The notes under the pieces are model-generated. The model made no database searches. It was not told where the DNA came from and was given only the letters and a program-made list of their open reading frames with translations. Made by a program: the position numbers and the translations under genes. From an uncultured Opitutales bacterium (GTDB lineage Bacteria; Verrucomicrobiota; Verrucomicrobiia; Opitutales; Seribacteraceae): 64,000 nucleotides of DNA. Shown in pieces: positions 1-64,000 of this stretch; position 1 is the stretch's first letter, and each line of letters opens with the position of its first letter. Location of the stretch: contig CAJQKB010000090.1 of NCBI GenBank assembly GCA_905478775.1, positions 1-64,000 of the forward strand, read 5' to 3'.

Positions 1-929
1 GGGTTTTGTGAAAAGAGATTGAGTGTCGTTTTATCTCCTGATCCGGAGAAGTGATGAGCGTGTTTCTGACCAATTCTTTCGAGTTGGTCTTTTCCCAGCC
101 TGCCATTGGGATCAATTTCTTTGCCATCCACTAGGACGCGAAGTTGAATGAGTAAGCGATTGCGGTTTTGTAAGTTGCTGAGGAGTGGACGGGCATCTTT
201 GGCATGGAAAAAGTGCCGGTCAATTGCCTCGAGTGTCCACTTCAAATTACCGGAAAAGAAAGCCTCCGTGGCTTCAAAAAAATCGCCCTCTCCAAAATCG
301 GGAACGAGTTGCATGATTAGTTCCTCGGTAATGTCACCACCCTCTTCTCCGAGGTAGGATGCTAATTTTTTTGTCTCTTCCACTCCGAGGCGGGAGTCAG
401 CTCCAATCTTACCGGCGAGGAATTCGAGCGCACCACTGGCAAAAGTTACCTCGCAGGCTTGCGCTGTTTCCTGAACGAGGCGTCGAAATGCGACATCTTC
501 CTTTTCCTGTTTGGCCACATCTTCATAGGTGGAATTTTTCTGTAACCATTTTACAAAGCTGTGCCCGCGGTGAACCGGGCAGGCAGATAAAATAAGGACA
601 GTGTCTCCTAGATTTCCGAGAAATGGTTTCATTGAATCGAGGGCATTTTTCGAACCCTGAGCCGCCCCCACCTTGGTCTGGTTGAGAAAGTTTGCTTCGT
701 TAATCCAGATCAGTTTTCCTCCGCCAAAAAGGGAGAGGGTTTGCCCGGCAGTACGGGCCTCATTTAAAATTCTTTCCACTTCATCGACCCGATCTGCCCG
801 ACCATCAATTTGTTCGCGGGAAAGATCATCGGGAAATTGATCGATGTGTTCTTCAAAAATTTCTTTTGCCCGCTGACGAACTAAAAAGTCATCATCTCCT
901 AAGACTACAAAAAATCCACCGTTTGCCAT
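1..929 (-). CDS. holA: DNA polymerase III subunit delta (partial, C-terminus cut by window edge)
   Basis: The reading frame is open from an ATG at 929 down to base 1 with no stop, so the gene is truncated by the window edge and about 309 residues are visible. The N-terminus (MANGGFFVVLGDDDFLVRQR) matches the opening strand and 'GEdxFLv' region of the delta subunit of the clamp loader. It continues with the expected acidic and hydrophobic segments, including a conserved-looking LLSNLQNRNRLLIQLRVL stretch near the visible end. In the family, delta opens the beta sliding clamp within the DnaX complex in the cytoplasm. The gene lies 41 bases downstream of cinA on the same strand, so the two are probably co-transcribed. 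No clear Shine-Dalgarno motif precedes the ATG. The call rests on the N-terminal motif and overall pattern. Confidence 0.8.
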   Translation of the reverse strand, partial: MANGGFFVVLGDDDFLVRQRAKEIFEEHIDQFPDDLSREQIDGRADRVDEVERILNEARTAGQTLSLFGGGKLIWINEANFLNQTKVGAAQGSKNALDSMKPFLGNLGDTVLILSACPVHRGHSFVKWLQKNSTYEDVAKQEKEDVAFRRLVQETAQACEVTFASGALEFLAGKIGADSRLGVEETKKLASYLGEEGGDITEELIMQLVPDFGEGDFFEATEAFFSGNLKWTLEAIDRHFFHAKDARPLLSNLQNRNRLLIQLRVLVDGKEIDPNGRLGKDQLERIGQKHAHHFSGSGDKTTLNLFSQN

Positions 930-970
930 TTTGCCGAGGAGTGAGTGTGAAAGGGAGAGTCTCGGATGAA

Positions 971-2269
971 CTAGATATTAAATTCGCCTGACTCCGCTGC
1001 GGCAAAAACTTCTTCCAATTTATACTTGCGTAATTTTCTTCTCATCCAATCCAGTGCGGCCGTTGCAGCCCGCCTGCGGTTGGATGCCCGATCTCCCCGA
1101 AGTTGAATTTTTTTAGCCCATACTCCAACAGGAGAGGCATAACCGAGGTAAATTGAACCGACTGGCAGCACTTGTGTGCCCCCTGTTGGTCCAGCAAAGC
1201 CGGTTACACTGAGACCATAATCTGCCCCGTATTTTTCACAGGCACCAGTGGCCATAGCAATCGCCACTTCCTCGCTGACTGCCCCATGCTGTTCAATCAT
1301 GCTTTCTGGAACATCAAGCATTTGAACTTTTGCATCATTGTGATAACAAACTGCACCGCCATGAAAGACTTTCGAAATCCCGGGGATCTCAGTAAAGGAG
1401 GAGGAAAGTAATCCACCGGTACAGGATTCTGCCACGGCAATAGTCTTATTTAAATTTCGAACTTCGCGAAAAATAACTTCGGCAATTGTACGATCGCCCA
1501 GGCAGACAAAATCTTCGCCCAATGCATCACGACAGGCATCGGCTAGATTATGCAAGTCTTGATCGTTAATACTATCTGAATCCAGTGAACTTAATCGAAT
1601 GTCAACCATGCCCGCATGTGCACAGTAGCCAATAATGAGACCTTTTTTTCCTTCGAATAAATGCTCCACTTTTTCCGCCACAGTGGATTCCCCGATACCG
1701 GCAGTACGAATTTGTAAGTAACAATCAATCTCCGGGAAAATGCCTTCTTTTTGTAGTCGGGGAATTACTTGTTCTTCAAACATGGGATGCATTTCGCGAG
1801 CGGGCCCGGGAAGCATGACGAGAATTTTGTTATCTTTTTTAAGCCAAATTCCAGGAGCAGTACCGTAAGGATTTTCTAAAATTTCTGAATTCCCCAGTCG
1901 GTAACATTGCCTGAGGTTTATTTCGGGCATGGGGCGTGCAAGTTGTTTGAATCGATCCTTTAATGCAGTTTCAATTACTGGATCAAAAACTAATTCCTCT
2001 CCCAGTGCCTGGGCAATATTTTCCCGGGTAATATCATCGGTGGTTGGACCGAGGCCACCTGTGGTGATCACTAAATCAGACCGTTTCCAGGCTTCGGAGA
2101 AAAAAAGACGAATATCTTCCGGATTATCCCGGATCACTAAATTGGCGGCGGGTTCCAGGCCGTGGTGGGCGAGTTGGTTGCCTAGATAAGTAAGGTGAGT
2201 ATTTTCACGAATACCAAGGAGAAGTTCATCGCCGAGGGTAATTGTCTCGACGCGTATGTTAGAACTCAT
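971..2269 (-). CDS. cinA: CinA family protein (MoCF-like domain plus nicotinamide-nucleotide amidase domain)
   Basis: A 432-residue protein of normal CinA length. The N-terminal half is the molybdopterin-binding (MoaB/Mog-like) domain, with TLGDELLLG near the start and the TTGGLGPTTDD loop near residue 70, then LPGPAREMHPMFE near residue 155. The C-terminal half is the PncC-type domain, with VAESCTGGLLSS near residue 280 and SVTGFAGPTGGT near 360. The family deamidates nicotinamide mononucleotide for NAD salvage and has an ADP-ribose pyrophosphatase activity in some members; the link to competence is historical and not universal. It is divergently oriented to uvrC, and holA follows on the same strand. 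No Shine-Dalgarno motif is seen upstream of the ATG at 2269. Confidence 0.92.
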   Translation of the reverse strand: MSSNIRVETITLGDELLLGIRENTHLTYLGNQLAHHGLEPAANLVIRDNPEDIRLFFSEAWKRSDLVITTGGLGPTTDDITRENIAQALGEELVFDPVIETALKDRFKQLARPMPEINLRQCYRLGNSEILENPYGTAPGIWLKKDNKILVMLPGPAREMHPMFEEQVIPRLQKEGIFPEIDCYLQIRTAGIGESTVAEKVEHLFEGKKGLIIGYCAHAGMVDIRLSSLDSDSINDQDLHNLADACRDALGEDFVCLGDRTIAEVIFREVRNLNKTIAVAESCTGGLLSSSFTEIPGISKVFHGGAVCYHNDAKVQMLDVPESMIEQHGAVSEEVAIAMATGACEKYGADYGLSVTGFAGPTGGTQVLPVGSIYLGYASPVGVWAKKIQLRGDRASNRRRAATAALDWMRRKLRKYKLEEVFAAAESGEFNI

Positions 2270-2349
2270 AGATAGTTGTATTTAGGATCAGAGGTTATAA
2301 TTTGTATTCTTGCCAACTTCTAAAATACTCAAGATTTTATAGATTGCCA

Positions 2350-3831
2350 ATGCAAAATCAGAAACTCGAACTTCATAGCTTTATCCGAACCCTTCCCCAG
2401 GGCTCAGGTGTGTACTTAATGAAGGACCGATTGGGTCATGTTATTTATGTGGGGAAGGCCAAAAATCTGAAGAGACGGGTGAGCAGTTATTTTCAGGGTT
2501 CCCGTAGGTTTGTGCGGGCACAACCTAAAATTGCCGCTATGGTAGAAATGGTTTGTGAAATTTCGATTCATGAAACCAAAAATGAAACCGAGGCTCTCCT
2601 CCTGGAGGGAAAATTAATTAAGGAGTATAAACCTCGTTACAATACTGACTTTACAGATGACAAACAATTCTTGTTGGTTCGGGTTGATTTGCAGAATGAG
2701 CTTCCCCGTTTTCGCCTATGTCGACATAAAAAAGAAGACGGTTCTCATTATTACGGACCCTTTGCACAGGCTGGTTTTTTACGGTCGACTCTTTCCGAAA
2801 TGCGAAAAAAATTTGGAATTCTTCTCTCGGACGCCAATCCTGTAAAATTAGAGGACGGACGCTTTCGATTGTATGATGATGCACGAGCGGAGATCTTTGC
2901 CGGACATAATGAAACCACTCAGGAAAAATATCGCGAGCGCGTGGAAGAGGCCTGTTCTTTTTTGGAAGGAAAAGCAAAAAGTTGGCTGGCAGAACTGCGA
3001 GAAAAGATGCAAAAGCATGCCGAGGCGATGCAATTTGAACGAGCGGCAGAGTTTAGGGATTTAGCGGATGCACTTTCCAAAACGATTAAAAAAACTCGAA
3101 GGTTTACCAAGCAATGGCCCAAGCAGGAGGATGGGAATTGGCATGGTTTGGAACGCTTGCGTGAAGTTTTGGAGCTGGATCGTCCACCTGCGGTCATTGA
3201 ATGCTTTGATATTTCTCATGTGTCTGGCACCTTTGTGGTGGCCTCAATGGTCCGATTTGTCTCGGGGAAATCAGATCGCCGTTCCTACAGGCGTTACAAG
3301 ATAAAAAGTTTTGAAGGAAATGATGATTTTCGATCGATGGAGGAAGTGGTGGGCAGGCGGTATGGCCGATTGTCTAAAGCCGGTCGTGAGTTTCCCGACC
3401 TTGTCGTAATTGACGGGGGGGCAGGGCAGGTGAGCTCTGCAGTAAAGGCATTTACTTCGTTGGAAATTGACCCACCTCCAATGATAGGTTTGGCAAAGCG
3501 CGAGGAGAGCATTGTTTTTCCGGACGGACGTGAGGAAATGGTATTAGACCCGAGGGACTTGGGATTACGAATGTTACAACAAGTTCGAGATGAGGCACAT
3601 CGATTTGCAAACCAGTACAATGCAGATCTTCGAAGCAAGCGTATAAAAGAGTCCATTTTAGATGACTTTAAAGGACTTGGTGCAGTTAGGAAAGTGGCAC
3701 TACTAACCCATTTTGGTTCGATTGAAAAATTGCGAAAAGCCACCTCTCTTCAAATCCAGGAGCTAGACGGGATCGGAGCCAAATTGGCAGACCGATTACA
3801 GTTGTATTTATCATCGGGGAAAAATGAATAG
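2350..3831 (+). CDS. uvrC: excinuclease ABC subunit C (short form, without the cysteine cluster)
   Basis: UvrC makes both incisions in nucleotide excision repair when bound to UvrB. Domains visible in order: GIY-YIG nuclease (GSGVYLMKD then IYVGKAKNLKRR, residues about 15-50), a UVR motif near residue 230 (MQFERAAEFRDLADAL), the RNase H-like nuclease (ECFDISHVSG; LVVIDGGAGQ; QVRDEAHRFA), and C-terminal helix-hairpin-helices (FKGLGAVRK; LDGIGAKLADRL). I chose the ATG at 2350; the frame also allows a TTG at 2302, but the extra 16 residues resemble no UvrC. At 493 residues it is about 100 shorter than the usual 590-620. The missing part includes the region carrying four cysteines that hold an iron-sulfur cluster in characterised UvrC proteins. 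The next gene overlaps its end by 8 bases. Confidence 0.95.
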   Translation: MQNQKLELHSFIRTLPQGSGVYLMKDRLGHVIYVGKAKNLKRRVSSYFQGSRRFVRAQPKIAAMVEMVCEISIHETKNETEALLLEGKLIKEYKPRYNTDFTDDKQFLLVRVDLQNELPRFRLCRHKKEDGSHYYGPFAQAGFLRSTLSEMRKKFGILLSDANPVKLEDGRFRLYDDARAEIFAGHNETTQEKYRERVEEACSFLEGKAKSWLAELREKMQKHAEAMQFERAAEFRDLADALSKTIKKTRRFTKQWPKQEDGNWHGLERLREVLELDRPPAVIECFDISHVSGTFVVASMVRFVSGKSDRRSYRRYKIKSFEGNDDFRSMEEVVGRRYGRLSKAGREFPDLVVIDGGAGQVSSAVKAFTSLEIDPPPMIGLAKREESIVFPDGREEMVLDPRDLGLRMLQQVRDEAHRFANQYNADLRSKRIKESILDDFKGLGAVRKVALLTHFGSIEKLRKATSLQIQELDGIGAKLADRLQLYLSSGKNE

Positions 3832-5101
3832 GCACTTTCTTCCAATCTGTTGCCTTCTTTCTCTTGCGTTACAATCTTTTCTGCACGGTGATTGGCCACG
3901 ATGGAGGGGAGCGCAGGGAGATGGAACATGGAATGGTCCTGAGATTTCCAGAGTGTTACCGACTGCCGGTCTTAAGCGAGTCTGGAAAACTAAAGTGTTT
4001 CCGGGTTACTCCGGAATAACCATACAGGATGGACTTCTTTACCTAATGGATCGGCCGAATTCTGAGGAGGGGAAGGGGATGGAACGAATAGTTTGTCTGA
4101 ATGCGAGTACAGGAGTGGAGGTATGGAGTTTTTCCTACCCGGTTGATTATGGTGATATGGGGTACGGGAAAGGACCACGGTCTTCCGTTACCGTTGAAGA
4201 CGGGCGAGTTTTTACTTTAGGAGCCAGGGGACATGCTTTCGCCTTTAATTCGCAAACAGGAGAAAAAATATGGATGCGTAATTTGGTGGCAGAGGAAAAT
4301 GCCACTGTTCCAATCTGGGGATTTTCGAGTTCGCCCGAGCCTCATGCGAGTGAAGTTCTTTTCCATGTTGGCTGTCAACCCACTGGTTCTGTCTTGGCGT
4401 TGTCCCAGGCGAATGGTGAAACGAAGTGGAAGGTGGGAAGGGATGAGGGTGCGGGATACGCTCCTCCATTGTTGATAGAATCGAAGGGGGGACCGCAATT
4501 AATATGTTGGGGGCCAAATCGAATTATGGGTTTACCGATTGGAGGAGGACAGGCGTACTGGGAGGTTCCATATGAGGTGAAATACGGAGTCTCTATCACT
4601 AAGCCAATTTATCACGAAGACATTATTTTGGTAAGTGGATACTGGCATGGGACTCGTGCGATTCTATTGGGGGAAAAGCTCGGTGATGCCAAAATCCTCT
4701 GGTCAGACGAGATTAATTTGAGAGGTTTAATGTCGCAGGCTTTATATCGGAAGGGCATTTGTTTTCTTCTTGATCGATCCAGTGGATTATCTGCATTTGA
4801 ATTGAAAAGCGGTAAGATTCTCTGGCGTGATCAACATCAACTCACTCCGTCTGAACGAAATCCCCAGGCAAGCATCGTATGGTCGGAGCAGGAAGCGGGA
4901 GACGCACTTGCTTTGAATGCCTATGGAGAACTTGTTTTTATCAACTTAGGAAAAGAGGGTTATACCGAATACTGGCGTGACCAAATTATCGGTAAAACTT
5001 GGGCCCATCCCGCCTATTCTAATAATCGAGTGTTCTCAAGAGATGACAAATCGGTAGTTTGCCATGAATTACCCCTTGCTACAAAGTCTGTAAGAAAGTA
5101 G
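3824..5101 (+). CDS. secreted PQQ-like beta-propeller repeat protein
   Basis: A 425-residue protein with an N-terminal signal peptide (about residues 1-22, hydrophobic core CCLLSLALQSFL) followed directly by the DWPRWRG motif that opens many exported PVC-group propeller proteins. Repeated blades of the type 'G..YWEV', 'GEKIWMRN', 'GKILWRD' and 'ALNAYGELVFI' indicate a PQQ/BamB-like beta-propeller fold. The cofactor-binding residues of true quinoprotein dehydrogenases are not evident, so it is more likely a scaffold or binding protein than a dehydrogenase. It starts 8 bases inside the end of uvrC, with a purine-rich stretch (ggggaaaa) just before its ATG, so translation may be coupled to uvrC. 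No functional link to repair is implied. Confidence 0.8.
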   Translation: MNRHFLPICCLLSLALQSFLHGDWPRWRGAQGDGTWNGPEISRVLPTAGLKRVWKTKVFPGYSGITIQDGLLYLMDRPNSEEGKGMERIVCLNASTGVEVWSFSYPVDYGDMGYGKGPRSSVTVEDGRVFTLGARGHAFAFNSQTGEKIWMRNLVAEENATVPIWGFSSSPEPHASEVLFHVGCQPTGSVLALSQANGETKWKVGRDEGAGYAPPLLIESKGGPQLICWGPNRIMGLPIGGGQAYWEVPYEVKYGVSITKPIYHEDIILVSGYWHGTRAILLGEKLGDAKILWSDEINLRGLMSQALYRKGICFLLDRSSGLSAFELKSGKILWRDQHQLTPSERNPQASIVWSEQEAGDALALNAYGELVFINLGKEGYTEYWRDQIIGKTWAHPAYSNNRVFSRDDKSVVCHELPLATKSVRK

Positions 5102-5134
5102 TAAATTCATTTTTTCATTCTTATTTGTTGAACG

Positions 5135-5971
5135 ATGCATTTGTATAAAACTGGTGACGGATTTATTATTAAAAAAGAAGAAGATCATCGATTTGTGAAC
5201 AATATTGATGATTGGAACTCTCTGATTAATAACGATAATTTGTGGGAGTGTCTTGAGGAGGAATGGCAAAGGGGGAGTTCTATTTCTGACCCTCAACAAG
5301 CTTTGATTAATTTGCTCCCTCCTGTCGGGGTACAAGAAATTTGGGCAGCAGGAGTGACCTACCGCTCGAGTCGATTAGCAAGGATGGAGGAATCCCGGGA
5401 TGCTGGTGGTGGAGATTTTTACAGCCGGGTTTACCAAGCTGACCGACCGGAGATATTTTTAAAAGCCACTCCAAGCAGGGTAGTGGGGCATGGGCAAAAT
5501 TTTCGAATTCGCAAGGATTCCGATTGGGATGTCCCAGAACCAGAATTAACCTTATTTGCAACAACATCGGGAAAGATTGTGGCCTACACGATTGGGAATG
5601 ATGTTTCCTCCCGGAGTATAGAGGGAGAGAATCCATTGTATTTACCACAGGCTAAAACTTTTGATAAATGTGCCTGCTTGGGTCCCTGCTTGTATGTTCC
5701 ACCAGAACCTCTTTCTTTGGACACTACTATATCCATTTTGATTCATCGTGAAGAAAAGGAAGTTTTTTCCGGCAAGACGACACTTTCAGAAATGAAAAGA
5801 ACGCCAAATGAATTAATCGGTTTTCTTTTTCGGGAGACCTCGTTTCCACAAGGGGTTTTTTTAATGACTGGCACTGGTATCGTACCGAGTAATAACTTTA
5901 CTTTACAATCGGGCGATGTTGTCTCGATTTCGATTGATCTTATCGGTACTCTAGTAAATTCCGTGGAATAG
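5135..5971 (+). CDS. FAH-family protein of the AraD1/GguC type, probable 2-keto-3-deoxy-sugar-acid dehydratase
   Basis: A 278-residue member of the fumarylacetoacetate hydrolase superfamily. Diagnostic features are DVPEPELTLFAT (residues about 130-141), then GNDVSSRSIEGENPLYLPQA, the signature of the AraD1/GguC subgroup rather than of true fumarylacetoacetases. The acidic residues in the PEPE segment belong to the divalent metal site. AraD1 of Burkholderia converts L-2-keto-3-deoxyarabinonate to alpha-ketoglutaric semialdehyde in the non-phosphorylative pentose pathway. The next gene, 27 bases downstream, encodes the dehydrogenase that would use that product, which strongly supports the assignment. 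Related FAH proteins act on other keto-acids, so the exact sugar is unknown. No Shine-Dalgarno motif precedes the ATG. Confidence 0.8.
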   Translation: MHLYKTGDGFIIKKEEDHRFVNNIDDWNSLINNDNLWECLEEEWQRGSSISDPQQALINLLPPVGVQEIWAAGVTYRSSRLARMEESRDAGGGDFYSRVYQADRPEIFLKATPSRVVGHGQNFRIRKDSDWDVPEPELTLFATTSGKIVAYTIGNDVSSRSIEGENPLYLPQAKTFDKCACLGPCLYVPPEPLSLDTTISILIHREEKEVFSGKTTLSEMKRTPNELIGFLFRETSFPQGVFLMTGTGIVPSNNFTLQSGDVVSISIDLIGTLVNSVE

Positions 5972-5998
5972 CTTACTAAATTAAACAATTATATAATT

Positions 5999-7564
5999 AT
6001 GACTGAAACTTCATTAATTGGTTTTTCTCGAGGAGAACAGACGAGTTCAACTTTTCGTGCGGTAGACCCGAAAACGGGAAGTGAATTGGGCACAGAATAT
6101 TCGCATTCGTCGGAAGGTGATGTCCAGCGGTCCTGTGAACTTGCTCAATTGGCATCCCTGCCCATGGCTTCACTTTCGGGTCAGAAAAAAGCAGAATTTC
6201 TTAGATTATTGGCCGATCGATTGGATGGAGCGGTGGATTCAATTGTCGAGGTTATGACTGTTGAGACTGGTCTGCCAGAAGCTCGGGTTCGTGGCGAGAC
6301 TGGCCGAACCAGTGGTCAATTACGAATGTTTGCAGATTTACTCGTAGAGGGTTCCTGGGTTGATGCGCGGATTGATCGAGCGGTTCCCGATCGCCTTCCT
6401 CTGCCCAAGCCCGATTTACGTGCCATGCTTCGACCGATTGGCCCCGTTGCAGTATTTTGTGCCAGTAATTTTCCATTAGCCTTTTCAGTGGCTGGAGGAG
6501 ATACGGCTTCTGCCTGGGCTGCGGGTTGCCCCGTGATAGTCAAGGCGCACCATGCCCACCCAGGCATTGCTTTATTAGTGGGGAAATTAATTGTTCAATC
6601 TCTAAAAGAAAGTGGATTGCCGGAGGGGGCATTTTCTCTTCTGTTTGGTGAGGGTAGAACAGTGGGACAAGCACTTGTGACTCATTCAGTAATCAAAGCA
6701 GTTGGTTTTACAGGCTCTCGTTCTGGTGGTCGTGCTCTTTTTGATCTAGCCTCTCAGAGAAAAGAGCCAATTCCCGTTTTTGCAGAGATGAGCAGTATTA
6801 ACCCCCTTTTCTTACTTCCTGAATTGAAATCGGATGAAATGGAGAATATTGCCGATGGATTATATGCTTCAGCCACCCTGGGCGGGGGACAATTTTGTAC
6901 TAATCCAGGAATTGTATTTTATCCCAATAATGGAGACGGGAAAAAATTTCGGGATTCCTATGTTGAAAAAATGAAGGACTATACTCCAGTCGCGATGTTG
7001 CACCAGGGGATTCGCGAATCCTATGCCCAGGGAATTGAGGAAATGGTAAAACAACAGGGAGTTGAGGTACTCGTTCTGAGCGACTTATCGGAAGATGGTA
7101 ATGGCGGTTGCGATGCAGGTAGCTGTGTATTAAACACTAATATTGAGTGTTTTTTGAAAAATCCTCAATTAACAACTGAAGTTTTTGGTCCCACTACTCT
7201 TCTTGTTTCTTACGAAGATAAAGAAGATTTATTAAGAGTAGCCCGTGAAATGGAGGGCCAATTAACGGCCAGTTTTTTCGGTCATAAAGAAATGTTACCC
7301 CAGCATGAAAACTTACTCGACCTGATGGAAACGAGAGCGGGCAGACTTTTATTTAATCAATTTCCGACAGGAGTAGAGGTGTGCGAATCAATTGTCCATG
7401 GGGGGCCTTATCCTGCTACCACAGACAGTCGGTCAACCTCGGTGGGGACTGGAGCCATTTTACGATTCGCGAGACCCGTCTGCTATCAGGGGTTTCCGGA
7501 TGAATTTCTTCCCGAAGAACTAAAGGAAGAAAATCCGGGTGGAATCAAACGAAAAGAAGGTTGA
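5999..7564 (+). CDS. NADP-type aldehyde dehydrogenase, alpha-ketoglutaric semialdehyde dehydrogenase-like
   Basis: A 521-residue aldehyde dehydrogenase. The nucleotide-binding/oxyanion segment FCASNFPLAFSVAGGDTASAW (Asn of ASNFP) near residue 160, GFTGSRSGGR near 240, the general base Glu in FAEMSS near 262, and the catalytic Cys in GGGQFCTNPG near 300 are all present. The VFCASNFPLAFS and GGQFCTNPG wording is that of the KGSADH type III branch, which oxidises alpha-ketoglutaric semialdehyde to 2-oxoglutarate. Together with the upstream AraD1-like gene it forms the last two steps of a Weimberg-type pathway for pentose or sugar-diacid degradation feeding the TCA cycle. The sugar dehydrogenase and first dehydratase are not in the window. 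The sequence upstream of the ATG is AT-rich (tatataattATG) with no ribosome binding motif. Confidence 0.88.
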   Translation: MTETSLIGFSRGEQTSSTFRAVDPKTGSELGTEYSHSSEGDVQRSCELAQLASLPMASLSGQKKAEFLRLLADRLDGAVDSIVEVMTVETGLPEARVRGETGRTSGQLRMFADLLVEGSWVDARIDRAVPDRLPLPKPDLRAMLRPIGPVAVFCASNFPLAFSVAGGDTASAWAAGCPVIVKAHHAHPGIALLVGKLIVQSLKESGLPEGAFSLLFGEGRTVGQALVTHSVIKAVGFTGSRSGGRALFDLASQRKEPIPVFAEMSSINPLFLLPELKSDEMENIADGLYASATLGGGQFCTNPGIVFYPNNGDGKKFRDSYVEKMKDYTPVAMLHQGIRESYAQGIEEMVKQQGVEVLVLSDLSEDGNGGCDAGSCVLNTNIECFLKNPQLTTEVFGPTTLLVSYEDKEDLLRVAREMEGQLTASFFGHKEMLPQHENLLDLMETRAGRLLFNQFPTGVEVCESIVHGGPYPATTDSRSTSVGTGAILRFARPVCYQGFPDEFLPEELKEENPGGIKRKEG

Positions 7565-7591
7565 AATTTTAGGAACCATATCGTGTATAAT
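7561..7591 (+). promoter_or_regulatory. candidate sigma-70-type promoter for the GTPase gene block
   Basis: A TTGAAA hexamer at 7561-7566 and a perfect TATAAT at 7586-7591, separated by 19 bases, lie about 88 bases upstream of the GTPase start codon. The spacer is longer than the ideal 17, and the -35 overlaps the stop codon of the preceding gene. This is the best promoter-like match before the long gene block that follows. Assignment is by consensus only. Confidence 0.35.
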
Positions 7592-7678
7592 TGTTTTGCC
7601 ATAAAGCACGAAAAATCACTAGCATCGGATTTATAATTTATTTTTATCTCTCAATGACTATAACACATTTTTTTAACT

Positions 7679-9463
7679 ATGCTTGGTAAGAAAAGCACCA
7701 TAGGTATTTACGATTGCATTGAAGGGCAATTTCGTATGCTCGATAAATTCCCCTTTATTGTGGGATGCATGGGAAATGCAGACTGGCAAGTACCCGGTGG
7801 AGAAGGGTGGGAGGGAGCCTGTATGGTCAAGAAGTCGGGCAGTGCCTTTCGAATTGTACCGAATAAAAAAGGAGATGAGCGCCTTTTGGTAAATGGGGGT
7901 CCATTTGCAGAGCCTTTTAATGTGGAAGACGATGAAGTTTGTACCCTTCAATTTATGGGATATCCATTAGTTGTCTTTGCTGGAAAGGATCCGAAGTCTT
8001 GGGCGGATCAGATTCAAAAAGGTCAATGGATCCTTGCAAACGGACGCACGGGCACAGACTATGCACAGTGTAGTCGATATGAAATTTTAGAAAAGATACA
8101 GGAATTTGGTGCGGATCTTTCAGAATGTGCGATCAAACCAGTTGGGTTAGATGTTCCGTTCTGGGTGGTTCATTTGGTGGAATTCTTGCAAAGACCTGAG
8201 GAGGAGGAAGAGGAAGAAGAGGCATTATACCAAGAGGAAATTGTCGTTGATCCGGATCGTGGCGAATTTACATGTCCGACTTGTTGGCTAAAATTTGATC
8301 GTGCCGATGTGCTCAGTATTGCGGTTCATGAAGACCTGAGAGGGGACCGTAAATTGGGAGAAGATGCAATGCTTCGTTTCGTACCAACTGAGTTTAATTC
8401 AAAGGGACAAGCGATGGATGCAATGGGGTTACCCACCACTGATGTTGCCTGTGCCCATTGTCACCGAAAACTGCCCCCCGGTTTTATGGATGTATCTCAC
8501 CATATTTTTTCTATTGTGGGGGCACCAAGTTCGGGTAAATCTTATTACCTCAGTGTTTTAGTCCGTCAGTTACAACGAACCCTTTTTAGAGAGTTTGGAA
8601 TTGCTTTCCGTGATGCAGACCCGAGTTGTAATGCGATTTTAAACTCAATGAAAAATCGACTCTTCGCGGGGAGTAGTTCAGCAGATGCAATGTTGATCAA
8701 AACTCAACTTGAGGGTGAAATGTATGAACGATTACAGAGGCACGATCGAGTAGTGGCATTACCCCGTCCATTTATATTCAGTTTATCTGACCCACGGGGT
8801 ACTGGACATGACTGTTCGCTCATTTTCTATGATAATGCAGGGGAACACTTTGAACCGGGGATTACCAATGAAGAAAGCCCGGGTACTTTACATGTAGCGA
8901 GTTCTTCGGGGATCTTTTTTCTTTTTGACCCAGTTGCCAGTCCGGAATTTCGACGTGCACTTAAGGGGCATGATGACCCGCAATTTTCTATGGATGGAGG
9001 AGGGAAGAGATTGGACCAGCAAGATACGATCATGGCTGAACTGGAAATCCGGGTAAAACAAAATCAAAATATCAGCATTGCAGATAAAATTGATGTACCC
9101 CTTGCGGTGATGATTGGAAAGTGTGATATTTTGCGAGACCAGTTGGACTGGGAGCGAATTCTTTGGCCTGTTAAGGATAAGAAATTAGACCTTGATATTG
9201 TAGAGAAGAATTCCGAGATTTTACGGGAATACATGATGGATATGCATCCGTCGATAGTGGCCAATTCCGAAGCACTCTCCCGTAATGTACGTTATTTCCC
9301 TGTGAGTCCATTTGGGCACAGCCCTGAGCGGGTTGAATTAAATGGACAAAAATACATTGCCCCAGATCCAGACAAATTGGACCCTGTAATGGTAGAAATT
9401 CCTACCTTGTGGGTACTTCATCATGTCGAACCAGAATTGTTGCCCGTAGTCTCCGGTACCTAA
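7679..9463 (+). CDS. double-GTPase-family (DO-GTPase-like) NTPase with zinc ribbon and N-terminal FHA-like region
   Basis: A 594-residue soluble protein with no membrane helix. Residues about 20-105 resemble a degenerate FHA-type beta-sandwich (FIVGCMGNADWQV, then LLVNGGPF and VEDDEVCTLQF). An acidic run (EEEEEEEE, about 175-182) links to a split zinc ribbon with Cys199, Cys202, Cys258 and Cys261 (CPTC and CAHC). The NTPase core has a Walker A at 281-288 (GAPSSGKS), a G3-type DNAG at 385-388 followed by Glu389, and IGKCDIL at 479-485 where the usual [NT]KxD would be, giving GKCD. This order matches the double-GTPase families described from bacterial conflict systems, which sit beside GAP1 proteins; the next gene is such a protein. 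The segment 150-170 may be GYF-like. I infer that it is the cytoplasmic switch of the gene block. The substrate (GTP or ATP) is not proven. Confidence 0.75.
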   Translation: MLGKKSTIGIYDCIEGQFRMLDKFPFIVGCMGNADWQVPGGEGWEGACMVKKSGSAFRIVPNKKGDERLLVNGGPFAEPFNVEDDEVCTLQFMGYPLVVFAGKDPKSWADQIQKGQWILANGRTGTDYAQCSRYEILEKIQEFGADLSECAIKPVGLDVPFWVVHLVEFLQRPEEEEEEEEALYQEEIVVDPDRGEFTCPTCWLKFDRADVLSIAVHEDLRGDRKLGEDAMLRFVPTEFNSKGQAMDAMGLPTTDVACAHCHRKLPPGFMDVSHHIFSIVGAPSSGKSYYLSVLVRQLQRTLFREFGIAFRDADPSCNAILNSMKNRLFAGSSSADAMLIKTQLEGEMYERLQRHDRVVALPRPFIFSLSDPRGTGHDCSLIFYDNAGEHFEPGITNEESPGTLHVASSSGIFFLFDPVASPEFRRALKGHDDPQFSMDGGGKRLDQQDTIMAELEIRVKQNQNISIADKIDVPLAVMIGKCDILRDQLDWERILWPVKDKKLDLDIVEKNSEILREYMMDMHPSIVANSEALSRNVRYFPVSPFGHSPERVELNGQKYIAPDPDKLDPVMVEIPTLWVLHHVEPELLPVVSGT

Positions 9464-9482
9464 TTAGATTGGGTTTCCTTTA

Positions 9483-12400
9483 ATGGCTCAACAACTCATT
9501 TTTACCAGTACGCCCCAGGGTTTAGAACCTGGACGTACTGGTTATTGTACCGTTGCTCGGCACAAGGACTTAAGGCATCGGCTCGTCCGGGAACTCGAAA
9601 GGTTGAGTGTCTATGATTTTGGACAGCAAGCGGGAGGCACCCGGGTTGCAATCTCAATTTTTCGAAAGATTATATTAGGGTCCGAGGAATTTTATGTTCT
9701 CACTAAAATTTGTGACGCGGGGCTTGATTATACCAATCGAACCAACTACTTGGCCCATCATTTAATTTTGGATGGCTTTGAAATTGCTACCTGTCCATCC
9801 CCCGCAGAGATTTTTCTTAATTGGAATGGATGGAAGAGTAAGTGGGAGGAGGATGCACGTTATCTAACGCCGGGGGAGGAAATTACTCTAACTGATTATA
9901 AATCCAGCGGATTGATACCCTGTAAAAATTGGTTAAGTTTTACCAATGACCCTGGCAATGCGGCGACCCTTGTTTCTCCGGGATTGGTCCCTCCCATTGT
10001 CTTAGAAAATAGCCCCGCAAAAAGTGAACATTTATTACAGTTATTTGCTGAATCTTCTGCTTTGTTGAAGTTATCTTTGGATGCATGGGATTATTCCTTT
10101 ACCACATTCTTACAGGGGAATGATGATATAAAATCTTTTGCCTGGGTCGGGATTGAAGGACAGCCGGCGGGAGAACGATTGAAACAAGGAGGCTTGCGGA
10201 ACTACATTGATTTACAAAATTGGACATCCAGTTCAATTGCAGATGAGGTGGACCCCGGTCTTGCCCATGTGGCTCGAAAAGGTCCTAACGTTGCCCCCAC
10301 TAAGAGAGTGAAGAATGCAACCTCTTCTAATACCCGCTCTCCTCTCAGTCAAAAACAAGTTGAGCAAATTAAGGGTGCAAATTCAGGATACTTGAGCACC
10401 GCTCCGAGTGGGTCGACCGTTAAGGCTCAGGAGGCTTCCACCAAAAAAGAAAAAAAGAAAAGACCCTGGCTATTGCAATTAGCTGTTATTTCGACCGCAT
10501 TGTGCTTGCTGGGTGCATTAATTGTAGGATTGGCGTACAACCTTGGAGATTGGTTTAAAAAAGAGGAACCCCCTGTAAATCAAGTAAATAGCGTAGTGCA
10601 AGAACAAGATGAAGGGGATAATCTTTCAACTGTAAATTCTGTCGTTCCCGGTGCATTTGCTCAATTGGATCAAATTGAATATTTAAAAATTGCCCAAAAG
10701 CACCCCTATTTACGCTGGGTTAGTGTTGATGTGGGAACCGATGAACCTTTCCAGATTAATATTAATGACGACCAATTTGATCGGTTTGAAGAAACTTTGG
10801 AGAAAAGTCAGGAGGGGGATGAATTAAAAGTAGTGCTTACAGAAAGGGAGGGAGAGATTGTTTTTGATGAACTTTCTATGGCTCCTGCACCCGAGGATCG
10901 TGGTCGAGCCCAGCAAATATCTTTTAATGAGGAGGAAACAATTGCCATTTCTGAAGAGGGGGATCAGGTCTCCTTCGTGGTGGGAGACGAAACTTTTTCC
11001 TATGACTTACGTCGTGCCCAAGGCAACGAAGCAAACAGGCTCAGAAAGTTAAACAAACTTTTACAGTCCGGGCAAAAAACGCCCCTTACTCTTAGGCTTG
11101 AGGGATCGCGGGTCGTTCACATCGAACCCTTTGAATTACCGGACGATAAAAAGATTGATGATTCAAATCTTGCCAACACTGCCAAGCAGAGGGGAAAGCC
11201 AATGGTACTTGAGCAAGTAAAAGGAAAAGGCTCTGCTTATTTTGAACCCGAACAAATGAGGATTCAATTACCAGTAAATGGTACTAGTCGAAAAGCCTAC
11301 ACCTTCAAAGAAGACGAGAGTGCAAAAATGAAAGACCTCTTCGACTTTCTTGAAAAAGGAGAAGAGGGAATCGATTTAAATATTCGCTTAAGCGAGGATG
11401 GTGAGGAAATTACTTTTCTTGATTTTGAGTTTCCGGAAGAGAAAATTCGTCCATCGGCTGAAGAACTTATTTTATCTCCCAGTTCTTTACTCTCAGAAAA
11501 AAAATTCCTCTTTTGGATACCGGGAGTGGAAAATAATGGAAAATGGAGAATTGATAATTCTAAAAAGTCATTCGTTTATAACGATTCCGAAACGGCCGAT
11601 ATTTTGCTTTCTTTATTTCGCGAGTTAGCGAAGAAATCGACTAATCCAGTTGCCTGGATGACGGACTACCAGAAAGGTTCATTATTTACTAATAATCAGT
11701 TTGAGAAAGAGTCTCTTGTCGAGGAATTCAGCTATGAATATAAATTGAGCCAGCACCCTTTAGACCCAGTCAAAATTGCCAACATATCTTTTAAGTCCGG
11801 GCAGAGTTATTCCTTTGATTTTGAAATAACGGAAGGAAAAAGCATTGAAATTTCATATGGCTCTAATCACGCTTGGAATTCATTAAACAATGGAAAGCTT
11901 ATTCGATTGCCCCTGCTTTCTTCCGCTGGTGGATGTATTGATTTATTTTTATTATCTCATCAACACGCCAACCTGACAGACCTTTCAGAAGTGGGTCAGG
12001 ATTATGACCTGACTCGAAAAGCGTTATCCGTTTCTGACGAGTTGTTGCGCGATGGAATGTTTCAATTTTTATCGGAGGGGGAGAATAAATTACACCTTAC
12101 TTATTCAGTTCTGCCCAATTCCCCTCATGCCTCAAAGGTTTTCTTTAACGAACCTGTCTGGCGTGATTTTATCGATTCTACAACGATGAAATTAGCGGGA
12201 TTACCGACTGCACTAGTTCAATTAAACCCATCCCGTCCCTTGGACGCACAGGTTGAACTGGACTTAGATTACTTTCGTGGGATTTCAGAAGATTTTCTTA
12301 CAGAAAGGCAGAGGTGTGAAGAGAAATTAAGTCAGTTGGGCAGTGCATTTCCGAACCCTGAAGTTTATAAAAATTTAGTAACTTATGGAAGTGAGTACCC

Positions 12401-13232
12401 TAATTTGCTTACCTTTCAGCCTGGTACCCCCTTTTCCTCCTTTGCTTACAAATTACCCCTTTTATTGATTCAGCAAAGTTTTTATTCCTGGGATGAGGTT
12501 CGATTTAACAATTTAAAAGGAGAACTAGACCTCGCTTATAATAATGCAGAATTACTTTCTGACCCTGCCCTTTTTTCTTTGTACTGGACCCAATTAGGCG
12601 AAGTGGTGGACCAATACATCTCGGACAGCATACAAAAAGACTTTAATTATAAAGCGGACAAGGCATTGAAAGATATGAAATTGCTTTTTGACTTTTTGAC
12701 CTTAATTCTTCGCACAGAAAGAACATTGGGAATAAACGAGGGCGAATTATTGAAAAACCTGCAGGGTATCCGTTCTAAACTTGCCTCGCCCTCCGTTGAG
12801 AATCCACTCGGGTCGATCAATAAAGAAATTCGTGGGTTATCGAGTCCGCAGTTAAAAGAAGCTTTTGACCGGTACTACAAAAATTATCAGAATCAGCAAA
12901 GAGAATTGATTCCTCCCACGAAGCTTACTTTTGAAACTTTGGGTCTGGCTCTTTCGACAATTTCAGACTTAGGCAAAAATATAATCTACAAGGAAAAGGA
13001 ATCGGAGATTAGGCAATATCAATTTTGGGTTCAAAATTTTGCTTCGATTAATCAAGAGATTTTAGCCAAGCAGGAAGATATTATTAATTCGCTTCCCTTG
13101 GACTCTGCGGAACGAATTAAAAGAATTATATCAGAAATCCCCTGGACACTGGCAGTCTATAAAAGGACCTCAAATGGACAATATGTAAAGCAATCCGATT
13201 TTTTACGGCTTGCTCCTCCGTCCAAGTTTTAA
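9483..13232 (+). CDS. GAP1-N2 domain transmembrane protein (GTPase-associated protein 1)
   Basis: A 1249-residue protein starting 19 bases after the GTPase gene. Residues 1-about 115 match the GAP1-N2 pattern: QLIFTSTPQGLEPGRTGYCT, then DAGLDYTNRTNYLAHHLIL, a signature found next to double-GTPases. Residues about 115-260 look like the GAP1 middle region. A basic stretch (KKEKKKRPW) precedes one membrane helix at about 328-352, which predicts a cytoplasmic N-terminus and about 890 residues outside the membrane. The extracytoplasmic part has acidic repeats around 'ITFLDFEFPEE' and 'IVFDELSMAPAPEDRG', suggesting repeated domains of about 110-150 residues, and a helical C-terminal third. Typical GAP1 proteins are soluble and end in GAP1-C, so this membrane-spanning layout is unusual. 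I infer that it connects the GTPase to envelope components. The periplasmic part resembles nothing I know. Confidence 0.7.
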   Translation: MAQQLIFTSTPQGLEPGRTGYCTVARHKDLRHRLVRELERLSVYDFGQQAGGTRVAISIFRKIILGSEEFYVLTKICDAGLDYTNRTNYLAHHLILDGFEIATCPSPAEIFLNWNGWKSKWEEDARYLTPGEEITLTDYKSSGLIPCKNWLSFTNDPGNAATLVSPGLVPPIVLENSPAKSEHLLQLFAESSALLKLSLDAWDYSFTTFLQGNDDIKSFAWVGIEGQPAGERLKQGGLRNYIDLQNWTSSSIADEVDPGLAHVARKGPNVAPTKRVKNATSSNTRSPLSQKQVEQIKGANSGYLSTAPSGSTVKAQEASTKKEKKKRPWLLQLAVISTALCLLGALIVGLAYNLGDWFKKEEPPVNQVNSVVQEQDEGDNLSTVNSVVPGAFAQLDQIEYLKIAQKHPYLRWVSVDVGTDEPFQININDDQFDRFEETLEKSQEGDELKVVLTEREGEIVFDELSMAPAPEDRGRAQQISFNEEETIAISEEGDQVSFVVGDETFSYDLRRAQGNEANRLRKLNKLLQSGQKTPLTLRLEGSRVVHIEPFELPDDKKIDDSNLANTAKQRGKPMVLEQVKGKGSAYFEPEQMRIQLPVNGTSRKAYTFKEDESAKMKDLFDFLEKGEEGIDLNIRLSEDGEEITFLDFEFPEEKIRPSAEELILSPSSLLSEKKFLFWIPGVENNGKWRIDNSKKSFVYNDSETADILLSLFRELAKKSTNPVAWMTDYQKGSLFTNNQFEKESLVEEFSYEYKLSQHPLDPVKIANISFKSGQSYSFDFEITEGKSIEISYGSNHAWNSLNNGKLIRLPLLSSAGGCIDLFLLSHQHANLTDLSEVGQDYDLTRKALSVSDELLRDGMFQFLSEGENKLHLTYSVLPNSPHASKVFFNEPVWRDFIDSTTMKLAGLPTALVQLNPSRPLDAQVELDLDYFRGISEDFLTERQRCEEKLSQLGSAFPNPEVYKNLVTYGSEYPNLLTFQPGTPFSSFAYKLPLLLIQQSFYSWDEVRFNNLKGELDLAYNNAELLSDPALFSLYWTQLGEVVDQYISDSIQKDFNYKADKALKDMKLLFDFLTLILRTERTLGINEGELLKNLQGIRSKLASPSVENPLGSINKEIRGLSSPQLKEAFDRYYKNYQNQQRELIPPTKLTFETLGLALSTISDLGKNIIYKEKESEIRQYQFWVQNFASINQEILAKQEDIINSLPLDSAERIKRIISEIPWTLAVYKRTSNGQYVKQSDFLRLAPPSKF

Positions 13233-13287
13233 CTTTTATAGGGAATCAACTTTACTAAAACCGAACACGAAACAATAATTTAGACCT

Positions 13288-16200
13288 GTGAATATTGACC
13301 GTTTAATTGATCGCATCGAAAAAGCTCTTCGTGAGGATGGAACTACCGATCCAGTATTTCATGCATTGGCGAAGGAATATGCGAAATTTCGAACTCAAAT
13401 TGATGAAAGATTAGAGCACTGCGTAACTCTGATTCGTTCCGGTAAAGACTTTGCTGCCCGTGAACTTGCGGAACAATCTCCAGATGTACTTACACTTATG
13501 GAAAAACTTTCCTTTGCCAATGATGGTAAATGGAAAAAAGAATGTGAAGAGAAGGGACTTTATGTCGGACCCACATGGGCAGATGAGCATGTGGATTTGC
13601 TCAATGGATTATACGATAAGGAAATCACAGAGGACAGCCCACTTTTTCGTGAATATCGTACTGCGGCACGAAGCCGGGACCAGGAAAAAACTTTTAAGGT
13701 GTTAAAGATGATCTTGAAAGCAAATCCAGATCATGGTGCTGCCAAGAGACATTTCGGTCAATTAAGTGTAAAGATTCTAGAGGATAAAATTAAGGAATTA
13801 ACGCAGTTAATCACAGCGGGTCGAGAAGCAGAGTTTCTTGATCTGATGATTGATATTGAGGATACCGATTGGGTGGTGCAACCCAAAGGAGATGAATGGG
13901 AAAATGCAATTGCAGTTCGAGAAGGAGTGGAGCGAAGAAATGCAAAGGTACGATTGGAGCAAATTTTGGTCGAGATTGCTTCCTACAGAGCTGCGGATGA
14001 CTGGAAGGGATCCCTTGCTTTAATCGGAGAATTTTTTAATTTGGCCCAGGAGCATAACCTGGAAAATGAATTAGCTGAGGATGACATCAATGTATACAAC
14101 GAATACAAGGAATGGTCTGAAGAATTAGCGGAGGACGCGAAATCAGAGCGTGAACTCGAGGGCATGATCTCTCGTTTTAAGAACCGCCTTGCTGAAATGC
14201 ATCAGGTGGACAGTCAGGGAGGAAAAACGTTGGAGGTTTACCTGGAGGAACAAAACGAATTGCGCAAATTTCGTCAGGAATTTCAAGACCTTGGTAAATC
14301 GCTCTCTGCAGAGATTATGATGGACCTGCAAAAAGCAGAGTCCCATGTGAAAAATCGTATTCTTCGCCTTCGTGGCCGGACTAAGAGAATCTGGATGGCG
14401 GGTGTTTTTGCGTTCGTTTTAGTTGCGATTGGTGCAGTGGCAGGACTTTGGTGGTTGAAAGGTTTTTGGGACGCCCGCTCCGCTGCAGAAGCGGTTTTGG
14501 AGGTGCCCAATCCCTCACAACAGTGGGAGAAGTTATCTGCCTTTGTAGGGAATTACCCTGATTATCTAGAGGATGTCAAGGTTCGCAAGTTTGTGGATCA
14601 AGCAGTGGAGGAAGTTTTTCGAGATGCGGGTGCAAATTTAGTTTCAGAAAGTCAGGACGAATTTTTGCTCAATACTCAGGATAAAAGTCTTTTACCTATT
14701 TTAAAAAAGGAGGACATTGAACGGAGAAGGGGTAATGTGGTTGCCTCGATGTGTGGCAAAATCCTTGAAGATCTTGATAATGATCCAAATTTTCAGATTC
14801 GGGATGCCAAAAGATTTTTAGAATTATTTGAGAGTGCACCGCGAATTCGAAAGAATGATAAAGGAGAAGATTTACCCTTAAACGAGGTCGATTATTATCG
14901 TTTCCAGGACAATAAATTAGTCTTGGACAAATTACAGGAGATTGCCGCATTTTTGGCTCGGATCGAGGATACAAATGATCGAAAAGGAGATCGGTTTAAT
15001 AATTTAAAGAAGGAGGTTTTAAACTTTGATGCAAAAGTGCTACAAGCATGGAAAGCCTTCCGGGATTCCGGAAAGGCGGATCATGGCATTCTTGCTCAGG
15101 AAAAATACCTCGAGGAATTGGATGAAGAAACCCGTGGTTTTTCCGGATCAGATGCGATTGACCCCAATGATTATCGTGAGGTCAGGGATGCGATTCGACA
15201 ACTTAAGCAAACTTGGAAGGGTTATTCTAAAGAAGTGGAAAATAAGTCCGGTTCGTCTTACGATCAGTTGCTCAATCAAGCCGATCAATTACTGGGGAAA
15301 AGTAAAAAAGCCCAATCTCGGGATGAGAAACTTGCTTTCCTCAGGCAAATGTCAGACTCATTGAGTAAGATTACGGAATTGAACGGCAGTTCAACCGATC
15401 AGGAGCGAATGTCTAGCGCACAGGGCAGAGAATTTAAAGAATTAGTGAAGGCACAAAAGGAATCAGTCGGAGCGTTGGGCCAATTAGGAGAAGTGGAGGG
15501 AGATTTAGGGAAAGCCCAAAACTTGGACGAGTATTTTTTTGCTTTGGAAAAACTTTTGCAAAATGATGCATTTGAAAAAACAAAAGCTTCCCTGGTCCGT
15601 ACTGTACTTTCTCATCGAAAGAAATTTTCAAATGAAAACGGTGAGTTAAGAAGCCGTCTCTTTATAGAGGGACCTGCCGAGATATGGGAAAAAGTGGAAT
15701 CGGGTAAGATTACACTCCAGCCCGATGAATCTCGAACAGAATACGATCATATTATGGCCCTTCTTTCCCGCCCCGATCTTCGCTCTATTTGGAGCTATCA
15801 ATTAGTGGAATGTACTCCATTCCAATCCGGTGCATCCGGGGTTTATTCAACCCAAAAAAAGCAGATGATGTCCCTGTACTCCTATGGTCCGGTGAAGGAG
15901 GAGGAAGTGGCACAAAAATTTGATGAACAAGGACAGCCTATTGCCAACCCGATCAAAACTAATGTGCAAGTAGGCGAATTTCATTGGAATGGAAAGGTGG
16001 AGGGCCGAGAATTTCAAACCACCATTTTTGGCGGAGGAATGAAGGGGCTTGCAGTTGAGGGGGGCGAATTGACTCCTGAATCTACTTTTTTGCAGCAACA
16101 AATCGAACGCAGACTAGACCCTAATACAAAAAGTGTTGCCGGACCTTTGATGGAAATGCTTGAGGTTGTGATTGCCGAACAATCAATTTCCCCCCTGCTC

Positions 16201-16734
16201 AAGGCATATCTCCATCGTGAGATAGTTGATTTGATGAAAAAAAAGCCTGCCTCTTGGGGAGTTGCTCTGAGCAATCAACTATTGAAAGACTATGATGCTC
16301 TTGTAAGTCAGGTAAAAATAAAAATCCGACCGACAGATTGGATGGATAAGAAAGCGAACGAATCCCTTTCCCAAAGTTTGGCACAGTATTACCGTGTAGT
16401 GGGTAAGCGAGATTATTTTCCCGAAGCAAAATTTACACTTGGGGTTTTACAATCCTTACAAAAAGTAAATTTTTCTTATATTGGACATGTTGATATTGAA
16501 AAGAAGGCCCGATTTACCGGAAGTAAGCCAGCTTTGTATTGGGGTATTTCTCAAGTTAATGGTTCTTTTGAATTAACCAAGGGGGCACGGGCCTCCTTTA
16601 TTTCATACAGTCCCTTAGTTGGAACCAACCCCAATATTGGAGCAATACTGGCACAAAATTATTCGAAAGCGAATGTGACGAATGGAAAATTTGGAGGAGT
16701 GGAGGATTTCCTGCCAGTAGATTTTTCAAATTGA
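13288..16734 (+). CDS. large coiled-coil protein with one central membrane helix, unknown family
   Basis: A 1148-residue protein with a GTG start and no visible Shine-Dalgarno motif. Residues 1-about 360 are highly charged and helical, with heptad-like runs (ERELEGMISRFKNRL). One membrane helix lies at about 366-392 (MAGVFAFVLVAIGAVAGLWW), preceded by basic residues (RGRTKR), so the first third should be cytoplasmic and the last 750 residues outside. The outer part is also helical until about 830 and then becomes mixed, with aromatic and glycine-rich segments (ALYWGISQVNG near the end). It has the same plan as the preceding GAP1 protein: cytoplasmic head, one helix in the first third, very large outer part. 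I recognise no enzymatic motif. Neighbours suggest that it is a structural arm of the same envelope complex. The next gene begins within a few bases of its stop. Confidence 0.6.
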   Translation: MNIDRLIDRIEKALREDGTTDPVFHALAKEYAKFRTQIDERLEHCVTLIRSGKDFAARELAEQSPDVLTLMEKLSFANDGKWKKECEEKGLYVGPTWADEHVDLLNGLYDKEITEDSPLFREYRTAARSRDQEKTFKVLKMILKANPDHGAAKRHFGQLSVKILEDKIKELTQLITAGREAEFLDLMIDIEDTDWVVQPKGDEWENAIAVREGVERRNAKVRLEQILVEIASYRAADDWKGSLALIGEFFNLAQEHNLENELAEDDINVYNEYKEWSEELAEDAKSERELEGMISRFKNRLAEMHQVDSQGGKTLEVYLEEQNELRKFRQEFQDLGKSLSAEIMMDLQKAESHVKNRILRLRGRTKRIWMAGVFAFVLVAIGAVAGLWWLKGFWDARSAAEAVLEVPNPSQQWEKLSAFVGNYPDYLEDVKVRKFVDQAVEEVFRDAGANLVSESQDEFLLNTQDKSLLPILKKEDIERRRGNVVASMCGKILEDLDNDPNFQIRDAKRFLELFESAPRIRKNDKGEDLPLNEVDYYRFQDNKLVLDKLQEIAAFLARIEDTNDRKGDRFNNLKKEVLNFDAKVLQAWKAFRDSGKADHGILAQEKYLEELDEETRGFSGSDAIDPNDYREVRDAIRQLKQTWKGYSKEVENKSGSSYDQLLNQADQLLGKSKKAQSRDEKLAFLRQMSDSLSKITELNGSSTDQERMSSAQGREFKELVKAQKESVGALGQLGEVEGDLGKAQNLDEYFFALEKLLQNDAFEKTKASLVRTVLSHRKKFSNENGELRSRLFIEGPAEIWEKVESGKITLQPDESRTEYDHIMALLSRPDLRSIWSYQLVECTPFQSGASGVYSTQKKQMMSLYSYGPVKEEEVAQKFDEQGQPIANPIKTNVQVGEFHWNGKVEGREFQTTIFGGGMKGLAVEGGELTPESTFLQQQIERRLDPNTKSVAGPLMEMLEVVIAEQSISPLLKAYLHREIVDLMKKKPASWGVALSNQLLKDYDALVSQVKIKIRPTDWMDKKANESLSQSLAQYYRVVGKRDYFPEAKFTLGVLQSLQKVNFSYIGHVDIEKKARFTGSKPALYWGISQVNGSFELTKGARASFISYSPLVGTNPNIGAILAQNYSKANVTNGKFGGVEDFLPVDFSN

Positions 16735-16736
16735 GT

Positions 16737-17861
16737 ATGTCTTATCAAGAAAAATATTCACTTTCAAAAAGAGGACAAATCTCGGGTCCCTTCACGGCTT
16801 TGGAAATTATTGACCTTCTTCGCATGAAGGAGATCAGCACTATTCATAAAGTTAAATTAGGAAAGGATTGGCTCACCGTATCCGATTTTATTGACCAATA
16901 TGAAAAAGGACTTCTTCCAGAACAGAATTTAGATCAGGTATTTGAAGATGAGCCTGAGGAGGAAGAAGTGAAGAAAGAAGAAGAGGAGACCGTCGAATTA
17001 CCTGAACCTGAACCGAAACCTGAACCGGTTGAAAAAGTAATTGAAGTGCCCAAACCAGGTCCAGCAACTGAAATTCACATTAATCGATCCGGGACTCAAT
17101 TTGGCCCATATTTATTAAAAGAATTAAAAGATTATTTAAAAGCGGGTAATTTAAGATTCAGCGATTTAGTTTGGTTTGAAGGAGTTTCAGAATGGGTTCC
17201 TTTATCAAGAATACCTGGAGTTGCAGATGATCTAAGTTCATTGGGTTCTGCTGCACCTCCTCCCCCTAAGCCGCCCCCAGTGCCTGCTGCTCCTGCTGCT
17301 CTCCCTCCTCCCGTACAGTCTGTCCCATCCAGTCCATCTCTTTCTTCCGCGAAGCAATCGAACACAGTGTTGATGGATTCCGATCAGTCTGCAGAAAAGG
17401 AAGCGGGCGAAGATGAGGTAACTCCGGATAAGCCCAGCATGGAAATTGAAAACATTGCCCCGCATGGAGCACGGGCGATTGCGGGGATTGTGGATAGTGC
17501 TATTTTACTATTGGTAGTGGTTATTTTAATTGGTACTGCCGGTGCATTTTCAGATTTCGATAATACTCTGTATCTTGCCGGTGTATGTGCTTACTTCTTA
17601 TTAGGTTGGCTTTATTATGGACTGGGAGAATCTTCTCAAGCGGGCGGATTTATTGGAAAAAGAATAAGCAAAATTAAAGTGGTACGATTGGCGGATGATG
17701 AAATTCCAGGATTTGGTGTTTCTTCCTTACGAGCAGTCCTTAAAATTTTGATCTCCCTGACTATTATTTTACCCTTTATTGTATTTTTGACTCCTCGCAG
17801 ACAGGGTCTGCATGATTTAGCCTGTGGTACGATCGTAAAGAGTGAAGGAGAAGAGAATTAA
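16737..17861 (+). CDS. tandem GYF_2-domain and RDD-domain membrane protein
   Basis: A 374-residue protein. I chose the ATG at 16737; the frame opens with a TTG at 16731 that overlaps the previous stop. Two GYF_2 domains occur at about residues 2-50 (YSLSKRGQISGPFTALEI) and 113-160 (IHINRSGTQFGPYLLKEL, ending WFEGVSEWVPLSRI). They are separated by a Glu/Pro-rich linker and followed by a long proline-rich tract (APPPPKPPPVPAAPAALPPP). The C-terminus, about 235-374, is an RDD domain with three membrane helices, the opening APHGARAIAGIVDS and the closing RQGLHDLACGTIV. GYF domains bind proline-rich peptides and RDD domains are membrane modules of uncertain function. I infer an adaptor that gathers cytoplasmic partners at the membrane in this gene block. 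Confidence 0.85.
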   Translation: MSYQEKYSLSKRGQISGPFTALEIIDLLRMKEISTIHKVKLGKDWLTVSDFIDQYEKGLLPEQNLDQVFEDEPEEEEVKKEEEETVELPEPEPKPEPVEKVIEVPKPGPATEIHINRSGTQFGPYLLKELKDYLKAGNLRFSDLVWFEGVSEWVPLSRIPGVADDLSSLGSAAPPPPKPPPVPAAPAALPPPVQSVPSSPSLSSAKQSNTVLMDSDQSAEKEAGEDEVTPDKPSMEIENIAPHGARAIAGIVDSAILLLVVVILIGTAGAFSDFDNTLYLAGVCAYFLLGWLYYGLGESSQAGGFIGKRISKIKVVRLADDEIPGFGVSSLRAVLKILISLTIILPFIVFLTPRRQGLHDLACGTIVKSEGEEN

Positions 17862-17904
17862 TTTTCAAAATGCCTTATTTAATCGTGTGAAAGGAAAAAA
17901 ATAA

Positions 17905-18876
17905 ATGGACGGAGGAGTAGGATTTGATGAACCTGAGTTAAGTTGGTCGACGCAAGATATTGAGAACAAAATTGGATTTAGTGGCGGTAGATATACCGAT
18001 ACAAATGCATTTTTCACTTTTTTAGTGGGGCTCATATTATCAACACTCTTTTTTTTAGTATTGGAGTTTGTGATTGGAGATTCTGGAACTGCCGCCGAGT
18101 GGAAAGAACAGAACTCGGAAATGGTAACACTGGAAGATGGTACGCAAGAGGAACAAGTGAGGGACATTCCCTTACATATAGCATTATCTGATAAATTTAT
18201 AAATCGAGGACTCGGGGGGTATTTAATGGGTGCGGGAATCACCATGCTTTTTTTCTGGGCTCTTGCGATTCTGTTTGTAAAGGGTAGGAAAGTGAGTTTT
18301 CAAAAGAAAATTCTGGCTCTCAATCTGATCCCCCAGGACCCCAACTTTTTTCTTAATAATGCGACTGCCCGAGATGCGTTGTTACGAATTCGTGGTCAGG
18401 TTGATGACCCGAAGCACTTTTTGCTTTTAAACCGAATTGATGTCGCCTTATCGAATTTGCAGAACATCGGAGAAATTAGTGAGGTCGCAAGTTTGACCAA
18501 TGCACAGGCTTCAATTGATGAAGATCAAGTCTCAGCCAGTTACAGTTTAATCAACGGATTTAATTGGGCGATTCCAGTTCTCGGCTTTATTGGTACAGTT
18601 CTTGGATTGGGGTCTGCGATTGGAGAATTTGGAGTGACCATACAGCTCGCTGACGATGTTGACAAATTGAAGAATTCATTGACTGATGTGACCGGGGGTC
18701 TATCCACTGCGTTTGATACTACCCTACTTGGATTGGTAGGCTCGATTGTTGTGCAAATGGTAATGACCTTTCGAAAACGGCAAGAATTTTTACTTTTGGA
18801 CGAGTGCAATGAGTATTGCCAAACTTATGTTTTAGCAAAACTTAAGCTTGAAAAAACGGGAAGAACTCGTTCGTAA
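17905..18876 (+). CDS. MotA/TolQ/ExbB-family proton channel protein
   Basis: A 323-residue protein with four predicted membrane helices at about 35-57, 106-127, 219-240 and 265-290. The last two carry the family pattern: PVLGFIGTVLGLGSAIGEFG, then LSTAFDTTLLGLVGSIVVQMVM, including the Thr/Ala pore helix and the GL...I stretch of TolQ/ExbB. In the family, five such subunits surround two TolR/ExbD helices and convert proton flow into mechanical work. The N-terminal extension of about 30 residues and the periplasmic loop between helices 1 and 2 are longer than in TolQ. Two TolR-like genes follow immediately, which supports a complete motor. A weak Shine-Dalgarno motif (aaagga) lies 10 bases before the ATG. 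It is not an ordinary Tol or flagellar operon: no tolA, tolB, pal or flagellar genes are near. Confidence 0.85.
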   Translation: MDGGVGFDEPELSWSTQDIENKIGFSGGRYTDTNAFFTFLVGLILSTLFFLVLEFVIGDSGTAAEWKEQNSEMVTLEDGTQEEQVRDIPLHIALSDKFINRGLGGYLMGAGITMLFFWALAILFVKGRKVSFQKKILALNLIPQDPNFFLNNATARDALLRIRGQVDDPKHFLLLNRIDVALSNLQNIGEISEVASLTNAQASIDEDQVSASYSLINGFNWAIPVLGFIGTVLGLGSAIGEFGVTIQLADDVDKLKNSLTDVTGGLSTAFDTTLLGLVGSIVVQMVMTFRKRQEFLLLDECNEYCQTYVLAKLKLEKTGRTRS

Positions 18877-18918
18877 ATCAATTTGATCGTAGCAAGCTTT
18901 CACCTACAGTAAGTCAAG

Positions 18919-19965
18919 ATGGGGAGAAGTAGTCGAAATAGCGAGCAGAGGGTTAGTTTCTTTGCCTTTCAGGATATTATAACTGCAGTAATTGGTATCC
19001 TAGTTTTAATCGCTCTTATCCTTGCCCTTCAGGTCAACCCAAAGCGAGAAAATGAAGGCGATAGTCCGGGTAATAATACTGCTCCTGTTGAATTAATTGT
19101 GGGAGCAAATGAGGGGGGAGGGAACGCCACAATTGTGGTGGCAAGTGAGTTTAATGCGACTCAAGTAATCGAAGAGATTGCAGCATTGCACCAAGAAATA
19201 AGCGAAGAGAAAAAAGAATTTTTAGTCAAAAGAGAGAAGAAGAATAGCGAAATTGAACAACTGTCGGAGGAATTGAGAAAGCTTAATTTAGAACTTCAAG
19301 TTTTTAAAAAAAAGCTTGGGATTGAAGATTCAAATGATTCGAAAGAAACAAAAGATAAGATTGAAAGTTTAGAATTACTTATGGACCTGGCAAGGGTTCA
19401 AAAAAATGAACTAAATGAGGAGAAGAAGGGACTGGAAGATAAAATTAATGCCCGGGTATTACGGTCTTTAAAAAACCTCTCCGAACTTGAATTACAGGAG
19501 CTTGATTCCAACCTTAATTCACAGGTCGAGCAGTTAGAATCACAAGTTGAAAATGAAGTCCGGGTAATTCCTAAAGAAAATAATCAGGGAGAAAAGCCGG
19601 TCCTGGTAATTCTAGGATCATCCGAATTTACAATAGGAATTTTTAATGGGGGGCAAAGAACGATACCAGTGAACTCGGCCAACTATTATCAAAAACTTGG
19701 TGGAGCCCTGACTTCCTATGATAAGAATAAAAATTTCTTTGTTTATTTCTTTCGTCCTTCGGCATGTCAGTTAACCATTACCAATGTACCAGGTAGAAAT
19801 GGGACGATTGAAAAGAATTTATTTGATTTACTATGTGACCCTAAAAATAACCTGACCCGTATGCTCGGGTACAAATACGGATTCGAGCCAATCCATGAAG
19901 AGGCAGCTGTCTTGTTTACTGACAAGATTGCTGATCCATTTGTTGAGTTTTTTCCTAATCCATGA
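18919..19965 (+). CDS. TolR/ExbD-like motor partner protein A (single helix, coiled coil, periplasmic domain)
   Basis: A 348-residue protein with one N-terminal membrane helix at about 20-40. The helix is headed by Asp19 in FQDIITAVIGILVLIALIL, the position of the proton-carrying Asp of TolR, ExbD and MotB. A long coiled coil follows (about 90-220, Lys/Glu/Leu-rich heptads), then a C-terminal alpha/beta domain that opens with KPVLVILGSSEFTIGIF near 233. No OmpA-type peptidoglycan-binding motif is visible, unlike MotB or Zorya ZorB. The helix aligns without gaps with that of the next gene product, so the two are paralogues. I infer that both pack inside the upstream TolQ-like ring. Confidence 0.75.
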   Translation: MGRSSRNSEQRVSFFAFQDIITAVIGILVLIALILALQVNPKRENEGDSPGNNTAPVELIVGANEGGGNATIVVASEFNATQVIEEIAALHQEISEEKKEFLVKREKKNSEIEQLSEELRKLNLELQVFKKKLGIEDSNDSKETKDKIESLELLMDLARVQKNELNEEKKGLEDKINARVLRSLKNLSELELQELDSNLNSQVEQLESQVENEVRVIPKENNQGEKPVLVILGSSEFTIGIFNGGQRTIPVNSANYYQKLGGALTSYDKNKNFFVYFFRPSACQLTITNVPGRNGTIEKNLFDLLCDPKNNLTRMLGYKYGFEPIHEEAAVLFTDKIADPFVEFFPNP

Positions 19966-20005
19966 ACTTTCAGAACTCACCAATTTTTAATTTGATGTTC
20001 AACTA

Positions 20006-20920
20006 ATGGCACGCGAAGAAGAAGAGGGTGGAAGCTTGGATATGTTGCTCGATACTTTGTGCAATACATTTGGAGGGATTATTTTAATTGCTCTCTTACT
20101 TGCTCTCAGTGTGAACAAAAAAAGCGTCGAATTGTACGATAAATTAGTTCAGACCGATGACAATCAATCTGAACTTATCAGGGAACGTGAGCAGTTACAA
20201 AATTCATTACTCGACCTCACCGATGAAAACATTGAGATTTTAGAAGACTTGGAAGATGATTCTTATTCCAAAAGAGAGGAAATTGAAGAGATAAAGGATA
20301 ATTTAGACGATTTAAATAGCGATTCTTTCGCCCTTGAAAAATTAATGCAGCGTGAACAAGTAAAACTTGATGAACTCGAGGATAGCGAAGTAACAATTGA
20401 AAAAGAACGTTTAAGTATGGAGGAAGAATTAAGTCGTTTGGAAACGATTCTTGCCCACCAGGAATTAAGTAAAGAGTTGAAAAAAAAGCCCTATCGTAAG
20501 GTCAGCCTTCCTCAACAAAAAGACACGCGTAAAAAGCCACTCCCTGTTATTGTGGCACATGGTAAAATGTATCCGATGATTTCTCTGGGGATCGGTTCGG
20601 TTGAAAAGAATGAAGATGGATTGGTATGGAATCAAACTCCCGACAAGCGATTCCAGGTAAAAGTCGATCCAAGCAGGGGAGTCGATCCGATGAATGATGA
20701 TGCATTGGATTTGTTTCTCTCCTCGGTTGGAGATGCCCCCCGTTTAGTTCGTCAAAATTTCTTTTTGAACCTCTTTGTATTTTCCGATTCAGAAAATTTT
20801 GCGATTTTTAATAAAATTCGAGACGAAGCAGTTTTAAGAAAATTAGATTATAATTGGATTCCCATTGCTGAACTTCCCCTCGTTCTGCGCTCGGACAATG
20901 TTCCTTGGAAAGTGCAATGA
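20006..20920 (+). CDS. TolR/ExbD-like motor partner protein B (paralogue of the preceding gene)
   Basis: A 304-residue protein with a short acidic N-terminus, a membrane helix at about 17-36 headed by Asp16 (LDTLCNTFGGIILIALLL), a coiled coil at about 45-150, and a C-terminal domain beginning KPLPVIVAHGKMYPMISLG near 172. Asp16, Gly23 and the LIAL motif fall in register with Asp19, Gly26 and LIAL of the protein encoded just upstream. The C-terminal domains are only loosely similar (shared KPxxVI start). TolR and ExbD normally function as homodimers, so two diverged copies suggest a heterodimer or alternative stators. The ATG at 20006 has no clear ribosome binding motif. A gap of about 260 bases follows. 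Confidence 0.75.
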   Translation: MAREEEEGGSLDMLLDTLCNTFGGIILIALLLALSVNKKSVELYDKLVQTDDNQSELIREREQLQNSLLDLTDENIEILEDLEDDSYSKREEIEEIKDNLDDLNSDSFALEKLMQREQVKLDELEDSEVTIEKERLSMEEELSRLETILAHQELSKELKKKPYRKVSLPQQKDTRKKPLPVIVAHGKMYPMISLGIGSVEKNEDGLVWNQTPDKRFQVKVDPSRGVDPMNDDALDLFLSSVGDAPRLVRQNFFLNLFVFSDSENFAIFNKIRDEAVLRKLDYNWIPIAELPLVLRSDNVPWKVQ

Positions 20921-21181
20921 ACAGAATGTTTTTCTTCAATTTGGCCGGGTAAGAATCACGAAATTTTTGGTAAGAAATCAAATTTTAGAGTAATTCCGAT
21001 TATTTGTCCAAATTTGGTTACTACTGGCAGAACTATTAAAATGGATTTACTCTTACCAGTTCAGTTTCCGAACGATCTTATTCGGTCCGCATTACTATTT
21101 CTTTTTCGTAATGTTTAAAATGACTCAAATGACTGCTCTTTTACCTTGCCTAAGCTACCAACTGCTCGAATTATAATCTTT
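20921..21181. other. 261-base gap inside the gene block
   Basis: This is one of the two largest gaps in the window. It is AT-rich, contains no ORF I would call and no strong hairpin with a T-run. A TATAAT at 21172-21177 lies only 4 bases before the next ATG, too close to be a normal -10 for that gene. A promoter for the downstream subset (21.2-26.9 kb) may be here, but I cannot point to a convincing one. Confidence 0.3.
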
Positions 21182-21436
21182 ATGTCGAAAGAACTTCTTA
21201 TTTCTCTTATTTTGGGCACATTTTTACTGGGTTGTGTCCTTTTGGGTTTGGTTCAGACGAGTTTACTTTCCAGCCCGTTTTTTCTGCTATTTGGCTTCGC
21301 GATTATACTCGGTCAAATCGTAATGGCTCACTTAGCATTTAATCAGTATAAAAACCTTTCAGTCCAAACCACTAAAGAAAGTACCAAAAATGAAGAAGGA
21401 AGAGAAGAACGAGGAAGCGACGGATTCGACGATTGA
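21182..21436 (+). CDS. small two-helix membrane protein, homologous to the N-terminus of the toroid protein downstream
   Basis: An 84-residue protein; I chose the ATG at 21182 over an upstream TTG at 21146. Two membrane helices lie at about 5-24 and 32-53, and the second ends in HLAF at 50-53. The same plan and wording occur at residues 1-49 of the 631-residue toroid protein encoded at 24024 (MSxK..LSL.L...LG, LLSS, then HLAF at 46-49), so the two N-termini are homologous. In the toroid protein a third helix follows in the same chain; here the third helix is at the start of the next ORF, which overlaps this one by 47 bases in the +1 frame. This looks like a split version of a three-helix anchor. 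It may work together with the next gene product. Confidence 0.6.
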   Translation: MSKELLISLILGTFLLGCVLLGLVQTSLLSSPFFLLFGFAIILGQIVMAHLAFNQYKNLSVQTTKESTKNEEGREERGSDGFDD

Positions 21437-23945
21437 AGAGACTGCGGTAGACGAGTCGCAGTCTGAAGAACGGGAACTCAATCCAAAGCATAGAACCATT
21501 GCATTATCCAGCTTAGCGGCAGGTTATGCTTTGGCATTAGGATTTGGAGCCCTTCTCTATTGGGGATCCCAACAAGACCTACAGGTCGTAGTAAACGAAA
21601 CTATTACCGAAGAGGGCGAAGTCGTTGGTGCTTCTGAGGGAGCAGAGATAGAATCTTCTGTCATTACCTTAACGGGAGGCACTAGCATACCTTGGCCGAT
21701 CGGCAAACTTTGGGTAGACCCTGGGTACACGGCGATTGATGGAGATGAAGATCTAACCGCATTTGTCGAAACAGTCTCTTTCGTTGATGTTTCTACTCCT
21801 GGGCAATACAAAGTTATTTACACTGTCAAAGATCCTAAGTCTGGAGAGGTATCAGATTCAGTGGAGCGATTTGTTACGGTTAACGCAGGTGGCTTTATTG
21901 CTGGTGCAAATGTCGCTTATAATGACCGACTTGATGGTGTGATATTGGATGATAAAAGAATAACCGCTGTGATTGGTGACGACGATGATGATATCGTTTA
22001 TGTGGACAACGATGATCGCCATCTCCGACTCGCAGGGAATGACTTAGGTAACGGAAGGGTAGTCGGAGGAAATGGTGGGAACGGTCGAATACATGGTGGC
22101 CGAAATCGCACTGTGATTGAAGACGATGTTGATGTCGGCTTGCTAGATCGTAGATTAGCTAGATTAGACGACAATGAACTTATTATCATCGATGATAATG
22201 ACGATGACTTAGTGGCCCGATTGGATCGACAGGATATCGGATTGGACCGGGGCGGAAATGATCGGGTTGATGTGGGAAATTTTGTTCCCGATGCTCGCCG
22301 CGGAAATTTTAATGATGAAGAACTGGGTGCCGTGGGAGAATTTGATAAAGATGGTGCCGGTTTTGGAAAGGGCTCGATGCCTGGAGTAGGGAAAGGGTCT
22401 GAGGTTTTTGCATACAACTTTCCTTCACAGGGTGTAGGGGCAGGAATTGGAAGTCCAGCCGTGGGAGCTGCAGCTGGATTTGCTGGGCTTGGAGCAGGAA
22501 TTGGGCAGGCGGTAATGAATGGTGAAGCAGTTCCCGCATTGGGAGGAATCGGAACCTACACGCCCGCTGCACCCAGTCAACCGGAAGGTCCTGATTCAGA
22601 TAACGATGGAATTTCGGATGCAATGGAATCTACTTTTCGGACGAACCCTCAATCCAATGATACGGATAAGGATGGGGTAAGTGATGCGGACGAGGTCAAG
22701 GGAATGTCCAATCCGCGTGATCCCCGTAGTAAACCGGGCACACCTGCTCCCGGTGCTGACAGTGATCAGGACGGAGTCCCCGCCTCACTGGAAGCTCTTT
22801 ACGGTCTGGACCCATCCAATTCGGACAGTGATGGCGATGGATTTACTGACGGAGAGGAAATCTCTGCGATGACTAGTCCCACAAACCCGGCCAGCAACCC
22901 TGGTGAAATGGGGGGGCCAGCTCTTGCAGTTGCACCCGGAGTCGCGGGTGGAGTGGCCGGATTGGTCGGAGGTGCCGGAGCCGGTGCAGCAGCCGGTCTG
23001 GTTTCAGGTAGGGTCACTCATCCTCTCGGATTGGGAGTGGCAGATGTCGGGGTCGGGGTTGGAATCGGTATTAACGATGGCGACGGAGTTGGACGCGACG
23101 ATTGGGATTACGATCACCTTCCCAAAGATGGAAATCTTTACATTATGATGCATGTGGATGGAAGTGGCTCAATTCTAAGCACAAGAAAGGCGTTGGACGA
23201 GATGAAAGATACTCTTCTTAAAAATGCCTTACTTCCTTATTACAAGAACGACGAAGATCTTTACAATCGCCGGGTACTCGTGGTGGATGGTGAAGGAGAA
23301 CGCACACTTAAATTCTTTGCAGATGCGGCAAAGAAAGAAAATGTGTTAGCACTTGTCTTCCAAGATGAAGCCCAACCCGCATATCACCTTCCCAATTTCA
23401 ATCGTAAACCAGAAGATCACTACATGGACGATTTGAATGATCTTAAAAAAGGGTTAAACGGATACGGTGGACTGTACCGTGGAATCATGTTCCAAGTCGA
23501 CCGAGGGAAGACTTTTGCCAAATCATTTAAGGAATTTGTGGAAAACGCCTGGCGTGGAGATGGTTATCTTTCCGGTGCAGGTGAAAACTTGAAGCCGTAC
23601 TACTGGCAGGAAAATGGTGACAATATTCGCAACCGTGATGGGATTGTATTCAGTGACGAATATCATGTAAATTCGGAAGGTGATCCCGCTTATTACATGA
23701 ATTTGATCATGGAAGCATCCCGTAAAATTGGTTTGGATCTTGGGAAATACGGCGGAGGACAGGAAGATGGTCGCTATAATGCAAAACTAAGCGGTAATTC
23801 TTCCAGCACTTCTTCTTTGAACGAAATGTGCCCTATCAAAAAGGACCGCAAGGCAAACCCATCAATAACTGCGAAGAGTGCTAATGGTAAGACAGTCGCG
23901 TTTTGCTGCAAGGGTTGTAAAAATAAATATGCATCGGCTGATTGA
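21390..23945 (+). CDS. membrane-anchored mosaic protein: Ig-like, TSP3 repeats, vWA-like and C-terminal YHS-like domains
   Basis: An 851-residue protein. After a charged start, one membrane helix lies at about 36-58. Then come a DUF5011-type Ig-like domain (about 92-165, GYTAIDGDEDLTAFV ending in ERFVTV); an Asp/Arg-rich tract (about 180-310) and a Gly-rich tract; thrombospondin type 3 repeats (about 400-500, DSDNDGISDAMES, DTDKDGVSDADEV, DSDGDGFTDGEEI) that should bind calcium; a vWA-like domain (about 582-787) with a MIDAS-type DGSGS at 590-594; and a C-terminal 39-residue metal-binding YHS-like domain with MCPIKK, FCCKGC. The order is very unusual. I infer an extracytoplasmic adhesion or sensing component. 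The start overlaps the preceding ORF by 47 bases. The YHS part normally binds metals in cytoplasmic or periplasmic proteins. Confidence 0.75.
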   Translation: MKKEEKNEEATDSTIEETAVDESQSEERELNPKHRTIALSSLAAGYALALGFGALLYWGSQQDLQVVVNETITEEGEVVGASEGAEIESSVITLTGGTSIPWPIGKLWVDPGYTAIDGDEDLTAFVETVSFVDVSTPGQYKVIYTVKDPKSGEVSDSVERFVTVNAGGFIAGANVAYNDRLDGVILDDKRITAVIGDDDDDIVYVDNDDRHLRLAGNDLGNGRVVGGNGGNGRIHGGRNRTVIEDDVDVGLLDRRLARLDDNELIIIDDNDDDLVARLDRQDIGLDRGGNDRVDVGNFVPDARRGNFNDEELGAVGEFDKDGAGFGKGSMPGVGKGSEVFAYNFPSQGVGAGIGSPAVGAAAGFAGLGAGIGQAVMNGEAVPALGGIGTYTPAAPSQPEGPDSDNDGISDAMESTFRTNPQSNDTDKDGVSDADEVKGMSNPRDPRSKPGTPAPGADSDQDGVPASLEALYGLDPSNSDSDGDGFTDGEEISAMTSPTNPASNPGEMGGPALAVAPGVAGGVAGLVGGAGAGAAAGLVSGRVTHPLGLGVADVGVGVGIGINDGDGVGRDDWDYDHLPKDGNLYIMMHVDGSGSILSTRKALDEMKDTLLKNALLPYYKNDEDLYNRRVLVVDGEGERTLKFFADAAKKENVLALVFQDEAQPAYHLPNFNRKPEDHYMDDLNDLKKGLNGYGGLYRGIMFQVDRGKTFAKSFKEFVENAWRGDGYLSGAGENLKPYYWQENGDNIRNRDGIVFSDEYHVNSEGDPAYYMNLIMEASRKIGLDLGKYGGGQEDGRYNAKLSGNSSSTSSLNEMCPIKKDRKANPSITAKSANGKTVAFCCKGCKNKYASAD

Positions 23946-23961
23946 TCTTCACAATCTCTGA

Positions 23962-24006
23962 GCTCTCCTTTTTACTTCTCCTATAAAAAGGGAGCATACA
24001 TTTTTT
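23962..24006 (+). terminator. possible rho-independent terminator
   Basis: Left arm GCTCTCCTTTTT (23962-23973) pairs with right arm AAAAAGGGAGC (23985-23995) with one bulged base and an 11-base loop. Five bases later comes a run of six T (24001-24006). The stem is AT-rich toward the loop and the T-run is slightly displaced, so termination may be partial. It would separate the mosaic-protein gene from the toroid gene. Confidence 0.4.
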
Positions 24007-24023
24007 ACTAGGAGAAGTTTGGT

Positions 24024-25919
24024 ATGAGTACCAAGACCATACTTTCTCTTGTTCTTTCTTCGACCCTTGGGTTGGCGTTAATCGGTAATCTCATTGCCGG
24101 GAACTTGATTCTCTCTTCTGTTCTAGTCTTCACTGGTCTTGGTACCGGGATTCTGTGCCATCTTGCTTTTTTTGAAGAGAAGAAAAAAAAACCGCAGGGT
24201 ACTGGCCCGATTCCCTGGCTCAACTTAGGAATGTCCTATTGTTTACTTCTTCTCAGTTTGGGAGCTTTTCTTTTTCTTCTGATTTCTCCTTCTGAGTCTC
24301 GCCAGACAACTATCGCCAAAGCGGGTCAAGTGGCAGGAAACGAAACGGAGGGTTCCACCGTTCCCCAAAGTGAGCGTACGGATGTGGAATCCGGCGGTGA
24401 ACGTGCCCGTTTAGGCAGCAGTGGACGAGGGGAGGGTTTGGACGCACTTGGAGGTGCGAACGAGGACAATCAAAATGCCATGCGTGAAGCACAGGTTTTT
24501 AATCCGGCAATTGCAGGAGCAGATGACGGTGTTTCTGACCAGACCAAAATATCTTCTCAAAATATGGAGGAGAACATAGAACCGGGTGAGTTCGATCAAG
24601 GATTGTTCGACTCAAAAGATTTACTTCTCTCCCGGATTGGAATGGATGAAGAGAATAAAGATATTGGTGATCCTAATGCTTTGATTTTCGAAGAAAATGA
24701 AGATGATGCCCTTGCATTTGATTCGACAGTATTTAACGGGGCGGAAGACCCCAATGAAATTATTTCCAAAGCGAAAGGAGACAAAATAACTAATCTACGG
24801 GCTGCGGTAAACTCACTGGGAGTTTCCGTACCGAAGTCAATGAGCGGGCGATGCGACAAAGTGGGTCGGGTGGCAAGACTTGCCCGGGGAGGAGTGAAGA
24901 ATCCGGATCGGGTTGAAACTTCTGTGATTAAGGCACTGAACTGGTTGAATCAGGATCAAAATGCAGACGGGTCTTGGGGGAATAATGCGAAAGGAGCGAT
25001 GACTGGATTTGCCCTTCTTTGTTATTTGGGACATTGTGAACTGACTGACTCTCCCGAATATGGGGAGGCGGTAGCGAAGGGGATTAAGTATCTGGTTGAA
25101 CTTGGTGATGAAAAGGATGGCTGGCTTTACATTACCAACAATAAACACGGATCCGCCTACGCGCATGGCATTGCAACCTACGCCCTTGCGGAAGCTTATG
25201 GCATGACTGAGAAGGATTTCATACTCCCGATCTTGCAAAAAGCAATCCATCGAATTGTCGCCGGACAAAAACAGGATGGCGGATGGGTCTACATGGAAGA
25301 AAGGCCCGGTGTGGATAATCTACGATTCGTAGATTTTGGAAAAAATGAAAAACAATCGAGCGATACATCCGTGAGTGGTTGGCAATTCCAGGCCTTAAAG
25401 GCGGCGTATAATACGGGAGCAATTTTCCCTGGTATTGAACCTGCATTGGAAGCTTCGGTCAAAAATTTTTATCGGGTCTATTCCTCTGGAAATGGAGGGT
25501 TTGGGTATCGTAAGGCATCCGATGCAAAGAGTATAAAACACAAGCTAACCGGAGTGGGTTCGCTTGGTCTTCAATCATGGAAGCATGGGCATCCTTCCGA
25601 AGAGGAAAAGAGGGCAACTTTAAAAAAGGCAATGGAACATATCTTGAAGAATAACTTGGCAATGGATTATACGAGTGCGGATGCAAATTTATATTCCTGG
25701 TATTATGATGCCCAGGCCCTTTTTAATTATGGGGGAGCCTATTGGACTGCCTGGAATCGAAAGATGGAACCCATGTTGCTCAATTCTCAACTCGCAGACG
25801 GAAGTTGGCCTAAAGAGGGTGGGGGAAAGACTTCAAGTCAGGGTGGACAGGATGCAGAAGTCTATCGTACTACTCTTTGCACCTTGATGCTCGAAGTTTA
25901 TTATCGTTACGTCTATTGA
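24024..25919 (+). CDS. membrane-anchored alpha/alpha-toroid protein (prenyltransferase/squalene-oxidase repeat)
   Basis: A 631-residue protein with the best Shine-Dalgarno in the region (AGGAG, 11 bases before the ATG). Three membrane helices lie at about 4-22, 28-48 and 66-88, followed by a long disordered acidic region (about 95-270). From about 295 to the end come the repeats of the terpene-cyclase-like alpha toroid: SVIKALNWLNQDQNADGSWG, GFALLCYLGHCE, GIATYALAEAYG, QDGGWVY, ALFNYGGAYWTAWN and the closing EVYRTTLCTLMLEVYYRY. The DxDD and DCTAE catalytic motifs of squalene-hopene or oxidosqualene cyclases are absent, so it is probably a binding protein, as in the many PVC-group relatives. 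Residues 1-49 are homologous to the 84-residue protein at 21182. A short hairpin lies just upstream. Confidence 0.8.
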   Translation: MSTKTILSLVLSSTLGLALIGNLIAGNLILSSVLVFTGLGTGILCHLAFFEEKKKKPQGTGPIPWLNLGMSYCLLLLSLGAFLFLLISPSESRQTTIAKAGQVAGNETEGSTVPQSERTDVESGGERARLGSSGRGEGLDALGGANEDNQNAMREAQVFNPAIAGADDGVSDQTKISSQNMEENIEPGEFDQGLFDSKDLLLSRIGMDEENKDIGDPNALIFEENEDDALAFDSTVFNGAEDPNEIISKAKGDKITNLRAAVNSLGVSVPKSMSGRCDKVGRVARLARGGVKNPDRVETSVIKALNWLNQDQNADGSWGNNAKGAMTGFALLCYLGHCELTDSPEYGEAVAKGIKYLVELGDEKDGWLYITNNKHGSAYAHGIATYALAEAYGMTEKDFILPILQKAIHRIVAGQKQDGGWVYMEERPGVDNLRFVDFGKNEKQSSDTSVSGWQFQALKAAYNTGAIFPGIEPALEASVKNFYRVYSSGNGGFGYRKASDAKSIKHKLTGVGSLGLQSWKHGHPSEEEKRATLKKAMEHILKNNLAMDYTSADANLYSWYYDAQALFNYGGAYWTAWNRKMEPMLLNSQLADGSWPKEGGGKTSSQGGQDAEVYRTTLCTLMLEVYYRYVY

Positions 25920-25955
25920 CGATTTTTAATTTTTTTCTACTATGAAACTAGGCTT

Positions 25956-26900
25956 ATGAAGTTTCTTCCAATCGTTTTCTTCTTTTTCTCTTTCTTTTTA
26001 TGGGGAGAAGATTTCATGATTAAAAAGGCAGGAAATTTAAAGGGGATTCTAAATGCTAAAGGAGATGCTTGGATCGAGGTTAAGGAGGATCAAGGTTTGC
26101 TCGAACGTTATCTTGCACCGTGGCAGGGAGGTTCGCCTGCTCGAGGGGGCGGTTTTGATTTAAAGACGCTTGGTGTTTTTAAAGAACTCGTGGTCGGAAA
26201 CCGGGTACGATTGGATTGGTTTTGGGATGGTCATCTAAGAGTTCGTTCAATCAAAATTATCAATCCATTTAAAAGAAATGGGGTTATGAACGGCATTCTT
26301 GTTCAAAAAGGAGACAGATGGATTGACGTGGAAAGTGAGGATAGTTTTTTACCCTGGCGGTTTTATCCAAAATGGGTTGGTGGTATGCCTGAATCTGGTG
26401 GTGGGTATAATCCGACCACCTTGGCATTCTTTGATAAGTTTGATGTGAACGAGCCAGTTCGTATCGTTTGGAGTTATGACCACCGTCCCCGAATCGAGCG
26501 ATTTATAGAACAAGAAATAGAGGATGTATTTGTACCTTTTTATGAAGGCAAAACAATTCCTGTCGGTGTAATTAATTCACAATCAGTTCGTCCCTCGGTT
26601 AATCCATTTGACCAAGCGGTCCCGGCACCCCAAGCCAATCCATTTGATCAAGCGGTTCCGGCACCTCAAGCCAACCCATTTGATCAAGTGCCTAACTCCA
26701 GCCCTTTTAACCCCTTCGATTCACCAAGTTTACCTTCGAGTAATCCGTTTGATGAGACGGGCAATAGTAAGCAACAACCTAAATCGCCCTTGAGTAATAA
26801 CCCATTCGATAATGTTCCTGCCCCAGCGGGGAAGCAATCCAATCCCTTTGAAAATGTTCCCTTACCGGGAAACCCATTTGATGCTTTGCCTAAGAACTAA
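25956..26900 (+). CDS. secreted protein with duplicated beta domain and eight NPF motifs
   Basis: A 314-residue protein with a signal peptide (residues 1-16, FLPIVFFFFSFFLWG). Two tandem domains of about 85 residues follow (NLKGILNAKGDAWIEV, and MNGILVQKGDRWIDV), each ending in an arginine-rich strand. From about 215 to the end the protein is a low-complexity tail with eight NPF motifs, seven as NPFD and one as NPFE, mostly joined by Val/Pro/Ala linkers. Two copies of a 12-residue unit, NPFDQAVPAPQA, are encoded by near-perfect 36-bp DNA repeats. In eukaryotes NPF is the ligand of EH domains; no such partner is known to me here. The gene converges with a minus-strand gene 4 bases away, so it ends the block. 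I recognise no family for the duplicated domain. Confidence 0.65.
   Translation: MKFLPIVFFFFSFFLWGEDFMIKKAGNLKGILNAKGDAWIEVKEDQGLLERYLAPWQGGSPARGGGFDLKTLGVFKELVVGNRVRLDWFWDGHLRVRSIKIINPFKRNGVMNGILVQKGDRWIDVESEDSFLPWRFYPKWVGGMPESGGGYNPTTLAFFDKFDVNEPVRIVWSYDHRPRIERFIEQEIEDVFVPFYEGKTIPVGVINSQSVRPSVNPFDQAVPAPQANPFDQAVPAPQANPFDQVPNSSPFNPFDSPSLPSSNPFDETGNSKQQPKSPLSNNPFDNVPAPAGKQSNPFENVPLPGNPFDALPKN
26601..26690 (+). repeat. 36-bp tandem repeat, about 2.5 copies, encoding NPFDQAVPAPQA
   Basis: Copies start at 26601, 26637 and 26673; the third is partial. They differ at a few third-codon positions. The array encodes the first three of the eight NPF motifs and shows how the tail may have grown by duplication. 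Confidence 0.85.
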
Positions 26901-26904
26901 ATTC

Positions 26905-28197
26905 TTACCGTAAAAATGGGTTTGAATTGAAAGTTGAGTTCTCGTTTTTAATGGTAATTTGGGAACCATTGGAAAGGAGCCAATTTGCTTCGCTGGTCAT
27001 GCCTTTCTGCCACATTCTCTTTAACTTCGTTCTTTTCCGATCAATTCTTTCGTCGAGAGGAATGATATCATTGGATTGTTTGCTAGACCACAGAATGTCA
27101 ATAATAACACCCCTTGAATCCAATCCCACAATCTCAACTGCTGCTCCCTGTTTTTCGAATTGAGATAACATCTCAGGATCTAAAGTAGTGTCAATGGCAA
27201 GCAAGGTTTCATTCGCCAAATTCATCGCATCAAAGACAAAATCTTCGTATGTTGCGTTGAAGCGAGCATTAAGAAGGAAGCCGTCCATATTTCGGATGGC
27301 GATTGCCTGAATATGTGAGGACCAAATGGGAGTAATTTCATTTCCTCTTTCGTCAATTGCACAAACTAAAGCCGGTGCATTATTTGGGTTTCGGTAGGAA
27401 GGAATCTCCAATATCTTTTTTGCCGCTTCATCAATTGCTCGTGAAAACCCGTCTGAACTAGCGGGGTGAACGGTATCCAATCTTTTATTATCCGGCATGT
27501 TGACAATTAAAGCATGAGTTTGTGGATAGTAGGTGTATTGTTCCGCTGAAAGCACGCCATTTTCATTAAAACTACCTTCTTCCCGAAGGAGTTCATCTAA
27601 AGTTAGTATTTTACCTCTAGGGTGGAAATAGGAGCGGTATGGACCGACTGGTTTACCATCTGAGAAAGAAGCATCGAGACGAAGATGATTGGTTACTTCC
27701 AATTCACCAGGATCCATTCCTTTATCGTTTAATTGATCGTGGTAACGATTTACATCACTCGGAGAACTAGGATAATACAGTTTGAAAGTGCCATCTAATT
27801 CTCCATTACTATACGATTTTTCATAGACCAATTCTCCGGTCTTTCCGTACGCGATAAATAAACCGTTTCGTTTCCCTTTTTTGAATGCCCCGCTTACTAA
27901 TTCTAAGCCATTTTCTTGCCAGAAAGTAAAGTTTCCATCCTTTAACCCATTTACAAAACCAATTTTGAAGTGATCGTTTCCATCTGGGTAATGGTCGACA
28001 ATAAAAGCTCGTTTAGTGCTCCCGAAAGGTTTCTCACTACCTAACTGGTACAGGATTTGTGTTCCATTCTCATCCCTCCTGTATTCAACATCATCGGGGT
28101 GAAGTTCTTTATCTGAGCATGCAGCAAGCAAAAAGAAAAATACTAAATAAGCGGTCCGGTAGAATTTTCTAAATGTATGATTGAATTGAATGCTCAT
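26905..28197 (-). CDS. MORN-repeat lipoprotein
   Basis: A 430-residue protein with a lipoprotein signal sequence ending FFLLAACS, giving a lipidated Cys near residue 28. Residues about 40-215 contain MORN-type repeats (KIGFVNGLKDGNFTFWQENG, ELVSGAFKKGKRNGLFIAYG, YEKSYSNGELDGTFKLYY), also found in proteins often labelled YwqK-type 'antitoxins'. The C-terminal half is a mixed domain with no motif I recognise (LPDNKRLDTVHPASSDGF region). It would sit in the cell envelope, where MORN repeats usually bind lipids or proteins. The chain ends NPFLR. No toxin partner is visible. It converges on the NPF-protein gene and is followed upstream by the protease-like genes on the same strand. Confidence 0.75.
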   Translation of the reverse strand: MSIQFNHTFRKFYRTAYLVFFFLLAACSDKELHPDDVEYRRDENGTQILYQLGSEKPFGSTKRAFIVDHYPDGNDHFKIGFVNGLKDGNFTFWQENGLELVSGAFKKGKRNGLFIAYGKTGELVYEKSYSNGELDGTFKLYYPSSPSDVNRYHDQLNDKGMDPGELEVTNHLRLDASFSDGKPVGPYRSYFHPRGKILTLDELLREEGSFNENGVLSAEQYTYYPQTHALIVNMPDNKRLDTVHPASSDGFSRAIDEAAKKILEIPSYRNPNNAPALVCAIDERGNEITPIWSSHIQAIAIRNMDGFLLNARFNATYEDFVFDAMNLANETLLAIDTTLDPEMLSQFEKQGAAVEIVGLDSRGVIIDILWSSKQSNDIIPLDERIDRKRTKLKRMWQKGMTSEANWLLSNGSQITIKNENSTFNSNPFLR

Positions 28198-28242
28198 GAG
28201 ATAACATAATATCTACAAGTTAATAACAGTCGCAAGGAAAAC

Positions 28243-29007
28243 TTATTGAGTCCTTGTTCGAACTTGTTGGGCAATTTCAAGGACATCGCTCGCCGGTAAA
28301 GTGACAATTTCTGATGGTCTGCCACCGACCATTTTATATACCACTACTCCCAACCATTTTCCACTCTGATCAAAAACTGGAGTACCTGGGCTAGTATTTT
28401 CGATTACAAAGTACTTGCGTGGTTTTTGTATGACTGCATTTACCCAACCTCGTTGAAGGGTGGATTGTCGATAAAGAGTCTGTCTTAACTTTCCAATTGA
28501 AACTACCTCGTCTAAAATTAATGGATCGGCCTTTTGTTTTGCTTGGGATGGAACTTTCGAAAAAATAACCTCTTTATATTCATCCTTTCTCTCCTTAATC
28601 GGAAGGACATAAGCGAGGTCGAGGTCTACATCTTTTAATAGAAGCTTGGCGGGTACCTCGGTCCCGTCCTGCATTAAAAGCATCACTTCCGTGTAGTTTA
28701 CATTCACGGATGCACCAGGGGTGCGGATTCGCGAAAGAATATTGGCAGTCGGGTCGACTTTATTCAGAGAGAGCACGGTAAGACCATCCTCTGCAATAAT
28801 GGTTCCGAGTGCTTCCAGTTTTTGTTCTTGGGGAGGAAGGCTTCTTCCCCCCGCACTAATTTCCAATTTTACCGTTACTGAAACCCAGGTAACGCAATTC
28901 GCATTTTCCTTGAGCAATTTTCTCCACAGTATTTCCGGTTTTTTTCCCAATGCTTGAAATGAAACTCCAAGAAAAAGAGCGAGTGTGAAAAGTACGAGTT
29001 TTTTCAT
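28243..29007 (-). CDS. trypsin-fold protein lacking the catalytic triad (pseudoprotease)
   Basis: A 254-residue exported protein with a signal peptide (residues 1-20, LVLFTLALFLGVSFQALG). The chain follows the Deg-type trypsin fold: GTIIAEDGLTVLSLNKV near 68-84, DVDLDLAYVLP near 127-136 and a 'SPGTPVFDQSGKWLGVVV' strand near 206-223. The triad is broken: the histidine position reads Lys83, the aspartate (Asp130) is kept, and GNSGGP is replaced by TSPGTP so the nucleophile is lost. It has no PDZ domain. It lies 21 bases downstream of an intact four-PDZ Deg protease on the same strand and probably arose from a duplicated protease domain. A regulatory or substrate-binding role is my inference. 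Confidence 0.7.
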   Translation of the reverse strand: MKKLVLFTLALFLGVSFQALGKKPEILWRKLLKENANCVTWVSVTVKLEISAGGRSLPPQEQKLEALGTIIAEDGLTVLSLNKVDPTANILSRIRTPGASVNVNYTEVMLLMQDGTEVPAKLLLKDVDLDLAYVLPIKERKDEYKEVIFSKVPSQAKQKADPLILDEVVSIGKLRQTLYRQSTLQRGWVNAVIQKPRKYFVIENTSPGTPVFDQSGKWLGVVVYKMVGGRPSEIVTLPASDVLEIAQQVRTRTQ

Positions 29008-29028
29008 ATAAGTTTTGTCAGACTCCGT

Positions 29029-31053
29029 TTACGTGTTATCCCAATCGGGTTCAAGTTCAAGAAACAGGGTATGAATGCCTCTTTTCACAAAGAATATAAT
29101 TCGTTTCTCTTCGTTTTTGATCCATTGATTCATTTTCTTTTCGAACAAATCAACCTCACTCATACTCTCTCCATTAATATTGAGAACTAAATCGCCCTGT
29201 CTCAGACCAGCAAGAGATGCCCAACCTGCAGGTTCCACATTCTCGACCACCAATCCGGGTTCCTTTTCCTTGAGCCTTTTGCTTACTCGGTCACCAAATG
29301 ATAATTCACGAACTGTAAACTCGAAGGTCTCTTCTTCATAATCCGGTAGTTCATTGGAAGGATCCGGGCGTTTTTCCAAAGTAACATTAAGGTCAAGTTT
29401 TTTTCCGTCGCGCATTCCGGAAAATAGGGCAAGTGAGCCAGGTTTATATTCTTTGATCATATTTCCAAAAACTTCTGCATCTTCAGTTCGGTAAGCTTGG
29501 ATAATCTGCCCATCAATTCGAAACAGAAGATCTCCCGCTTGCATGCCAGCTTTTTGGGAAGGTGTTCTGGGGTAGACTTGTGCAATTCTAACTCCTCTTG
29601 TTGTTTTAGGCATATTAAGGGCTTCAGCAAGTTCACGGGTTAATACTTGTGTGGATACCCCTAACCATGGTTTCCAAGCCTGAACTGGGCGATTTTCTTC
29701 CGCTTCCGGTCCAATCTTAACTACCGTTAACAACTTGGCCATGTCTCGTTCAAAACTGACCAGAGTAGAAACCGGTTCATTTTTCCCTTCGGTTATTTTT
29801 TTGGATAGGCGAACCAGATCTGCTATACCAGTTACCGGACTTCCGTTTATTCCAGTGATCACATCCCCGCGGTTTAGGCTAGGTTTTGCACTGTTGGAAG
29901 GCCCTCCCCGGCCAACCGAGTGAACCTGTGCACCCTTCTTCGATGAGCGCCGTGCTTCAAGTGATGACATTAAGGTGAAGTCCCGAATGGTAATACCCCA
30001 ACTTTTCAATTCTCTTTCTTTGGCAAATGCAGATTCGCGAGTGGCCGTAGTCAGTACCCATGACATCTTTTTATTTTTCCTAAGCCCCGTTATCTTCAAC
30101 TTCTTACCAACCTTCATTCCATAGGATAATTGATTGAAAAGAGGAAGGTCCTCTGCAATTCGAGCCATGACTGTACGACCGTCGTAAGTTTTGATTAAAT
30201 CCCCGGGTTTCAAGCCGGCATCCTCAGCAGGGGATTCTTCAATAATACCAGCAACTAATATTCCCTTCTCATTGGGATTCAGTACGGGTTGACATTCCAG
30301 TCCAGTCCAACAACGGGAAATAAATCCGTTCTCGGCTAATTCTTTGGAAACGGTGCGTGCTAAGTTGGACGGAATCGCTCCGCCCAAGCTACCAATTCCG
30401 ACTTCGTTAATACCAATAATATATCCCTTTTCATCGACAAGTGGTCCCCCGCTGTTTCCAGGGAAAATGACTGCATCATGCCCCAACCAGCGCACTAATT
30501 CCCCCACATTCTCTCCATCCAGCCTAAAAGAACCCTTATTGGGAGAAATGAGTGCGACATTGGAAACGATGCCACGGGTTACGGATTGGGAAAGTCCTGC
30601 CGGGCTTCCCATTGCAAAGCATACATCTCCAATCTCCACCTTATCCGAGTCTGCAAAATTGGCCACAGTGAGAGGTTTACTATTTGCAGGGCGATCCTCC
30701 ATTCTTAGAAGTAGTACTGCAAGGTCAGTCATCGGATCTGCACCTAATAAATCGGCCATAACTTCCTCGCCGTTATGTAGCCTGCAGGTGATTCTGGTTG
30801 CTTTGCCCGCCACATGGTGGTTAGTCACCACGCGTCCATCCTTGGAAATAATGACTCCACTCCCTGTTGCCCGTGATTTCATCATCCTTCCACTCGAACC
30901 CTGTTCTGAAACCACTTCGATTCGAACAATTGCGGGGTACACATTTTCCACTGCTTCAGCGAGGGGCAGGGTGGGGGCGTTTTGAGTTTCTGCCCATGAA
31001 TAGGAATTCAATAGTAAGCAAAAAAGTAGTATGTTTCGGTATGTATTGAGCAT
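29029..31053 (-). CDS. Deg/HtrA-type serine protease with four PDZ domains
   Basis: A 674-residue protein from the ATG at 31053, where a signal peptide (LLFCLLLNSYSWAE) begins; an upstream in-frame ATG at 31152 would add 33 residues without a signal. The trypsin-like domain has an intact triad: His80 (VTNHHVAG), Asp110 (TDLAVLLL) and Ser201 (GNSGGPLVD). Four PDZ domains follow, with carboxylate-loop and core motifs near 300 (AGLKPGDLIKTYDG), 415 (LNRGDVITGINGSPV), 530 (AGMQAGDLLFRIDG) and 630 (AGLRQGDLVLNINGESM). Most Deg proteases have one or two PDZ domains. It acts in the periplasm in protein quality control or regulated proteolysis. It is divergent to the AI-2E-type permease and precedes the pseudoprotease gene, probably as one operon. 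Confidence 0.88.
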   Translation of the reverse strand: MLNTYRNILLFCLLLNSYSWAETQNAPTLPLAEAVENVYPAIVRIEVVSEQGSSGRMMKSRATGSGVIISKDGRVVTNHHVAGKATRITCRLHNGEEVMADLLGADPMTDLAVLLLRMEDRPANSKPLTVANFADSDKVEIGDVCFAMGSPAGLSQSVTRGIVSNVALISPNKGSFRLDGENVGELVRWLGHDAVIFPGNSGGPLVDEKGYIIGINEVGIGSLGGAIPSNLARTVSKELAENGFISRCWTGLECQPVLNPNEKGILVAGIIEESPAEDAGLKPGDLIKTYDGRTVMARIAEDLPLFNQLSYGMKVGKKLKITGLRKNKKMSWVLTTATRESAFAKERELKSWGITIRDFTLMSSLEARRSSKKGAQVHSVGRGGPSNSAKPSLNRGDVITGINGSPVTGIADLVRLSKKITEGKNEPVSTLVSFERDMAKLLTVVKIGPEAEENRPVQAWKPWLGVSTQVLTRELAEALNMPKTTRGVRIAQVYPRTPSQKAGMQAGDLLFRIDGQIIQAYRTEDAEVFGNMIKEYKPGSLALFSGMRDGKKLDLNVTLEKRPDPSNELPDYEEETFEFTVRELSFGDRVSKRLKEKEPGLVVENVEPAGWASLAGLRQGDLVLNINGESMSEVDLFEKKMNQWIKNEEKRIIFFVKRGIHTLFLELEPDWDNT

Positions 31054-31131
31054 AATGGAATAATGTATAAGCGTAACGGAGTAATTCTTTCGTTTGACTA
31101 CGAACTCGACATCATTCAATTGATGTCTATC

Positions 31132-31149
31132 CTTGAGTAAAGGCTCAAG
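31132..31149. promoter_or_regulatory. inverted repeat CTTGAG-N6-CTCAAG in a divergent intergenic region
   Basis: A perfect 6-bp inverted repeat with a 6-base spacer lies between the divergent protease and permease genes, ending 24 bases before the permease ATG. It could be an operator or form a small hairpin in the permease leader. There is no T-run after it, so it is not a terminator. Confidence 0.25.
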
Positions 31150-31173
31150 CAAGAAAACAAAAGGAAAAGATAC

Positions 31174-32544
31174 ATGAAAGACAGTTCAAGTGCCTCACCA
31201 ATTCTTTCCGACAGGCAACGGAAGTTTCTAGGGTTCGTGGCTTGTTTCGCCGGTGCATTATTACTAGGATGTTTACTGGCCTCAGTCATTTTGATATTGA
31301 ATCGTACCTTTGACTTGTTTGGCGGGGTCATCTGGTCATTGGCAATCTCGGGTATGCTCGCCATTTTGCTTCGCCCGATTGTGACCTTTTTAGAGGAGAA
31401 GATTAAACTGGGTCGTTTTTCCTCCATACTATTACTTTACATACTAGTAATAACATCGGCTGGTTCTGCGACTTGGTTATTAGGAGGGAAAGTAATTTTT
31501 CAAACCAAAGAATTTTTGGGAACCGCAGCAGATTGGCCAGATCAACTCGAGGAAAAAGCGAAGGACTCACTTCCACCTGAAACTTGGGAGTCGATTTCCG
31601 GACAGGTGGAATCTTTCAAAGAATACTGGAAAGGAATTGTAGGAGAAGAGACTAACAGCATTCTGGTTTTACCCCCCCCTGAGCAGGAGATTTATGATAC
31701 CCTTGGAACTGATCAAAGGGAAACTTTTCGCTTACTTGATTCGGAGGAAAAGCATGTCTTTTTTGCAATTGAAGAAAAAGTCGAGCAAATCGAATACTTG
31801 GATCGCAAGGCAAGCGAGATTCACAACCGTGCGATGGAGACAATGGAAAAGCAGGGTGGTGAAATAGCTGAAAAGTCGGCGGCTGTTATTCAGTCAGCTT
31901 GGAGTGGATTGCTCGGATTCTTTGCCCAAATGACTTACCTTGCCGTTATTCCTATCTATCTTTTTTATTTTCTTAGCTCCAATCGTAATCTAATTGATGA
32001 ATTAGACCGGGAATTAAGCTTTCTTTCTGATTCAGTAAGAGAGGATGTGCTTTTCTTAATCCGGGAATTTGTAAGTATACTGGTTTCCTTCTTTCGTGGA
32101 CAACTTATGATTGGACTGCTTATGGGGGTCGGATATGCAATCGGGTTTAGCATTAGCGGATTAAAATTTGGAATTACTCTAGGACTACTCTTTGGTTTGT
32201 TAAATATAGTACCCTATCTTGGATCGATTGTCGGAATTATCACCGCGCTTTTGGTTGCTTATTTGCAACCAGAGGGAATTGCAGAGACCGGCGAATGGAA
32301 TGTTTTGATTGGGTGTGGTATATCTTTTGTGATCGTTCAGGTAATCGAGAGCTATTACCTGACACCCAAAATAATGGGACAGCAAACTGGTCTTCATCCG
32401 GTTGTGGTTATGGTCTCAATCTTTTTCTGGGGTACTGCCTTGGGAGGTATTCTAGGCATGATATTCGGTATCCCACTGACCGCATTTATTATTGTTGCTT
32501 GGCGGTTATTGTGCAGAAAATATTTTAATCGTTCTTTTTGTTAA
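31174..32544 (+). CDS. AI-2E-family (PerM/YdiK-type) permease
   Basis: A 456-residue polytopic membrane protein. Hydrophobic segments occur at about 15-40, 48-68, 78-98, 245-267 and then a block to the end, including LLFGLLNIVPYLGSIVGI (about 342-359) and IESYYLTPKIMGQQTGLHPVVVM, which is the family signature. Between the third and fourth helices there is an insert of about 120 mostly charged residues, which makes it longer than the usual 340-380. Members transport small molecules or ions, and the AI-2 function applies only to some. The start is preceded by a purine-rich stretch (aaaggaaaaga). It is transcribed divergently from the Deg protease gene, and a gap of about 260 bases follows. Confidence 0.88.
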   Translation: MKDSSSASPILSDRQRKFLGFVACFAGALLLGCLLASVILILNRTFDLFGGVIWSLAISGMLAILLRPIVTFLEEKIKLGRFSSILLLYILVITSAGSATWLLGGKVIFQTKEFLGTAADWPDQLEEKAKDSLPPETWESISGQVESFKEYWKGIVGEETNSILVLPPPEQEIYDTLGTDQRETFRLLDSEEKHVFFAIEEKVEQIEYLDRKASEIHNRAMETMEKQGGEIAEKSAAVIQSAWSGLLGFFAQMTYLAVIPIYLFYFLSSNRNLIDELDRELSFLSDSVREDVLFLIREFVSILVSFFRGQLMIGLLMGVGYAIGFSISGLKFGITLGLLFGLLNIVPYLGSIVGIITALLVAYLQPEGIAETGEWNVLIGCGISFVIVQVIESYYLTPKIMGQQTGLHPVVVMVSIFFWGTALGGILGMIFGIPLTAFIIVAWRLLCRKYFNRSFC

Positions 32545-32805
32545 GGTTTACCTGGGGGACGAACCGGTTAGATCGCTTCACATGATTCTTTTTATTATTG
32601 ATACACCAGTTTGACATGCCATTTGACAAATTCGTTAAAAGTTTCCAAAAGGTACTAAAATAAGGGTCACTTAGACAGTAAACTAGGTTAGTTCGAGTTC
32701 TGTTATTTAAATTACCTAACTAGAAGTTAAAAAAGGTCTGAAGTGGGTGGTTTCTGATTGGCAGAAAAGCGATAAAATTTTTTGATAGAAATCAATTATA
32801 ATACT
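32545..32805. other. 261-base gap upstream of the DUF1080 gene
   Basis: AT-rich intergenic sequence. It holds two TTGACA hexamers (32611-32616 and 32623-32628) and a TATAAT at 32797-32802 immediately before the next start. No -10 sits at a proper distance from either TTGACA, so the promoter is not defined. No RNA fold or small ORF stands out. Confidence 0.3.
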
Positions 32806-33498
32806 ATGAAAACCATCTACTTCTTTTTTCTACCCTTCGTCATTCTATACTCCGTTTTAGGGGCCAGGGAAAAATCTCAATCTCTTTTTAACGGAAAAGA
32901 TTTAACTGGCTGGACGATGGATATTCCGGCCTGTGATAAAAAACCGGATTTGCCAAAACCATTTATTGTTCGGGATGGTATGCTGGTGAGTCTAGGGAAG
33001 CCATTTGGGCATTTGCTGACCGAAAAGGAGTTTGAGAATTATCGATTGATTGCGGAGTATCGTTTTGCCGGTAAACCCGGAAACTGTGGCGTTTTGGTCC
33101 ATGCATCAAAACTGCGAAACTTGTACAAAATGTACCCTCAATCAATTGAGGTACAGATGAACCATACTCATGCGGGAGATTTTTGGTGTATCGTGCAAAA
33201 TATTGAAGTTCCCAATATGATAACAAGGAGAGGGGCCAAGGAGAAATGGGGAATTACCGAGGGAAAAGCCCGACGAATTCTTAATTTGACTGACGGATCC
33301 GAAAATCCGGTTGGGGAATGGAATCGAATGCAGATTGAGTGTTTGGGGGATGAAGTAAAAGTCTGGGTAAATAGTGAACTGGTAAACCATGGTCATTCCT
33401 GCACTGCGAAGAGGGGAAAACTTTCCATTCAGGCAGAAGGTTCAGAAGTGGAATTTCGCCGACTCGATCTGACTACAATTCAAAAACTTAGTAAGTAA
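32806..33498 (+). CDS. secreted DUF1080 (3-keto-disaccharide hydrolase-type) protein
   Basis: A 230-residue protein from the ATG at 32806 that opens a signal peptide (FFFLPFVILYSVLGA); an upstream in-frame TTG would add 8 residues. The mature protein begins SLFNGKDLTGWT, the hallmark of the DUF1080 family, followed by the expected lectin-like beta-sandwich pattern (ENYRLIAEYRF, NCGVLVHAS, SIEVQM, GEWNRMQIECLGDEVKVWVNSELV). Members hydrolyse 3-keto-glycosides in sugar degradation or act as carbohydrate-binding domains. They are especially abundant in Planctomycetes and Verrucomicrobia, which is one reason for my taxonomic guess. It is 14 bases from the next gene. Confidence 0.9.
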   Translation: MKTIYFFFLPFVILYSVLGAREKSQSLFNGKDLTGWTMDIPACDKKPDLPKPFIVRDGMLVSLGKPFGHLLTEKEFENYRLIAEYRFAGKPGNCGVLVHASKLRNLYKMYPQSIEVQMNHTHAGDFWCIVQNIEVPNMITRRGAKEKWGITEGKARRILNLTDGSENPVGEWNRMQIECLGDEVKVWVNSELVNHGHSCTAKRGKLSIQAEGSEVEFRRLDLTTIQKLSK

Positions 33499-33512
33499 CA
33501 AGGAATTAAACT

Positions 33513-34214
33513 ATGACTTTAATTTACCTTGTTATGGCACTTGCACCGGCTCTCGCCATTGCACTTTATATTTACTGGAAAGATAAGCATGAAAAGGAAC
33601 CCGTGGGTGTTTTAGTCATGTGCTTTATCCTAGGGGTCTTAATTTGTTTTCCTGCAGGCTTTTGGAATTCAGGGGTATTTGAAATATTCAAGTTCGACTT
33701 GGCGGACAAAAATAATGACATGCTGGTGTCTTTTTTTATGGCTTTCTTTGTGGTTGGTCTGGGGGAGGAGTTGTTGAAATATTTAGTGGTGGTTTTGTAT
33801 GCTTTTCGAAAGCCAAGCTTTAATGAACCCTTTGACGGAATTGTATATGCGGTAATGGTCAGTCTTGGATTTGCCGCGTTTGAAAATGTTATTTATGTGA
33901 TGGAAGGGGGATTGGGGGTGGCAATTATGCGGATGTTTACTGCTGTTCCCATGCATGCAGCTTTTGCGGTGATCATGGGATACTACATCGGATTATCTAA
34001 ATATTACAAGGGGAACGCCCGAACTGAAAAGAGTCTCAAAGGATTATTGTATGCTGTCCTGCTCCACGGCTTTTATGATTTTGTTCTATTCCAGGATGAT
34101 ATACCGCTGTTAAAACTTTTGATCTTCCCGATAATTGTATGGGCATTTTTCCTATGTCGGAAAGCGATGAAAAAACACTTGGATGTTTCTCCATTTCATC
34201 CTGATAGGAAGTAG
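33513..34214 (+). CDS. PrsW-family intramembrane metalloprotease
   Basis: A 233-residue membrane protein with about seven hydrophobic segments. The PrsW catalytic motifs are present: EELLKY near residue 87-92 (EExxK), HAAFAVIMGYYIG near 147 and LLHGFYDFVL near 185, giving the zinc-binding Glu and His residues. The first segment matches the family opening (ALAPALAIALYIYWKDKHEKEP). PrsW of Bacillus cuts the anti-sigma factor RsiW; other members have unknown substrates. The gene follows the DUF1080 gene by 14 bases. No anti-sigma factor is nearby, so I cannot name its substrate. Confidence 0.9.
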   Translation: MTLIYLVMALAPALAIALYIYWKDKHEKEPVGVLVMCFILGVLICFPAGFWNSGVFEIFKFDLADKNNDMLVSFFMAFFVVGLGEELLKYLVVVLYAFRKPSFNEPFDGIVYAVMVSLGFAAFENVIYVMEGGLGVAIMRMFTAVPMHAAFAVIMGYYIGLSKYYKGNARTEKSLKGLLYAVLLHGFYDFVLFQDDIPLLKLLIFPIIVWAFFLCRKAMKKHLDVSPFHPDRK

Positions 34215-34293
34215 GGGTTTGAAAATGTGCGCAAGATTGCCTTGAAACCATTTCATTCTTGGATGATGGATAGGGGAAAACAATTACTATTTA

Positions 34294-37200
34294 ATGGCTA
34301 CAAAGGATAAAGATTTTGTTCATTTACATGTCCACTCGGATTTCAGTCTACTGGATGGATGTTGTCGGATGGATCGTTTAATGGGGAGAGCACAGGAACT
34401 GGGGCAGTCCGCCATGGCACTTACTGACCATGGGAACTTATTTGGTACGATTTCGTTTATTAAACAGGCTGAAAAACATGGGATTAAACCAATCGTTGGT
34501 TGTGAAGGTTACATGGTAACGGATCATAAGAACGATGAGAAACCCGGAAGAGAAAATCATAAATCGTACCACATCGGTATGTTGGCGAAGAATTATGAGG
34601 GCTATCAAAATCTATCTAAGGTCGTATCAGATGCCCATGTGGACGGATTTTATTACCGGCCACGAACGGATTTGGAAACCTTGGCGGAACATTCGAAAGG
34701 CTTGATCGGGTTTACCGGTTGCATGCAGGGTTGGGTGCCCCAATTAATTCTGCGCGGAAAAGAGGACGAGGCAGAAAAAGCGATGGGGCAGATGATCGAT
34801 ATTTTTGGAAAAGAAAATTACTTCGTTGAGCTCCATAATCACGGGATTGAAGAACAGGCTCAACTTGTGCCTGTATTATTAAAATTTGCCAAAAAGTTTG
34901 ATTTAAAGGTAATCGCATCCAATGATGTGCATTATGTGAAAGAGGAGGACTGGGCTCCCCATGATGCTCTGCTTTGTATACAGACCGGTTCCAAGATCGA
35001 CGACGAGAATAGGATGCGGTACGATGCGAAACAGTTTTATTTGAAGTCGAGGGAGCAGATGGAGGAGTTATTTAGAGAGGCTCCTGAGTCAATTACCAAT
35101 ACATTTGCCGTGGCGGAAATGTGTGAACTTAAGCTGCCCTTTGGGGAGAATCATTACCCGGTCTTTACTTTACCACCCGAGATTAATACCAAGGAGGTGG
35201 ATAATGTGAAATACCTGAAACTTCTTTGTATTGAGGGATTAAAGGGGAGGTATGAAAAAGAGTACCTGGCTGAGGAGCTTCGCGGGGAAGATACCGATGA
35301 AAAAGTACGCGAGCTCAGTGAGCGGGTGGATTATGAATTGAGCGTGATTACCAAGACTGGTTTTAATGACTACTTTTTGATCGTTGCCGATTTTATGGGA
35401 TGGGCAAGGGACCAGGATATCCCGGTAGGTCCGGGAAGAGGATCGGGAGCGGGTTGCCTGGTGGCCTATGTTTTAGGAATTACTGATATTGATCCCTTAC
35501 GATTTGGTTTATTATTTGAACGATTTTTAAATCCAGAACGGGTCTCACCCCCGGATTTTGATATCGATTTTTGTATGAGACGGCGGGGTGAGGTGATTGA
35601 ATATGTCCGTGAAAAATATGGTCGCGATTGTGTGGCCAACATTATTACTTTTGGCACTTTTGGCGCAAAAATGGTGGTGAGAGATGTGGCCCGTGTGCGC
35701 GATGTACCCTATGCAGAGGCAGATAAACTGGCGAAAATGGTGCCCGATGATTTAAATATCAGTTTGGAGCAGGCCCTGGAAAAGAGTCCTGAGTTTCGAC
35801 AGGAGTGTGAAACGAATCCAATTGCCAAGCAGATTATTGAGACGGGAAAAGTGATTGAAGGAATGGTGCGCAATGTGGGAACTCATGCTGCGGGAGTTAT
35901 TATTGCCGACCGTCCATTACGGGAATTAGTTCCTTTAACCAGTCAGGATGGAGTTTTGACTACCCAATTCCCCAAAGACCCAGTGGAGGATTTGGGATTG
36001 CTCAAAATGGATTTTCTTGGGTTAAAAACTTTGACTGTTATTGCGGCGGCAGAGAAACATATTCGCGAAAAAGAAGGATTTGAAAAATTTCGGGTGGCCG
36101 ATGTATCGCTTGAAGATGAAAAGACATTCGAAATATTAAACGAAGCCCGAACAATTGGGGTCTTTCAATTGGAATCAGATGGAATGCGTCGTTTGTGCAG
36201 GCAGATGAATATCTCCAATGTGGATGAGATTATTGCATTGATCGCACTTTACCGCCCTGGTCCGATGGAGTGGATTCCGGATTATATTAAAGGCAAGGAA
36301 GATCCCTCGACGATTAAATTCCCACACCCCTTATTGGAAGAGGTCTGTGAGGAAACCTATGGAGTGATGGTCTATCAGGAGCAAGTAATGGAGGCCGCCC
36401 GTCGAGTCGCGGGATATTCATTGGGTGGGGCAGATATTTTACGTCGGGCGATGGGAAAGAAGAAGCCCGAAGAGATGGCCAAGCAAAGAGAGATATTTGT
36501 AACTGGTGCAAAAGAAACGAACGAGATTGCCGAAAAGAAGGCCAATGAAATTTTTGATATTCTCGAAAAATTTGCCGGGTACGGTTTTAATAAATCCCAC
36601 TCGGCTGCCTATGGAATTATCAGCTATCAAACGGGTTACCTGAAGGCTAATTTCCCCGTTCATTTTATGGCAGGTGTCCTCTCCTGTGAATTGGGTAATT
36701 CTGATAAACTATCCCATTTTATAGGCGAGTGTACCGAGATGAAAATCTTGGTCTTGGGACCGGATGTAAATGAATCGGGGGAGAATTTTACTCCAGTCGA
36801 GGGAGAAGAAGATAAAGCGGATTCAATTCGATTTGGTTTGGCCGCGGTCAAAGGAGTAGGGGATGCCCCGTCTGGTGTGATAGTAGAGGAGCGAAAAAAT
36901 GGTCCCTATCTTAATTTCTCTGATTTCGTTGAACGAGTGGAAGGGAAAGCGGTAAATAAAAGAGTGCTTGAAAATTTGATCAAGGCGGGGGGATTTGATT
37001 CCTTGGAGGATAGCCGCTCCGAATTACTTGCCGACTTAGACCGGGCGATGGGGGAGGCCCAATTGCGGAGGAAAGATAGGGAAGCGGGCCAAGTTAATTT
37101 ATTTGATATGATGGGGGACGATTCCAGTGGGGGGAACTCGGCTGAAAACGGCGGATTTGCCCCGATTACGGATCGGCCTTCGGTTCCGAAAATGGATGAG

Positions 37201-37890
37201 TTGGAAAAATTGGGCTATGAAAGGGCATTACTCGGATTTTTTCTTTCAGGTCATCCAGTTGATACTCTTGGTGGATTAGGACCTTTGTTAGACGACATTA
37301 CTTCTGATCAATTAGATAATTTGGAAAGTAAGCGATCTTTTCGTTTATGCGGAGTATTATCTGAAATCGAACGACGATATACCAAAAAAGATGCCAAGCC
37401 CTGGGCCCGATTTACTTTAATTGCAAAAGAAAAGGATTTTTCAATCCCCATGTTCCCGGAGGCTTTTGAGCAATATGGCTTACATTTGGAAGAGGGGAAA
37501 ATTGTCGTGATGGAGGGAGTTGCATCGAAAAAAGACGGTGAGTTACGAACCAATGTGACCAATGTAAGACCGGTTGAGGATGCGATTTCGTCGCTAACCG
37601 AGGAAGTTACTTGGTTATTGGACCCGGAGCATAGAGGGGCAGAACAATTTACAAAGGACATGTTTGCCCTGGGAGAGAAGGGAGAAGGAGGGACTTTGAT
37701 TCGCCTTGCGTACGCACGAAATGGAGAGGACGAAGGTCTTGTGGTGGAAACCGATAGTCGATTTTCAATGCGTTTTTCCTCTTCGATTTTTAAGGATTGG
37801 CGTAAGCATGAATGCGTCAAGGGGGCACGGGTGCTCATACGAACTCCGGAACCCCCTCAAGAAAGAAAGTATGGAAAGAAAAATTTTTAA
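34294..37890 (+). CDS. dnaE: DNA polymerase III subunit alpha
   Basis: A 1198-residue replicative polymerase of normal DnaE length. It opens with the PHP domain ([13 protein letters not shown]) and ALTDHGN, then the catalytic palm with PDFDIDF, in which Asp421 and Asp423 correspond to the metal-binding aspartates, and [16 protein letters not shown] just before. [20 protein letters not shown] marks the fingers. Near the C-terminus [10 protein letters not shown] is a probable beta-clamp-binding motif (QVNLF), followed by an OB-fold region ([13 protein letters not shown]). It is the main chromosomal replicase. The PHP residues look intact, so metal-dependent proofreading is possible. The neighbour downstream is rpsU. 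Confidence 0.97.
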
Positions 37891-37944
37891 GCTATCTTCC
37901 GCCTTGACCTCTGGGCGTGAATCTTTACTTTAAACCTTTCTTAT

Positions 37945-38145
37945 ATGACAATTGAAATTAAATTACGTAAAGGCGAGCCTATCGATCGGGCAATTCGTCG
38001 TTTAAAAAAGCGCCTCGACCGTGAAGGTACAATACGAGATGTGCGTGACAAGCGTTACTTTGCAAAACCTTCCGATAAAAAAAGAGAAGCCCGAAAGGTG
38101 GCAGCTTTTACCCAGATGCTTCGTACTCGTTACGAGAAAATGTAG
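37945..38145 (+). CDS. rpsU: 30S ribosomal protein S21
   Basis: A 66-residue basic protein with the S21 pattern (MTIEIKLRKGEPIDRAIRRL, later KRYFAKPSDKKREA). S21 sits in the 30S platform near the 3' end of 16S rRNA and affects initiation at sites that need a Shine-Dalgarno interaction. That is noteworthy here, since many genes in this window lack one. A TTGACC at 37904-37909 lies upstream and may be a -35 element, but the -10 is weak. Confidence 0.95.
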   Translation: MTIEIKLRKGEPIDRAIRRLKKRLDREGTIRDVRDKRYFAKPSDKKREARKVAAFTQMLRTRYEKM

Positions 38146-38208
38146 TTTCAAGGGAATCCTAATTGGATTTCTTGGTAAAAGTTAATTGAGGGGAGATCAA
38201 AAAATAAG

Positions 38209-40164
38209 ATGTCCCAATTAAATAATAGAATAACTCCGAGTCTTCGTGCGGAGTGGAAGTTATTTGATCAGGAAAATTCTTCTTCGATTGAGTACCTTAT
38301 TCTTTGTGAAAAAATGATCTCAGTTGGTGAGTTTTTGTTAGCCCATGATGTCGCAAAAGCAGGTCTGAGTATTCACAAAAATGACCGGAAATTATGTCAG
38401 CGAGCTGCTCATGCATTAAGCAAGGCAGGGTCTCCCAAACTTGCCTCTAAATTGCTAGAGGAGTTAGTTGGCGGAGGAGACAGGGGGGTTGAAACCCATA
38501 GCTTATTAGCCAGTGCTTACAAAGATTTGTGGGAGCAGGCAACCGATTCAGAATCCAAAAAGCAGTATGCAGAACTTGCAATTGCTCGATACGAGGAGGG
38601 CTTTTCCACCAATAGCTTTGATAATCTAAGGACAAGTCAGAGACAGGATTTGGAAACCCAATATTACCCCTGCATCAATATTTCATTTATGCATTTTTTC
38701 TCCGGTAATGATGAGGCTGGAAAAGAATATGCAGAGAAAGCCTGGAAGATATGTGAAAAATTAAAGGCCGATGGAAAACATGATTATTGGATTCAAGCCA
38801 CTGAGGCAGAAGCACTTTTACTACTAGGCTCGGTGGACGATGCGGTTTTTTCTTATTCTGAGGCAGTGAAAATGACCGATGTTAAGCCTTCCTGGATTGC
38901 CAGCACTCGTAAACAGGCACTTCAAATTGCAAGTGCCTACGACGAGGAAGAGATCAGGCAGAAAATACAGAACGCATTCCCCACATTAGGAATTGTGGCA
39001 TTTTCTGGACATGTCTTGGACCGTCCTGGTTCAATTCCTCGTTTTCCACCCGAAGCAGAAGAAATTGCGAAAAAAGAAATTGTGGAATCCTTGGAAGAAA
39101 TGGAGGCAAATTGTGGTTTTAGTTCTGCAGCTTGTGGTACAGACATCTTATTTCTTGAGACAATGAATGAGAGAGGTGGGGAAACACATATTTTTTTACC
39201 CTTTGCAAAGGAAGAATTTATTGAGACGAGTGTGAGACGGGCGGGGGGGAATTGGGTTGCTCGATTTGAAAGTGTTCTTGATCAGGCGACCTCCATTCAT
39301 TTTGTGACCAAGGATGGATACAATGGGGAGGACACTCTGTATTCTTTCTGTAATGATGTGCTACTTGGATTTGCTGCGATGCGAGGCCGTGGATTGGATG
39401 AAGATCCCAAGTTGCTCGTATTTTGGGATGGCCAGCCCGGCGCGGAAGGAGGAACTGGAGAATTGGTGAAAAAATGGCAAAAGAATTTTAATGACCCTGT
39501 TATTATTGATGCAAATCGAGTGTTAGATGCAACTCCTGTAGCAAACGAGTTACCCTCTCACGGCGGAGAGACAAATCCGACATTCCTAATGGGGGGGGAT
39601 GCTTCCTCAGTATTACCGCGTACAATCAAGACTATGCTTTTTGCAGATGTGGAAGGTTTTTCCCGTTTAGACGAAAGTAAAACTCCGTACTTTGTGGAAA
39701 AATTCCTGGGAGGGATATCCAGTATTATTGAACGACTTTCTGTACCTCCTGCCTTCGTGAATACTTGGGGAGATAGTTTTTTCGCAGTTTTTGATAAATT
39801 AGAAGACGGGGTTGAATTGGCTCTTGAATTACGAGATTATTTTTCTAAAGGAGACTGGACTCAATTGGGAATGATGGAGGGGATGGAGGTTCGCATTTCA
39901 ATGCATGCAGGACCGGCTTATGAAAAATTTGACCCCATCCTGGGAAAGTTAAATTTTTTCGGAAGTCATGTGAATCAGGCTGCCCGAATTGAACCAATCG
40001 TACTGCCGGGTTCTGTCTTTGTTTCCGAAACAGTTGCGGCATTACTTTCTTTTGGACATGACGGATTTGATTTTGAATATGTGGGGAATTTAGAACTCGC
40101 CAAAAATTTTGGAAGTTATCCGATTTATATTCTACAACGAACTGGTTATCATTATGATGAATGA
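38209..40164 (+). CDS. TPR-S/DUF4071, SLOG-like and class III nucleotidyl cyclase fusion protein
   Basis: A 651-residue soluble protein with a good ribosome binding site (ggag). Residues about 90-250 match the TRAFs-binding/DUF4071 (TPR-S) pattern: YYPCINISFMHFF, then DYWIQATEAEALLLLGSVDDA and WIASTRKQALQIA. Residues about 262-425 look like a SLOG/LOG-type Rossmann domain (GIVAFSGHVLDRPG, FSSAACGTDILFLE). Residues about 472-645 are a class III cyclase: Asp480 (FADVEGFS) and Asp522 (TWGDSFFAVF) are the metal ligands, and Asn589 and Arg593 (VNQAAR) are the ribose and phosphate residues. The base-recognising positions are Asn518 (usually Lys) and Asn582 (usually Asp), so the cyclised nucleotide cannot be assumed to be ATP. 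It is 12 bases from a TIR-FGE gene, and the two probably work together in signalling or defence. Confidence 0.8.
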   Translation: MSQLNNRITPSLRAEWKLFDQENSSSIEYLILCEKMISVGEFLLAHDVAKAGLSIHKNDRKLCQRAAHALSKAGSPKLASKLLEELVGGGDRGVETHSLLASAYKDLWEQATDSESKKQYAELAIARYEEGFSTNSFDNLRTSQRQDLETQYYPCINISFMHFFSGNDEAGKEYAEKAWKICEKLKADGKHDYWIQATEAEALLLLGSVDDAVFSYSEAVKMTDVKPSWIASTRKQALQIASAYDEEEIRQKIQNAFPTLGIVAFSGHVLDRPGSIPRFPPEAEEIAKKEIVESLEEMEANCGFSSAACGTDILFLETMNERGGETHIFLPFAKEEFIETSVRRAGGNWVARFESVLDQATSIHFVTKDGYNGEDTLYSFCNDVLLGFAAMRGRGLDEDPKLLVFWDGQPGAEGGTGELVKKWQKNFNDPVIIDANRVLDATPVANELPSHGGETNPTFLMGGDASSVLPRTIKTMLFADVEGFSRLDESKTPYFVEKFLGGISSIIERLSVPPAFVNTWGDSFFAVFDKLEDGVELALELRDYFSKGDWTQLGMMEGMEVRISMHAGPAYEKFDPILGKLNFFGSHVNQAARIEPIVLPGSVFVSETVAALLSFGHDGFDFEYVGNLELAKNFGSYPIYILQRTGYHYDE

Positions 40165-40176
40165 GAACTTTTTAAA

Positions 40177-41646
40177 ATGATTTCCTCTGCTGACATACCC
40201 GAACCTTTTGAGAGTTACTCAGGGGAAGGACCTTATGTATTTGTGAGTTATGCTCACGCGGACAAGATTCCCGTTTATCAATCTATGCGAGAATTTCGTG
40301 ATGCTGGGGTTAATATGTGGTATGATGAAGGCATACAACCTGCTGGAGAATGGGTGGAAGAGATTGCCCATGCCATTAAAAAGTCGGCAATATTTGTTGT
40401 CTTTGTATCTCCTCGATCCGTTGATTCCCGCTTTGTTAAAAGTGAGGTGGGATATGCCCTGAGTGAAAATAAAGATATTCTCACAATTTATCTCGAACAT
40501 ACCACATTGCCAGCTGGACTATCTCTTTGCTTACAACAATTCCAATCGGTCTTTGTTTCGGAGAAGAATTGGCAGAAAAAAGCCGGCGCAACCTTGTTGG
40601 AAAAACTGAATGAAATCCCCAAGTTGGAAAAAGAAACAACTATAGTCGACCGGGGGCCAGTACCAGTAGATCATGGGGCTGAATTGTGGAAGTCCTGGGA
40701 CCGGGTATGGATGGTCCAATTAAAGAGAGGTCTACAAAATGCTGAATCAAACGGAATACATTCGGAAAATGTGATCTCGAGCAGCCAGACCAATGAGATT
40801 AAAAGACCCGTTCAGGAAACGATTCCAGATAAGAGTTCAATTTTAAAGCTTCGCGGTCGTCCAGGTCGTGGGAAGACAAGGCACCCGCTCGCATTTGATG
40901 TATCGATTAATGAAGAGAGCCAGGGCCAGACTGACTTTCCCCAAGGGAATCATAATGATTACTATGCGGGAACTTTTTCGTGGATTCCATCCGGTAAGCT
41001 ATCGATTTGGGTACCCTATGCAGAAGAACAAAGAGTGGTGGAGGTGGAGCACGGTTTTTGGCTCGGGCAATATTTAGTGACTCAGGAGGTTTACACCCAA
41101 GTAATGGGAGCCAATCCCAGTTTTACAGATTCTGAAAGTGATTTATCGAATCAATCTTTACCGGTAAATAATGTATCCTGGCTGGATGCAGTTGCATTCT
41201 CCAAGGCATTATCAATTTTATCATCTACACAAGGAACCTTGCCCGCGGGGTATGAATATCGCTTACCTTCGGAAGTTGAGTGGGAATATGCCTGCCGTGC
41301 GGGGACATCGAGTTCCTATTATTTTGGCGATGAACCTGCCCAATTACATAACCACGCATGGTTTCGTGGAAACAGTGGAAAAAAAATTCATCCAGTTGGA
41401 TTAAAAAGTCCCAATCCATGGAAATTATTTGATATGTACGGAAATGTTCGTGAATGGGTGGGGAATTCTTTTGTAAATACATTGTTGAATGATAGTGAGC
41501 AGGATGAATTTCGTATTAGTCGGGGGGGTGCTTACATGAAAACTGCGGTGGAATGCCAATCATCGACCCGGTCCACAAATTCTTTATACCATCGATTTAG
41601 AAATTTAGGGTTCCGGGTTGCTTTGGCTCGTACCAATAATACTTGA
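40177..41646 (+). CDS. TIR domain fused to a formylglycine-generating-enzyme (FGE/SUMF1-like) domain
   Basis: A 489-residue protein. Residues about 18-130 are a TIR domain (PYVFVSYAHADK, NMWYDEGI, AIFVVFVSPRSVDSRFVKSE), with Glu90 at the position of the catalytic Glu of NAD-cleaving TIRs. A linker of about 110 residues follows. Residues about 265-486 are an FGE-type domain (FSWIPSG, VSWLDAVAFSKAL, YRLPSEVEWEYACRAG, FDMYGNVREWVGNSF, ending NLGFRVAL). The paired active-site cysteines of genuine FGE are not visible, so the domain is probably a ligand or protein binder. TIR-FGE fusions are known from bacterial conflict systems. The gene follows the cyclase gene by 12 bases. I infer an effector whose NADase or signalling activity is controlled by the upstream protein. 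Confidence 0.88.
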   Translation: MISSADIPEPFESYSGEGPYVFVSYAHADKIPVYQSMREFRDAGVNMWYDEGIQPAGEWVEEIAHAIKKSAIFVVFVSPRSVDSRFVKSEVGYALSENKDILTIYLEHTTLPAGLSLCLQQFQSVFVSEKNWQKKAGATLLEKLNEIPKLEKETTIVDRGPVPVDHGAELWKSWDRVWMVQLKRGLQNAESNGIHSENVISSSQTNEIKRPVQETIPDKSSILKLRGRPGRGKTRHPLAFDVSINEESQGQTDFPQGNHNDYYAGTFSWIPSGKLSIWVPYAEEQRVVEVEHGFWLGQYLVTQEVYTQVMGANPSFTDSESDLSNQSLPVNNVSWLDAVAFSKALSILSSTQGTLPAGYEYRLPSEVEWEYACRAGTSSSYYFGDEPAQLHNHAWFRGNSGKKIHPVGLKSPNPWKLFDMYGNVREWVGNSFVNTLLNDSEQDEFRISRGGAYMKTAVECQSSTRSTNSLYHRFRNLGFRVALARTNNT

Positions 41647-41729
41647 AGCAGCGGTATTAATTCATCTGCAATTTTGAGGGATTTCCGTTGCTCTTTTGGG
41701 AAAGTAAATTCATTTTCTAGTCTTTTGTG

Positions 41730-43220
41730 ATGAGCGAAGATAAGCCAAATAGTACCCCTCAACAAGATACTCCACTTGATGGAAGCGATCAATTTGCTGT
41801 CCGGCAAGCCAAACTTGAACAGATTCGTGAAAACGGGTTTGATCCATTTCGGTCGAATTGGGAACAAACGCATACCTCCACTGAAGCACAATCACTTTTG
41901 ACTGAAGACATGGAAGAAGGTCCAGAGGTCTCGGTTGCCGGGCGCATAGTGGCATTTCGTTTGATGGGAAAAGCATCCTTTTTAAAAGTCCTCGACCGAG
42001 ATGGTAAGGTTCAGGCTTATGTGAGAAAAGATGAAATTGGAGAAGAGGAATATGCCACTTTCAAAAAATTGGATTTAGGTGATTTTATTGGTATCCGAGG
42101 GAAATTGTTTCGCACTAAGACAGGGGAAGTAACCATCCGTGCACAGGAATATCGCTTGGTTTCAAAAGCCCTTCGTCCACTTCCTGAAAAGTGGCATGGA
42201 TTAACTGATAATGATCAAATTTATCGTCAACGTTATTTAGATTTAATTGTGAACGATCAATCCCGTGAACGATTTCGTACACGGAGTCAAATTATTCGAG
42301 AAATTCGAGAATTCTTTTGGAATCGGGATTTCTTGGAAGTGGAAACTCCGATGTTACAATCAGTTTCTGGTGGAGCAGCAGCCCGACCTTTTCGGACTCA
42401 TTTTAATGCTCTGGATTGCGATTTTAATATGCGGATTGCCTTGGAACTTCATTTGAAAAGATTGTTAGTAGGTGGCTTCGATCGGGTTTTTGAAGTGGGC
42501 AGAGTTTTTCGAAATGAAGGACTTTCGAGGAGGCATAATCCAGAATTTACTATGTTGGAGGCTTATCAGGCTTATACGGATTATCGTGGAATGATGGAAT
42601 TAACTCAGTCCTTGATCCAACAAGTTGCGGAACGTTCTCTTGGTACTTTGCAGTTGGAGAGAAATGAGGGAGATGTAATTGACCTTTCGGGTAAATGGAG
42701 AGAAGCCAAGTACAAAGATTTAATTATCGATGCGGTGGGAAGGGATGACTGGTTTGAATTGCCTAAATCCGCCAAGTTGGAAAAAGCCAAAGAACTTCGA
42801 ATTGAAGTTGATCCAGAGTTAGAAGATTTTGAAGTTACTAATGATGTGTTCGAAAAAATTATTGAACACACCCTTATACAACCCACTTTTGTGACCCATA
42901 TCCCTAAAGAACTTTGTCCTTTGGCTAAGATCACTGAAGATGATTCCAGTACCATCGATGTGTTTGAATTATGCATTAATGGCCAGGAGATCGCACCGGC
43001 TTATTCTGAACAAAATGATCCTGCCGTTCAGCGTGATGCATTTATGAAACAAGTGGGTGAGGAGACTCAGGAATTAGATGATGATTTTCTTCTGGCTTTA
43101 GAACATGGCATGCCACCGGCCGGCGGCATGGGTTTAGGGGTTGATCGATTAGTTATATTTTTGACCAAGGCGGCCAATATTCGGGATACAATTCTTTTCC
43201 CTACCCTTCGACCTTTTTAA
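41730..43220 (+). CDS. lysS: lysyl-tRNA synthetase, class II
   Basis: A 496-residue enzyme from the ATG at 41730 (an adjacent GTG at 41727 is an alternative). The N-terminal OB-fold binds the anticodon (VSVAGRIVAFRLMGKASFLKV). The class II motifs are clear: motif 2 FRNEGLSRRHNPEFTMLEAY and motif 3 GMGLGVDRLVIFLT. The LysRS-specific ALELHLKRLLVGGFDRVFEVG segment is also present. It charges tRNA-Lys in the cytoplasm. The frame is intact and length is normal. It begins 83 bases after the TIR-FGE gene and is probably separate from it. Confidence 0.97.
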   Translation: MSEDKPNSTPQQDTPLDGSDQFAVRQAKLEQIRENGFDPFRSNWEQTHTSTEAQSLLTEDMEEGPEVSVAGRIVAFRLMGKASFLKVLDRDGKVQAYVRKDEIGEEEYATFKKLDLGDFIGIRGKLFRTKTGEVTIRAQEYRLVSKALRPLPEKWHGLTDNDQIYRQRYLDLIVNDQSRERFRTRSQIIREIREFFWNRDFLEVETPMLQSVSGGAAARPFRTHFNALDCDFNMRIALELHLKRLLVGGFDRVFEVGRVFRNEGLSRRHNPEFTMLEAYQAYTDYRGMMELTQSLIQQVAERSLGTLQLERNEGDVIDLSGKWREAKYKDLIIDAVGRDDWFELPKSAKLEKAKELRIEVDPELEDFEVTNDVFEKIIEHTLIQPTFVTHIPKELCPLAKITEDDSSTIDVFELCINGQEIAPAYSEQNDPAVQRDAFMKQVGEETQELDDDFLLALEHGMPPAGGMGLGVDRLVIFLTKAANIRDTILFPTLRPF

Positions 43221-43245
43221 GCATCTCCGTTCAATTCCCTCACTA

Positions 43246-43716
43246 ATGAAGGTTAAAAACAAGGGAGATCAACAAAAGGTTATAATCAAACCAGTCCTTT
43301 GGAGACAGACGGCGTTCACCTTATTTTTGTGTATTACGGCGTTCTTTTTTTCCATGGTAAATTATTTTGGAGTTCTTTTTAGCTGGGTAGCTATGATTGT
43401 CTTTTTTATTTTAGCACTGCTCAATCTATTGGATCAACTTTTTCAATGGTCGCGATTATTGATTGATTCGGAGGGTTATTCCTTTCGCGGATGGTGGAGG
43501 AAACAGCATTATCGTCATGAAGAAATTGAAAGTTTTGATACTGAAATCTACGCGGCCCGCCCGCTTATTATAGTGAGTCTAAGAAAGAAATCTCAAAAGT
43601 TAAGGGGACTCAAAGATGAACCCATTGCATTTCCGTGTACATTTGGAAGACCGGTCGAGGATATACTGAAGGTTTTGCGTGACAACCACGACAAAACACC
43701 TCGTGCACTAGTCTAG
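43246..43716 (+). CDS. small membrane protein of unknown function
   Basis: A 156-residue protein with two adjacent membrane helices at about 23-42 and 45-66 and a C-terminal soluble domain that has the strand pattern of a PH-like fold (RLLIDSEGYSFRGWWRKQHYRHEEIESFDTE). I recognise no specific family, although the arrangement resembles small bacterial membrane proteins of the STM3941/PH type. It begins 25 bases after lysS. Its end overlaps the end of the convergent ccsA gene by 9 bases. Confidence 0.65.
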   Translation: MKVKNKGDQQKVIIKPVLWRQTAFTLFLCITAFFFSMVNYFGVLFSWVAMIVFFILALLNLLDQLFQWSRLLIDSEGYSFRGWWRKQHYRHEEIESFDTEIYAARPLIIVSLRKKSQKLRGLKDEPIAFPCTFGRPVEDILKVLRDNHDKTPRALV

Positions 43717-46077
43717 GGAATTATAATCAGGAAGTTCCTTTTCCTCTTTCGGTTTGTTAATGGCTCCGAAACCGAAAAATCGTAATATTGGCGTGGAGTA
43801 TGCTAGCCCTATAATAATCAATTGGGACACGATGAAGGCCATAAGATAATCAAATGCCTTATCCATAAACCCATAGGAGTGAAGCCCAACACCAAGCATA
43901 TTGGTTCCGAACCAAGACCAGGAGGTGACCACATTTCCAAAAATTGCAATGCAGGCAAGACCTTTGGTTTTCGCGATCCCAGAAAAGCGGGCATGGAGAA
44001 GGAGTGCATTCCAGATTACAATCAATAGGGCACCATTTTCCTTGGCATCCCAACCCCAAAATCTTCCCCATGACTGATCTGCCCAAATTCCCCCAAGAAT
44101 AGTTCCCACCAGGCTGAATAGTAGTGAGAAACAGGTGATACCGTAAATCATTGAGTCTAAAGTTTTTTTCAACTTTTTTTCCGGTTTTTTGAAAACAAAA
44201 CAACCGAGGTGATAAAAAACGTAAGCAATCCCAAGAAAACCGGCTAGGTAGGTCGTGGAGTAGCCAATACTTATGCAGACCACATGAGTAGCTAGCCAAA
44301 AGTTGGAATCCAGTACTGCGCGCATCATTTCCATCGTGTCACCCGTTGGATTGAGTGATGCATCCAAGCTTAGGCTGTGGGCAATTACCAAGCTGCCAAA
44401 TCCGATCAGGGCACCCATCGCCGAGGCTATTCCCAGTCGGATATATTTTTCAGTAGCCAGGCAGAGCAGAACGGAAGCCCATCCAATAAAGAGGGCGGAA
44501 GAATATAAATTAGTAACCGGGGGGCGACCTTCAATCCACATTCTCGCTACCAATCCAAAAGTATGACAAAAGAATACTATGATGGTTAAATAATATGCTG
44601 CATTACGAAGCGATTTAACCATTGCAGAGTCCCCTAGAAGTGCTGCACAAAACCAGGAGAAGCTGGCAACCAAGAATATCAGACCGTATGCAATTGCGCT
44701 TCGGTAAAATGGTTCAAACCCGTTGAAAGTTTTTTCAAAAGAGAGTGTGGATGTGGCTGAACCTGCACGAAGTGTAATTAATTGATACATTTCAGTGACA
44801 AGATTATTGAATTTTTCGAAATGGTTACCCTGATACGCGAGTGCAAGCTCCTCGTATTGGAGGATAATTGGATCCACTCCTTCTTTTACTTTAATGGCTT
44901 CGGCATACTGGACAGCAAAGAGTGCGGAAGGATTGAGCTTTTCATTCTCTTTGATGTATTCAACTCTTTCCTTGAGAGAAGTTCTGTCCAAAGAAAGGAG
45001 TTCTCTTAAAATAAGGGCAAATTGTCCGGGGTCCATATTTTGTTTTTCCCTTGATTCGAGAGGTTCTGCCCCAACAAGAGATTCAGTAACTTTCAACCAT
45101 TTTCCATCACCCTCTGAAATGATGGGTGGTATGGGAAGAAATTCAGTCCATAAATTGGCTTGGTTATAGCGGTCCACGAAGAATACCACCTTGGCGAACT
45201 CTTCACTTCCTAGTTTTACTACCGATGGATTTTGGGACAACTTAGCAGTCAACTCACGAAACCTTATAAATTCATCGCTTACCGCACGGTCCCGTTCAGG
45301 ATCATACACTAATTCAGTAACTCCTAATTGCTTCAATACCTCGGTACGATCCGGCGTAGTGGGAGGGGAAAGGGAATGTTTCAGCTTTTTATAGATGAGG
45401 AGCGACCCATAAAGTTCGATAATGTTTTGTTGAAAGCTGTCCCGAAGTTCGCTTTCTACTTCCCCTGCTTTCCTCGCAGAGGAATCGATGTTAGAAAGAA
45501 AAGGTTTAAGTTCTTCGTAGGAATAATGTTTTCCATTCGTGCTCAACTTTTGACTAAGTAGCCCCAGGACTTGGTCGTGATCGATAAGAAATGTTTTTAG
45601 TTTATCTGCTTTTTCAGGTGCGAAGAGAACCTGAGCAAGCCAATCAACTGCTTGCACTTCGACCGCGACTACTTCGACACCGTTTTGTGGTATTTTTACT
45701 TTTTTTAACTTTTTGTACTCTTTTAAAATGTCTACCTGTTCTTCACTAAGTGAATTTCCCGATTTTTTCTGTTGAGTTATATTATCTATTTCCTCCGACT
45801 CCTCTTTTTCCAGAACTCGAAGCGCAGTTCGTTTATTTCGGAGAACAAGCAGGATATTTCGAGCTACACTGTCGAGTGGTTTAACCCTTCCGCCACGCAG
45901 CACAGGGAGTTGGGAGAAAGAGTCCAGATTAAACGATTCATTGGATTCGATTGTGCTTGGATCACCGGAGCTTAGAAAGTCAAAGATTGATGCCTTAGTC
46001 CAGGTGTTTGGCAAAAAGGAAATATACAAACCTAAGAAAAGGATAACGGAGAAAACAATGGTATGGAGTTTGAACAT
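43708..46077 (-). CDS. ccsA: cytochrome c biogenesis protein CcsA/CcmF/ResC family
   Basis: A 789-residue membrane protein. The first 440 residues form a long extracytoplasmic region after an N-terminal helix. From about 465 there are repeated membrane helices and the WWD haem-handling motif (WADQSWGRFWGWDAKENGALL), followed by WNALLLHARF. Conserved histidines occur in helices on both sides (FWLATHVVCISIGYSTTYLAGF; GVGLHSYGFMDKAFD). With ResB it would export haem and attach it to apocytochrome c by the System II pathway. It starts one base after the resB stop, so the two are co-translated. The large N-terminal domain is typical of PVC-group and Bacteroidetes versions. Its 3' end overlaps the convergent gene. 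Confidence 0.92.
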   Translation of the reverse strand: MFKLHTIVFSVILFLGLYISFLPNTWTKASIFDFLSSGDPSTIESNESFNLDSFSQLPVLRGGRVKPLDSVARNILLVLRNKRTALRVLEKEESEEIDNITQQKKSGNSLSEEQVDILKEYKKLKKVKIPQNGVEVVAVEVQAVDWLAQVLFAPEKADKLKTFLIDHDQVLGLLSQKLSTNGKHYSYEELKPFLSNIDSSARKAGEVESELRDSFQQNIIELYGSLLIYKKLKHSLSPPTTPDRTEVLKQLGVTELVYDPERDRAVSDEFIRFRELTAKLSQNPSVVKLGSEEFAKVVFFVDRYNQANLWTEFLPIPPIISEGDGKWLKVTESLVGAEPLESREKQNMDPGQFALILRELLSLDRTSLKERVEYIKENEKLNPSALFAVQYAEAIKVKEGVDPIILQYEELALAYQGNHFEKFNNLVTEMYQLITLRAGSATSTLSFEKTFNGFEPFYRSAIAYGLIFLVASFSWFCAALLGDSAMVKSLRNAAYYLTIIVFFCHTFGLVARMWIEGRPPVTNLYSSALFIGWASVLLCLATEKYIRLGIASAMGALIGFGSLVIAHSLSLDASLNPTGDTMEMMRAVLDSNFWLATHVVCISIGYSTTYLAGFLGIAYVFYHLGCFVFKKPEKKLKKTLDSMIYGITCFSLLFSLVGTILGGIWADQSWGRFWGWDAKENGALLIVIWNALLLHARFSGIAKTKGLACIAIFGNVVTSWSWFGTNMLGVGLHSYGFMDKAFDYLMAFIVSQLIIIGLAYSTPILRFFGFGAINKPKEEKELPDYNSLD

Positions 46078-46078
46078 A

Positions 46079-47356
46079 TTACGCTTTCGCAGGAGTTTTC
46101 GAATTTTTCCTCAGAAATTTAAATAAGTGGAAACTAAATTGCCAAAGCATTCCTATCGAAACTAATATACAGGCAATGTAAGGAACAAGCCAACTGGGGT
46201 TACTGATCACCTGAAAGACAGTGTAGTTAGCAGAATCATTCATTTGGTACTGGTAAAAGGTCTTCCCTCCATGGCGCAGCGGGGTGTTCATGTAGACTAA
46301 TGCCCGGCGTGTTTGATTTTCATCGAGGTGTAACTTGATGTCGCTTTCAAAATTAAAAGGTATTTCGGTACCTTGGTAATTTTCATGCTCAATATCGAGA
46401 AGTTCGATTGAAAAGGGAAGATATTCCCGCTTCTGTCGGAGAGTGATTCCCCATAGTTTTCCATTGTGTCGGATAGATTGAAAGGAAAGGTCAGCGAGCT
46501 TGGGCGATATCTGAGACCATACATGACTGCCAGCGGGGTGAGAAATCGTCATCCAATTCCCGAGGCTTTTTCCTTGGTCAGTCAGTTCAAATACTAAGTA
46601 TCCAAAATTCATTCCATCGCCACTAAAGTCTTCATCTTTATCGGTAATATTCAAATTGGCAGATTGCCCAACCCCTCGGTTTACCATTTCTGCAATTTTT
46701 GACTTGGGCGTTCCCGGAGCAACAAAGTCAAAATTACAGTTCACTCCAAAATGATGAACTTTGAGAGTAAAGGGAAGAGATTGATCTATCAATGTACCGC
46801 CTTTTTCCAAAAGATTTTGGGGAATAGTAACCACTCGTTCCTGGTCTGGGTCAGTCACATTGCGCAGGGCAAGTTCAACTCCATGAAATCGCTCGATGTA
46901 ATTACTACGTTCGCCTTTATTAATGGTCATGCGCGATTCTTCCTGAATTGCCTGAGTCACTAGTTGACCGACAAGGAGAAGAATAATTCCCAAGTGAATG
47001 AGCTGAATTCCAATTTTCTTTCCGGTCCATTGAAAACGAACAATATAGGCGGCGGTCAGATTAATAATAAGGAGCCCACCCAAAAGATAGCCACCAGGAA
47101 TTGGTAAAGGCAGACTGTGTAAATATTCTCCACCCCAGAACTTTTCAGGGTAATACCAAATACCATAAAAAGATTCAAAATATTCTGCAAGGGCTCCTCG
47201 AATTCCAATCCTTACCTGTTCGAGAGTAGCCACGAAAATAAGAATCATGGATAAGCTCAAGAGCGTAATGGTCAGTCGAAGAGATGCAAAAGGGATGAGG
47301 AAGCTGAAATTTTTCCTTCGTTGGCTGAGTGAATTTTTTCGTTTTGATTCTTTCAT
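46079..47356 (-). CDS. resB: cytochrome c biogenesis protein ResB
   Basis: A 425-residue membrane protein with helices near 22-42, 85-105, 116-137 and 390-412, flanking a large periplasmic domain. ResB features include LRLTITLLSLSMILIFVATLEQ at the start, the GIQLIHLGIILLLVGQLVTQ helix with its conserved His and the closing NPSWLVPYIACILVSIGMLWQF. In System II, ResB pairs with CcsA to bring haem to apocytochrome c. A lipoprotein gene ends 2 bases upstream and ccsA begins one base downstream, so the three form a compact operon. No thioredoxin-type partner such as ResA is seen in this window. Confidence 0.88.
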   Translation of the reverse strand: MKESKRKNSLSQRRKNFSFLIPFASLRLTITLLSLSMILIFVATLEQVRIGIRGALAEYFESFYGIWYYPEKFWGGEYLHSLPLPIPGGYLLGGLLIINLTAAYIVRFQWTGKKIGIQLIHLGIILLLVGQLVTQAIQEESRMTINKGERSNYIERFHGVELALRNVTDPDQERVVTIPQNLLEKGGTLIDQSLPFTLKVHHFGVNCNFDFVAPGTPKSKIAEMVNRGVGQSANLNITDKDEDFSGDGMNFGYLVFELTDQGKSLGNWMTISHPAGSHVWSQISPKLADLSFQSIRHNGKLWGITLRQKREYLPFSIELLDIEHENYQGTEIPFNFESDIKLHLDENQTRRALVYMNTPLRHGGKTFYQYQMNDSANYTVFQVISNPSWLVPYIACILVSIGMLWQFSFHLFKFLRKNSKTPAKA

Positions 47357-47358
47357 TT

Positions 47359-48426
47359 CTATTCAGTCTCCCCTCGTAGTGAGATAGAATTAAGAAAAGA
47401 GATAAAGTTACTCTTTTCTTTTTCAGCAAGTGTGCGGTTTCCAATTAATTTGAAAAACCACGACTCTTTTTCTAAAAAGAGAGTACCAGCTAGAACTGCT
47501 TTTTCTTCTCCGTAGGCTTCGACTAAATGAGCGGAGTTTCCCGCCAGGGTAATGGAGCTACAGTACTGGTCGAGGGAAGCCTCTTGGATTGGGGCGAGAT
47601 CAATCTGTCCAATCCATCTGTTCACATTCGCAAGTAATCCACCCACGTCACCGGGGAAAGAAGTCACTGAAATATCTAGCTGCGTTCCATTGGGACCCGC
47701 TACTTTATAACTTCCGATTCTCATCGAAGAGGCCTTGCCTTCACTCCAAGTGGAGGGTTTTGACCAAGACCAAGGATTTTTGGGTGGTTTGGCTGAGTTG
47801 GTATTTCCCGTTTTGGGCAACGGGGCAGGCGATCTGGCAAGGATCGGCTTATTTTTCTCAGACCGGAGGGAGCAGGATTCAAGAAACTGAATAAAATTTT
47901 CCGATTCTTTCAGTACCAATTTTTGATCTGCGATAAAGGGAAAGAGCCATGTGTCTTTATCCTGCCTTAACAATGCGAGCAGAGCAGTTCGCGGTGGTGA
48001 GGATGCAGTTTCTACTTTGCTATTGAGATACACCCATTCAAAGGTTCGATCCCCTATTTTTTTTTCCTGTAAAAAAGGGGTTAGATTTTCTTGATTAAAA
48101 GGGGGGTATCCCATTTCGCGTCCAAACATATTTGCCACATCAACAGTGGATACATTTTCCCGAAATGGCATAACTCCAATTCGTCCTTGCGGACCGCTTT
48201 TCGTTTTTACATGAAAAGAACCTGCCATGGGTCCTGATAAGTCAGGGTTTTCTCCCCAGTTTGGAGGGAGTTTCCAGGATACAATGGGTCCGTCATATTC
48301 AGATGGAATGGAGAAGGATTCGATCTTTGGTTCCTCAGAACAAGATAGAATAAATAGGAGTACAGGAAGAGGGTACAGAAACCGAAAGAGGGTGTAATTA
48401 AAATTTTGGATCAAGGTCGAAAGCAT
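47359..48426 (-). CDS. lipoprotein with a duplicated domain, first gene of the resB-ccsA operon
   Basis: A 355-residue protein with a lipoprotein signal (LPVLLFILSC), giving a lipidated Cys near residue 29. The mature part has two similar halves. One contains VSWKLPPNWGENP then GSFHVKTKSGPQGRIGVMPF and the other WSKPSTWSEGKASSMRIGSYKVAGPNG and then LDISVTSFPGDV; each ends in a helical segment that includes 'SNFISFL' or 'ENFIQFL'. They are joined by a proline-rich linker. The pattern of a 'W...P..W' start and a GxxGxL strand suggests an ancient duplication of one domain. Its position 2 bases before resB implies a link to cytochrome c maturation or respiration. I do not recognise the family. 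Confidence 0.7.
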   Translation of the reverse strand: MLSTLIQNFNYTLFRFLYPLPVLLFILSCSEEPKIESFSIPSEYDGPIVSWKLPPNWGENPDLSGPMAGSFHVKTKSGPQGRIGVMPFRENVSTVDVANMFGREMGYPPFNQENLTPFLQEKKIGDRTFEWVYLNSKVETASSPPRTALLALLRQDKDTWLFPFIADQKLVLKESENFIQFLESCSLRSEKNKPILARSPAPLPKTGNTNSAKPPKNPWSWSKPSTWSEGKASSMRIGSYKVAGPNGTQLDISVTSFPGDVGGLLANVNRWIGQIDLAPIQEASLDQYCSSITLAGNSAHLVEAYGEEKAVLAGTLFLEKESWFFKLIGNRTLAEKEKSNFISFLNSISLRGETE

Positions 48427-48518
48427 AGTAGTTTAATTTTCCTTTTTGAGCAAAGGAGATGACTCAGGTTTATAATTCTATGAAAATAAACTTTCGAGGC
48501 AAGCGTGGGGAGCCAAAA

Positions 48519-49622
48519 TCATGCATTACATTTGAAGAGGGTGACATCCCCATCTGCAAAAATGTATTCTTTTCCTTCTAGCCTAAGTTTACCCGCCTCT
48601 CTTGCCGCTTGCATTGAACCTGCTTCGAGCAGTTCATCATAGGAAACCACCTCCGCTTTGATAAAAGATTTTTCAAAATCAGTGTGAATTACTCCGGCAC
48701 ATTGAGGGGCGGTCATTCCTTTTTTGAATGTCCATGCTCTGGCTTCCTTCTCTCCAGCGGTTAAGAATGACGCGAGTCCGAGCAAATTGTAGGAGGATTG
48801 GATTAATGTGGATACTCCGGAGTCAGAAACTCCAATTGCTTCGAGGTATTCTGCTACATCATCCTCTCCCAATTCGGATAGTTCTTCCTCCATTTTAGCC
48901 GAAATCACACAGGAGTCAGCATCCTGTTGTTCGGCCGCCCAATTCCTAAGGTTAGTCACATGTACATTCGTGGAAAAGTCTGCTAATTCATCTTCTTTCA
49001 CATTACAGGCATAGAGCATGGGTTTTGAACTCAGTAGGCAAAAACTGGGAAGTCTTTTAACTTCATCTTCATCCATTTCTAAAAGGTTGGCAGGTTTTCC
49101 CTCGTCTAAATGCGGAATCAACTTCTCTAGTAGAGCGACATTTGCCTCCGCATCCTTGTCGTTTCCCCGTGCTTTCTTGGCGTTCTTTTGTAATTGGCTT
49201 GAAACGGAATCTGCATCCGCTAAAACTAACTCCGTCAATATGACCTCGGCATCATTCACTGGGTCGACTCGGCCCATATTATGAATAATATCTTCATCTT
49301 CGAAGCAACGGACCACATGAACAATTGCATCGACCTCACGAACATTTGCGAGAAATTTATTGCCTAAGCCTTCGCCTTTGCTTGCTCCTGCAACGAGACC
49401 GGCGATATCAACCATTTCGATTGCGGCAGGTATAATGGTTTGTGTCCCTGCGATTTTCGCCAGGCGCGTAAGTCGATCATCGGGTACCTGAACTACGCCC
49501 ACATTTGGATCGATGGTGCAAAAAGGATAATTTGCCGCCTCTGCTTTACGGCTTTTAGTAAGGGCATTAAAAAGAGTACTCTTGCCTACATTAGGTAGGC
49601 CAACAATTCCGGATTGTAACAT
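48519..49622 (-). CDS. ychF: redox-regulated ATPase YchF (Obg family)
   Basis: A 367-residue P-loop protein of the standard length. The P-loop GLPNVGKSTLFNAL is at residues 7-20, followed by ANYPFCTIDPNVGVV and VDIAGLVAGASKGEGLGNKFL, which are the YchF signatures. The C-terminal TGS/ubiquitin-like domain (AWTFKKGMTAPQCAGVIHTDF) is complete. YchF hydrolyses ATP and associates with ribosomes. A consensus-like promoter is present upstream of the ATG. Confidence 0.96.
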   Translation of the reverse strand: MLQSGIVGLPNVGKSTLFNALTKSRKAEAANYPFCTIDPNVGVVQVPDDRLTRLAKIAGTQTIIPAAIEMVDIAGLVAGASKGEGLGNKFLANVREVDAIVHVVRCFEDEDIIHNMGRVDPVNDAEVILTELVLADADSVSSQLQKNAKKARGNDKDAEANVALLEKLIPHLDEGKPANLLEMDEDEVKRLPSFCLLSSKPMLYACNVKEDELADFSTNVHVTNLRNWAAEQQDADSCVISAKMEEELSELGEDDVAEYLEAIGVSDSGVSTLIQSSYNLLGLASFLTAGEKEARAWTFKKGMTAPQCAGVIHTDFEKSFIKAEVVSYDELLEAGSMQAAREAGKLRLEGKEYIFADGDVTLFKCNA

Positions 49623-49640
49623 AATATTAAAAAACCGCTG

Positions 49641-49669
49641 ATTATGTCTTGAGTTGGATGATTGGTCAA
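49641..49669 (-). promoter_or_regulatory. sigma-70-type promoter of ychF
   Basis: Read on the minus strand: TTGACC (49669-49664), an exact 17-base spacer, then CATAAT (49646-49641), a five-of-six -10. It lies 19 bases upstream of the ychF ATG at 49622, so the leader would be short. It is among the best consensus matches in the window. Confidence 0.55.
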
Positions 49670-49701
49670 GAAAGCTCGGTTGATTATTGTGTGCTTTCTC
49701 A

Positions 49702-49729
49702 TTGACGGAATTGTGTACTTCTTTAGATA
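49702..49729 (+). promoter_or_regulatory. probable promoter of the tRNA-His gene
   Basis: TTGACG at 49702-49707, a 16-base spacer, and TAGATA at 49724-49729, ending 14 bases before the first base of the tRNA. This is the usual distance for a tRNA promoter with a short 5' leader. It is back-to-back with the ychF promoter. Confidence 0.45.
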
Positions 49730-49743
49730 TAGAGCTCTTATAT

Positions 49744-49821
49744 GGCGATAGTAGCTCAGTTGGTTAGAGCATCGGCTTGTGGTGCCGAGGGTCGCCGGTT
49801 CGAATCCGGTCTGTCGCCCCA
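49744..49821 (+). tRNA. tRNA-His (anticodon GTG)
   Basis: A complete cloverleaf. The extra G-1 of tRNA-His is at 49744 and pairs with C73 at 49818. The acceptor stem is GCGATAG with CTGTCGC, and the D-stem is GCTC/GAGC. The anticodon loop TTGTGGT gives GTG, and the T-loop is TTCGAAT. The 3' CCA is encoded at 49819-49821. It lies between ychF and an alpha/beta hydrolase gene. Confidence 0.97.
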
Positions 49822-49832
49822 TCCCTTTCTTC

Positions 49833-50699
49833 TTGAGGTTATCAACTACATTTTACCTTTTTATTGTACCGCTTTTTGTAAGTGGAATTTTAAATGCTGT
49901 TCCTTCCTTATTTCCCCAAAGCAAGGACACTAAAGAAACCTTAAATCTTCCTTATGGGAGTGATCCCAGGCAAATTCTTGATGTGGTGAGTTCTGAAAAG
50001 TGCCATGATTCTCCGGTGATTATTTTTACTCACGGTGGAAGTTGGCGATGGGGACAAAAAGACTATCACCGGGAAATTGGTAAACAATTTGCGCGAAAAG
50101 GAATCGTGTTCACTACGATTAATTACAGACTTTATCCCGCCGTTCGTTTCCCCGCTTTTCCAAAAGATGTTGCGTTAGCCGTAAAATGGGTAAGAGAAAA
50201 TATTGCCCAATTTGGCGGAGACCGAAATAAGATCTTCTTAATGGGTCATTCTGCGGGTGCACACAGCATAAGTTTAGTTGGCCTTGATTCAAAATACCTC
50301 AGTGAATTAGGGGGTAACTTAGATTGGATAAAAGGGGTGATCCCGATGTCCTGTCCTTTTCAATTTGAACCCTCGAAAGAATTTCTCTACCGGGATCTTT
50401 TTCCTTCGGAATTCGATGTTTCTCTGTTCATGCCAATGGGAATTAAAGTCGAGGGAGAAATCCCCTCTTTTTTCATTATGCACGGCTTTTTTGATCCCAT
50501 TATTCCGCATGAATTGGCGACTGAATTCGCTGAAAAATTAAGAAGTGCAGGGGGACATGCCCAGACTAGGATTTATCATTCTCACGGACATTTTTCTTTG
50601 GTGAGACGAACTACTTCCTGGCACATTTGGCCTACTCCTTTACTGACCGATGTGGTTTCTTTTATTGATTCTGAATCTCCGTCCACCAGGAAGAATTAA
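49833..50699 (+). CDS. exported alpha/beta hydrolase (BD-FAE/esterase type)
   Basis: A frame open from inside the tRNA gene encodes an esterase-like alpha/beta hydrolase. A start inside the tRNA is implausible, so I chose a TTG at 49833, which begins a signal peptide (TTFYLFIVPLFVSGILNA); this start is tentative. Features are the oxyanion-hole motif HGGSW (ITHGGSW-type), the nucleophile elbow GHSAGAH, the acid in HGFFDPIIP and the His in HSHGHFS, so the catalytic triad is complete. The family cuts ester bonds such as those on decorated polysaccharides. Its end converges on waaA, and the two stop codons overlap. Confidence 0.8.
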   Translation: MRLSTTFYLFIVPLFVSGILNAVPSLFPQSKDTKETLNLPYGSDPRQILDVVSSEKCHDSPVIIFTHGGSWRWGQKDYHREIGKQFARKGIVFTTINYRLYPAVRFPAFPKDVALAVKWVRENIAQFGGDRNKIFLMGHSAGAHSISLVGLDSKYLSELGGNLDWIKGVIPMSCPFQFEPSKEFLYRDLFPSEFDVSLFMPMGIKVEGEIPSFFIMHGFFDPIIPHELATEFAEKLRSAGGHAQTRIYHSHGHFSLVRRTTSWHIWPTPLLTDVVSFIDSESPSTRKN

Positions 50700-51985
50700 T
50701 TTTTGCAGAATTCCAAGAGTTTATCTATCGTTTTCTCTGTAGGTGATCCCTGTTCTTGCCTCCATTTCAATCCGGCTTTTTTCATTTGAAGTCTCAGTTC
50801 TTCATTTTCAATTAGAGAATGAAGGTGTTCCATGACTGACTCAATCGAGTCTCCCTGTTGAGCGGCTCCGCAAATTACTAATTCTTGGCAAGTTTCTGGA
50901 AAATTTGTGCAGGCAGGGCCAATGACCAAAGGAATTCCCATTGAAACCGGTTCGATTGGGTTTTGTCCTTCATCACGTGGGGGGAGAGTTTTTCCGAGAA
51001 AGCCAATATCAGCGCCCTCGATTAAATCAATAAGTTCGCCCGTTGTATCGGCCAGATAAACAATGCATTCACTCGTGTTATTCGATGGAAGGGTTCTTTG
51101 CCGATAGGTAAAAGAAAAAGCAGATAGCGTGCTTTTTACCTCATTTCTTCTTTCTGCATGCCTGGGGATAAGAAGAAGTCGGGCATCAATCTTCGTTTGG
51201 CGAATTTTTTGCAATACATCCAAGAGTAGTTTTTCTTCACCCGGCCATGTCGAGATTCCGGCCAGTACGAGAGAGGAGGCAGGAAACCCGAGTTCTTTTT
51301 TCCTCTGGTCTTTCTTCGAATCAGAGGGTGGGGTGGCAGGAGAAATATCAATTTTTAGGTTTCCCGTGGAAAAAGTGTTATCCTTAGCGACTCCAATTTC
51401 CTGCCACCTTTTTTCTTGAGTTGCCGAGGCGGCGAGGATTTGTAAGTGCTTTGGAATCAATAAATTTTGGAAAATGCCCAACTTACGAAGTCGATTATAA
51501 GATCGATCCGACAACCGGCCGTTGATAATGCAAAATGGAATCCCTTTCTTTTTTGCTTGGTACATATGTTCGGGCCAAAGTTCACTATCCACGCAAATCG
51601 CAAGGTCGGGTTTGATTCGAGACCAGGTGAGCCATGAAAAGGGGAACCAATCGAGGGGGAATGGACCGGAGGCGAGGAGTTCTTTTGAATATTTTTGCTC
51701 AGCAATTTTCTGCCCGGTACTAGTTGTACCACTGAGTACAATTTCAAAATTTGAACTGGAAAGAAAAGAGTGAAGGATTGAGTGGATAGAAGACAGTTCA
51801 CCCACACTGACTGCTTGAATCCAAATTCTTGTTCGTTTTGAATCTTTGTCCGGTAGCCGTGGCCAGAAACCGAGGCGGTATTTCAATTTTTTACCATAGC
51901 CTCCCCGTTTAATCATCCTCTTTAAATAATAGGGAGAGAGGATCAGAAAAAAAACAGGATAGATAATACGATAAAGAAAAATCAC
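50696..51985 (-). CDS. waaA: 3-deoxy-D-manno-octulosonic acid (Kdo) transferase
   Basis: A 429-residue glycosyltransferase of the GT-30 family. Features are an N-terminal membrane anchor, RRGGYGKKLKYRLGFWP-like opening (KRGGYGKKLKYRLG), WIQAVSVGELSS with the conserved Glu, VLSGTTSTGQKIA, and CVDSELWPEHM followed by INGRLSDRSYNR. The C-terminal half has the nucleotide-sugar part (IDLIEGADIGFLGKTL, NPIEPVSMGIPLVIGP). It adds Kdo to lipid A on the inner face of the cytoplasmic membrane. Its presence shows a lipopolysaccharide-type outer membrane, so the organism is Gram-negative. It is divergent to trpA and converges with the hydrolase gene. Confidence 0.93.
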   Translation of the reverse strand: MIFLYRIIYPVFFLILSPYYLKRMIKRGGYGKKLKYRLGFWPRLPDKDSKRTRIWIQAVSVGELSSIHSILHSFLSSSNFEIVLSGTTSTGQKIAEQKYSKELLASGPFPLDWFPFSWLTWSRIKPDLAICVDSELWPEHMYQAKKKGIPFCIINGRLSDRSYNRLRKLGIFQNLLIPKHLQILAASATQEKRWQEIGVAKDNTFSTGNLKIDISPATPPSDSKKDQRKKELGFPASSLVLAGISTWPGEEKLLLDVLQKIRQTKIDARLLLIPRHAERRNEVKSTLSAFSFTYRQRTLPSNNTSECIVYLADTTGELIDLIEGADIGFLGKTLPPRDEGQNPIEPVSMGIPLVIGPACTNFPETCQELVICGAAQQGDSIESVMEHLHSLIENEELRLQMKKAGLKWRQEQGSPTEKTIDKLLEFCKN

Positions 51986-52062
51986 TTAAATAAAAAGCAG
52001 TTTGGAAAGCTTTTCCATTGCCAAAAGGGCCGTTGATAAGAATAGATGCATTGTAATTACTT

Positions 52063-52875
52063 ATGGAGACTATTGATCGAATCGCGAAACTATTTTCAAG
52101 TTGCCAAGAAAAAAAGCGTGCTGCTTTTGTGGGTTATGTGTGTGCATGTGATCCCGATTTTGATACATCATTATCGGTTTGTAGAGCTTTGATTGAACGA
52201 GGAGTTGATATTTTAGAATTAGGAGTTCCCTTTTCTGACCCGCTTGCAGATGGCTTGACGAATCAATTAGCCGCACAACGTGCGTTAGAGGCGGGATGTG
52301 GTCGAGATGATGTCTTTCGCTTAGTGGAAGAGATTCGAAAGTTTTCAGAAGTACCAATTGTTTTTTATACTTATTATAATCTTATTTTTTCGCAGGGCAT
52401 CGAAGAATATGTTGCACGGTCGCGTGAGGCGGGCGTGGATGGTTTACTGACTTTGGACTTACCGCCTGAAGAAGCGAGCGAATTGGTTGCTTCATGCCGT
52501 CAGAACGGACTAAAAAATATTTTTATTATTGCTCCTACCACTCCCGAGAATCGTATTCCTACAATTGTAGAGAGTTCGTCCGGGTTTATTTATTACGTCT
52601 CAAGAGCGGGAGTTACCGGCGAGAGAAAAGATTTAGCGGATGATTTAGACATTCGAGTCACCACTATTAAAAAATACACGGATCTTCCCGTTGTGGTTGG
52701 GTTTGGAATTTCGACGCCCGAACAGGTGAGTAAAGTCAGTGCAGTTGCCGATGGGGTTGTGATTGGAAGTACACTGGTCAACTGCATCTCTGCAAATTTG
52801 GGGAATCCAGATTTAATCGTGGAAAAGATTTCTGCCCGTACTGAGTCTTTATCTACAGGTTTGTCTAAAATGTAA
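52063..52875 (+). CDS. trpA: tryptophan synthase alpha subunit
   Basis: A 270-residue TIM-barrel enzyme. The catalytic Glu is in ELGVPFSDPLADG and the Asp in PLADG at about residues 50-62. VVGFGISTPEQV and ADGVVIGSTLV are the phosphate-binding loops, and FYYVSRAGVTGE-like IYYVSRAGVTGE is diagnostic. Usually PLADGP[TV]IQ follows, but here it reads PLADGLTNQ, a minor variation. TrpA releases indole from indole-3-glycerol phosphate and channels it to TrpB. Unusually it is not with other trp genes but starts a run with miaA and nadK, 18 bases from miaA. Confidence 0.95.
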   Translation: METIDRIAKLFSSCQEKKRAAFVGYVCACDPDFDTSLSVCRALIERGVDILELGVPFSDPLADGLTNQLAAQRALEAGCGRDDVFRLVEEIRKFSEVPIVFYTYYNLIFSQGIEEYVARSREAGVDGLLTLDLPPEEASELVASCRQNGLKNIFIIAPTTPENRIPTIVESSSGFIYYVSRAGVTGERKDLADDLDIRVTTIKKYTDLPVVVGFGISTPEQVSKVSAVADGVVIGSTLVNCISANLGNPDLIVEKISARTESLSTGLSKM

Positions 52876-52893
52876 AATTGTCTTCCTTTACCG

Positions 52894-53838
52894 GTGGTGA
52901 AATCTGGAACGCCAAACTTATATTTTTTAGCTGGGGTAACTGCTTCAGGAAAGTCTGCAATGGCGTTAGAATGGGCCGAGAGAAATGAGGCCGAAATTCT
53001 TTCTTGTGATTCGGTTGCACTTTACCGAGGAATGGATATCGGTTCAGCGAAACCTAATCATGAGGAACAAACGAGAGTCAAGCACCACGGATTGGACCTG
53101 GCAAATGTCGATCAACGATATGATGTTTCCCAATATAAAAAGTATGCTGAGGCAATTATAGAGGAAGTATACCAGCGAAATGGAACAGTTTTAGTGGTAG
53201 GAGGAAGCGGCTTTTATTTACGGTCTTTTTTTTCCGCCGTAGTGGACGAGGTAAAGGTAAGCAATGAAATTAAGAATTCCGTGGAAGAATTATATCAGAT
53301 GGAAGGACTTGATGGATTAATCAAAAAATTAAAAAATCTCAATCCATCTGGACTTGGTAAACTGGATAATCTCAATCCGGTCCGGGTAATAAAAGCACTG
53401 GAGAGATGCATGGCAACTGGATCTACTCTTCTGGAATTAAAGGTAGAATTTGAGAAAAAACCGACACCCTACTGCAATTTTCAAAAAAAGACATGCTTAG
53501 TGGACCGAGGAGACGAAGACATTGAAAACCTGATCAAGCTTCGAACACAATCAATGTTGGCAAATGGATTAATTGAGGAGGTCGAAGGTTTAATTGATCA
53601 AGGATTATTGCATAACTATCCCGCCTCTTCCTCTGTGGGTTATCGTGAAATATTGTCTTATTTAAGAGGAGAACTTTCTCGGGATGAACTTGGACCCGCC
53701 ATTGCATTATCAACAAGGCAATTGGTTTCAAAGCAAAGGAAATGGTTTCGCAAATATTATCAGGCAGATCAGATTTTAGTTCCAACCGGGGGAGAACCAT
53801 TAAACTTAGAAGATCTAATTTGGCATTCGGACACTTGA
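52894..53838 (+). CDS. miaA: tRNA dimethylallyltransferase
   Basis: A 314-residue enzyme with a GTG start. The P-loop LAGVTASGKSAMAL is at residues 12-25, then LSCDSVALYRGMDIGSAKP and VVGGSGFYLRSFF, the MiaA signatures. The C-terminal half has SSVGYREILSYLRGELSRDE and QLVSKQRKWFRKY. The enzyme adds a dimethylallyl group to A37 of tRNAs that read codons starting with U. It lies 18 bases after trpA. The usual QRKWFRK motif and lengths are normal. Next is nadK. Confidence 0.95.
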   Translation: MVKSGTPNLYFLAGVTASGKSAMALEWAERNEAEILSCDSVALYRGMDIGSAKPNHEEQTRVKHHGLDLANVDQRYDVSQYKKYAEAIIEEVYQRNGTVLVVGGSGFYLRSFFSAVVDEVKVSNEIKNSVEELYQMEGLDGLIKKLKNLNPSGLGKLDNLNPVRVIKALERCMATGSTLLELKVEFEKKPTPYCNFQKKTCLVDRGDEDIENLIKLRTQSMLANGLIEEVEGLIDQGLLHNYPASSSVGYREILSYLRGELSRDELGPAIALSTRQLVSKQRKWFRKYYQADQILVPTGGEPLNLEDLIWHSDT

Positions 53839-53899
53839 CCGATGAGCCAACTTTTGGCTAGATTATAAATAGAATATCAAACGAACCCAATCTACTGTA

Positions 53900-54718
53900 T
53901 TGAAACCCCTCCAAAAAATAGCAATTGTAACGAATGCATCAAAGCCTGGTGCAGAGGCATTGGCATCTGAACTGGAGCAAATTGCCAAAGAAAGCGGAGT
54001 ATCTACGGTCGTGACTTCTGATTTTCCCTGTCAAACCGGATTGATTGAAGGATCGGATGCCTGTTTTGTGGTGGGAGGTGATGGTACTTTACTTGGAATG
54101 ATGAACGAAGCCGTTCGATATAATGTTCCCGTGGCCGGAATCCGACATGGGAAACTTGGATTTTTAGCCACCTTTTCTCCGGAGGAAATGGATCACTTCC
54201 TTCCCTTGCTTTTTGCGGGGCAATACCAGGTGAGGCAAAGAAGTATGATTGCATATAAGGAGGGGGGGGGCGAATCGAGGTTTGCCCTCAATGATTTAGT
54301 AATCAAGAGCGGAAGTAATGCTCGTTTGGCACGATTTTCTGTTTATGTTGAAAATGAAAGAGTGGCAGATTACGCTTGCGACGGAATTGTTTTTTCTACT
54401 CCCACTGGTTCAACGGCATATAATTTAGCCGCAGGTGGCCCGATTGCTCACCCAGACGCCCAGGTCGTTCTCATGACTCCTATTTCAGCTCATACTTTAA
54501 CGAGTCGCAGTGTGGTATTTCCTGCGGGGGTTACCTTACAGGTGAAGGCCCTGGCAAATACGGAAGAGCCATTTGTTTCGGCTGATGGACAACCTGCTTT
54601 TGACAAAACTCCAGATTTCCCGGTACAAATATCGTTAGCGCAGGAAACGTTTCCATTACTTGAAGTAAAGGATCATTCTCATTTTCGTGTTCTACGAAAT
54701 AAATTAAAATGGGATTAA
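53900..54718 (+). CDS. nadK: NAD kinase
   Basis: A 272-residue protein with a TTG start. The GGDGT motif is in VVGGDGTLLGM near residue 60, GIRHGKLGFLA follows near 84, then ALNDLVI (NE/D motif region) and DGIVFSTPTGSTAYNLAAGGPI. It phosphorylates NAD to NADP. The window thus contains both an NAD-pathway enzyme (CinA-type amidase) and NAD kinase, though they are not neighbours. The TTG start is supported by the N-terminal strand (LQKIAIVTNASKPGA). It is followed 31 bases later by the pseudokinase gene. Confidence 0.95.
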   Translation: MKPLQKIAIVTNASKPGAEALASELEQIAKESGVSTVVTSDFPCQTGLIEGSDACFVVGGDGTLLGMMNEAVRYNVPVAGIRHGKLGFLATFSPEEMDHFLPLLFAGQYQVRQRSMIAYKEGGGESRFALNDLVIKSGSNARLARFSVYVENERVADYACDGIVFSTPTGSTAYNLAAGGPIAHPDAQVVLMTPISAHTLTSRSVVFPAGVTLQVKALANTEEPFVSADGQPAFDKTPDFPVQISLAQETFPLLEVKDHSHFRVLRNKLKWD

Positions 54719-54749
54719 TGGAAAAGGAATGAACTTTTAAAACCGAACC

Positions 54750-56417
54750 ATGCTTTCTTCTGGTACCCGTATTGAATCTACTCGCATTTTAAATTGGCTA
54801 GGGGAGGGTTCGTGTGGACAAAGTTACCATTGTGAGGGTTCGGAGGGTGAAATTAAGGGACAAGAGTTTTATGTAAAGTTAATCCCCAGGGAAGTTTCCG
54901 AAAGGAAGGGCTTTCAAGATTATTTCATTCAGGAGGGACAAGCCTTAGAGCAATTAGATGGACCGGGTATCTGGCCGGTTTTAAGCACCGGTGTGACGAA
55001 GTGGAAGCATTGGTTTCGATATTCCTGGCTCGCAGGAAAAGAGATTAAAATTGAAATCAAGCAGGAGGGGGAAGAGGGCGAGACTAGTATCGAAGAGGTT
55101 CGATATATTCGATCGCTTGAAGATCTTTGTGACTACGCGATAACCGAAATCTCACCCGAACAGTTGTTGACTATTATGATCACTATGCACCAGGGGCTAT
55201 ACAAAGCTCATTTGTCTGGTGTCTGCCATGGAAACTTAAAACCTTCCAATATTTTGGTTCAACAAAATAAGGACGGAGAGTGGGAAAGTTCAATTACAGA
55301 ATTTGGTCTTTATCGATTGAATTTATTTACTCCCTATGGATTGTCTGATGAAGAGAAAAAAGAGGTTACGGTGATGAATATCGATGGTCGTGCCTCTTTT
55401 CTTGAAGGAGAAAAATTTCGTCCCGAGGACATCGATCATCAGCAATTACCCGAGGAAAATTGGGATTTATTTGCCCTTGGCAAGATCGTTTTTGGGATCA
55501 TTGAAAAAGCAAAGCACAATTCTGATTCACTTCATGAATGGAAAGACTGGGAAGAATGGGCATCACGGGCGACAGGAAAAGAACAACGGGAACCTTTCCC
55601 TTCCTCCGCTCATTCAATGGATGCAATGCCTCATGTGGGTGATATTTCTCGTTTTGGAATAAAAGTGGAATCAGATTCGACTGAGTCCAATGTTGACTTA
55701 GAGGAACTTCGCTTGAAAAGAGAACTGAAGTTTCAATTAAAAGAAAAACTGAGCACCCTAAAAGCAAAGCGTGGAATAACCGCATTAATTGGAGGAGTTT
55801 GCTTTGTGTTTTATTTAATTTATTCGATTTATCTGTTATTGGCTCCTGCTCCATGGACAGAGTATTCACTCGAAGGTTTATTGGACAGCTATCAAATGGG
55901 GGCTGGTCTTTTTAGCGGCCAAGCATGGGGTATTGTGCCCGGTAATTATGATGAAGAGGGAGATGGTGGGCAGGATGTGGTCGGAGAGTGGAGTAAGGAA
56001 GATGGATTTTTTGTTTTAAAATTTAAGCGCTTTAAAAAAAGCAGGGAAGAAGAGAGCGGGAAAAAGTTATGGCAATTTATAGGCGATGGAAAAACCTCGG
56101 ACGAAGATTATTTCATTTGGGAGGATTTTCTGCGGTACGATCGTGCAAGAGATGCACTCCTCCTCATCAAGAGGAAAGATTCTCGTTCTACTTATTTGCC
56201 AGGGGTTCGGGAAAATGGTGTGCCCCGATTATTTCCTGAAGGACGAATTAAAACGAGCTTAGGTAAGATCAAGAAATCTGAACTTCTTTTCGTGAAAGAA
56301 GAAAAGAGTAGTACTCGCTGGTCTTTGTTTTTTGCCTTAGGTTTTATTCTCGCCAGTTTAATGTATCACCGAGAATTAAAAAAATTAGTTCTGACAAACG
56401 GAGAAATGGTTGAATAA
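54750..56417 (+). CDS. membrane-anchored protein kinase-like protein with altered catalytic motifs (pseudokinase)
   Basis: A 555-residue protein. The N-terminal part has a kinase-like layout: a glycine-rich loop at 17-23 (LGEGSCG), the ATP-anchoring Lys43 (FYVKLI), a Glu in the C-helix region (IQEGQALEQL), and CHGNLKPSNIL at 159-169. In that motif the catalytic Asp of HRD is Asn162. DFG is EFG (Glu184-Gly186). Both changes are typical of pseudokinases. A membrane helix at about 345-368 and another near 522-540 leave a periplasmic domain between them. It precedes a lipoprotein gene and a PpiD-like gene, each in the same direction. I infer a signalling scaffold rather than an active kinase; ATP binding may persist. 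Confidence 0.75.
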   Translation: MLSSGTRIESTRILNWLGEGSCGQSYHCEGSEGEIKGQEFYVKLIPREVSERKGFQDYFIQEGQALEQLDGPGIWPVLSTGVTKWKHWFRYSWLAGKEIKIEIKQEGEEGETSIEEVRYIRSLEDLCDYAITEISPEQLLTIMITMHQGLYKAHLSGVCHGNLKPSNILVQQNKDGEWESSITEFGLYRLNLFTPYGLSDEEKKEVTVMNIDGRASFLEGEKFRPEDIDHQQLPEENWDLFALGKIVFGIIEKAKHNSDSLHEWKDWEEWASRATGKEQREPFPSSAHSMDAMPHVGDISRFGIKVESDSTESNVDLEELRLKRELKFQLKEKLSTLKAKRGITALIGGVCFVFYLIYSIYLLLAPAPWTEYSLEGLLDSYQMGAGLFSGQAWGIVPGNYDEEGDGGQDVVGEWSKEDGFFVLKFKRFKKSREEESGKKLWQFIGDGKTSDEDYFIWEDFLRYDRARDALLLIKRKDSRSTYLPGVRENGVPRLFPEGRIKTSLGKIKKSELLFVKEEKSSTRWSLFFALGFILASLMYHRELKKLVLTNGEMVE

Positions 56418-56447
56418 ACTAAATTTTCCCTGTTAACTCATTCTCTA

Positions 56448-57218
56448 ATGTGTAGTACCAAGAAAAGGGTGGAATGGAAGAAATGGTTATGGGCTCTTTT
56501 TTTGAACCTTTTCTTGGTGTCCTGTTGGCAGAAAGATCCGAGTGGTAGTTATCAGGGGGAAATTAAGGACTGGGTTTACGAGGTCTATGAGGCTCCATTA
56601 ATTACCCAAGGAAATGTATGTGAAATTGAGGTAATTCTTAAGCAAGTACCGGAAGGTTTCCTTTCACAGCTCATTTTTCAACACCCAAAAATGGAAAAGG
56701 TAACCAGGACAGGAAAATGGAAGGTGGAGGATGGATATCGAAGTGTATTTTTTAATGATGGTAAATCCCCTTCCGAGTATTTTCTTGTCAAAAGCGGTGC
56801 TCGATTTGCCTTTCAGACGAAAGAGGGGCTTAGCAATGATGACGGCAGTCCTATTCTGTTAATGAGAAACGAAGGAAAGTCCCGCAAGGCATCTTATCCC
56901 TTCCAAATTTCATTTTTGGAGGATGATGTTGTTCGTATTGAAACCTCGGAGGAGGATATTGCCTACACTGGAAAATGGAAATGGGGAGGTAATCAAATTT
57001 CTGTCAGCGTTGCTATGGCCGAAGAAAAGAAGGAAACTGGAAGTAAACCGGCAGAAACTTATAAATATTTTTTGACCTGGGAAGAAGAGGGGGGTGACAA
57101 TCTTTATTTAGAAAAAATGGTGATCACCCGGCCCTTTTTAAACGAAGATGGAACGAGGCGTCAAAGTTGGATGAGTTCCTTGGTTTTTTCGGATCGTCCT
57201 GTACTTAAACCAAGATAA
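56448..57218 (+). CDS. lipoprotein of unknown function
   Basis: A 256-residue protein with a lipoprotein signal after a basic start (KKWLWALFLNLFLVSC), giving a lipidated Cys near residue 26. Two similar modules, each with a 'GKWK..' strand (TGKWKVEDGYRSVFF and TGKWKWGGNQISVSV), suggest a small beta-barrel or NlpE-like fold, but this is tentative. It lies 30 bases after the pseudokinase gene and 82 bases before the PpiD-like gene. I recognise no specific family. Position suggests a role with these envelope neighbours. Confidence 0.65.
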   Translation: MCSTKKRVEWKKWLWALFLNLFLVSCWQKDPSGSYQGEIKDWVYEVYEAPLITQGNVCEIEVILKQVPEGFLSQLIFQHPKMEKVTRTGKWKVEDGYRSVFFNDGKSPSEYFLVKSGARFAFQTKEGLSNDDGSPILLMRNEGKSRKASYPFQISFLEDDVVRIETSEEDIAYTGKWKWGGNQISVSVAMAEEKKETGSKPAETYKYFLTWEEEGGDNLYLEKMVITRPFLNEDGTRRQSWMSSLVFSDRPVLKPR

Positions 57219-57300
57219 TTCAGGATTTTTTGAATATTCAAAGGTTTGACGTATTGTGCATCATGTCCATGATCTTCTCTTTTAAATTATACAAAACCTC

Positions 57301-59808
57301 ATGATTACAGCATTACAAAATTTTATTTCAAAGAAAGGAAAGTTCGTCTTTGTACTTTTACTTTTCGTGGTGGTTATTTCTTTTGTTCTTTACCTAGCAC
57401 AAGGCACCTCGATTTTTGATCTCTTGCCTGATCCCAACCGGGAAAAGAAAGAATTCTATGGTTCCGATCTTAATAACCCGGATGAAATGCGTTTTTTATC
57501 AATCGAGAATCGGGTTGCTTCTGACTTTGGCGCAGTAGTTCCGCCTCTTGAAGATAGCATGCTCGAGGCCGATAAAAAGTTCTTCGAGTCTTTACAGGCT
57601 CAGTTACAGGCTGCCTTCCAGGCAGACCAAGGAGATATTGACCGTTCCGCGTTGCAAAGACTTTTTGGTTTTATGCAATCGTGGCCTAACTTACCCAAGA
57701 ATTTTAAGGTCCAGGAAATTGCCCGTTCCGGTATTTACGATCCCGTTTTTTCGCAAGCAGCAATCCGGGCAAAATTAGTTATGGAAGGTCAGGCAAAGTC
57801 GTGGTCTTATTTGTCAGATACTGAAAATCATATTGGGATAAACGACGGATTTAATCGTTATGTTCGTGAACTCGTTCCCTCTTTAATTTCGGATGAAAAT
57901 CGATCTCGTGCCTTGAAGCTTGTTGGTGTTCGCCAAGGAGTTAGAACAAGTTTTGTAGAGTCCACATTATTCTCTCATTTTCGTGCGAATCAAGTAGATC
58001 GGATATATTCTGATGGTGGTTTCACCTTGGATAAAGAGGGTGAAATTGATTTGTATAGTAATCAATTTGCTTGGAAAGCTGAATTACTCTCATTGAAATT
58101 ATCAGAAATTGAAGATACTCCTCCTGCACTTTTTAGGTTCAAATTTTTCAAGCAACCCTCAGTTGATGACTCGATTAGTATTTCCTACGGTACGAATTCA
58201 GAAAAGATCACATTTGTAAATCAATCCGCAGATCAGAATTCTTCTGATCTGTCGGTTCAATTGGGAGCCAACCTTCAAGCCACCATCATCAATTTTATTG
58301 AAGCACTCAATTCGAAAGATTTTGATTTTGAATGTACCAAATCGAAAGAAGAAGCAGTTATTATTACCCCTCGAATAAAAAGCCTTCCTCGAGTGACTCC
58401 GCAGCTTTTTTCGACCAGTGAAGCAATCGCAGTTACCAACTTGTTAACAGAACAACTGAAGAGTTTTCATGATGAGAGTAAAAATGATCCCATCTTTACT
58501 GAACCGGCACGAACCTTTGCTACGATGATCCGCTTTCCAACCAATGACTTCTTATCGATTCCGCCTGAGCCGGAAGAATCCAGGCTGCGTGGCTATTACG
58601 ATCTTAACCGAGATCAATTTGATCCCGTACCCAGTGCACCCGAACCCGATTTGTCTGTTGAGGGTGAGAAAGGCCCCAAGGGAGAGAACGATTCCAACAA
58701 CAGTGGTGAACAACTTGATTTTATTTCTTCCGCTTTGAATGATTCGAATCAAAGTAAAAAGAAAGAAGTGAGCTTTGAAGATGTGAGAGAGGAAATTCGC
58801 TTACGAATAATTGAGGAAGATCGATTGGATGCGGAACGAGATGCAAAAGAACTTGCCCGCGAGGCGTCCTTGCAATTCTTGGATCAAATCAACTCGTTGC
58901 GAGATCAGCTTAATTCAAAATACTCAAATTTCATACAAAGAAGAAATTCGAATGAGTTAAAATCCCTGATTTCCGAGAGTGGGGGAGTCGCAAGAGAAAT
59001 TTCTTTTACGGAAAATGATATGAATGTCCAATCTGCTATTCTGGGTATTGAAAGAAGGGAGAGTGAAAGAAGGAATAATCGTGAACCACTGCAGGAAGTT
59101 TTTGCCCTCAATGAAAGACTCTTCTTTACCCGATCAAGCCGAACGGTAAGGGATGGCTATGCTGTCTTCGTTCTCGACCGTAAAACAAAAGAAGAGGCGG
59201 GTACTTTTGAAAAAGCTTCCTTTGCTGACCTTTACAGAGAATATTCGAACAGCCTTCGTAACGATGCTTTCAACGATTGGACCGAACAAACTTATAACGG
59301 ACTGCTACAAGATGAAAGTAATCAAACTTTACTAAAGCGAGGGAGCCATATTTCAATTGACGCGAAAAGTTTATCGGCACTGCAAAGTTCATTCGAGAGT
59401 CAGAATCAACGATTGAAAGCTCGTCTTGGTAAGCTCGAAACCGAGCGCGGGGAAATTTCTAAAGCGGAGAGGGACTCAAATGCCACCGCTACACAAGTGG
59501 CAAGGAAAGTAGTTTTAGATCAATTAATTGATGATCTTCGTATTGAACAGGACGAATCGAATGAAAATCGTACGCTTTCTGTGCAGTTGGCCGAGGCTTG
59601 CCCCAACCTTAAGATAGGGAGTGGTTGGTCAGAGTTAGAAAGAACGGAAGACCTTGCCACGTTTGTGAAGCTTTCTGACGTCTATTCTTTAAAGGCGACA
59701 GAGGTGGAAAAAGCAGATGTGACAACTCGGGTATCCGAGATTGAAAGAGCCCGTGCAGAGAGTGCACGCGATCTTATTTTAGAAAACTTACTTCAGGGAG
59801 CACTCTAG
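57301..59808 (+). CDS. PpiD-like membrane-anchored periplasmic protein (no clear isomerase domain)
   Basis: An 835-residue protein with one N-terminal helix at about 15-36 (FVFVLLLFVVVISFVLYLA) and a periplasmic remainder, the layout of PpiD. The FYGSDLNNPDEM segment near residue 55 resembles the SurA_N/PpiD opening that follows the helix. The rest is charged and helical with a beta-rich insert around 255-380 (ITFVNQSADQ and AVIITPRIK). The parvulin PPIase signature is not evident, and coiled coils occupy about 470-600 and 685-760. I therefore call it PpiD-like with caution. It would act as a periplasmic chaperone anchored in the inner membrane. It converges on tlyA, whose stop is 16 bases beyond. 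Confidence 0.45.
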   Translation: MITALQNFISKKGKFVFVLLLFVVVISFVLYLAQGTSIFDLLPDPNREKKEFYGSDLNNPDEMRFLSIENRVASDFGAVVPPLEDSMLEADKKFFESLQAQLQAAFQADQGDIDRSALQRLFGFMQSWPNLPKNFKVQEIARSGIYDPVFSQAAIRAKLVMEGQAKSWSYLSDTENHIGINDGFNRYVRELVPSLISDENRSRALKLVGVRQGVRTSFVESTLFSHFRANQVDRIYSDGGFTLDKEGEIDLYSNQFAWKAELLSLKLSEIEDTPPALFRFKFFKQPSVDDSISISYGTNSEKITFVNQSADQNSSDLSVQLGANLQATIINFIEALNSKDFDFECTKSKEEAVIITPRIKSLPRVTPQLFSTSEAIAVTNLLTEQLKSFHDESKNDPIFTEPARTFATMIRFPTNDFLSIPPEPEESRLRGYYDLNRDQFDPVPSAPEPDLSVEGEKGPKGENDSNNSGEQLDFISSALNDSNQSKKKEVSFEDVREEIRLRIIEEDRLDAERDAKELAREASLQFLDQINSLRDQLNSKYSNFIQRRNSNELKSLISESGGVAREISFTENDMNVQSAILGIERRESERRNNREPLQEVFALNERLFFTRSSRTVRDGYAVFVLDRKTKEEAGTFEKASFADLYREYSNSLRNDAFNDWTEQTYNGLLQDESNQTLLKRGSHISIDAKSLSALQSSFESQNQRLKARLGKLETERGEISKAERDSNATATQVARKVVLDQLIDDLRIEQDESNENRTLSVQLAEACPNLKIGSGWSELERTEDLATFVKLSDVYSLKATEVEKADVTTRVSEIERARAESARDLILENLLQGAL

Positions 59809-59824
59809 GAGAGAAACCAAGTAA

Positions 59825-60580
59825 TTAATCCTTCTTTTTCCATCCGAGGAAAAACTCCAAATTACCATCTGCTCCCTTCGGACTGGATTCGGTTTGGGCA
59901 AAAAGTTCTGAGTTCGCTAGGTTTTGATTTGCAAAGTCAATCATATCCTGGAGCACTCTTTTGTGGATTAATTCATCTTTAATTATACCCCGGCCAAGAT
60001 CAGCTTCCTTTTTTTTGCATTCAAATTGGGGTTTGATTAAAGCAATCAAGTGGCCTCCAGTATCCAAAAAACTCCATGCCCGGACTAGTACTTTTGAAAG
60101 CGAAATAAAGGATAAGTCCATTACCACTATTGGAAATGGGTAAAAAGTTAACCGGTCTGCCGATAAATTACGCAAGTTAGTCTTCTCTAAATTAGCGACC
60201 CTTTCGTCCATTCTTAATTTGTAATGGAGTTGACCGTGCCCAACATCGACGCAGGTCGCAGTTTTTGCTCCCTGCTGTAATAAATAATCGCTAAACCCAC
60301 CAGTCGATGCACCAAGGTCGAGAATGTCGCTTCCCTTAATGGGGATAGGGAATTTTTTAAAAAAACTTTCAAGCTTCAATCCTCCGCGTCCAACAAAGGG
60401 TGGGGGACGAACTAAAGTCAATTCACTATCTTGACTCAGCATCTTACTTGCTTTGTCAATTTTTTCGGTTCCCAGTTTGATTTGCCCCGCAAGTATACAG
60501 GCTTGGGCCTGGGTTCGGCTTTCGCAGAGGCCATTTTTTAATACCAATTCATCTGCTCTGATTTTTCCTTTTTTCTTCAT
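59825..60580 (-). CDS. tlyA: TlyA family rRNA 2'-O-methyltransferase
   Basis: A 251-residue protein from the ATG at 60580, which has a good ribosome binding site (AGGAG, 7 bases before it). A longer frame would start at 60793 with a sequence unlike any TlyA and overlapping the mraZ start. An S4 RNA-binding domain covers about 1-65 (RADELVLKNGLCESRTQAQ). The FtsJ-type methyltransferase domain begins with DILDLGASTGGFSDYLLQQGA and continues with VVMDLSFISLSKVL and LIALIKPQFEC. TlyA methylates cytidines in 16S and 23S rRNA. It is divergent to mraZ. Confidence 0.93.
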   Translation of the reverse strand: MKKKGKIRADELVLKNGLCESRTQAQACILAGQIKLGTEKIDKASKMLSQDSELTLVRPPPFVGRGGLKLESFFKKFPIPIKGSDILDLGASTGGFSDYLLQQGAKTATCVDVGHGQLHYKLRMDERVANLEKTNLRNLSADRLTFYPFPIVVMDLSFISLSKVLVRAWSFLDTGGHLIALIKPQFECKKKEADLGRGIIKDELIHKRVLQDMIDFANQNLANSELFAQTESSPKGADGNLEFFLGWKKKD

Positions 60581-60683
60581 TAAGAGTCTCCTAATAATGG
60601 ACTTGTGAAGGGATAATTGAAAGAAAATAGAACCCTTGAGTTTTAGATAAAAGAATAAAAATATAAAAAAAACTTGACCATGG

Positions 60684-60726
60684 TGGGTTAAAATGGCAAG
60701 AAATGGGTAGGAATGGAATTTAGTGG
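60684..60726 (+). promoter_or_regulatory. probable MraZ-binding array: five TGG repeats at exact 10-bp spacing
   Basis: TGG starts at 60684, 60694, 60704, 60714 and 60724, each in a 10-base unit of the type NNNTGGRNNN (gtggg, atggc, atggg, atgga, gtgga). MraZ is known to autorepress through three or four TGGGN5 direct repeats upstream of mraZ. A TTGACC at 60674-60679 lies just upstream and may be the -35. The array ends 18 bases before the mraZ ATG at 60745. Confidence 0.7.
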
Positions 60727-60744
60727 ATAAATATTGGATTGGAA

Positions 60745-61191
60745 ATGGCAGAAGATAATACAACTTATTTTGTCGGTGAATTTGTGCATGCACTTGATTC
60801 CAAAGGCCGGGTTACTATTCCTTCAAAATGGAGAATATCGGGGGGGGATAATACCTATCTCGCTCTGCCGAATCCCGGTGGGTATGTGACCGTTTATCCT
60901 CCTAAGATGGTTTCTCGTCTAGAGGAGAAGGTGTCGGCTGCAAGTCTTAGCGATGCGAGGGCTCAATCTTTATTAATGGAGTTGTTCTCCAAGGCGCATT
61001 CTTTTGGATGCGATAAGCAGGGTCGGATTAATTTAAATGACAAGCTTTTAGAACATGCGGGAATATCTGGTAAAGCTGTTCTTGTAGGTAACTTTTCCGC
61101 TTTTGCGATTTGGTCTGAGGACCGGTACGGCAAACGTGAGGCAGCGGATGAAAGAAATATTTTTGATGCGATGAGGGAGTTGGGGTTATGA
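60745..61191 (+). CDS. mraZ: transcriptional regulator MraZ
   Basis: A 148-residue protein from the ATG at 60745 (an in-frame TTG at 60739 is less likely). It holds the two swapped-hairpin AbrB-like modules: HALDSKGRVTIPSKWR near residue 14 and FGCDKQGRINLNDKLL near 87, each with the DxxxR motif. MraZ binds its own promoter and represses the division and cell-wall cluster. The TGG array upstream is its probable target. It starts the mraZ-rsmH-ftsL-ftsI run. Confidence 0.95.
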   Translation: MAEDNTTYFVGEFVHALDSKGRVTIPSKWRISGGDNTYLALPNPGGYVTVYPPKMVSRLEEKVSAASLSDARAQSLLMELFSKAHSFGCDKQGRINLNDKLLEHAGISGKAVLVGNFSAFAIWSEDRYGKREAADERNIFDAMRELGL

Positions 61192-61373
61192 TTCTAGAAC
61201 ACATTCTGCGGGCAACTTTTAGGGTGGTTGCTTGCACAAAGGGAGGATGTGTTGAACTGCCCCGGTTCCCTCGCGTTTCTTTTTCGGGTCACTCAGGTGA
61301 TTTTCTCGCAGCTAGAAAATTAAAGAGTCAAGAGGGAGGATTGGATTTTTCTGATGTATTGTGGTGCTGTTGA
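61188..61373 (+). CDS. possible small ORF between mraZ and rsmH
   Basis: A 61-codon frame starting with an ATGA overlap on the mraZ stop and ending just before rsmH. The product (MILEHILRATFRVVACTKGG...) is basic and rich in Cys and Arg, and I recognise no family. The overlap suggests possible translational coupling, but the composition is equally consistent with a non-coding gap. The 201 bases between mraZ and rsmH contain nothing else that I see. Confidence 0.25.
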   Translation: MILEHILRATFRVVACTKGGCVELPRFPRVSFSGHSGDFLAARKLKSQEGGLDFSDVLWCC

Positions 61374-61392
61374 ATTTGTGTGTGCTCCTTCT

Positions 61393-62325
61393 ATGGTAAA
61401 GCATGTTCCAGTTTTATTGGAGGAGAGTTTGGGCTTTCTTAAGCCTGAGAATGGAGGCAGATTTGCAGATTTGACTTACGGCGGTGGCGGTCACTCAGAT
61501 GCGATTTTAGGAGCAAGTGAGGAGGCGGAGCTCGTGTCCTTTGACTGTGATCCCGATGCTCTGGTTCGTTCCGAAAAAACATCCAGTCAGTTTGGGGATC
61601 GTTTTACTTTTCACGACTTAAGCTTCCAGAAGATGGACGAAGTATCATCGCCAGAAGATTTTGACGGCGTGCTGATGGACTTAGGGATTTCTTCTTTCCA
61701 ATTAATGGAGCCGCTAAAAGGTTTTTCTTTTAGATTGGATGCACCTATTGATATGCGCCTGGATCCAAGAGAGGGTCAAAGTGCAGCAGAATTTTTAGAA
61801 ACTGCATCCCGTGAAAGCTTGGTGCGTGCGGTTCGAGAGTATGGCGAGGAGCGCCGCTGGAGTCGCGTAGTTAATGCCATACTTGATGCTAGAGGTACTG
61901 GGGTGCTGCAAAGAACAATGAGTGCTGCAGAGTTAGTTTCCAATGCGGTGGGTGGTCTCAGGATTAGGCAGCGAATTCATCCCGCAACCAAGACTTTTCA
62001 AGGAATTAGGATTGCCATTAACGGTGAGATGGAGGCATTGGCAGTGACATTGCCTAAGGCATTCCGCTCGCTCAAGCCCGGTGGAGTTCTTGCGGTAATT
62101 TCCTTCCATTCATTGGAGGATAGGATGGTCAAGAGGTTCATGAGGAAAATGGCGGGTCGCCCCGTTCACAGATGGGATAGGAGTGTATTGGATGATCGAA
62201 AGGTATGTGCAGAGATGTTGAATACCAAGATCATTATTCCATCCAAGGAAGAAGTAGAGGCTAACCCGCGCAGTAGATCCGCTAGAATGCGTGTATTGAA
62301 GAAAATAGAGCAACCTAATCTGTAG
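61393..62325 (+). CDS. rsmH: 16S rRNA (cytosine-1402-N4)-methyltransferase
   Basis: A 310-residue protein from the ATG at 61393, where the family start HVPVLLEESL follows; the frame is open from 61354. The SAM-binding motif DLTYGGGGHSDAIL is near residue 27, followed by DGVLMDLGISSFQL, PIDMRLDPREG and FISFHSLEDRMVKRF-like VISFHSLEDRMVKRF. RsmH methylates C1402 in the P site of 16S rRNA. It is part of the conserved mra cluster. The ftsL-like gene begins inside its stop codon (TAGTG). Confidence 0.97.
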   Translation: MVKHVPVLLEESLGFLKPENGGRFADLTYGGGGHSDAILGASEEAELVSFDCDPDALVRSEKTSSQFGDRFTFHDLSFQKMDEVSSPEDFDGVLMDLGISSFQLMEPLKGFSFRLDAPIDMRLDPREGQSAAEFLETASRESLVRAVREYGEERRWSRVVNAILDARGTGVLQRTMSAAELVSNAVGGLRIRQRIHPATKTFQGIRIAINGEMEALAVTLPKAFRSLKPGGVLAVISFHSLEDRMVKRFMRKMAGRPVHRWDRSVLDDRKVCAEMLNTKIIIPSKEEVEANPRSRSARMRVLKKIEQPNL

Positions 62326-62687
62326 TGAATAGTAACACAAAAAACTTCAGTCGATATATTTTTGTTCTCGGTTCTGCCTTATTGTTGTTTTTTGGGGGAG
62401 GTGCACTTTCGATTGTCTGGTTGAGGATGGAGATTTCTGCAGTGGCAAAGAATTGCGGTCAACTGGAGGGGCAAATGGAGATTGTGGGGCGAGAGGTAAA
62501 TCAATTAAGAGGGCAGAAGTCGAAGTCGCTCCGGCCTTCTTCATTGGCTGTTATGGTGGAAGGTCGATTATCGATGCCTGTGGCAAGAAATACTTTTCAT
62601 ATTTCAGGGTCGGATTTGGTGGACCGGGTAGGTGATGGTAGACCTAGACTCTACAAGGTTCAGGGAGAATTTGCCGGAACGCGGTAA
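62325..62687 (+). CDS. ftsL: FtsL-like cell division protein
   Basis: A 120-residue protein with a GTG start that shares a base with the rsmH stop. One membrane helix lies at about 11-31 (YIFVLGSALLLFFGGGALSI), followed by a short coiled coil (GQLEGQMEIVGREVNQLRGQ). The sequence itself is weakly conserved in this family, so the name rests mainly on the position between rsmH and ftsI and on size and topology. FtsL works with FtsB and FtsQ in the divisome. Its stop overlaps the next start (TAATG). Confidence 0.65.
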   Translation: MNSNTKNFSRYIFVLGSALLLFFGGGALSIVWLRMEISAVAKNCGQLEGQMEIVGREVNQLRGQKSKSLRPSSLAVMVEGRLSMPVARNTFHISGSDLVDRVGDGRPRLYKVQGEFAGTR

Positions 62688-64000
62688 TGAAGAGCGTTTT
62701 TATTTCTCCTTTTCGTTTTTACCTCGTTTTCTTTGCTGTCTCTATAACTTTTTGCTCGTTGGGGGGCAGACTTGTTTACCTCCAAGTATTCAAAGCAAAT
62801 GAATTTGTCGGTTTTGCACAGGGTGCCCGTAAGAATTTTGTTACCTTAAAGGCAAGGCGGGGAGATATTGTAGATCGAAAGGGGAATCTTTTAGCGACTA
62901 CCCGTTCGGTAGTAAATGTAGGAATGGATCCGTATTCAATTAAAGAGGAAGATTATGGGAAATTTGAAGAGCTTTCAAAATTACTCGAAATCCCGCTCGA
63001 TAAAATTGAAGACGCGGTCGCAAAAAAGATAACCAAAGGAACTCAATTTAAGGGAGAAATTAAAAAAGTGCGTTGGGTTAAATTAAAGGAAGAAGTGGAT
63101 GAAGAAACCTACCGTAAGATAAAAACTTTAAAATTGGATGGCGTATATGGAAATTTTAAGCATTCCCGTCTGTATCCAGGTAACCGCCTAGGGAGTCATA
63201 TATTAGGATATCTGAACAAAGAAGGACTGGCCACCATGGGAGTTGAGAGATTTGCAAATTACTACTTAAAAGGGCAGGATGGATGGAAGGAGAGCGAGAA
63301 AGACGGTAAAAGAAGGGAAATGCCTCAGCATCGAATTTTAGAAGTTTCCCCTACAAATGGTCTGAATGTTGAATTAACAATTGATTGGATGATTCAAGAT
63401 ATGGTGGAAAAAGAATTAGCCAGGATCGTCGAGGATTATAATCCATTAAGTGCCAGTATGATTGTGAGTGAACCTCGATCGGGGAATATACTTGCACTTG
63501 CAAATGTACCAGATTTTGATCCGAATTTTTATAATAAATCAGATTTAGCATTTCAACGAAATCGAGCTTTATCAGATTTATATGAGCCTGGTTCGACTTT
63601 TAAGATTGTAGCAGTGAGTGGTTGTATGAATGACGGATTAGTAGATGCTGATGATATAATTGATTGTTCAGTTTCAACAGTTCAGAAGGGAGCAAAAAAA
63701 TTAAGACTCCCTGGGGATCATCACCCACTGGGGAAAATTAGCGTGAAAAAAGTAGTGCAGAAATCAAGTAATAGGGGAGCTGCTCAATTAGGGATAAAAT
63801 TAGGATCTCAGCGATTATACGAATATTGTCGAGCATTTGGCTTTGGTGAAAAAACGGGGTTTGGCATCGGTGGGGAAAGGAAGGGAATATTACATCATCC
63901 CAAAAATTGGGATGGGTTAACAATTACCCGACTACCCATGGGGCATGCTGTTAGTGCGACCGCAATGCAGGTACATTCTTCAATGTCAACAATTGCAAAT
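62687..64000 (+). CDS. ftsI: peptidoglycan D,D-transpeptidase FtsI (partial, cut by right window edge)
   Basis: The frame is open from the ATG at 62687 to the window end, so 438 residues are visible and the C-terminus is missing. An N-terminal membrane helix (FRFYLVFFAVSITFCSLGGRL) precedes the pedestal domain with RRGDIVDRKGNLLA and GVERFANYYLKG. The transpeptidase domain carries the catalytic SxxK (EPGSTFKI) and the SxN motif (KSSNRGAAQLG); the KTG motif lies beyond the edge. FtsI cross-links septal peptidoglycan. It overlaps the ftsL stop by one base. Confidence 0.92.
   Translation, partial: MKSVFISPFRFYLVFFAVSITFCSLGGRLVYLQVFKANEFVGFAQGARKNFVTLKARRGDIVDRKGNLLATTRSVVNVGMDPYSIKEEDYGKFEELSKLLEIPLDKIEDAVAKKITKGTQFKGEIKKVRWVKLKEEVDEETYRKIKTLKLDGVYGNFKHSRLYPGNRLGSHILGYLNKEGLATMGVERFANYYLKGQDGWKESEKDGKRREMPQHRILEVSPTNGLNVELTIDWMIQDMVEKELARIVEDYNPLSASMIVSEPRSGNILALANVPDFDPNFYNKSDLAFQRNRALSDLYEPGSTFKIVAVSGCMNDGLVDADDIIDCSVSTVQKGAKKLRLPGDHHPLGKISVKKVVQKSSNRGAAQLGIKLGSQRLYEYCRAFGFGEKTGFGIGGERKGILHHPKNWDGLTITRLPMGHAVSATAMQVHSSMSTIAN

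Follow-up and report, generated by a model that had tools for sequence, protein, structure and literature searches.

A putative GTPase-controlled, motor-driven envelope machine encoded by a gene cassette in an uncultured Opitutales bacterium

What might a GTPase and a GAP1-N2 protein, known partners in predicted bacterial conflict systems, do in the same gene cluster as a proton-channel motor? The question is raised by a locus within the 64,000-nucleotide stretch of Opitutales DNA analyzed here (the window), in which a first-pass annotation had described eleven closely spaced plus-strand genes as one candidate envelope system. ORF mapping bears out this layout, with eleven co-directional ORFs (A to K) at 7679-26900 (Table 1). 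Their intergenic gaps measure, in order, 19, 55, -4 (an overlap), 43, 42, 40, 225, -47 (an overlap), 78 and 36 bases, eight of the ten being shorter than 60 bases.

Table 1. Genes of the locus, with positions in the window
Gene	Position	Strand	Product and features
A	7679..9463	+	DO-GTPase2-family GTPase; FHA-like N-terminal region, zinc ribbon, GTPase domain
B	9483..13232	+	GAP1-N2 protein; residues 1-327 cytoplasmic, single TM at about 328-355, ectodomain 356-1249 evolving very fast
C	13288..16734	+	Membrane protein of 1148 aa; alpha-solenoid 1-365, predicted to be cytoplasmic; TM at about 366-394; helical and beta domains in the periplasm
D	16731..17861	+	RDD membrane domain fused to GYF-type domains
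E	17905..18876	+	MotA/TolQ/ExbB-type channel subunit, about 4 TM, separate subfamily
F	18919..19965	+	TolR-like subunit 1; TM motif SFFAFQDIIT..GI, invariant Asp19, long coiled coil, C-terminal domain
G	20006..20920	+	TolR-like subunit 2, F paralogue; TM motif LLLDTxCNTFGGI, invariant Asp16, ~120-residue periplasmic helix, C-terminal alpha/beta domain
H	21146..21436	+	96-aa membrane protein, kin to N-terminal membrane part of J; family-specific extra
I	21390..23945	+	TM-anchored; surface Ig domain, TSP3 repeats, DxSxS vWA-like region; family-specific extra
J	24024..25919	+	Membrane-anchored squalene-cyclase-like alpha/alpha-toroid; last gene of cassette
K	25956..26900	+	Secreted NPFD-repeat protein; outside cassette, resident neighbor of aldH

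Protein families at the locus

Most of the family labels proposed at first pass hold. Protein A is marginal by HMM, scoring 26.6 bits against the Pfam DO-GTPase2 model (cut-off 27), yet every motif of the family is conserved over its homologues. These are the GAPSSGKS P-loop, DNAGEHF containing the Walker-B glutamate of the family, GKCD, and the CPxCW...CxxC zinc ribbon. Its relatives at two other loci (L129 and L132) exceed the cut-off and have a clear FHA domain. The GAP1-N2 assignment of B is strong (75 bits, cut-off 24), and D matches both GYF_2 (45.5 bits) and RDD (66 bits), with two GYF-type repeats when judged by eye. E matches MotA_ExbB (33.6 bits) and shares GTVLG and other threonines with its homologues, while J matches a squalene-cyclase-type toroid model (34.7 bits).

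As for the two proposed TolR-like stators, F and G are paralogues without a match to the Pfam ExbD/TolR models, and they are called TolR-like here on the basis of a single predicted TM helix carrying an Asp invariant in 21/21 homologues of each. In G, the TM is followed by a long helix and then an end domain that matched no solved structure, and we rejected a MotB/Pal-type end since the structural search gave nothing. A profile search of solved structures returned nothing for A and E and only coiled-coil matches for F and G. C gave only solenoid-type chance matches, none of them significant. Since neither F nor G fits a TolR/ExbD model and no solved structure resembles the end of G, any anchoring to peptidoglycan or to a partner in the outer membrane is conjectural. 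The locus yielded no TonB/TolA-like transducer. The "vWA mosaic" label of I survives in part: Pfam recognizes the Ig domain and the TSP3 repeats, but no vWA model matches, and the putative vWA region is named after a DGSGS MIDAS-like motif. A PHROG scan of the locus gave a single weak phage-family match, in I, and a phage origin was rejected.

Cassette boundaries and linkage of motor to GTPase

The locus proved to be a ten-gene unit, A to J (7679-25919), rather than the eleven-gene system first suggested. In eight genomes of the same genus A to J are missing as one block, and K lies outside the cassette because it still adjoins the aldehyde dehydrogenase gene aldH in all eight. The TolQ subfamily of E does not occur elsewhere in these eight genomes, and relocation of the cassette within them was therefore rejected. 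The order A to K is more than chance, since further species of the genus and two other genera of the family share it, while that of A to G is kept in Verrucomicrobiota, Planctomycetota and Lentisphaerota, and partly in Desulfamplus. Seven genes make up the core, namely those for the DO-GTPase, the GAP1-N2 protein, the membrane alpha-solenoid protein C, the GYF protein, the TolQ-like subunit and the two TolR-like subunits, to which H, I and J are lineage extras added at family level; at most A-G loci, G is not followed by an I-like gene. Within genus and family the cassette occupies one fixed site. Its presence is patchy within the genus, where many close relatives live without A to J, and it is thus accessory rather than the housekeeping complex that the first-pass annotation had offered as an alternative.

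The suspicion that TolQ/TolR genes might mostly occur without the GTPase in relatives is clearly contradicted by our counts. In 289 near-complete genomes, 26 of 28 E-type TolQ genes have a GTPase gene within about 10 kb, against none of the 30 other TolQ-family genes tabulated, and all 27 genomes with an E-type TolQ encode the GTPase (p 3e-23 by Fisher test, uncorrected for relatedness). In named genomes, whose loci (including GC-rich ones) were read by six-frame HMM search, A is present at 42/45 loci having at least 9 kb of upstream sequence and two TolR-like genes follow E at 62/67. The other TolQ families of the phylum score at most 242 bits, and many of their members have about 500 aa; each of the five that we read comes with a TolR-like pair of its own but without the GTPase. 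We therefore rejected these families as the same system. Moreover, the TolQ tree follows the phyla, with 4 changes where the minimum is 3 and the shuffled mean is 27.

These data support the GTPase, GAP1-N2, TolQ and TolR genes being one system. That the two halves are mere neighbors working separately would fit the 34 of 60 GTPase loci that have no E-type TolQ, but it is hardly credible given that gene order is equal in distant phyla, that E-type TolQ depends almost wholly on the GTPase, that A to J are absent jointly, and that GYF-toroid fusions sit inside the motor operon of three planctomycete loci (L087, L098 and L116). Since those 34 loci have no motor, the core must also act without one. 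In another family (six loci) the A-B-C core adjoins PilM-like genes in place of the motor; five of these loci match PilM at E<0.01 and four exceed the cut-off. Because of this replacement the core appears to attach to envelope machines.

Relation to known systems

The first-pass annotation knew of no described system with this gene set. Our literature search found no paper joining the DO-GTPase/GAP1-N2/GYF genes with TPR-tolQ-tolR-tolR-vWA clusters, but each half has been published (PMC7159879 and PMC12204202, respectively). Kaur, Burroughs, Iyer and Aravind (2020) described DO-GTPase plus GAP1-N2 systems, some planctomycete, with double-GYF fused to trypsin or to a TM-rich region (PMC7159879). 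Shared with these are the zinc-ribbon GTPase family with its Walker-B glutamate, a TM-anchored GAP1-N2 protein encoded directly downstream in conserved order, and a linked double-GYF protein that carries either trypsin or a TM-rich region; one of our loci (L047) has the trypsin form. However, the text of PMC7159879 has no TolQ/ExbB/MotA, RDD or PilM, and neither protein C nor two TolR-like subunits are described there. Where these systems have variable effector components, our loci show motor and PilM-like modules exchanging beside the core, but no classic effector domain. Pfam found no FN3 match in A to K, and because the FNIII-repeat protein of these systems is missing, A to J are filed as a variant and not as a typical member.

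The PVC clusters reported in 2025 comprise a TPR gene, tolQ, two tolR genes and a vWA gene (PMC12204202). The helical-repeat gene, TolQ-like protein, unequal TolR-like pair and vWA-like TM protein are common to both, and the A-G loci may overlap in part with these clusters. In contrast to our locus, no GTPase, GAP1 or GYF gene is mentioned in PMC12204202, and the vWA proteins described there carry an SHLS motor-binding motif in their TM helix; this pattern is absent from the TM of I in the 16 rows read.

The hallmark of the 5:2 proton-motor class (MotAB, ExbBD, TolQR, AglRQS) is found here, with E as the MotA/TolQ/ExbB subunit and F and G each having one TM and a conserved Asp. AglRQS of Myxococcus combines one TolQ-like and two TolR-like subunits (PMC9389320), and MglA there targets type IV pili as well as the AglR/GltJ motor (PMC12288465). 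The M. xanthus MglA-AglRQS/Glt system resembles our locus in its two unequal TolR-like subunits, each with a TM Asp, in the (here putative) control of the motor by a cytoplasmic GTPase, which in Myxococcus extends to type IV pili, and in its large envelope partners and modular reuse (Agl-Nfs). However, MglA is Ras-like with a MglB/RomY GAP complex whereas A is a DO-GTPase2, and AglQ/S are short TolR proteins whereas F and G have long coiled coils. No Glt or Mgl family match was found in A to J except a weak TSP3-repeat match of I to CglD (47 bits, cut-off 400). The likeness is one of logic, an analogy and not membership.

Zorya also uses a 5:2 MotA-type motor (ZorAB), and E gives weak matches to ZorA models, in the TM core only. 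As the first-pass annotation had argued, the two differ. ZorA has a long cytoplasmic C-terminal tail, while the 323-aa E ends soon after its last TM, and ZorB has an OmpA-like peptidoglycan-binding domain, for which F and G gave no match. Apart from the ZorA core, a defence-model scan of the locus found no Zor match, ZorC, ZorD and ZorE included. We rejected a Zorya identity, since its defining tail, peptidoglycan-binding domain and partners are missing.

A possible mechanism and its rivals

Between the window and another locus (L034), conservation drops off across the membrane. It is 89% for A, 90% for E and 91-100% for the TM of F and G, while B falls from 68% in its cytoplasmic part to 29% in its ectodomain, the fastest-changing part, and C likewise from 84% to 51%. 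Starting from the gene set, order, linkage, conserved motifs and likely topology, which are read directly in the sequence, we infer a complex, its 5:2 stoichiometry, the direction of control and the output. In our favored reading, to which we give about half of our confidence, A to G would form a GTPase-controlled, proton-driven, envelope-spanning force machine. E would form a MotA/TolQ-type ring around F and G, two unequal axle subunits each with a proton-carrying Asp, whose long periplasmic coiled coils would carry movement outward from the inner membrane. B and C would span the same membrane, their conserved cytoplasmic parts docking A together with the GYF protein D and their large ectodomains sensing or gripping a variable periplasmic or surface partner. 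The GTP state of A would set whether the motor engages, and in the window's family H to J (toroid and Ig/TSP3/vWA-like protein) might be a surface-facing tool. The job probably lies at the cell surface, where something would be moved, anchored or built (adhesion, gliding-like movement or polymer transport).

A conflict system is distinctly unlikely. Here the DO-GTPase/GAP1-N2 pair would be a threshold switch against invaders, the B ectodomain the sensor, and the motor the effector, through collapse of the proton gradient or signaling. The pairing was read so by Kaur et al. (PMC7159879), and the fast-evolving ectodomain, patchy presence with blockwise loss and exchangeable modules beside the core agree with it. 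However, domain and defence-model scans found no nuclease, protease or pore effector at the window locus, only a handful of 90 neighboring ORFs at other loci match defence models (a defence island was rejected for want of enrichment), the phylum-following TolQ tree is unlike freely moving defence genes, and the cassette keeps a single fixed site in genus and family. The pairing noted at first pass is real, but its defence role gets little support, and A to G looks like an undescribed force-making envelope machine rather than a phage-defence system.

Mostly vertical inheritance, the absence of effector domains, the large periplasmic scaffolds B and C and the non-defence neighbors would suit envelope upkeep or transport, in which a TolQR-like motor takes on a role of the Tol-Pal/Ton type, serving outer-membrane stability, secretion or the traffic of lipids or polymers, while the GTPase sets when or where it acts. 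We consider this unlikely: the genome has seven other MotA/ExbB-family genes and six ordinary ExbD genes, as well as OmpA/Pal-type genes, so basic envelope jobs look covered, and many close relatives survive without the cassette. Mechanistically, it differs little from the force machine. We give low credence to an outward-in signal, in which E-F-G and the B/C ectodomains would sense load or the proton gradient and report to the GTPase for action on cytoplasmic targets. The GTPase core is found alone, and the FHA-like (A) and GYF (D) domains are typical signaling and adaptor modules, but the operon has no conserved cytoplasmic effector or transcription factor.

The GTPase-gated motor acting on the envelope, as first proposed, remains the reading favored by the linkage and the conserved motor Asp. 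It connects a GTPase family so far known from sequence surveys only, whose guessed role was that of an immune switch, with a physical machine; if true, a second, unrelated GTPase family controls proton-driven envelope motors. It is possible, if somewhat doubtful, that DO-GTPase, GAP1-N2 and solenoid form a switch cassette of general use to bacterial envelope machines, which arose independently as a counterpart of MglA and serves a TolQ-TolR-TolR proton motor in certain lineages but a PilM-type pilus platform elsewhere, and that many of the presumed GTPase "conflict systems" in PVC bacteria are machines of this kind. This class of predicted systems in Verrucomicrobia and Planctomycetes would then need rereading. 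The operon is open to experiment because it is present in named isolates, for example Brevifollis gellanilyticus NBRC 108608, Victivallis vadensis DSM 14823 and Desulfamplus magnetovallimortis.

Gene content and boundaries of the cassette

Reading the open reading frames of the window bore out the eleven plus-strand genes reported in the first-pass annotation, here designated A to K. No curated model matches F or G; they are named TolR-like because each has a single transmembrane (TM) helix with an Asp that is invariant (21/21 homologues each), and because they come right after the MotA/TolQ/ExbB gene; hhalign also identifies them as a paralogous pair (probability 99%).

Coordinates and assignments of the genes and loci discussed
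Feature	Position	Assignment	Remark
A-K	window 7679-26900, plus	eleven genes	
A		GTPase	Pfam score just below cut-off; every GTPase motif and zinc ribbon present
B		GAP1-N2	Pfam-supported, 75 bits
C		large membrane protein	
D		GYF-RDD	Pfam-supported
E		TolQ-like; MotA/TolQ/ExbB gene	Pfam-supported
F		TolR-like	TM Asp motif FQD19
G		TolR-like	TM Asp motif LLLD16TxCNTFGGI
H		small membrane protein	
I		Ig/TSP3/vWA-like	Pfam support for Ig, TSP3
J		toroid	Pfam-supported
K	window 25956-26900, plus	secreted protein	C-terminal run of NPFD-type repeats
Lipoprotein-like gene	window 26905-28197, minus		weak similarity to LIC20035-type adhesin model
L087	10886-12727	GYF-toroid fusion	planctomycete
L129	5453-8960	motor-less DO-GTPase/GAP1-N2/C locus with PilM-like gene	family f48
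L132	6505-9777	motor-less DO-GTPase/GAP1-N2/C locus with PilM-like gene	family f48
L047	2827-12947	second, diverged system copy	window's genus
L048	87-11695	second, diverged system copy	window's genus
L158	8008-11160	other TolQ family	window's genome, contig 17

Within the genus, the cassette is either present or absent. Eight cassette-free genomes (L149-L156) display the order fahA-aldH-K-L'-M'-degP', with none of A-J found between aldH and K, and K beside aldH in 8/8. Not every one of these assemblies is complete, but no gap interrupts the empty site. A-J thus form a single unit with a single location, whereas K is a resident gene, so the inclusion of K in an eleven-gene system had to be abandoned. 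Since a TolQ search of the same genomes returned only another TolQ family in five (226-236 bits) and nothing in three, compared with 424 bits in cassette carriers, the motor (E, F and G) has not been relocated elsewhere in them. Loss of A-J rather than gain is favored because two other genera of the family share the cassette position, with J followed by K (L038/L039 and L040). The lipoprotein-like gene of the window adjoins two DegP-like proteases, one degenerate and one full.

Linkage of motor and GTPase across genomes

A TolQ alignment scan of a public genome collection identified 245 related places, and 79 distinct loci were read, gene order outside the family being mapped by six-frame HMM search. 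All eleven genes occur in order at loci from three genera of the window's family, to which H, I and most J are limited, while the order A-B-C-D-E-F-G recurs in Verrucomicrobiota, Planctomycetota and Lentisphaerota. In Desulfamplus, either A-B-C-E-F-G, without a recognized D, or E-F alone is found. Where 9 kb or more of sequence precedes E (45 loci), A is present in 42; the three that lack it, L066, L085 and L093, are all from Desulfamplus. Two TolR-like genes are found in 62/67 loci with enough downstream sequence. In planctomycetes L087, L098 and L116, a fusion of GYF with a squalene-cyclase-type toroid lies between E and F, that is, inside the motor genes, which ties the toroid independently to the machine.

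Several other arrangements were seen. The three Desulfamplus exceptions carry TolQ-TolR of E's subfamily with no adjoining GTPase, and Desulfamplus genomes hold both versions. The 14-kb L143 is rearranged, with D-E-F-G upstream, not downstream, of A-B-C-D. At L158-L162, members of other TolQ families are accompanied by two unequal TolR-like genes of their own, without a GTPase; the TolQ of L158 (352 aa) is found in many members of the genus.

The GTPase-motor operon is real, coherent and widespread. Among the phylum's genomes with a completeness of 90% or more (n = 289), TolQ matches split into 28 at ≥300 bits and the rest at ≤242 bits. TolQ/TolR genes occurring mostly without the GTPase would have spoken against a single system, and the outcome spoke for one: a DO-GTPase lies within ~10 kb of 26/28 high-scoring TolQ genes, as against 0/30 of the other matches tabulated. 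In one of the two remaining cases (G175) the GTPase is on a separate contig, and in the other (G057) C, D, F and G adjoin TolQ and the contig stops just upstream of C. By genome, the GTPase is present in 27/27 with the TolQ subfamily, 27 have the GTPase without it and 235 have neither (Fisher p 3e-23, not a strict probability since the genomes are related). The dependence is one-way, of the TolQ subfamily on the GTPase and not the reverse.

Indeed, the GTPase core lacks the motor at 34/60 loci. Relatives L042-L044 have A-B-C-GYF only. In another family of the phylum, f48 (L129-L133 and L135), a PilM-like gene, above the Pfam cut-off in L131, L132, L133 and L135 and weaker in L130 and L129, follows A-B-C directly or nearly so, with no motor. 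Most f48 loci also have a short membrane gene beside it and a single-TM gene after it (sub-threshold PilO similarity in two), and an FHA domain is clearly recognizable in A at both loci checked. Some genomes of the window's genus hold a second, diverged copy of the system, GYF being fused in L047 to a trypsin-like protease in place of GYF-RDD, and some have up to three GTPase copies. From the GYF-only, PilM-like and GYF-trypsin versions, we conclude that A-B-C serves as an invariable head to which different envelope modules can be joined.

Anatomy of the putative machine

A single strong TM segment with a positively charged N-terminal flank is seen in both B and C, which predicts a cytoplasmic N terminus and a large ectodomain for each. 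The predicted structure of C (mean pLDDT 83), which has no significant fold match, exhibits a cytoplasmic α-solenoid, a TM segment and periplasmic helical and β domains. That of G (mean pLDDT 81), likewise without a fold match, consists of a TM segment, a helix of ~120 further residues, which would span an estimated ~18 nm at 1.5 Å per residue, and a compact end domain. Comparison of the window with the locus L034 reveals that identity declines from the cytoplasm to the exterior: 89% for A, 90% for E and 91-100% for the TM segments of F and G, with B at 68% inside vs. 29% outside and C at 84% vs. 51%. This gradient is consistent with a fixed engine and switch bearing a changing grip or sensor. 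Anatomy and gradient together lead to the proposed mechanism of a GTPase-controlled motor, in which the assembly of a complex, its stoichiometry, the direction of control and the output are all inferred.

Probable envelope function and relation to known systems

DO-GTPase/GAP1-N2 systems have been proposed to fight invaders (Kaur et al. 2020, PMC7159879), and a conflict role for A-G would agree with the patchy presence of the cassette, the exchangeable modules beside the core and the fast-changing ectodomain. However, the locus has no classic effector, its neighbors are not defence-like (a handful of PADLOC matches among 90 ORFs, the commonest Pfam matches being sulfatases and TPR proteins), the genomic site is fixed, and the TolQ tree implies 4 changes for 4 phyla (minimum 3; shuffles average 27). 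We therefore rate an envelope function as clearly more probable than defence. A basic Tol-Pal or Ton job for the E-F-G motor is unlikely since the genome also has other MotA/ExbB, ExbD and OmpA-type genes and T2SSE/PilB-type ATPases.

The difference from Zorya noted in the first-pass annotation stands, membership being excluded by the lack of a ZorA tail, a peptidoglycan-binding ZorB domain and the Zorya partners (PMC11890865). Its statement that no described system has this set holds in part. A-J as a whole is apparently undescribed in the literature searched, which mostly lay outside subscription journals, but it combines two known kinds of system whose halves are already published: the DO-GTPase/GAP1-N2 systems and the clusters of PVC bacteria, which may overlap in part with this operon, where a TPR gene and a tolQ-like gene occur with an unequal pair of tolR-like genes and a vWA gene but no GTPase (PMC12204202, 2025). 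The SHLS motif defined for the latter is absent from I.

In Myxococcus, AglR works with two TolR-like proteins, AglQ and AglS (PMC9389320), and the MglA GTPase has among its effectors AglR and GltJ for gliding and SgmX for type IV pili (PMC12288465). This GTPase-controlled set of one TolQ-like and two TolR-like proteins is the closest working analogy. It is a likeness of logic rather than membership, since MglA belongs to a GTPase family other than A's and no Glt protein was found in the cassette. GltJ is described as having both zinc-ribbon and GYF domains, features that would make the resemblance to A and D closer.
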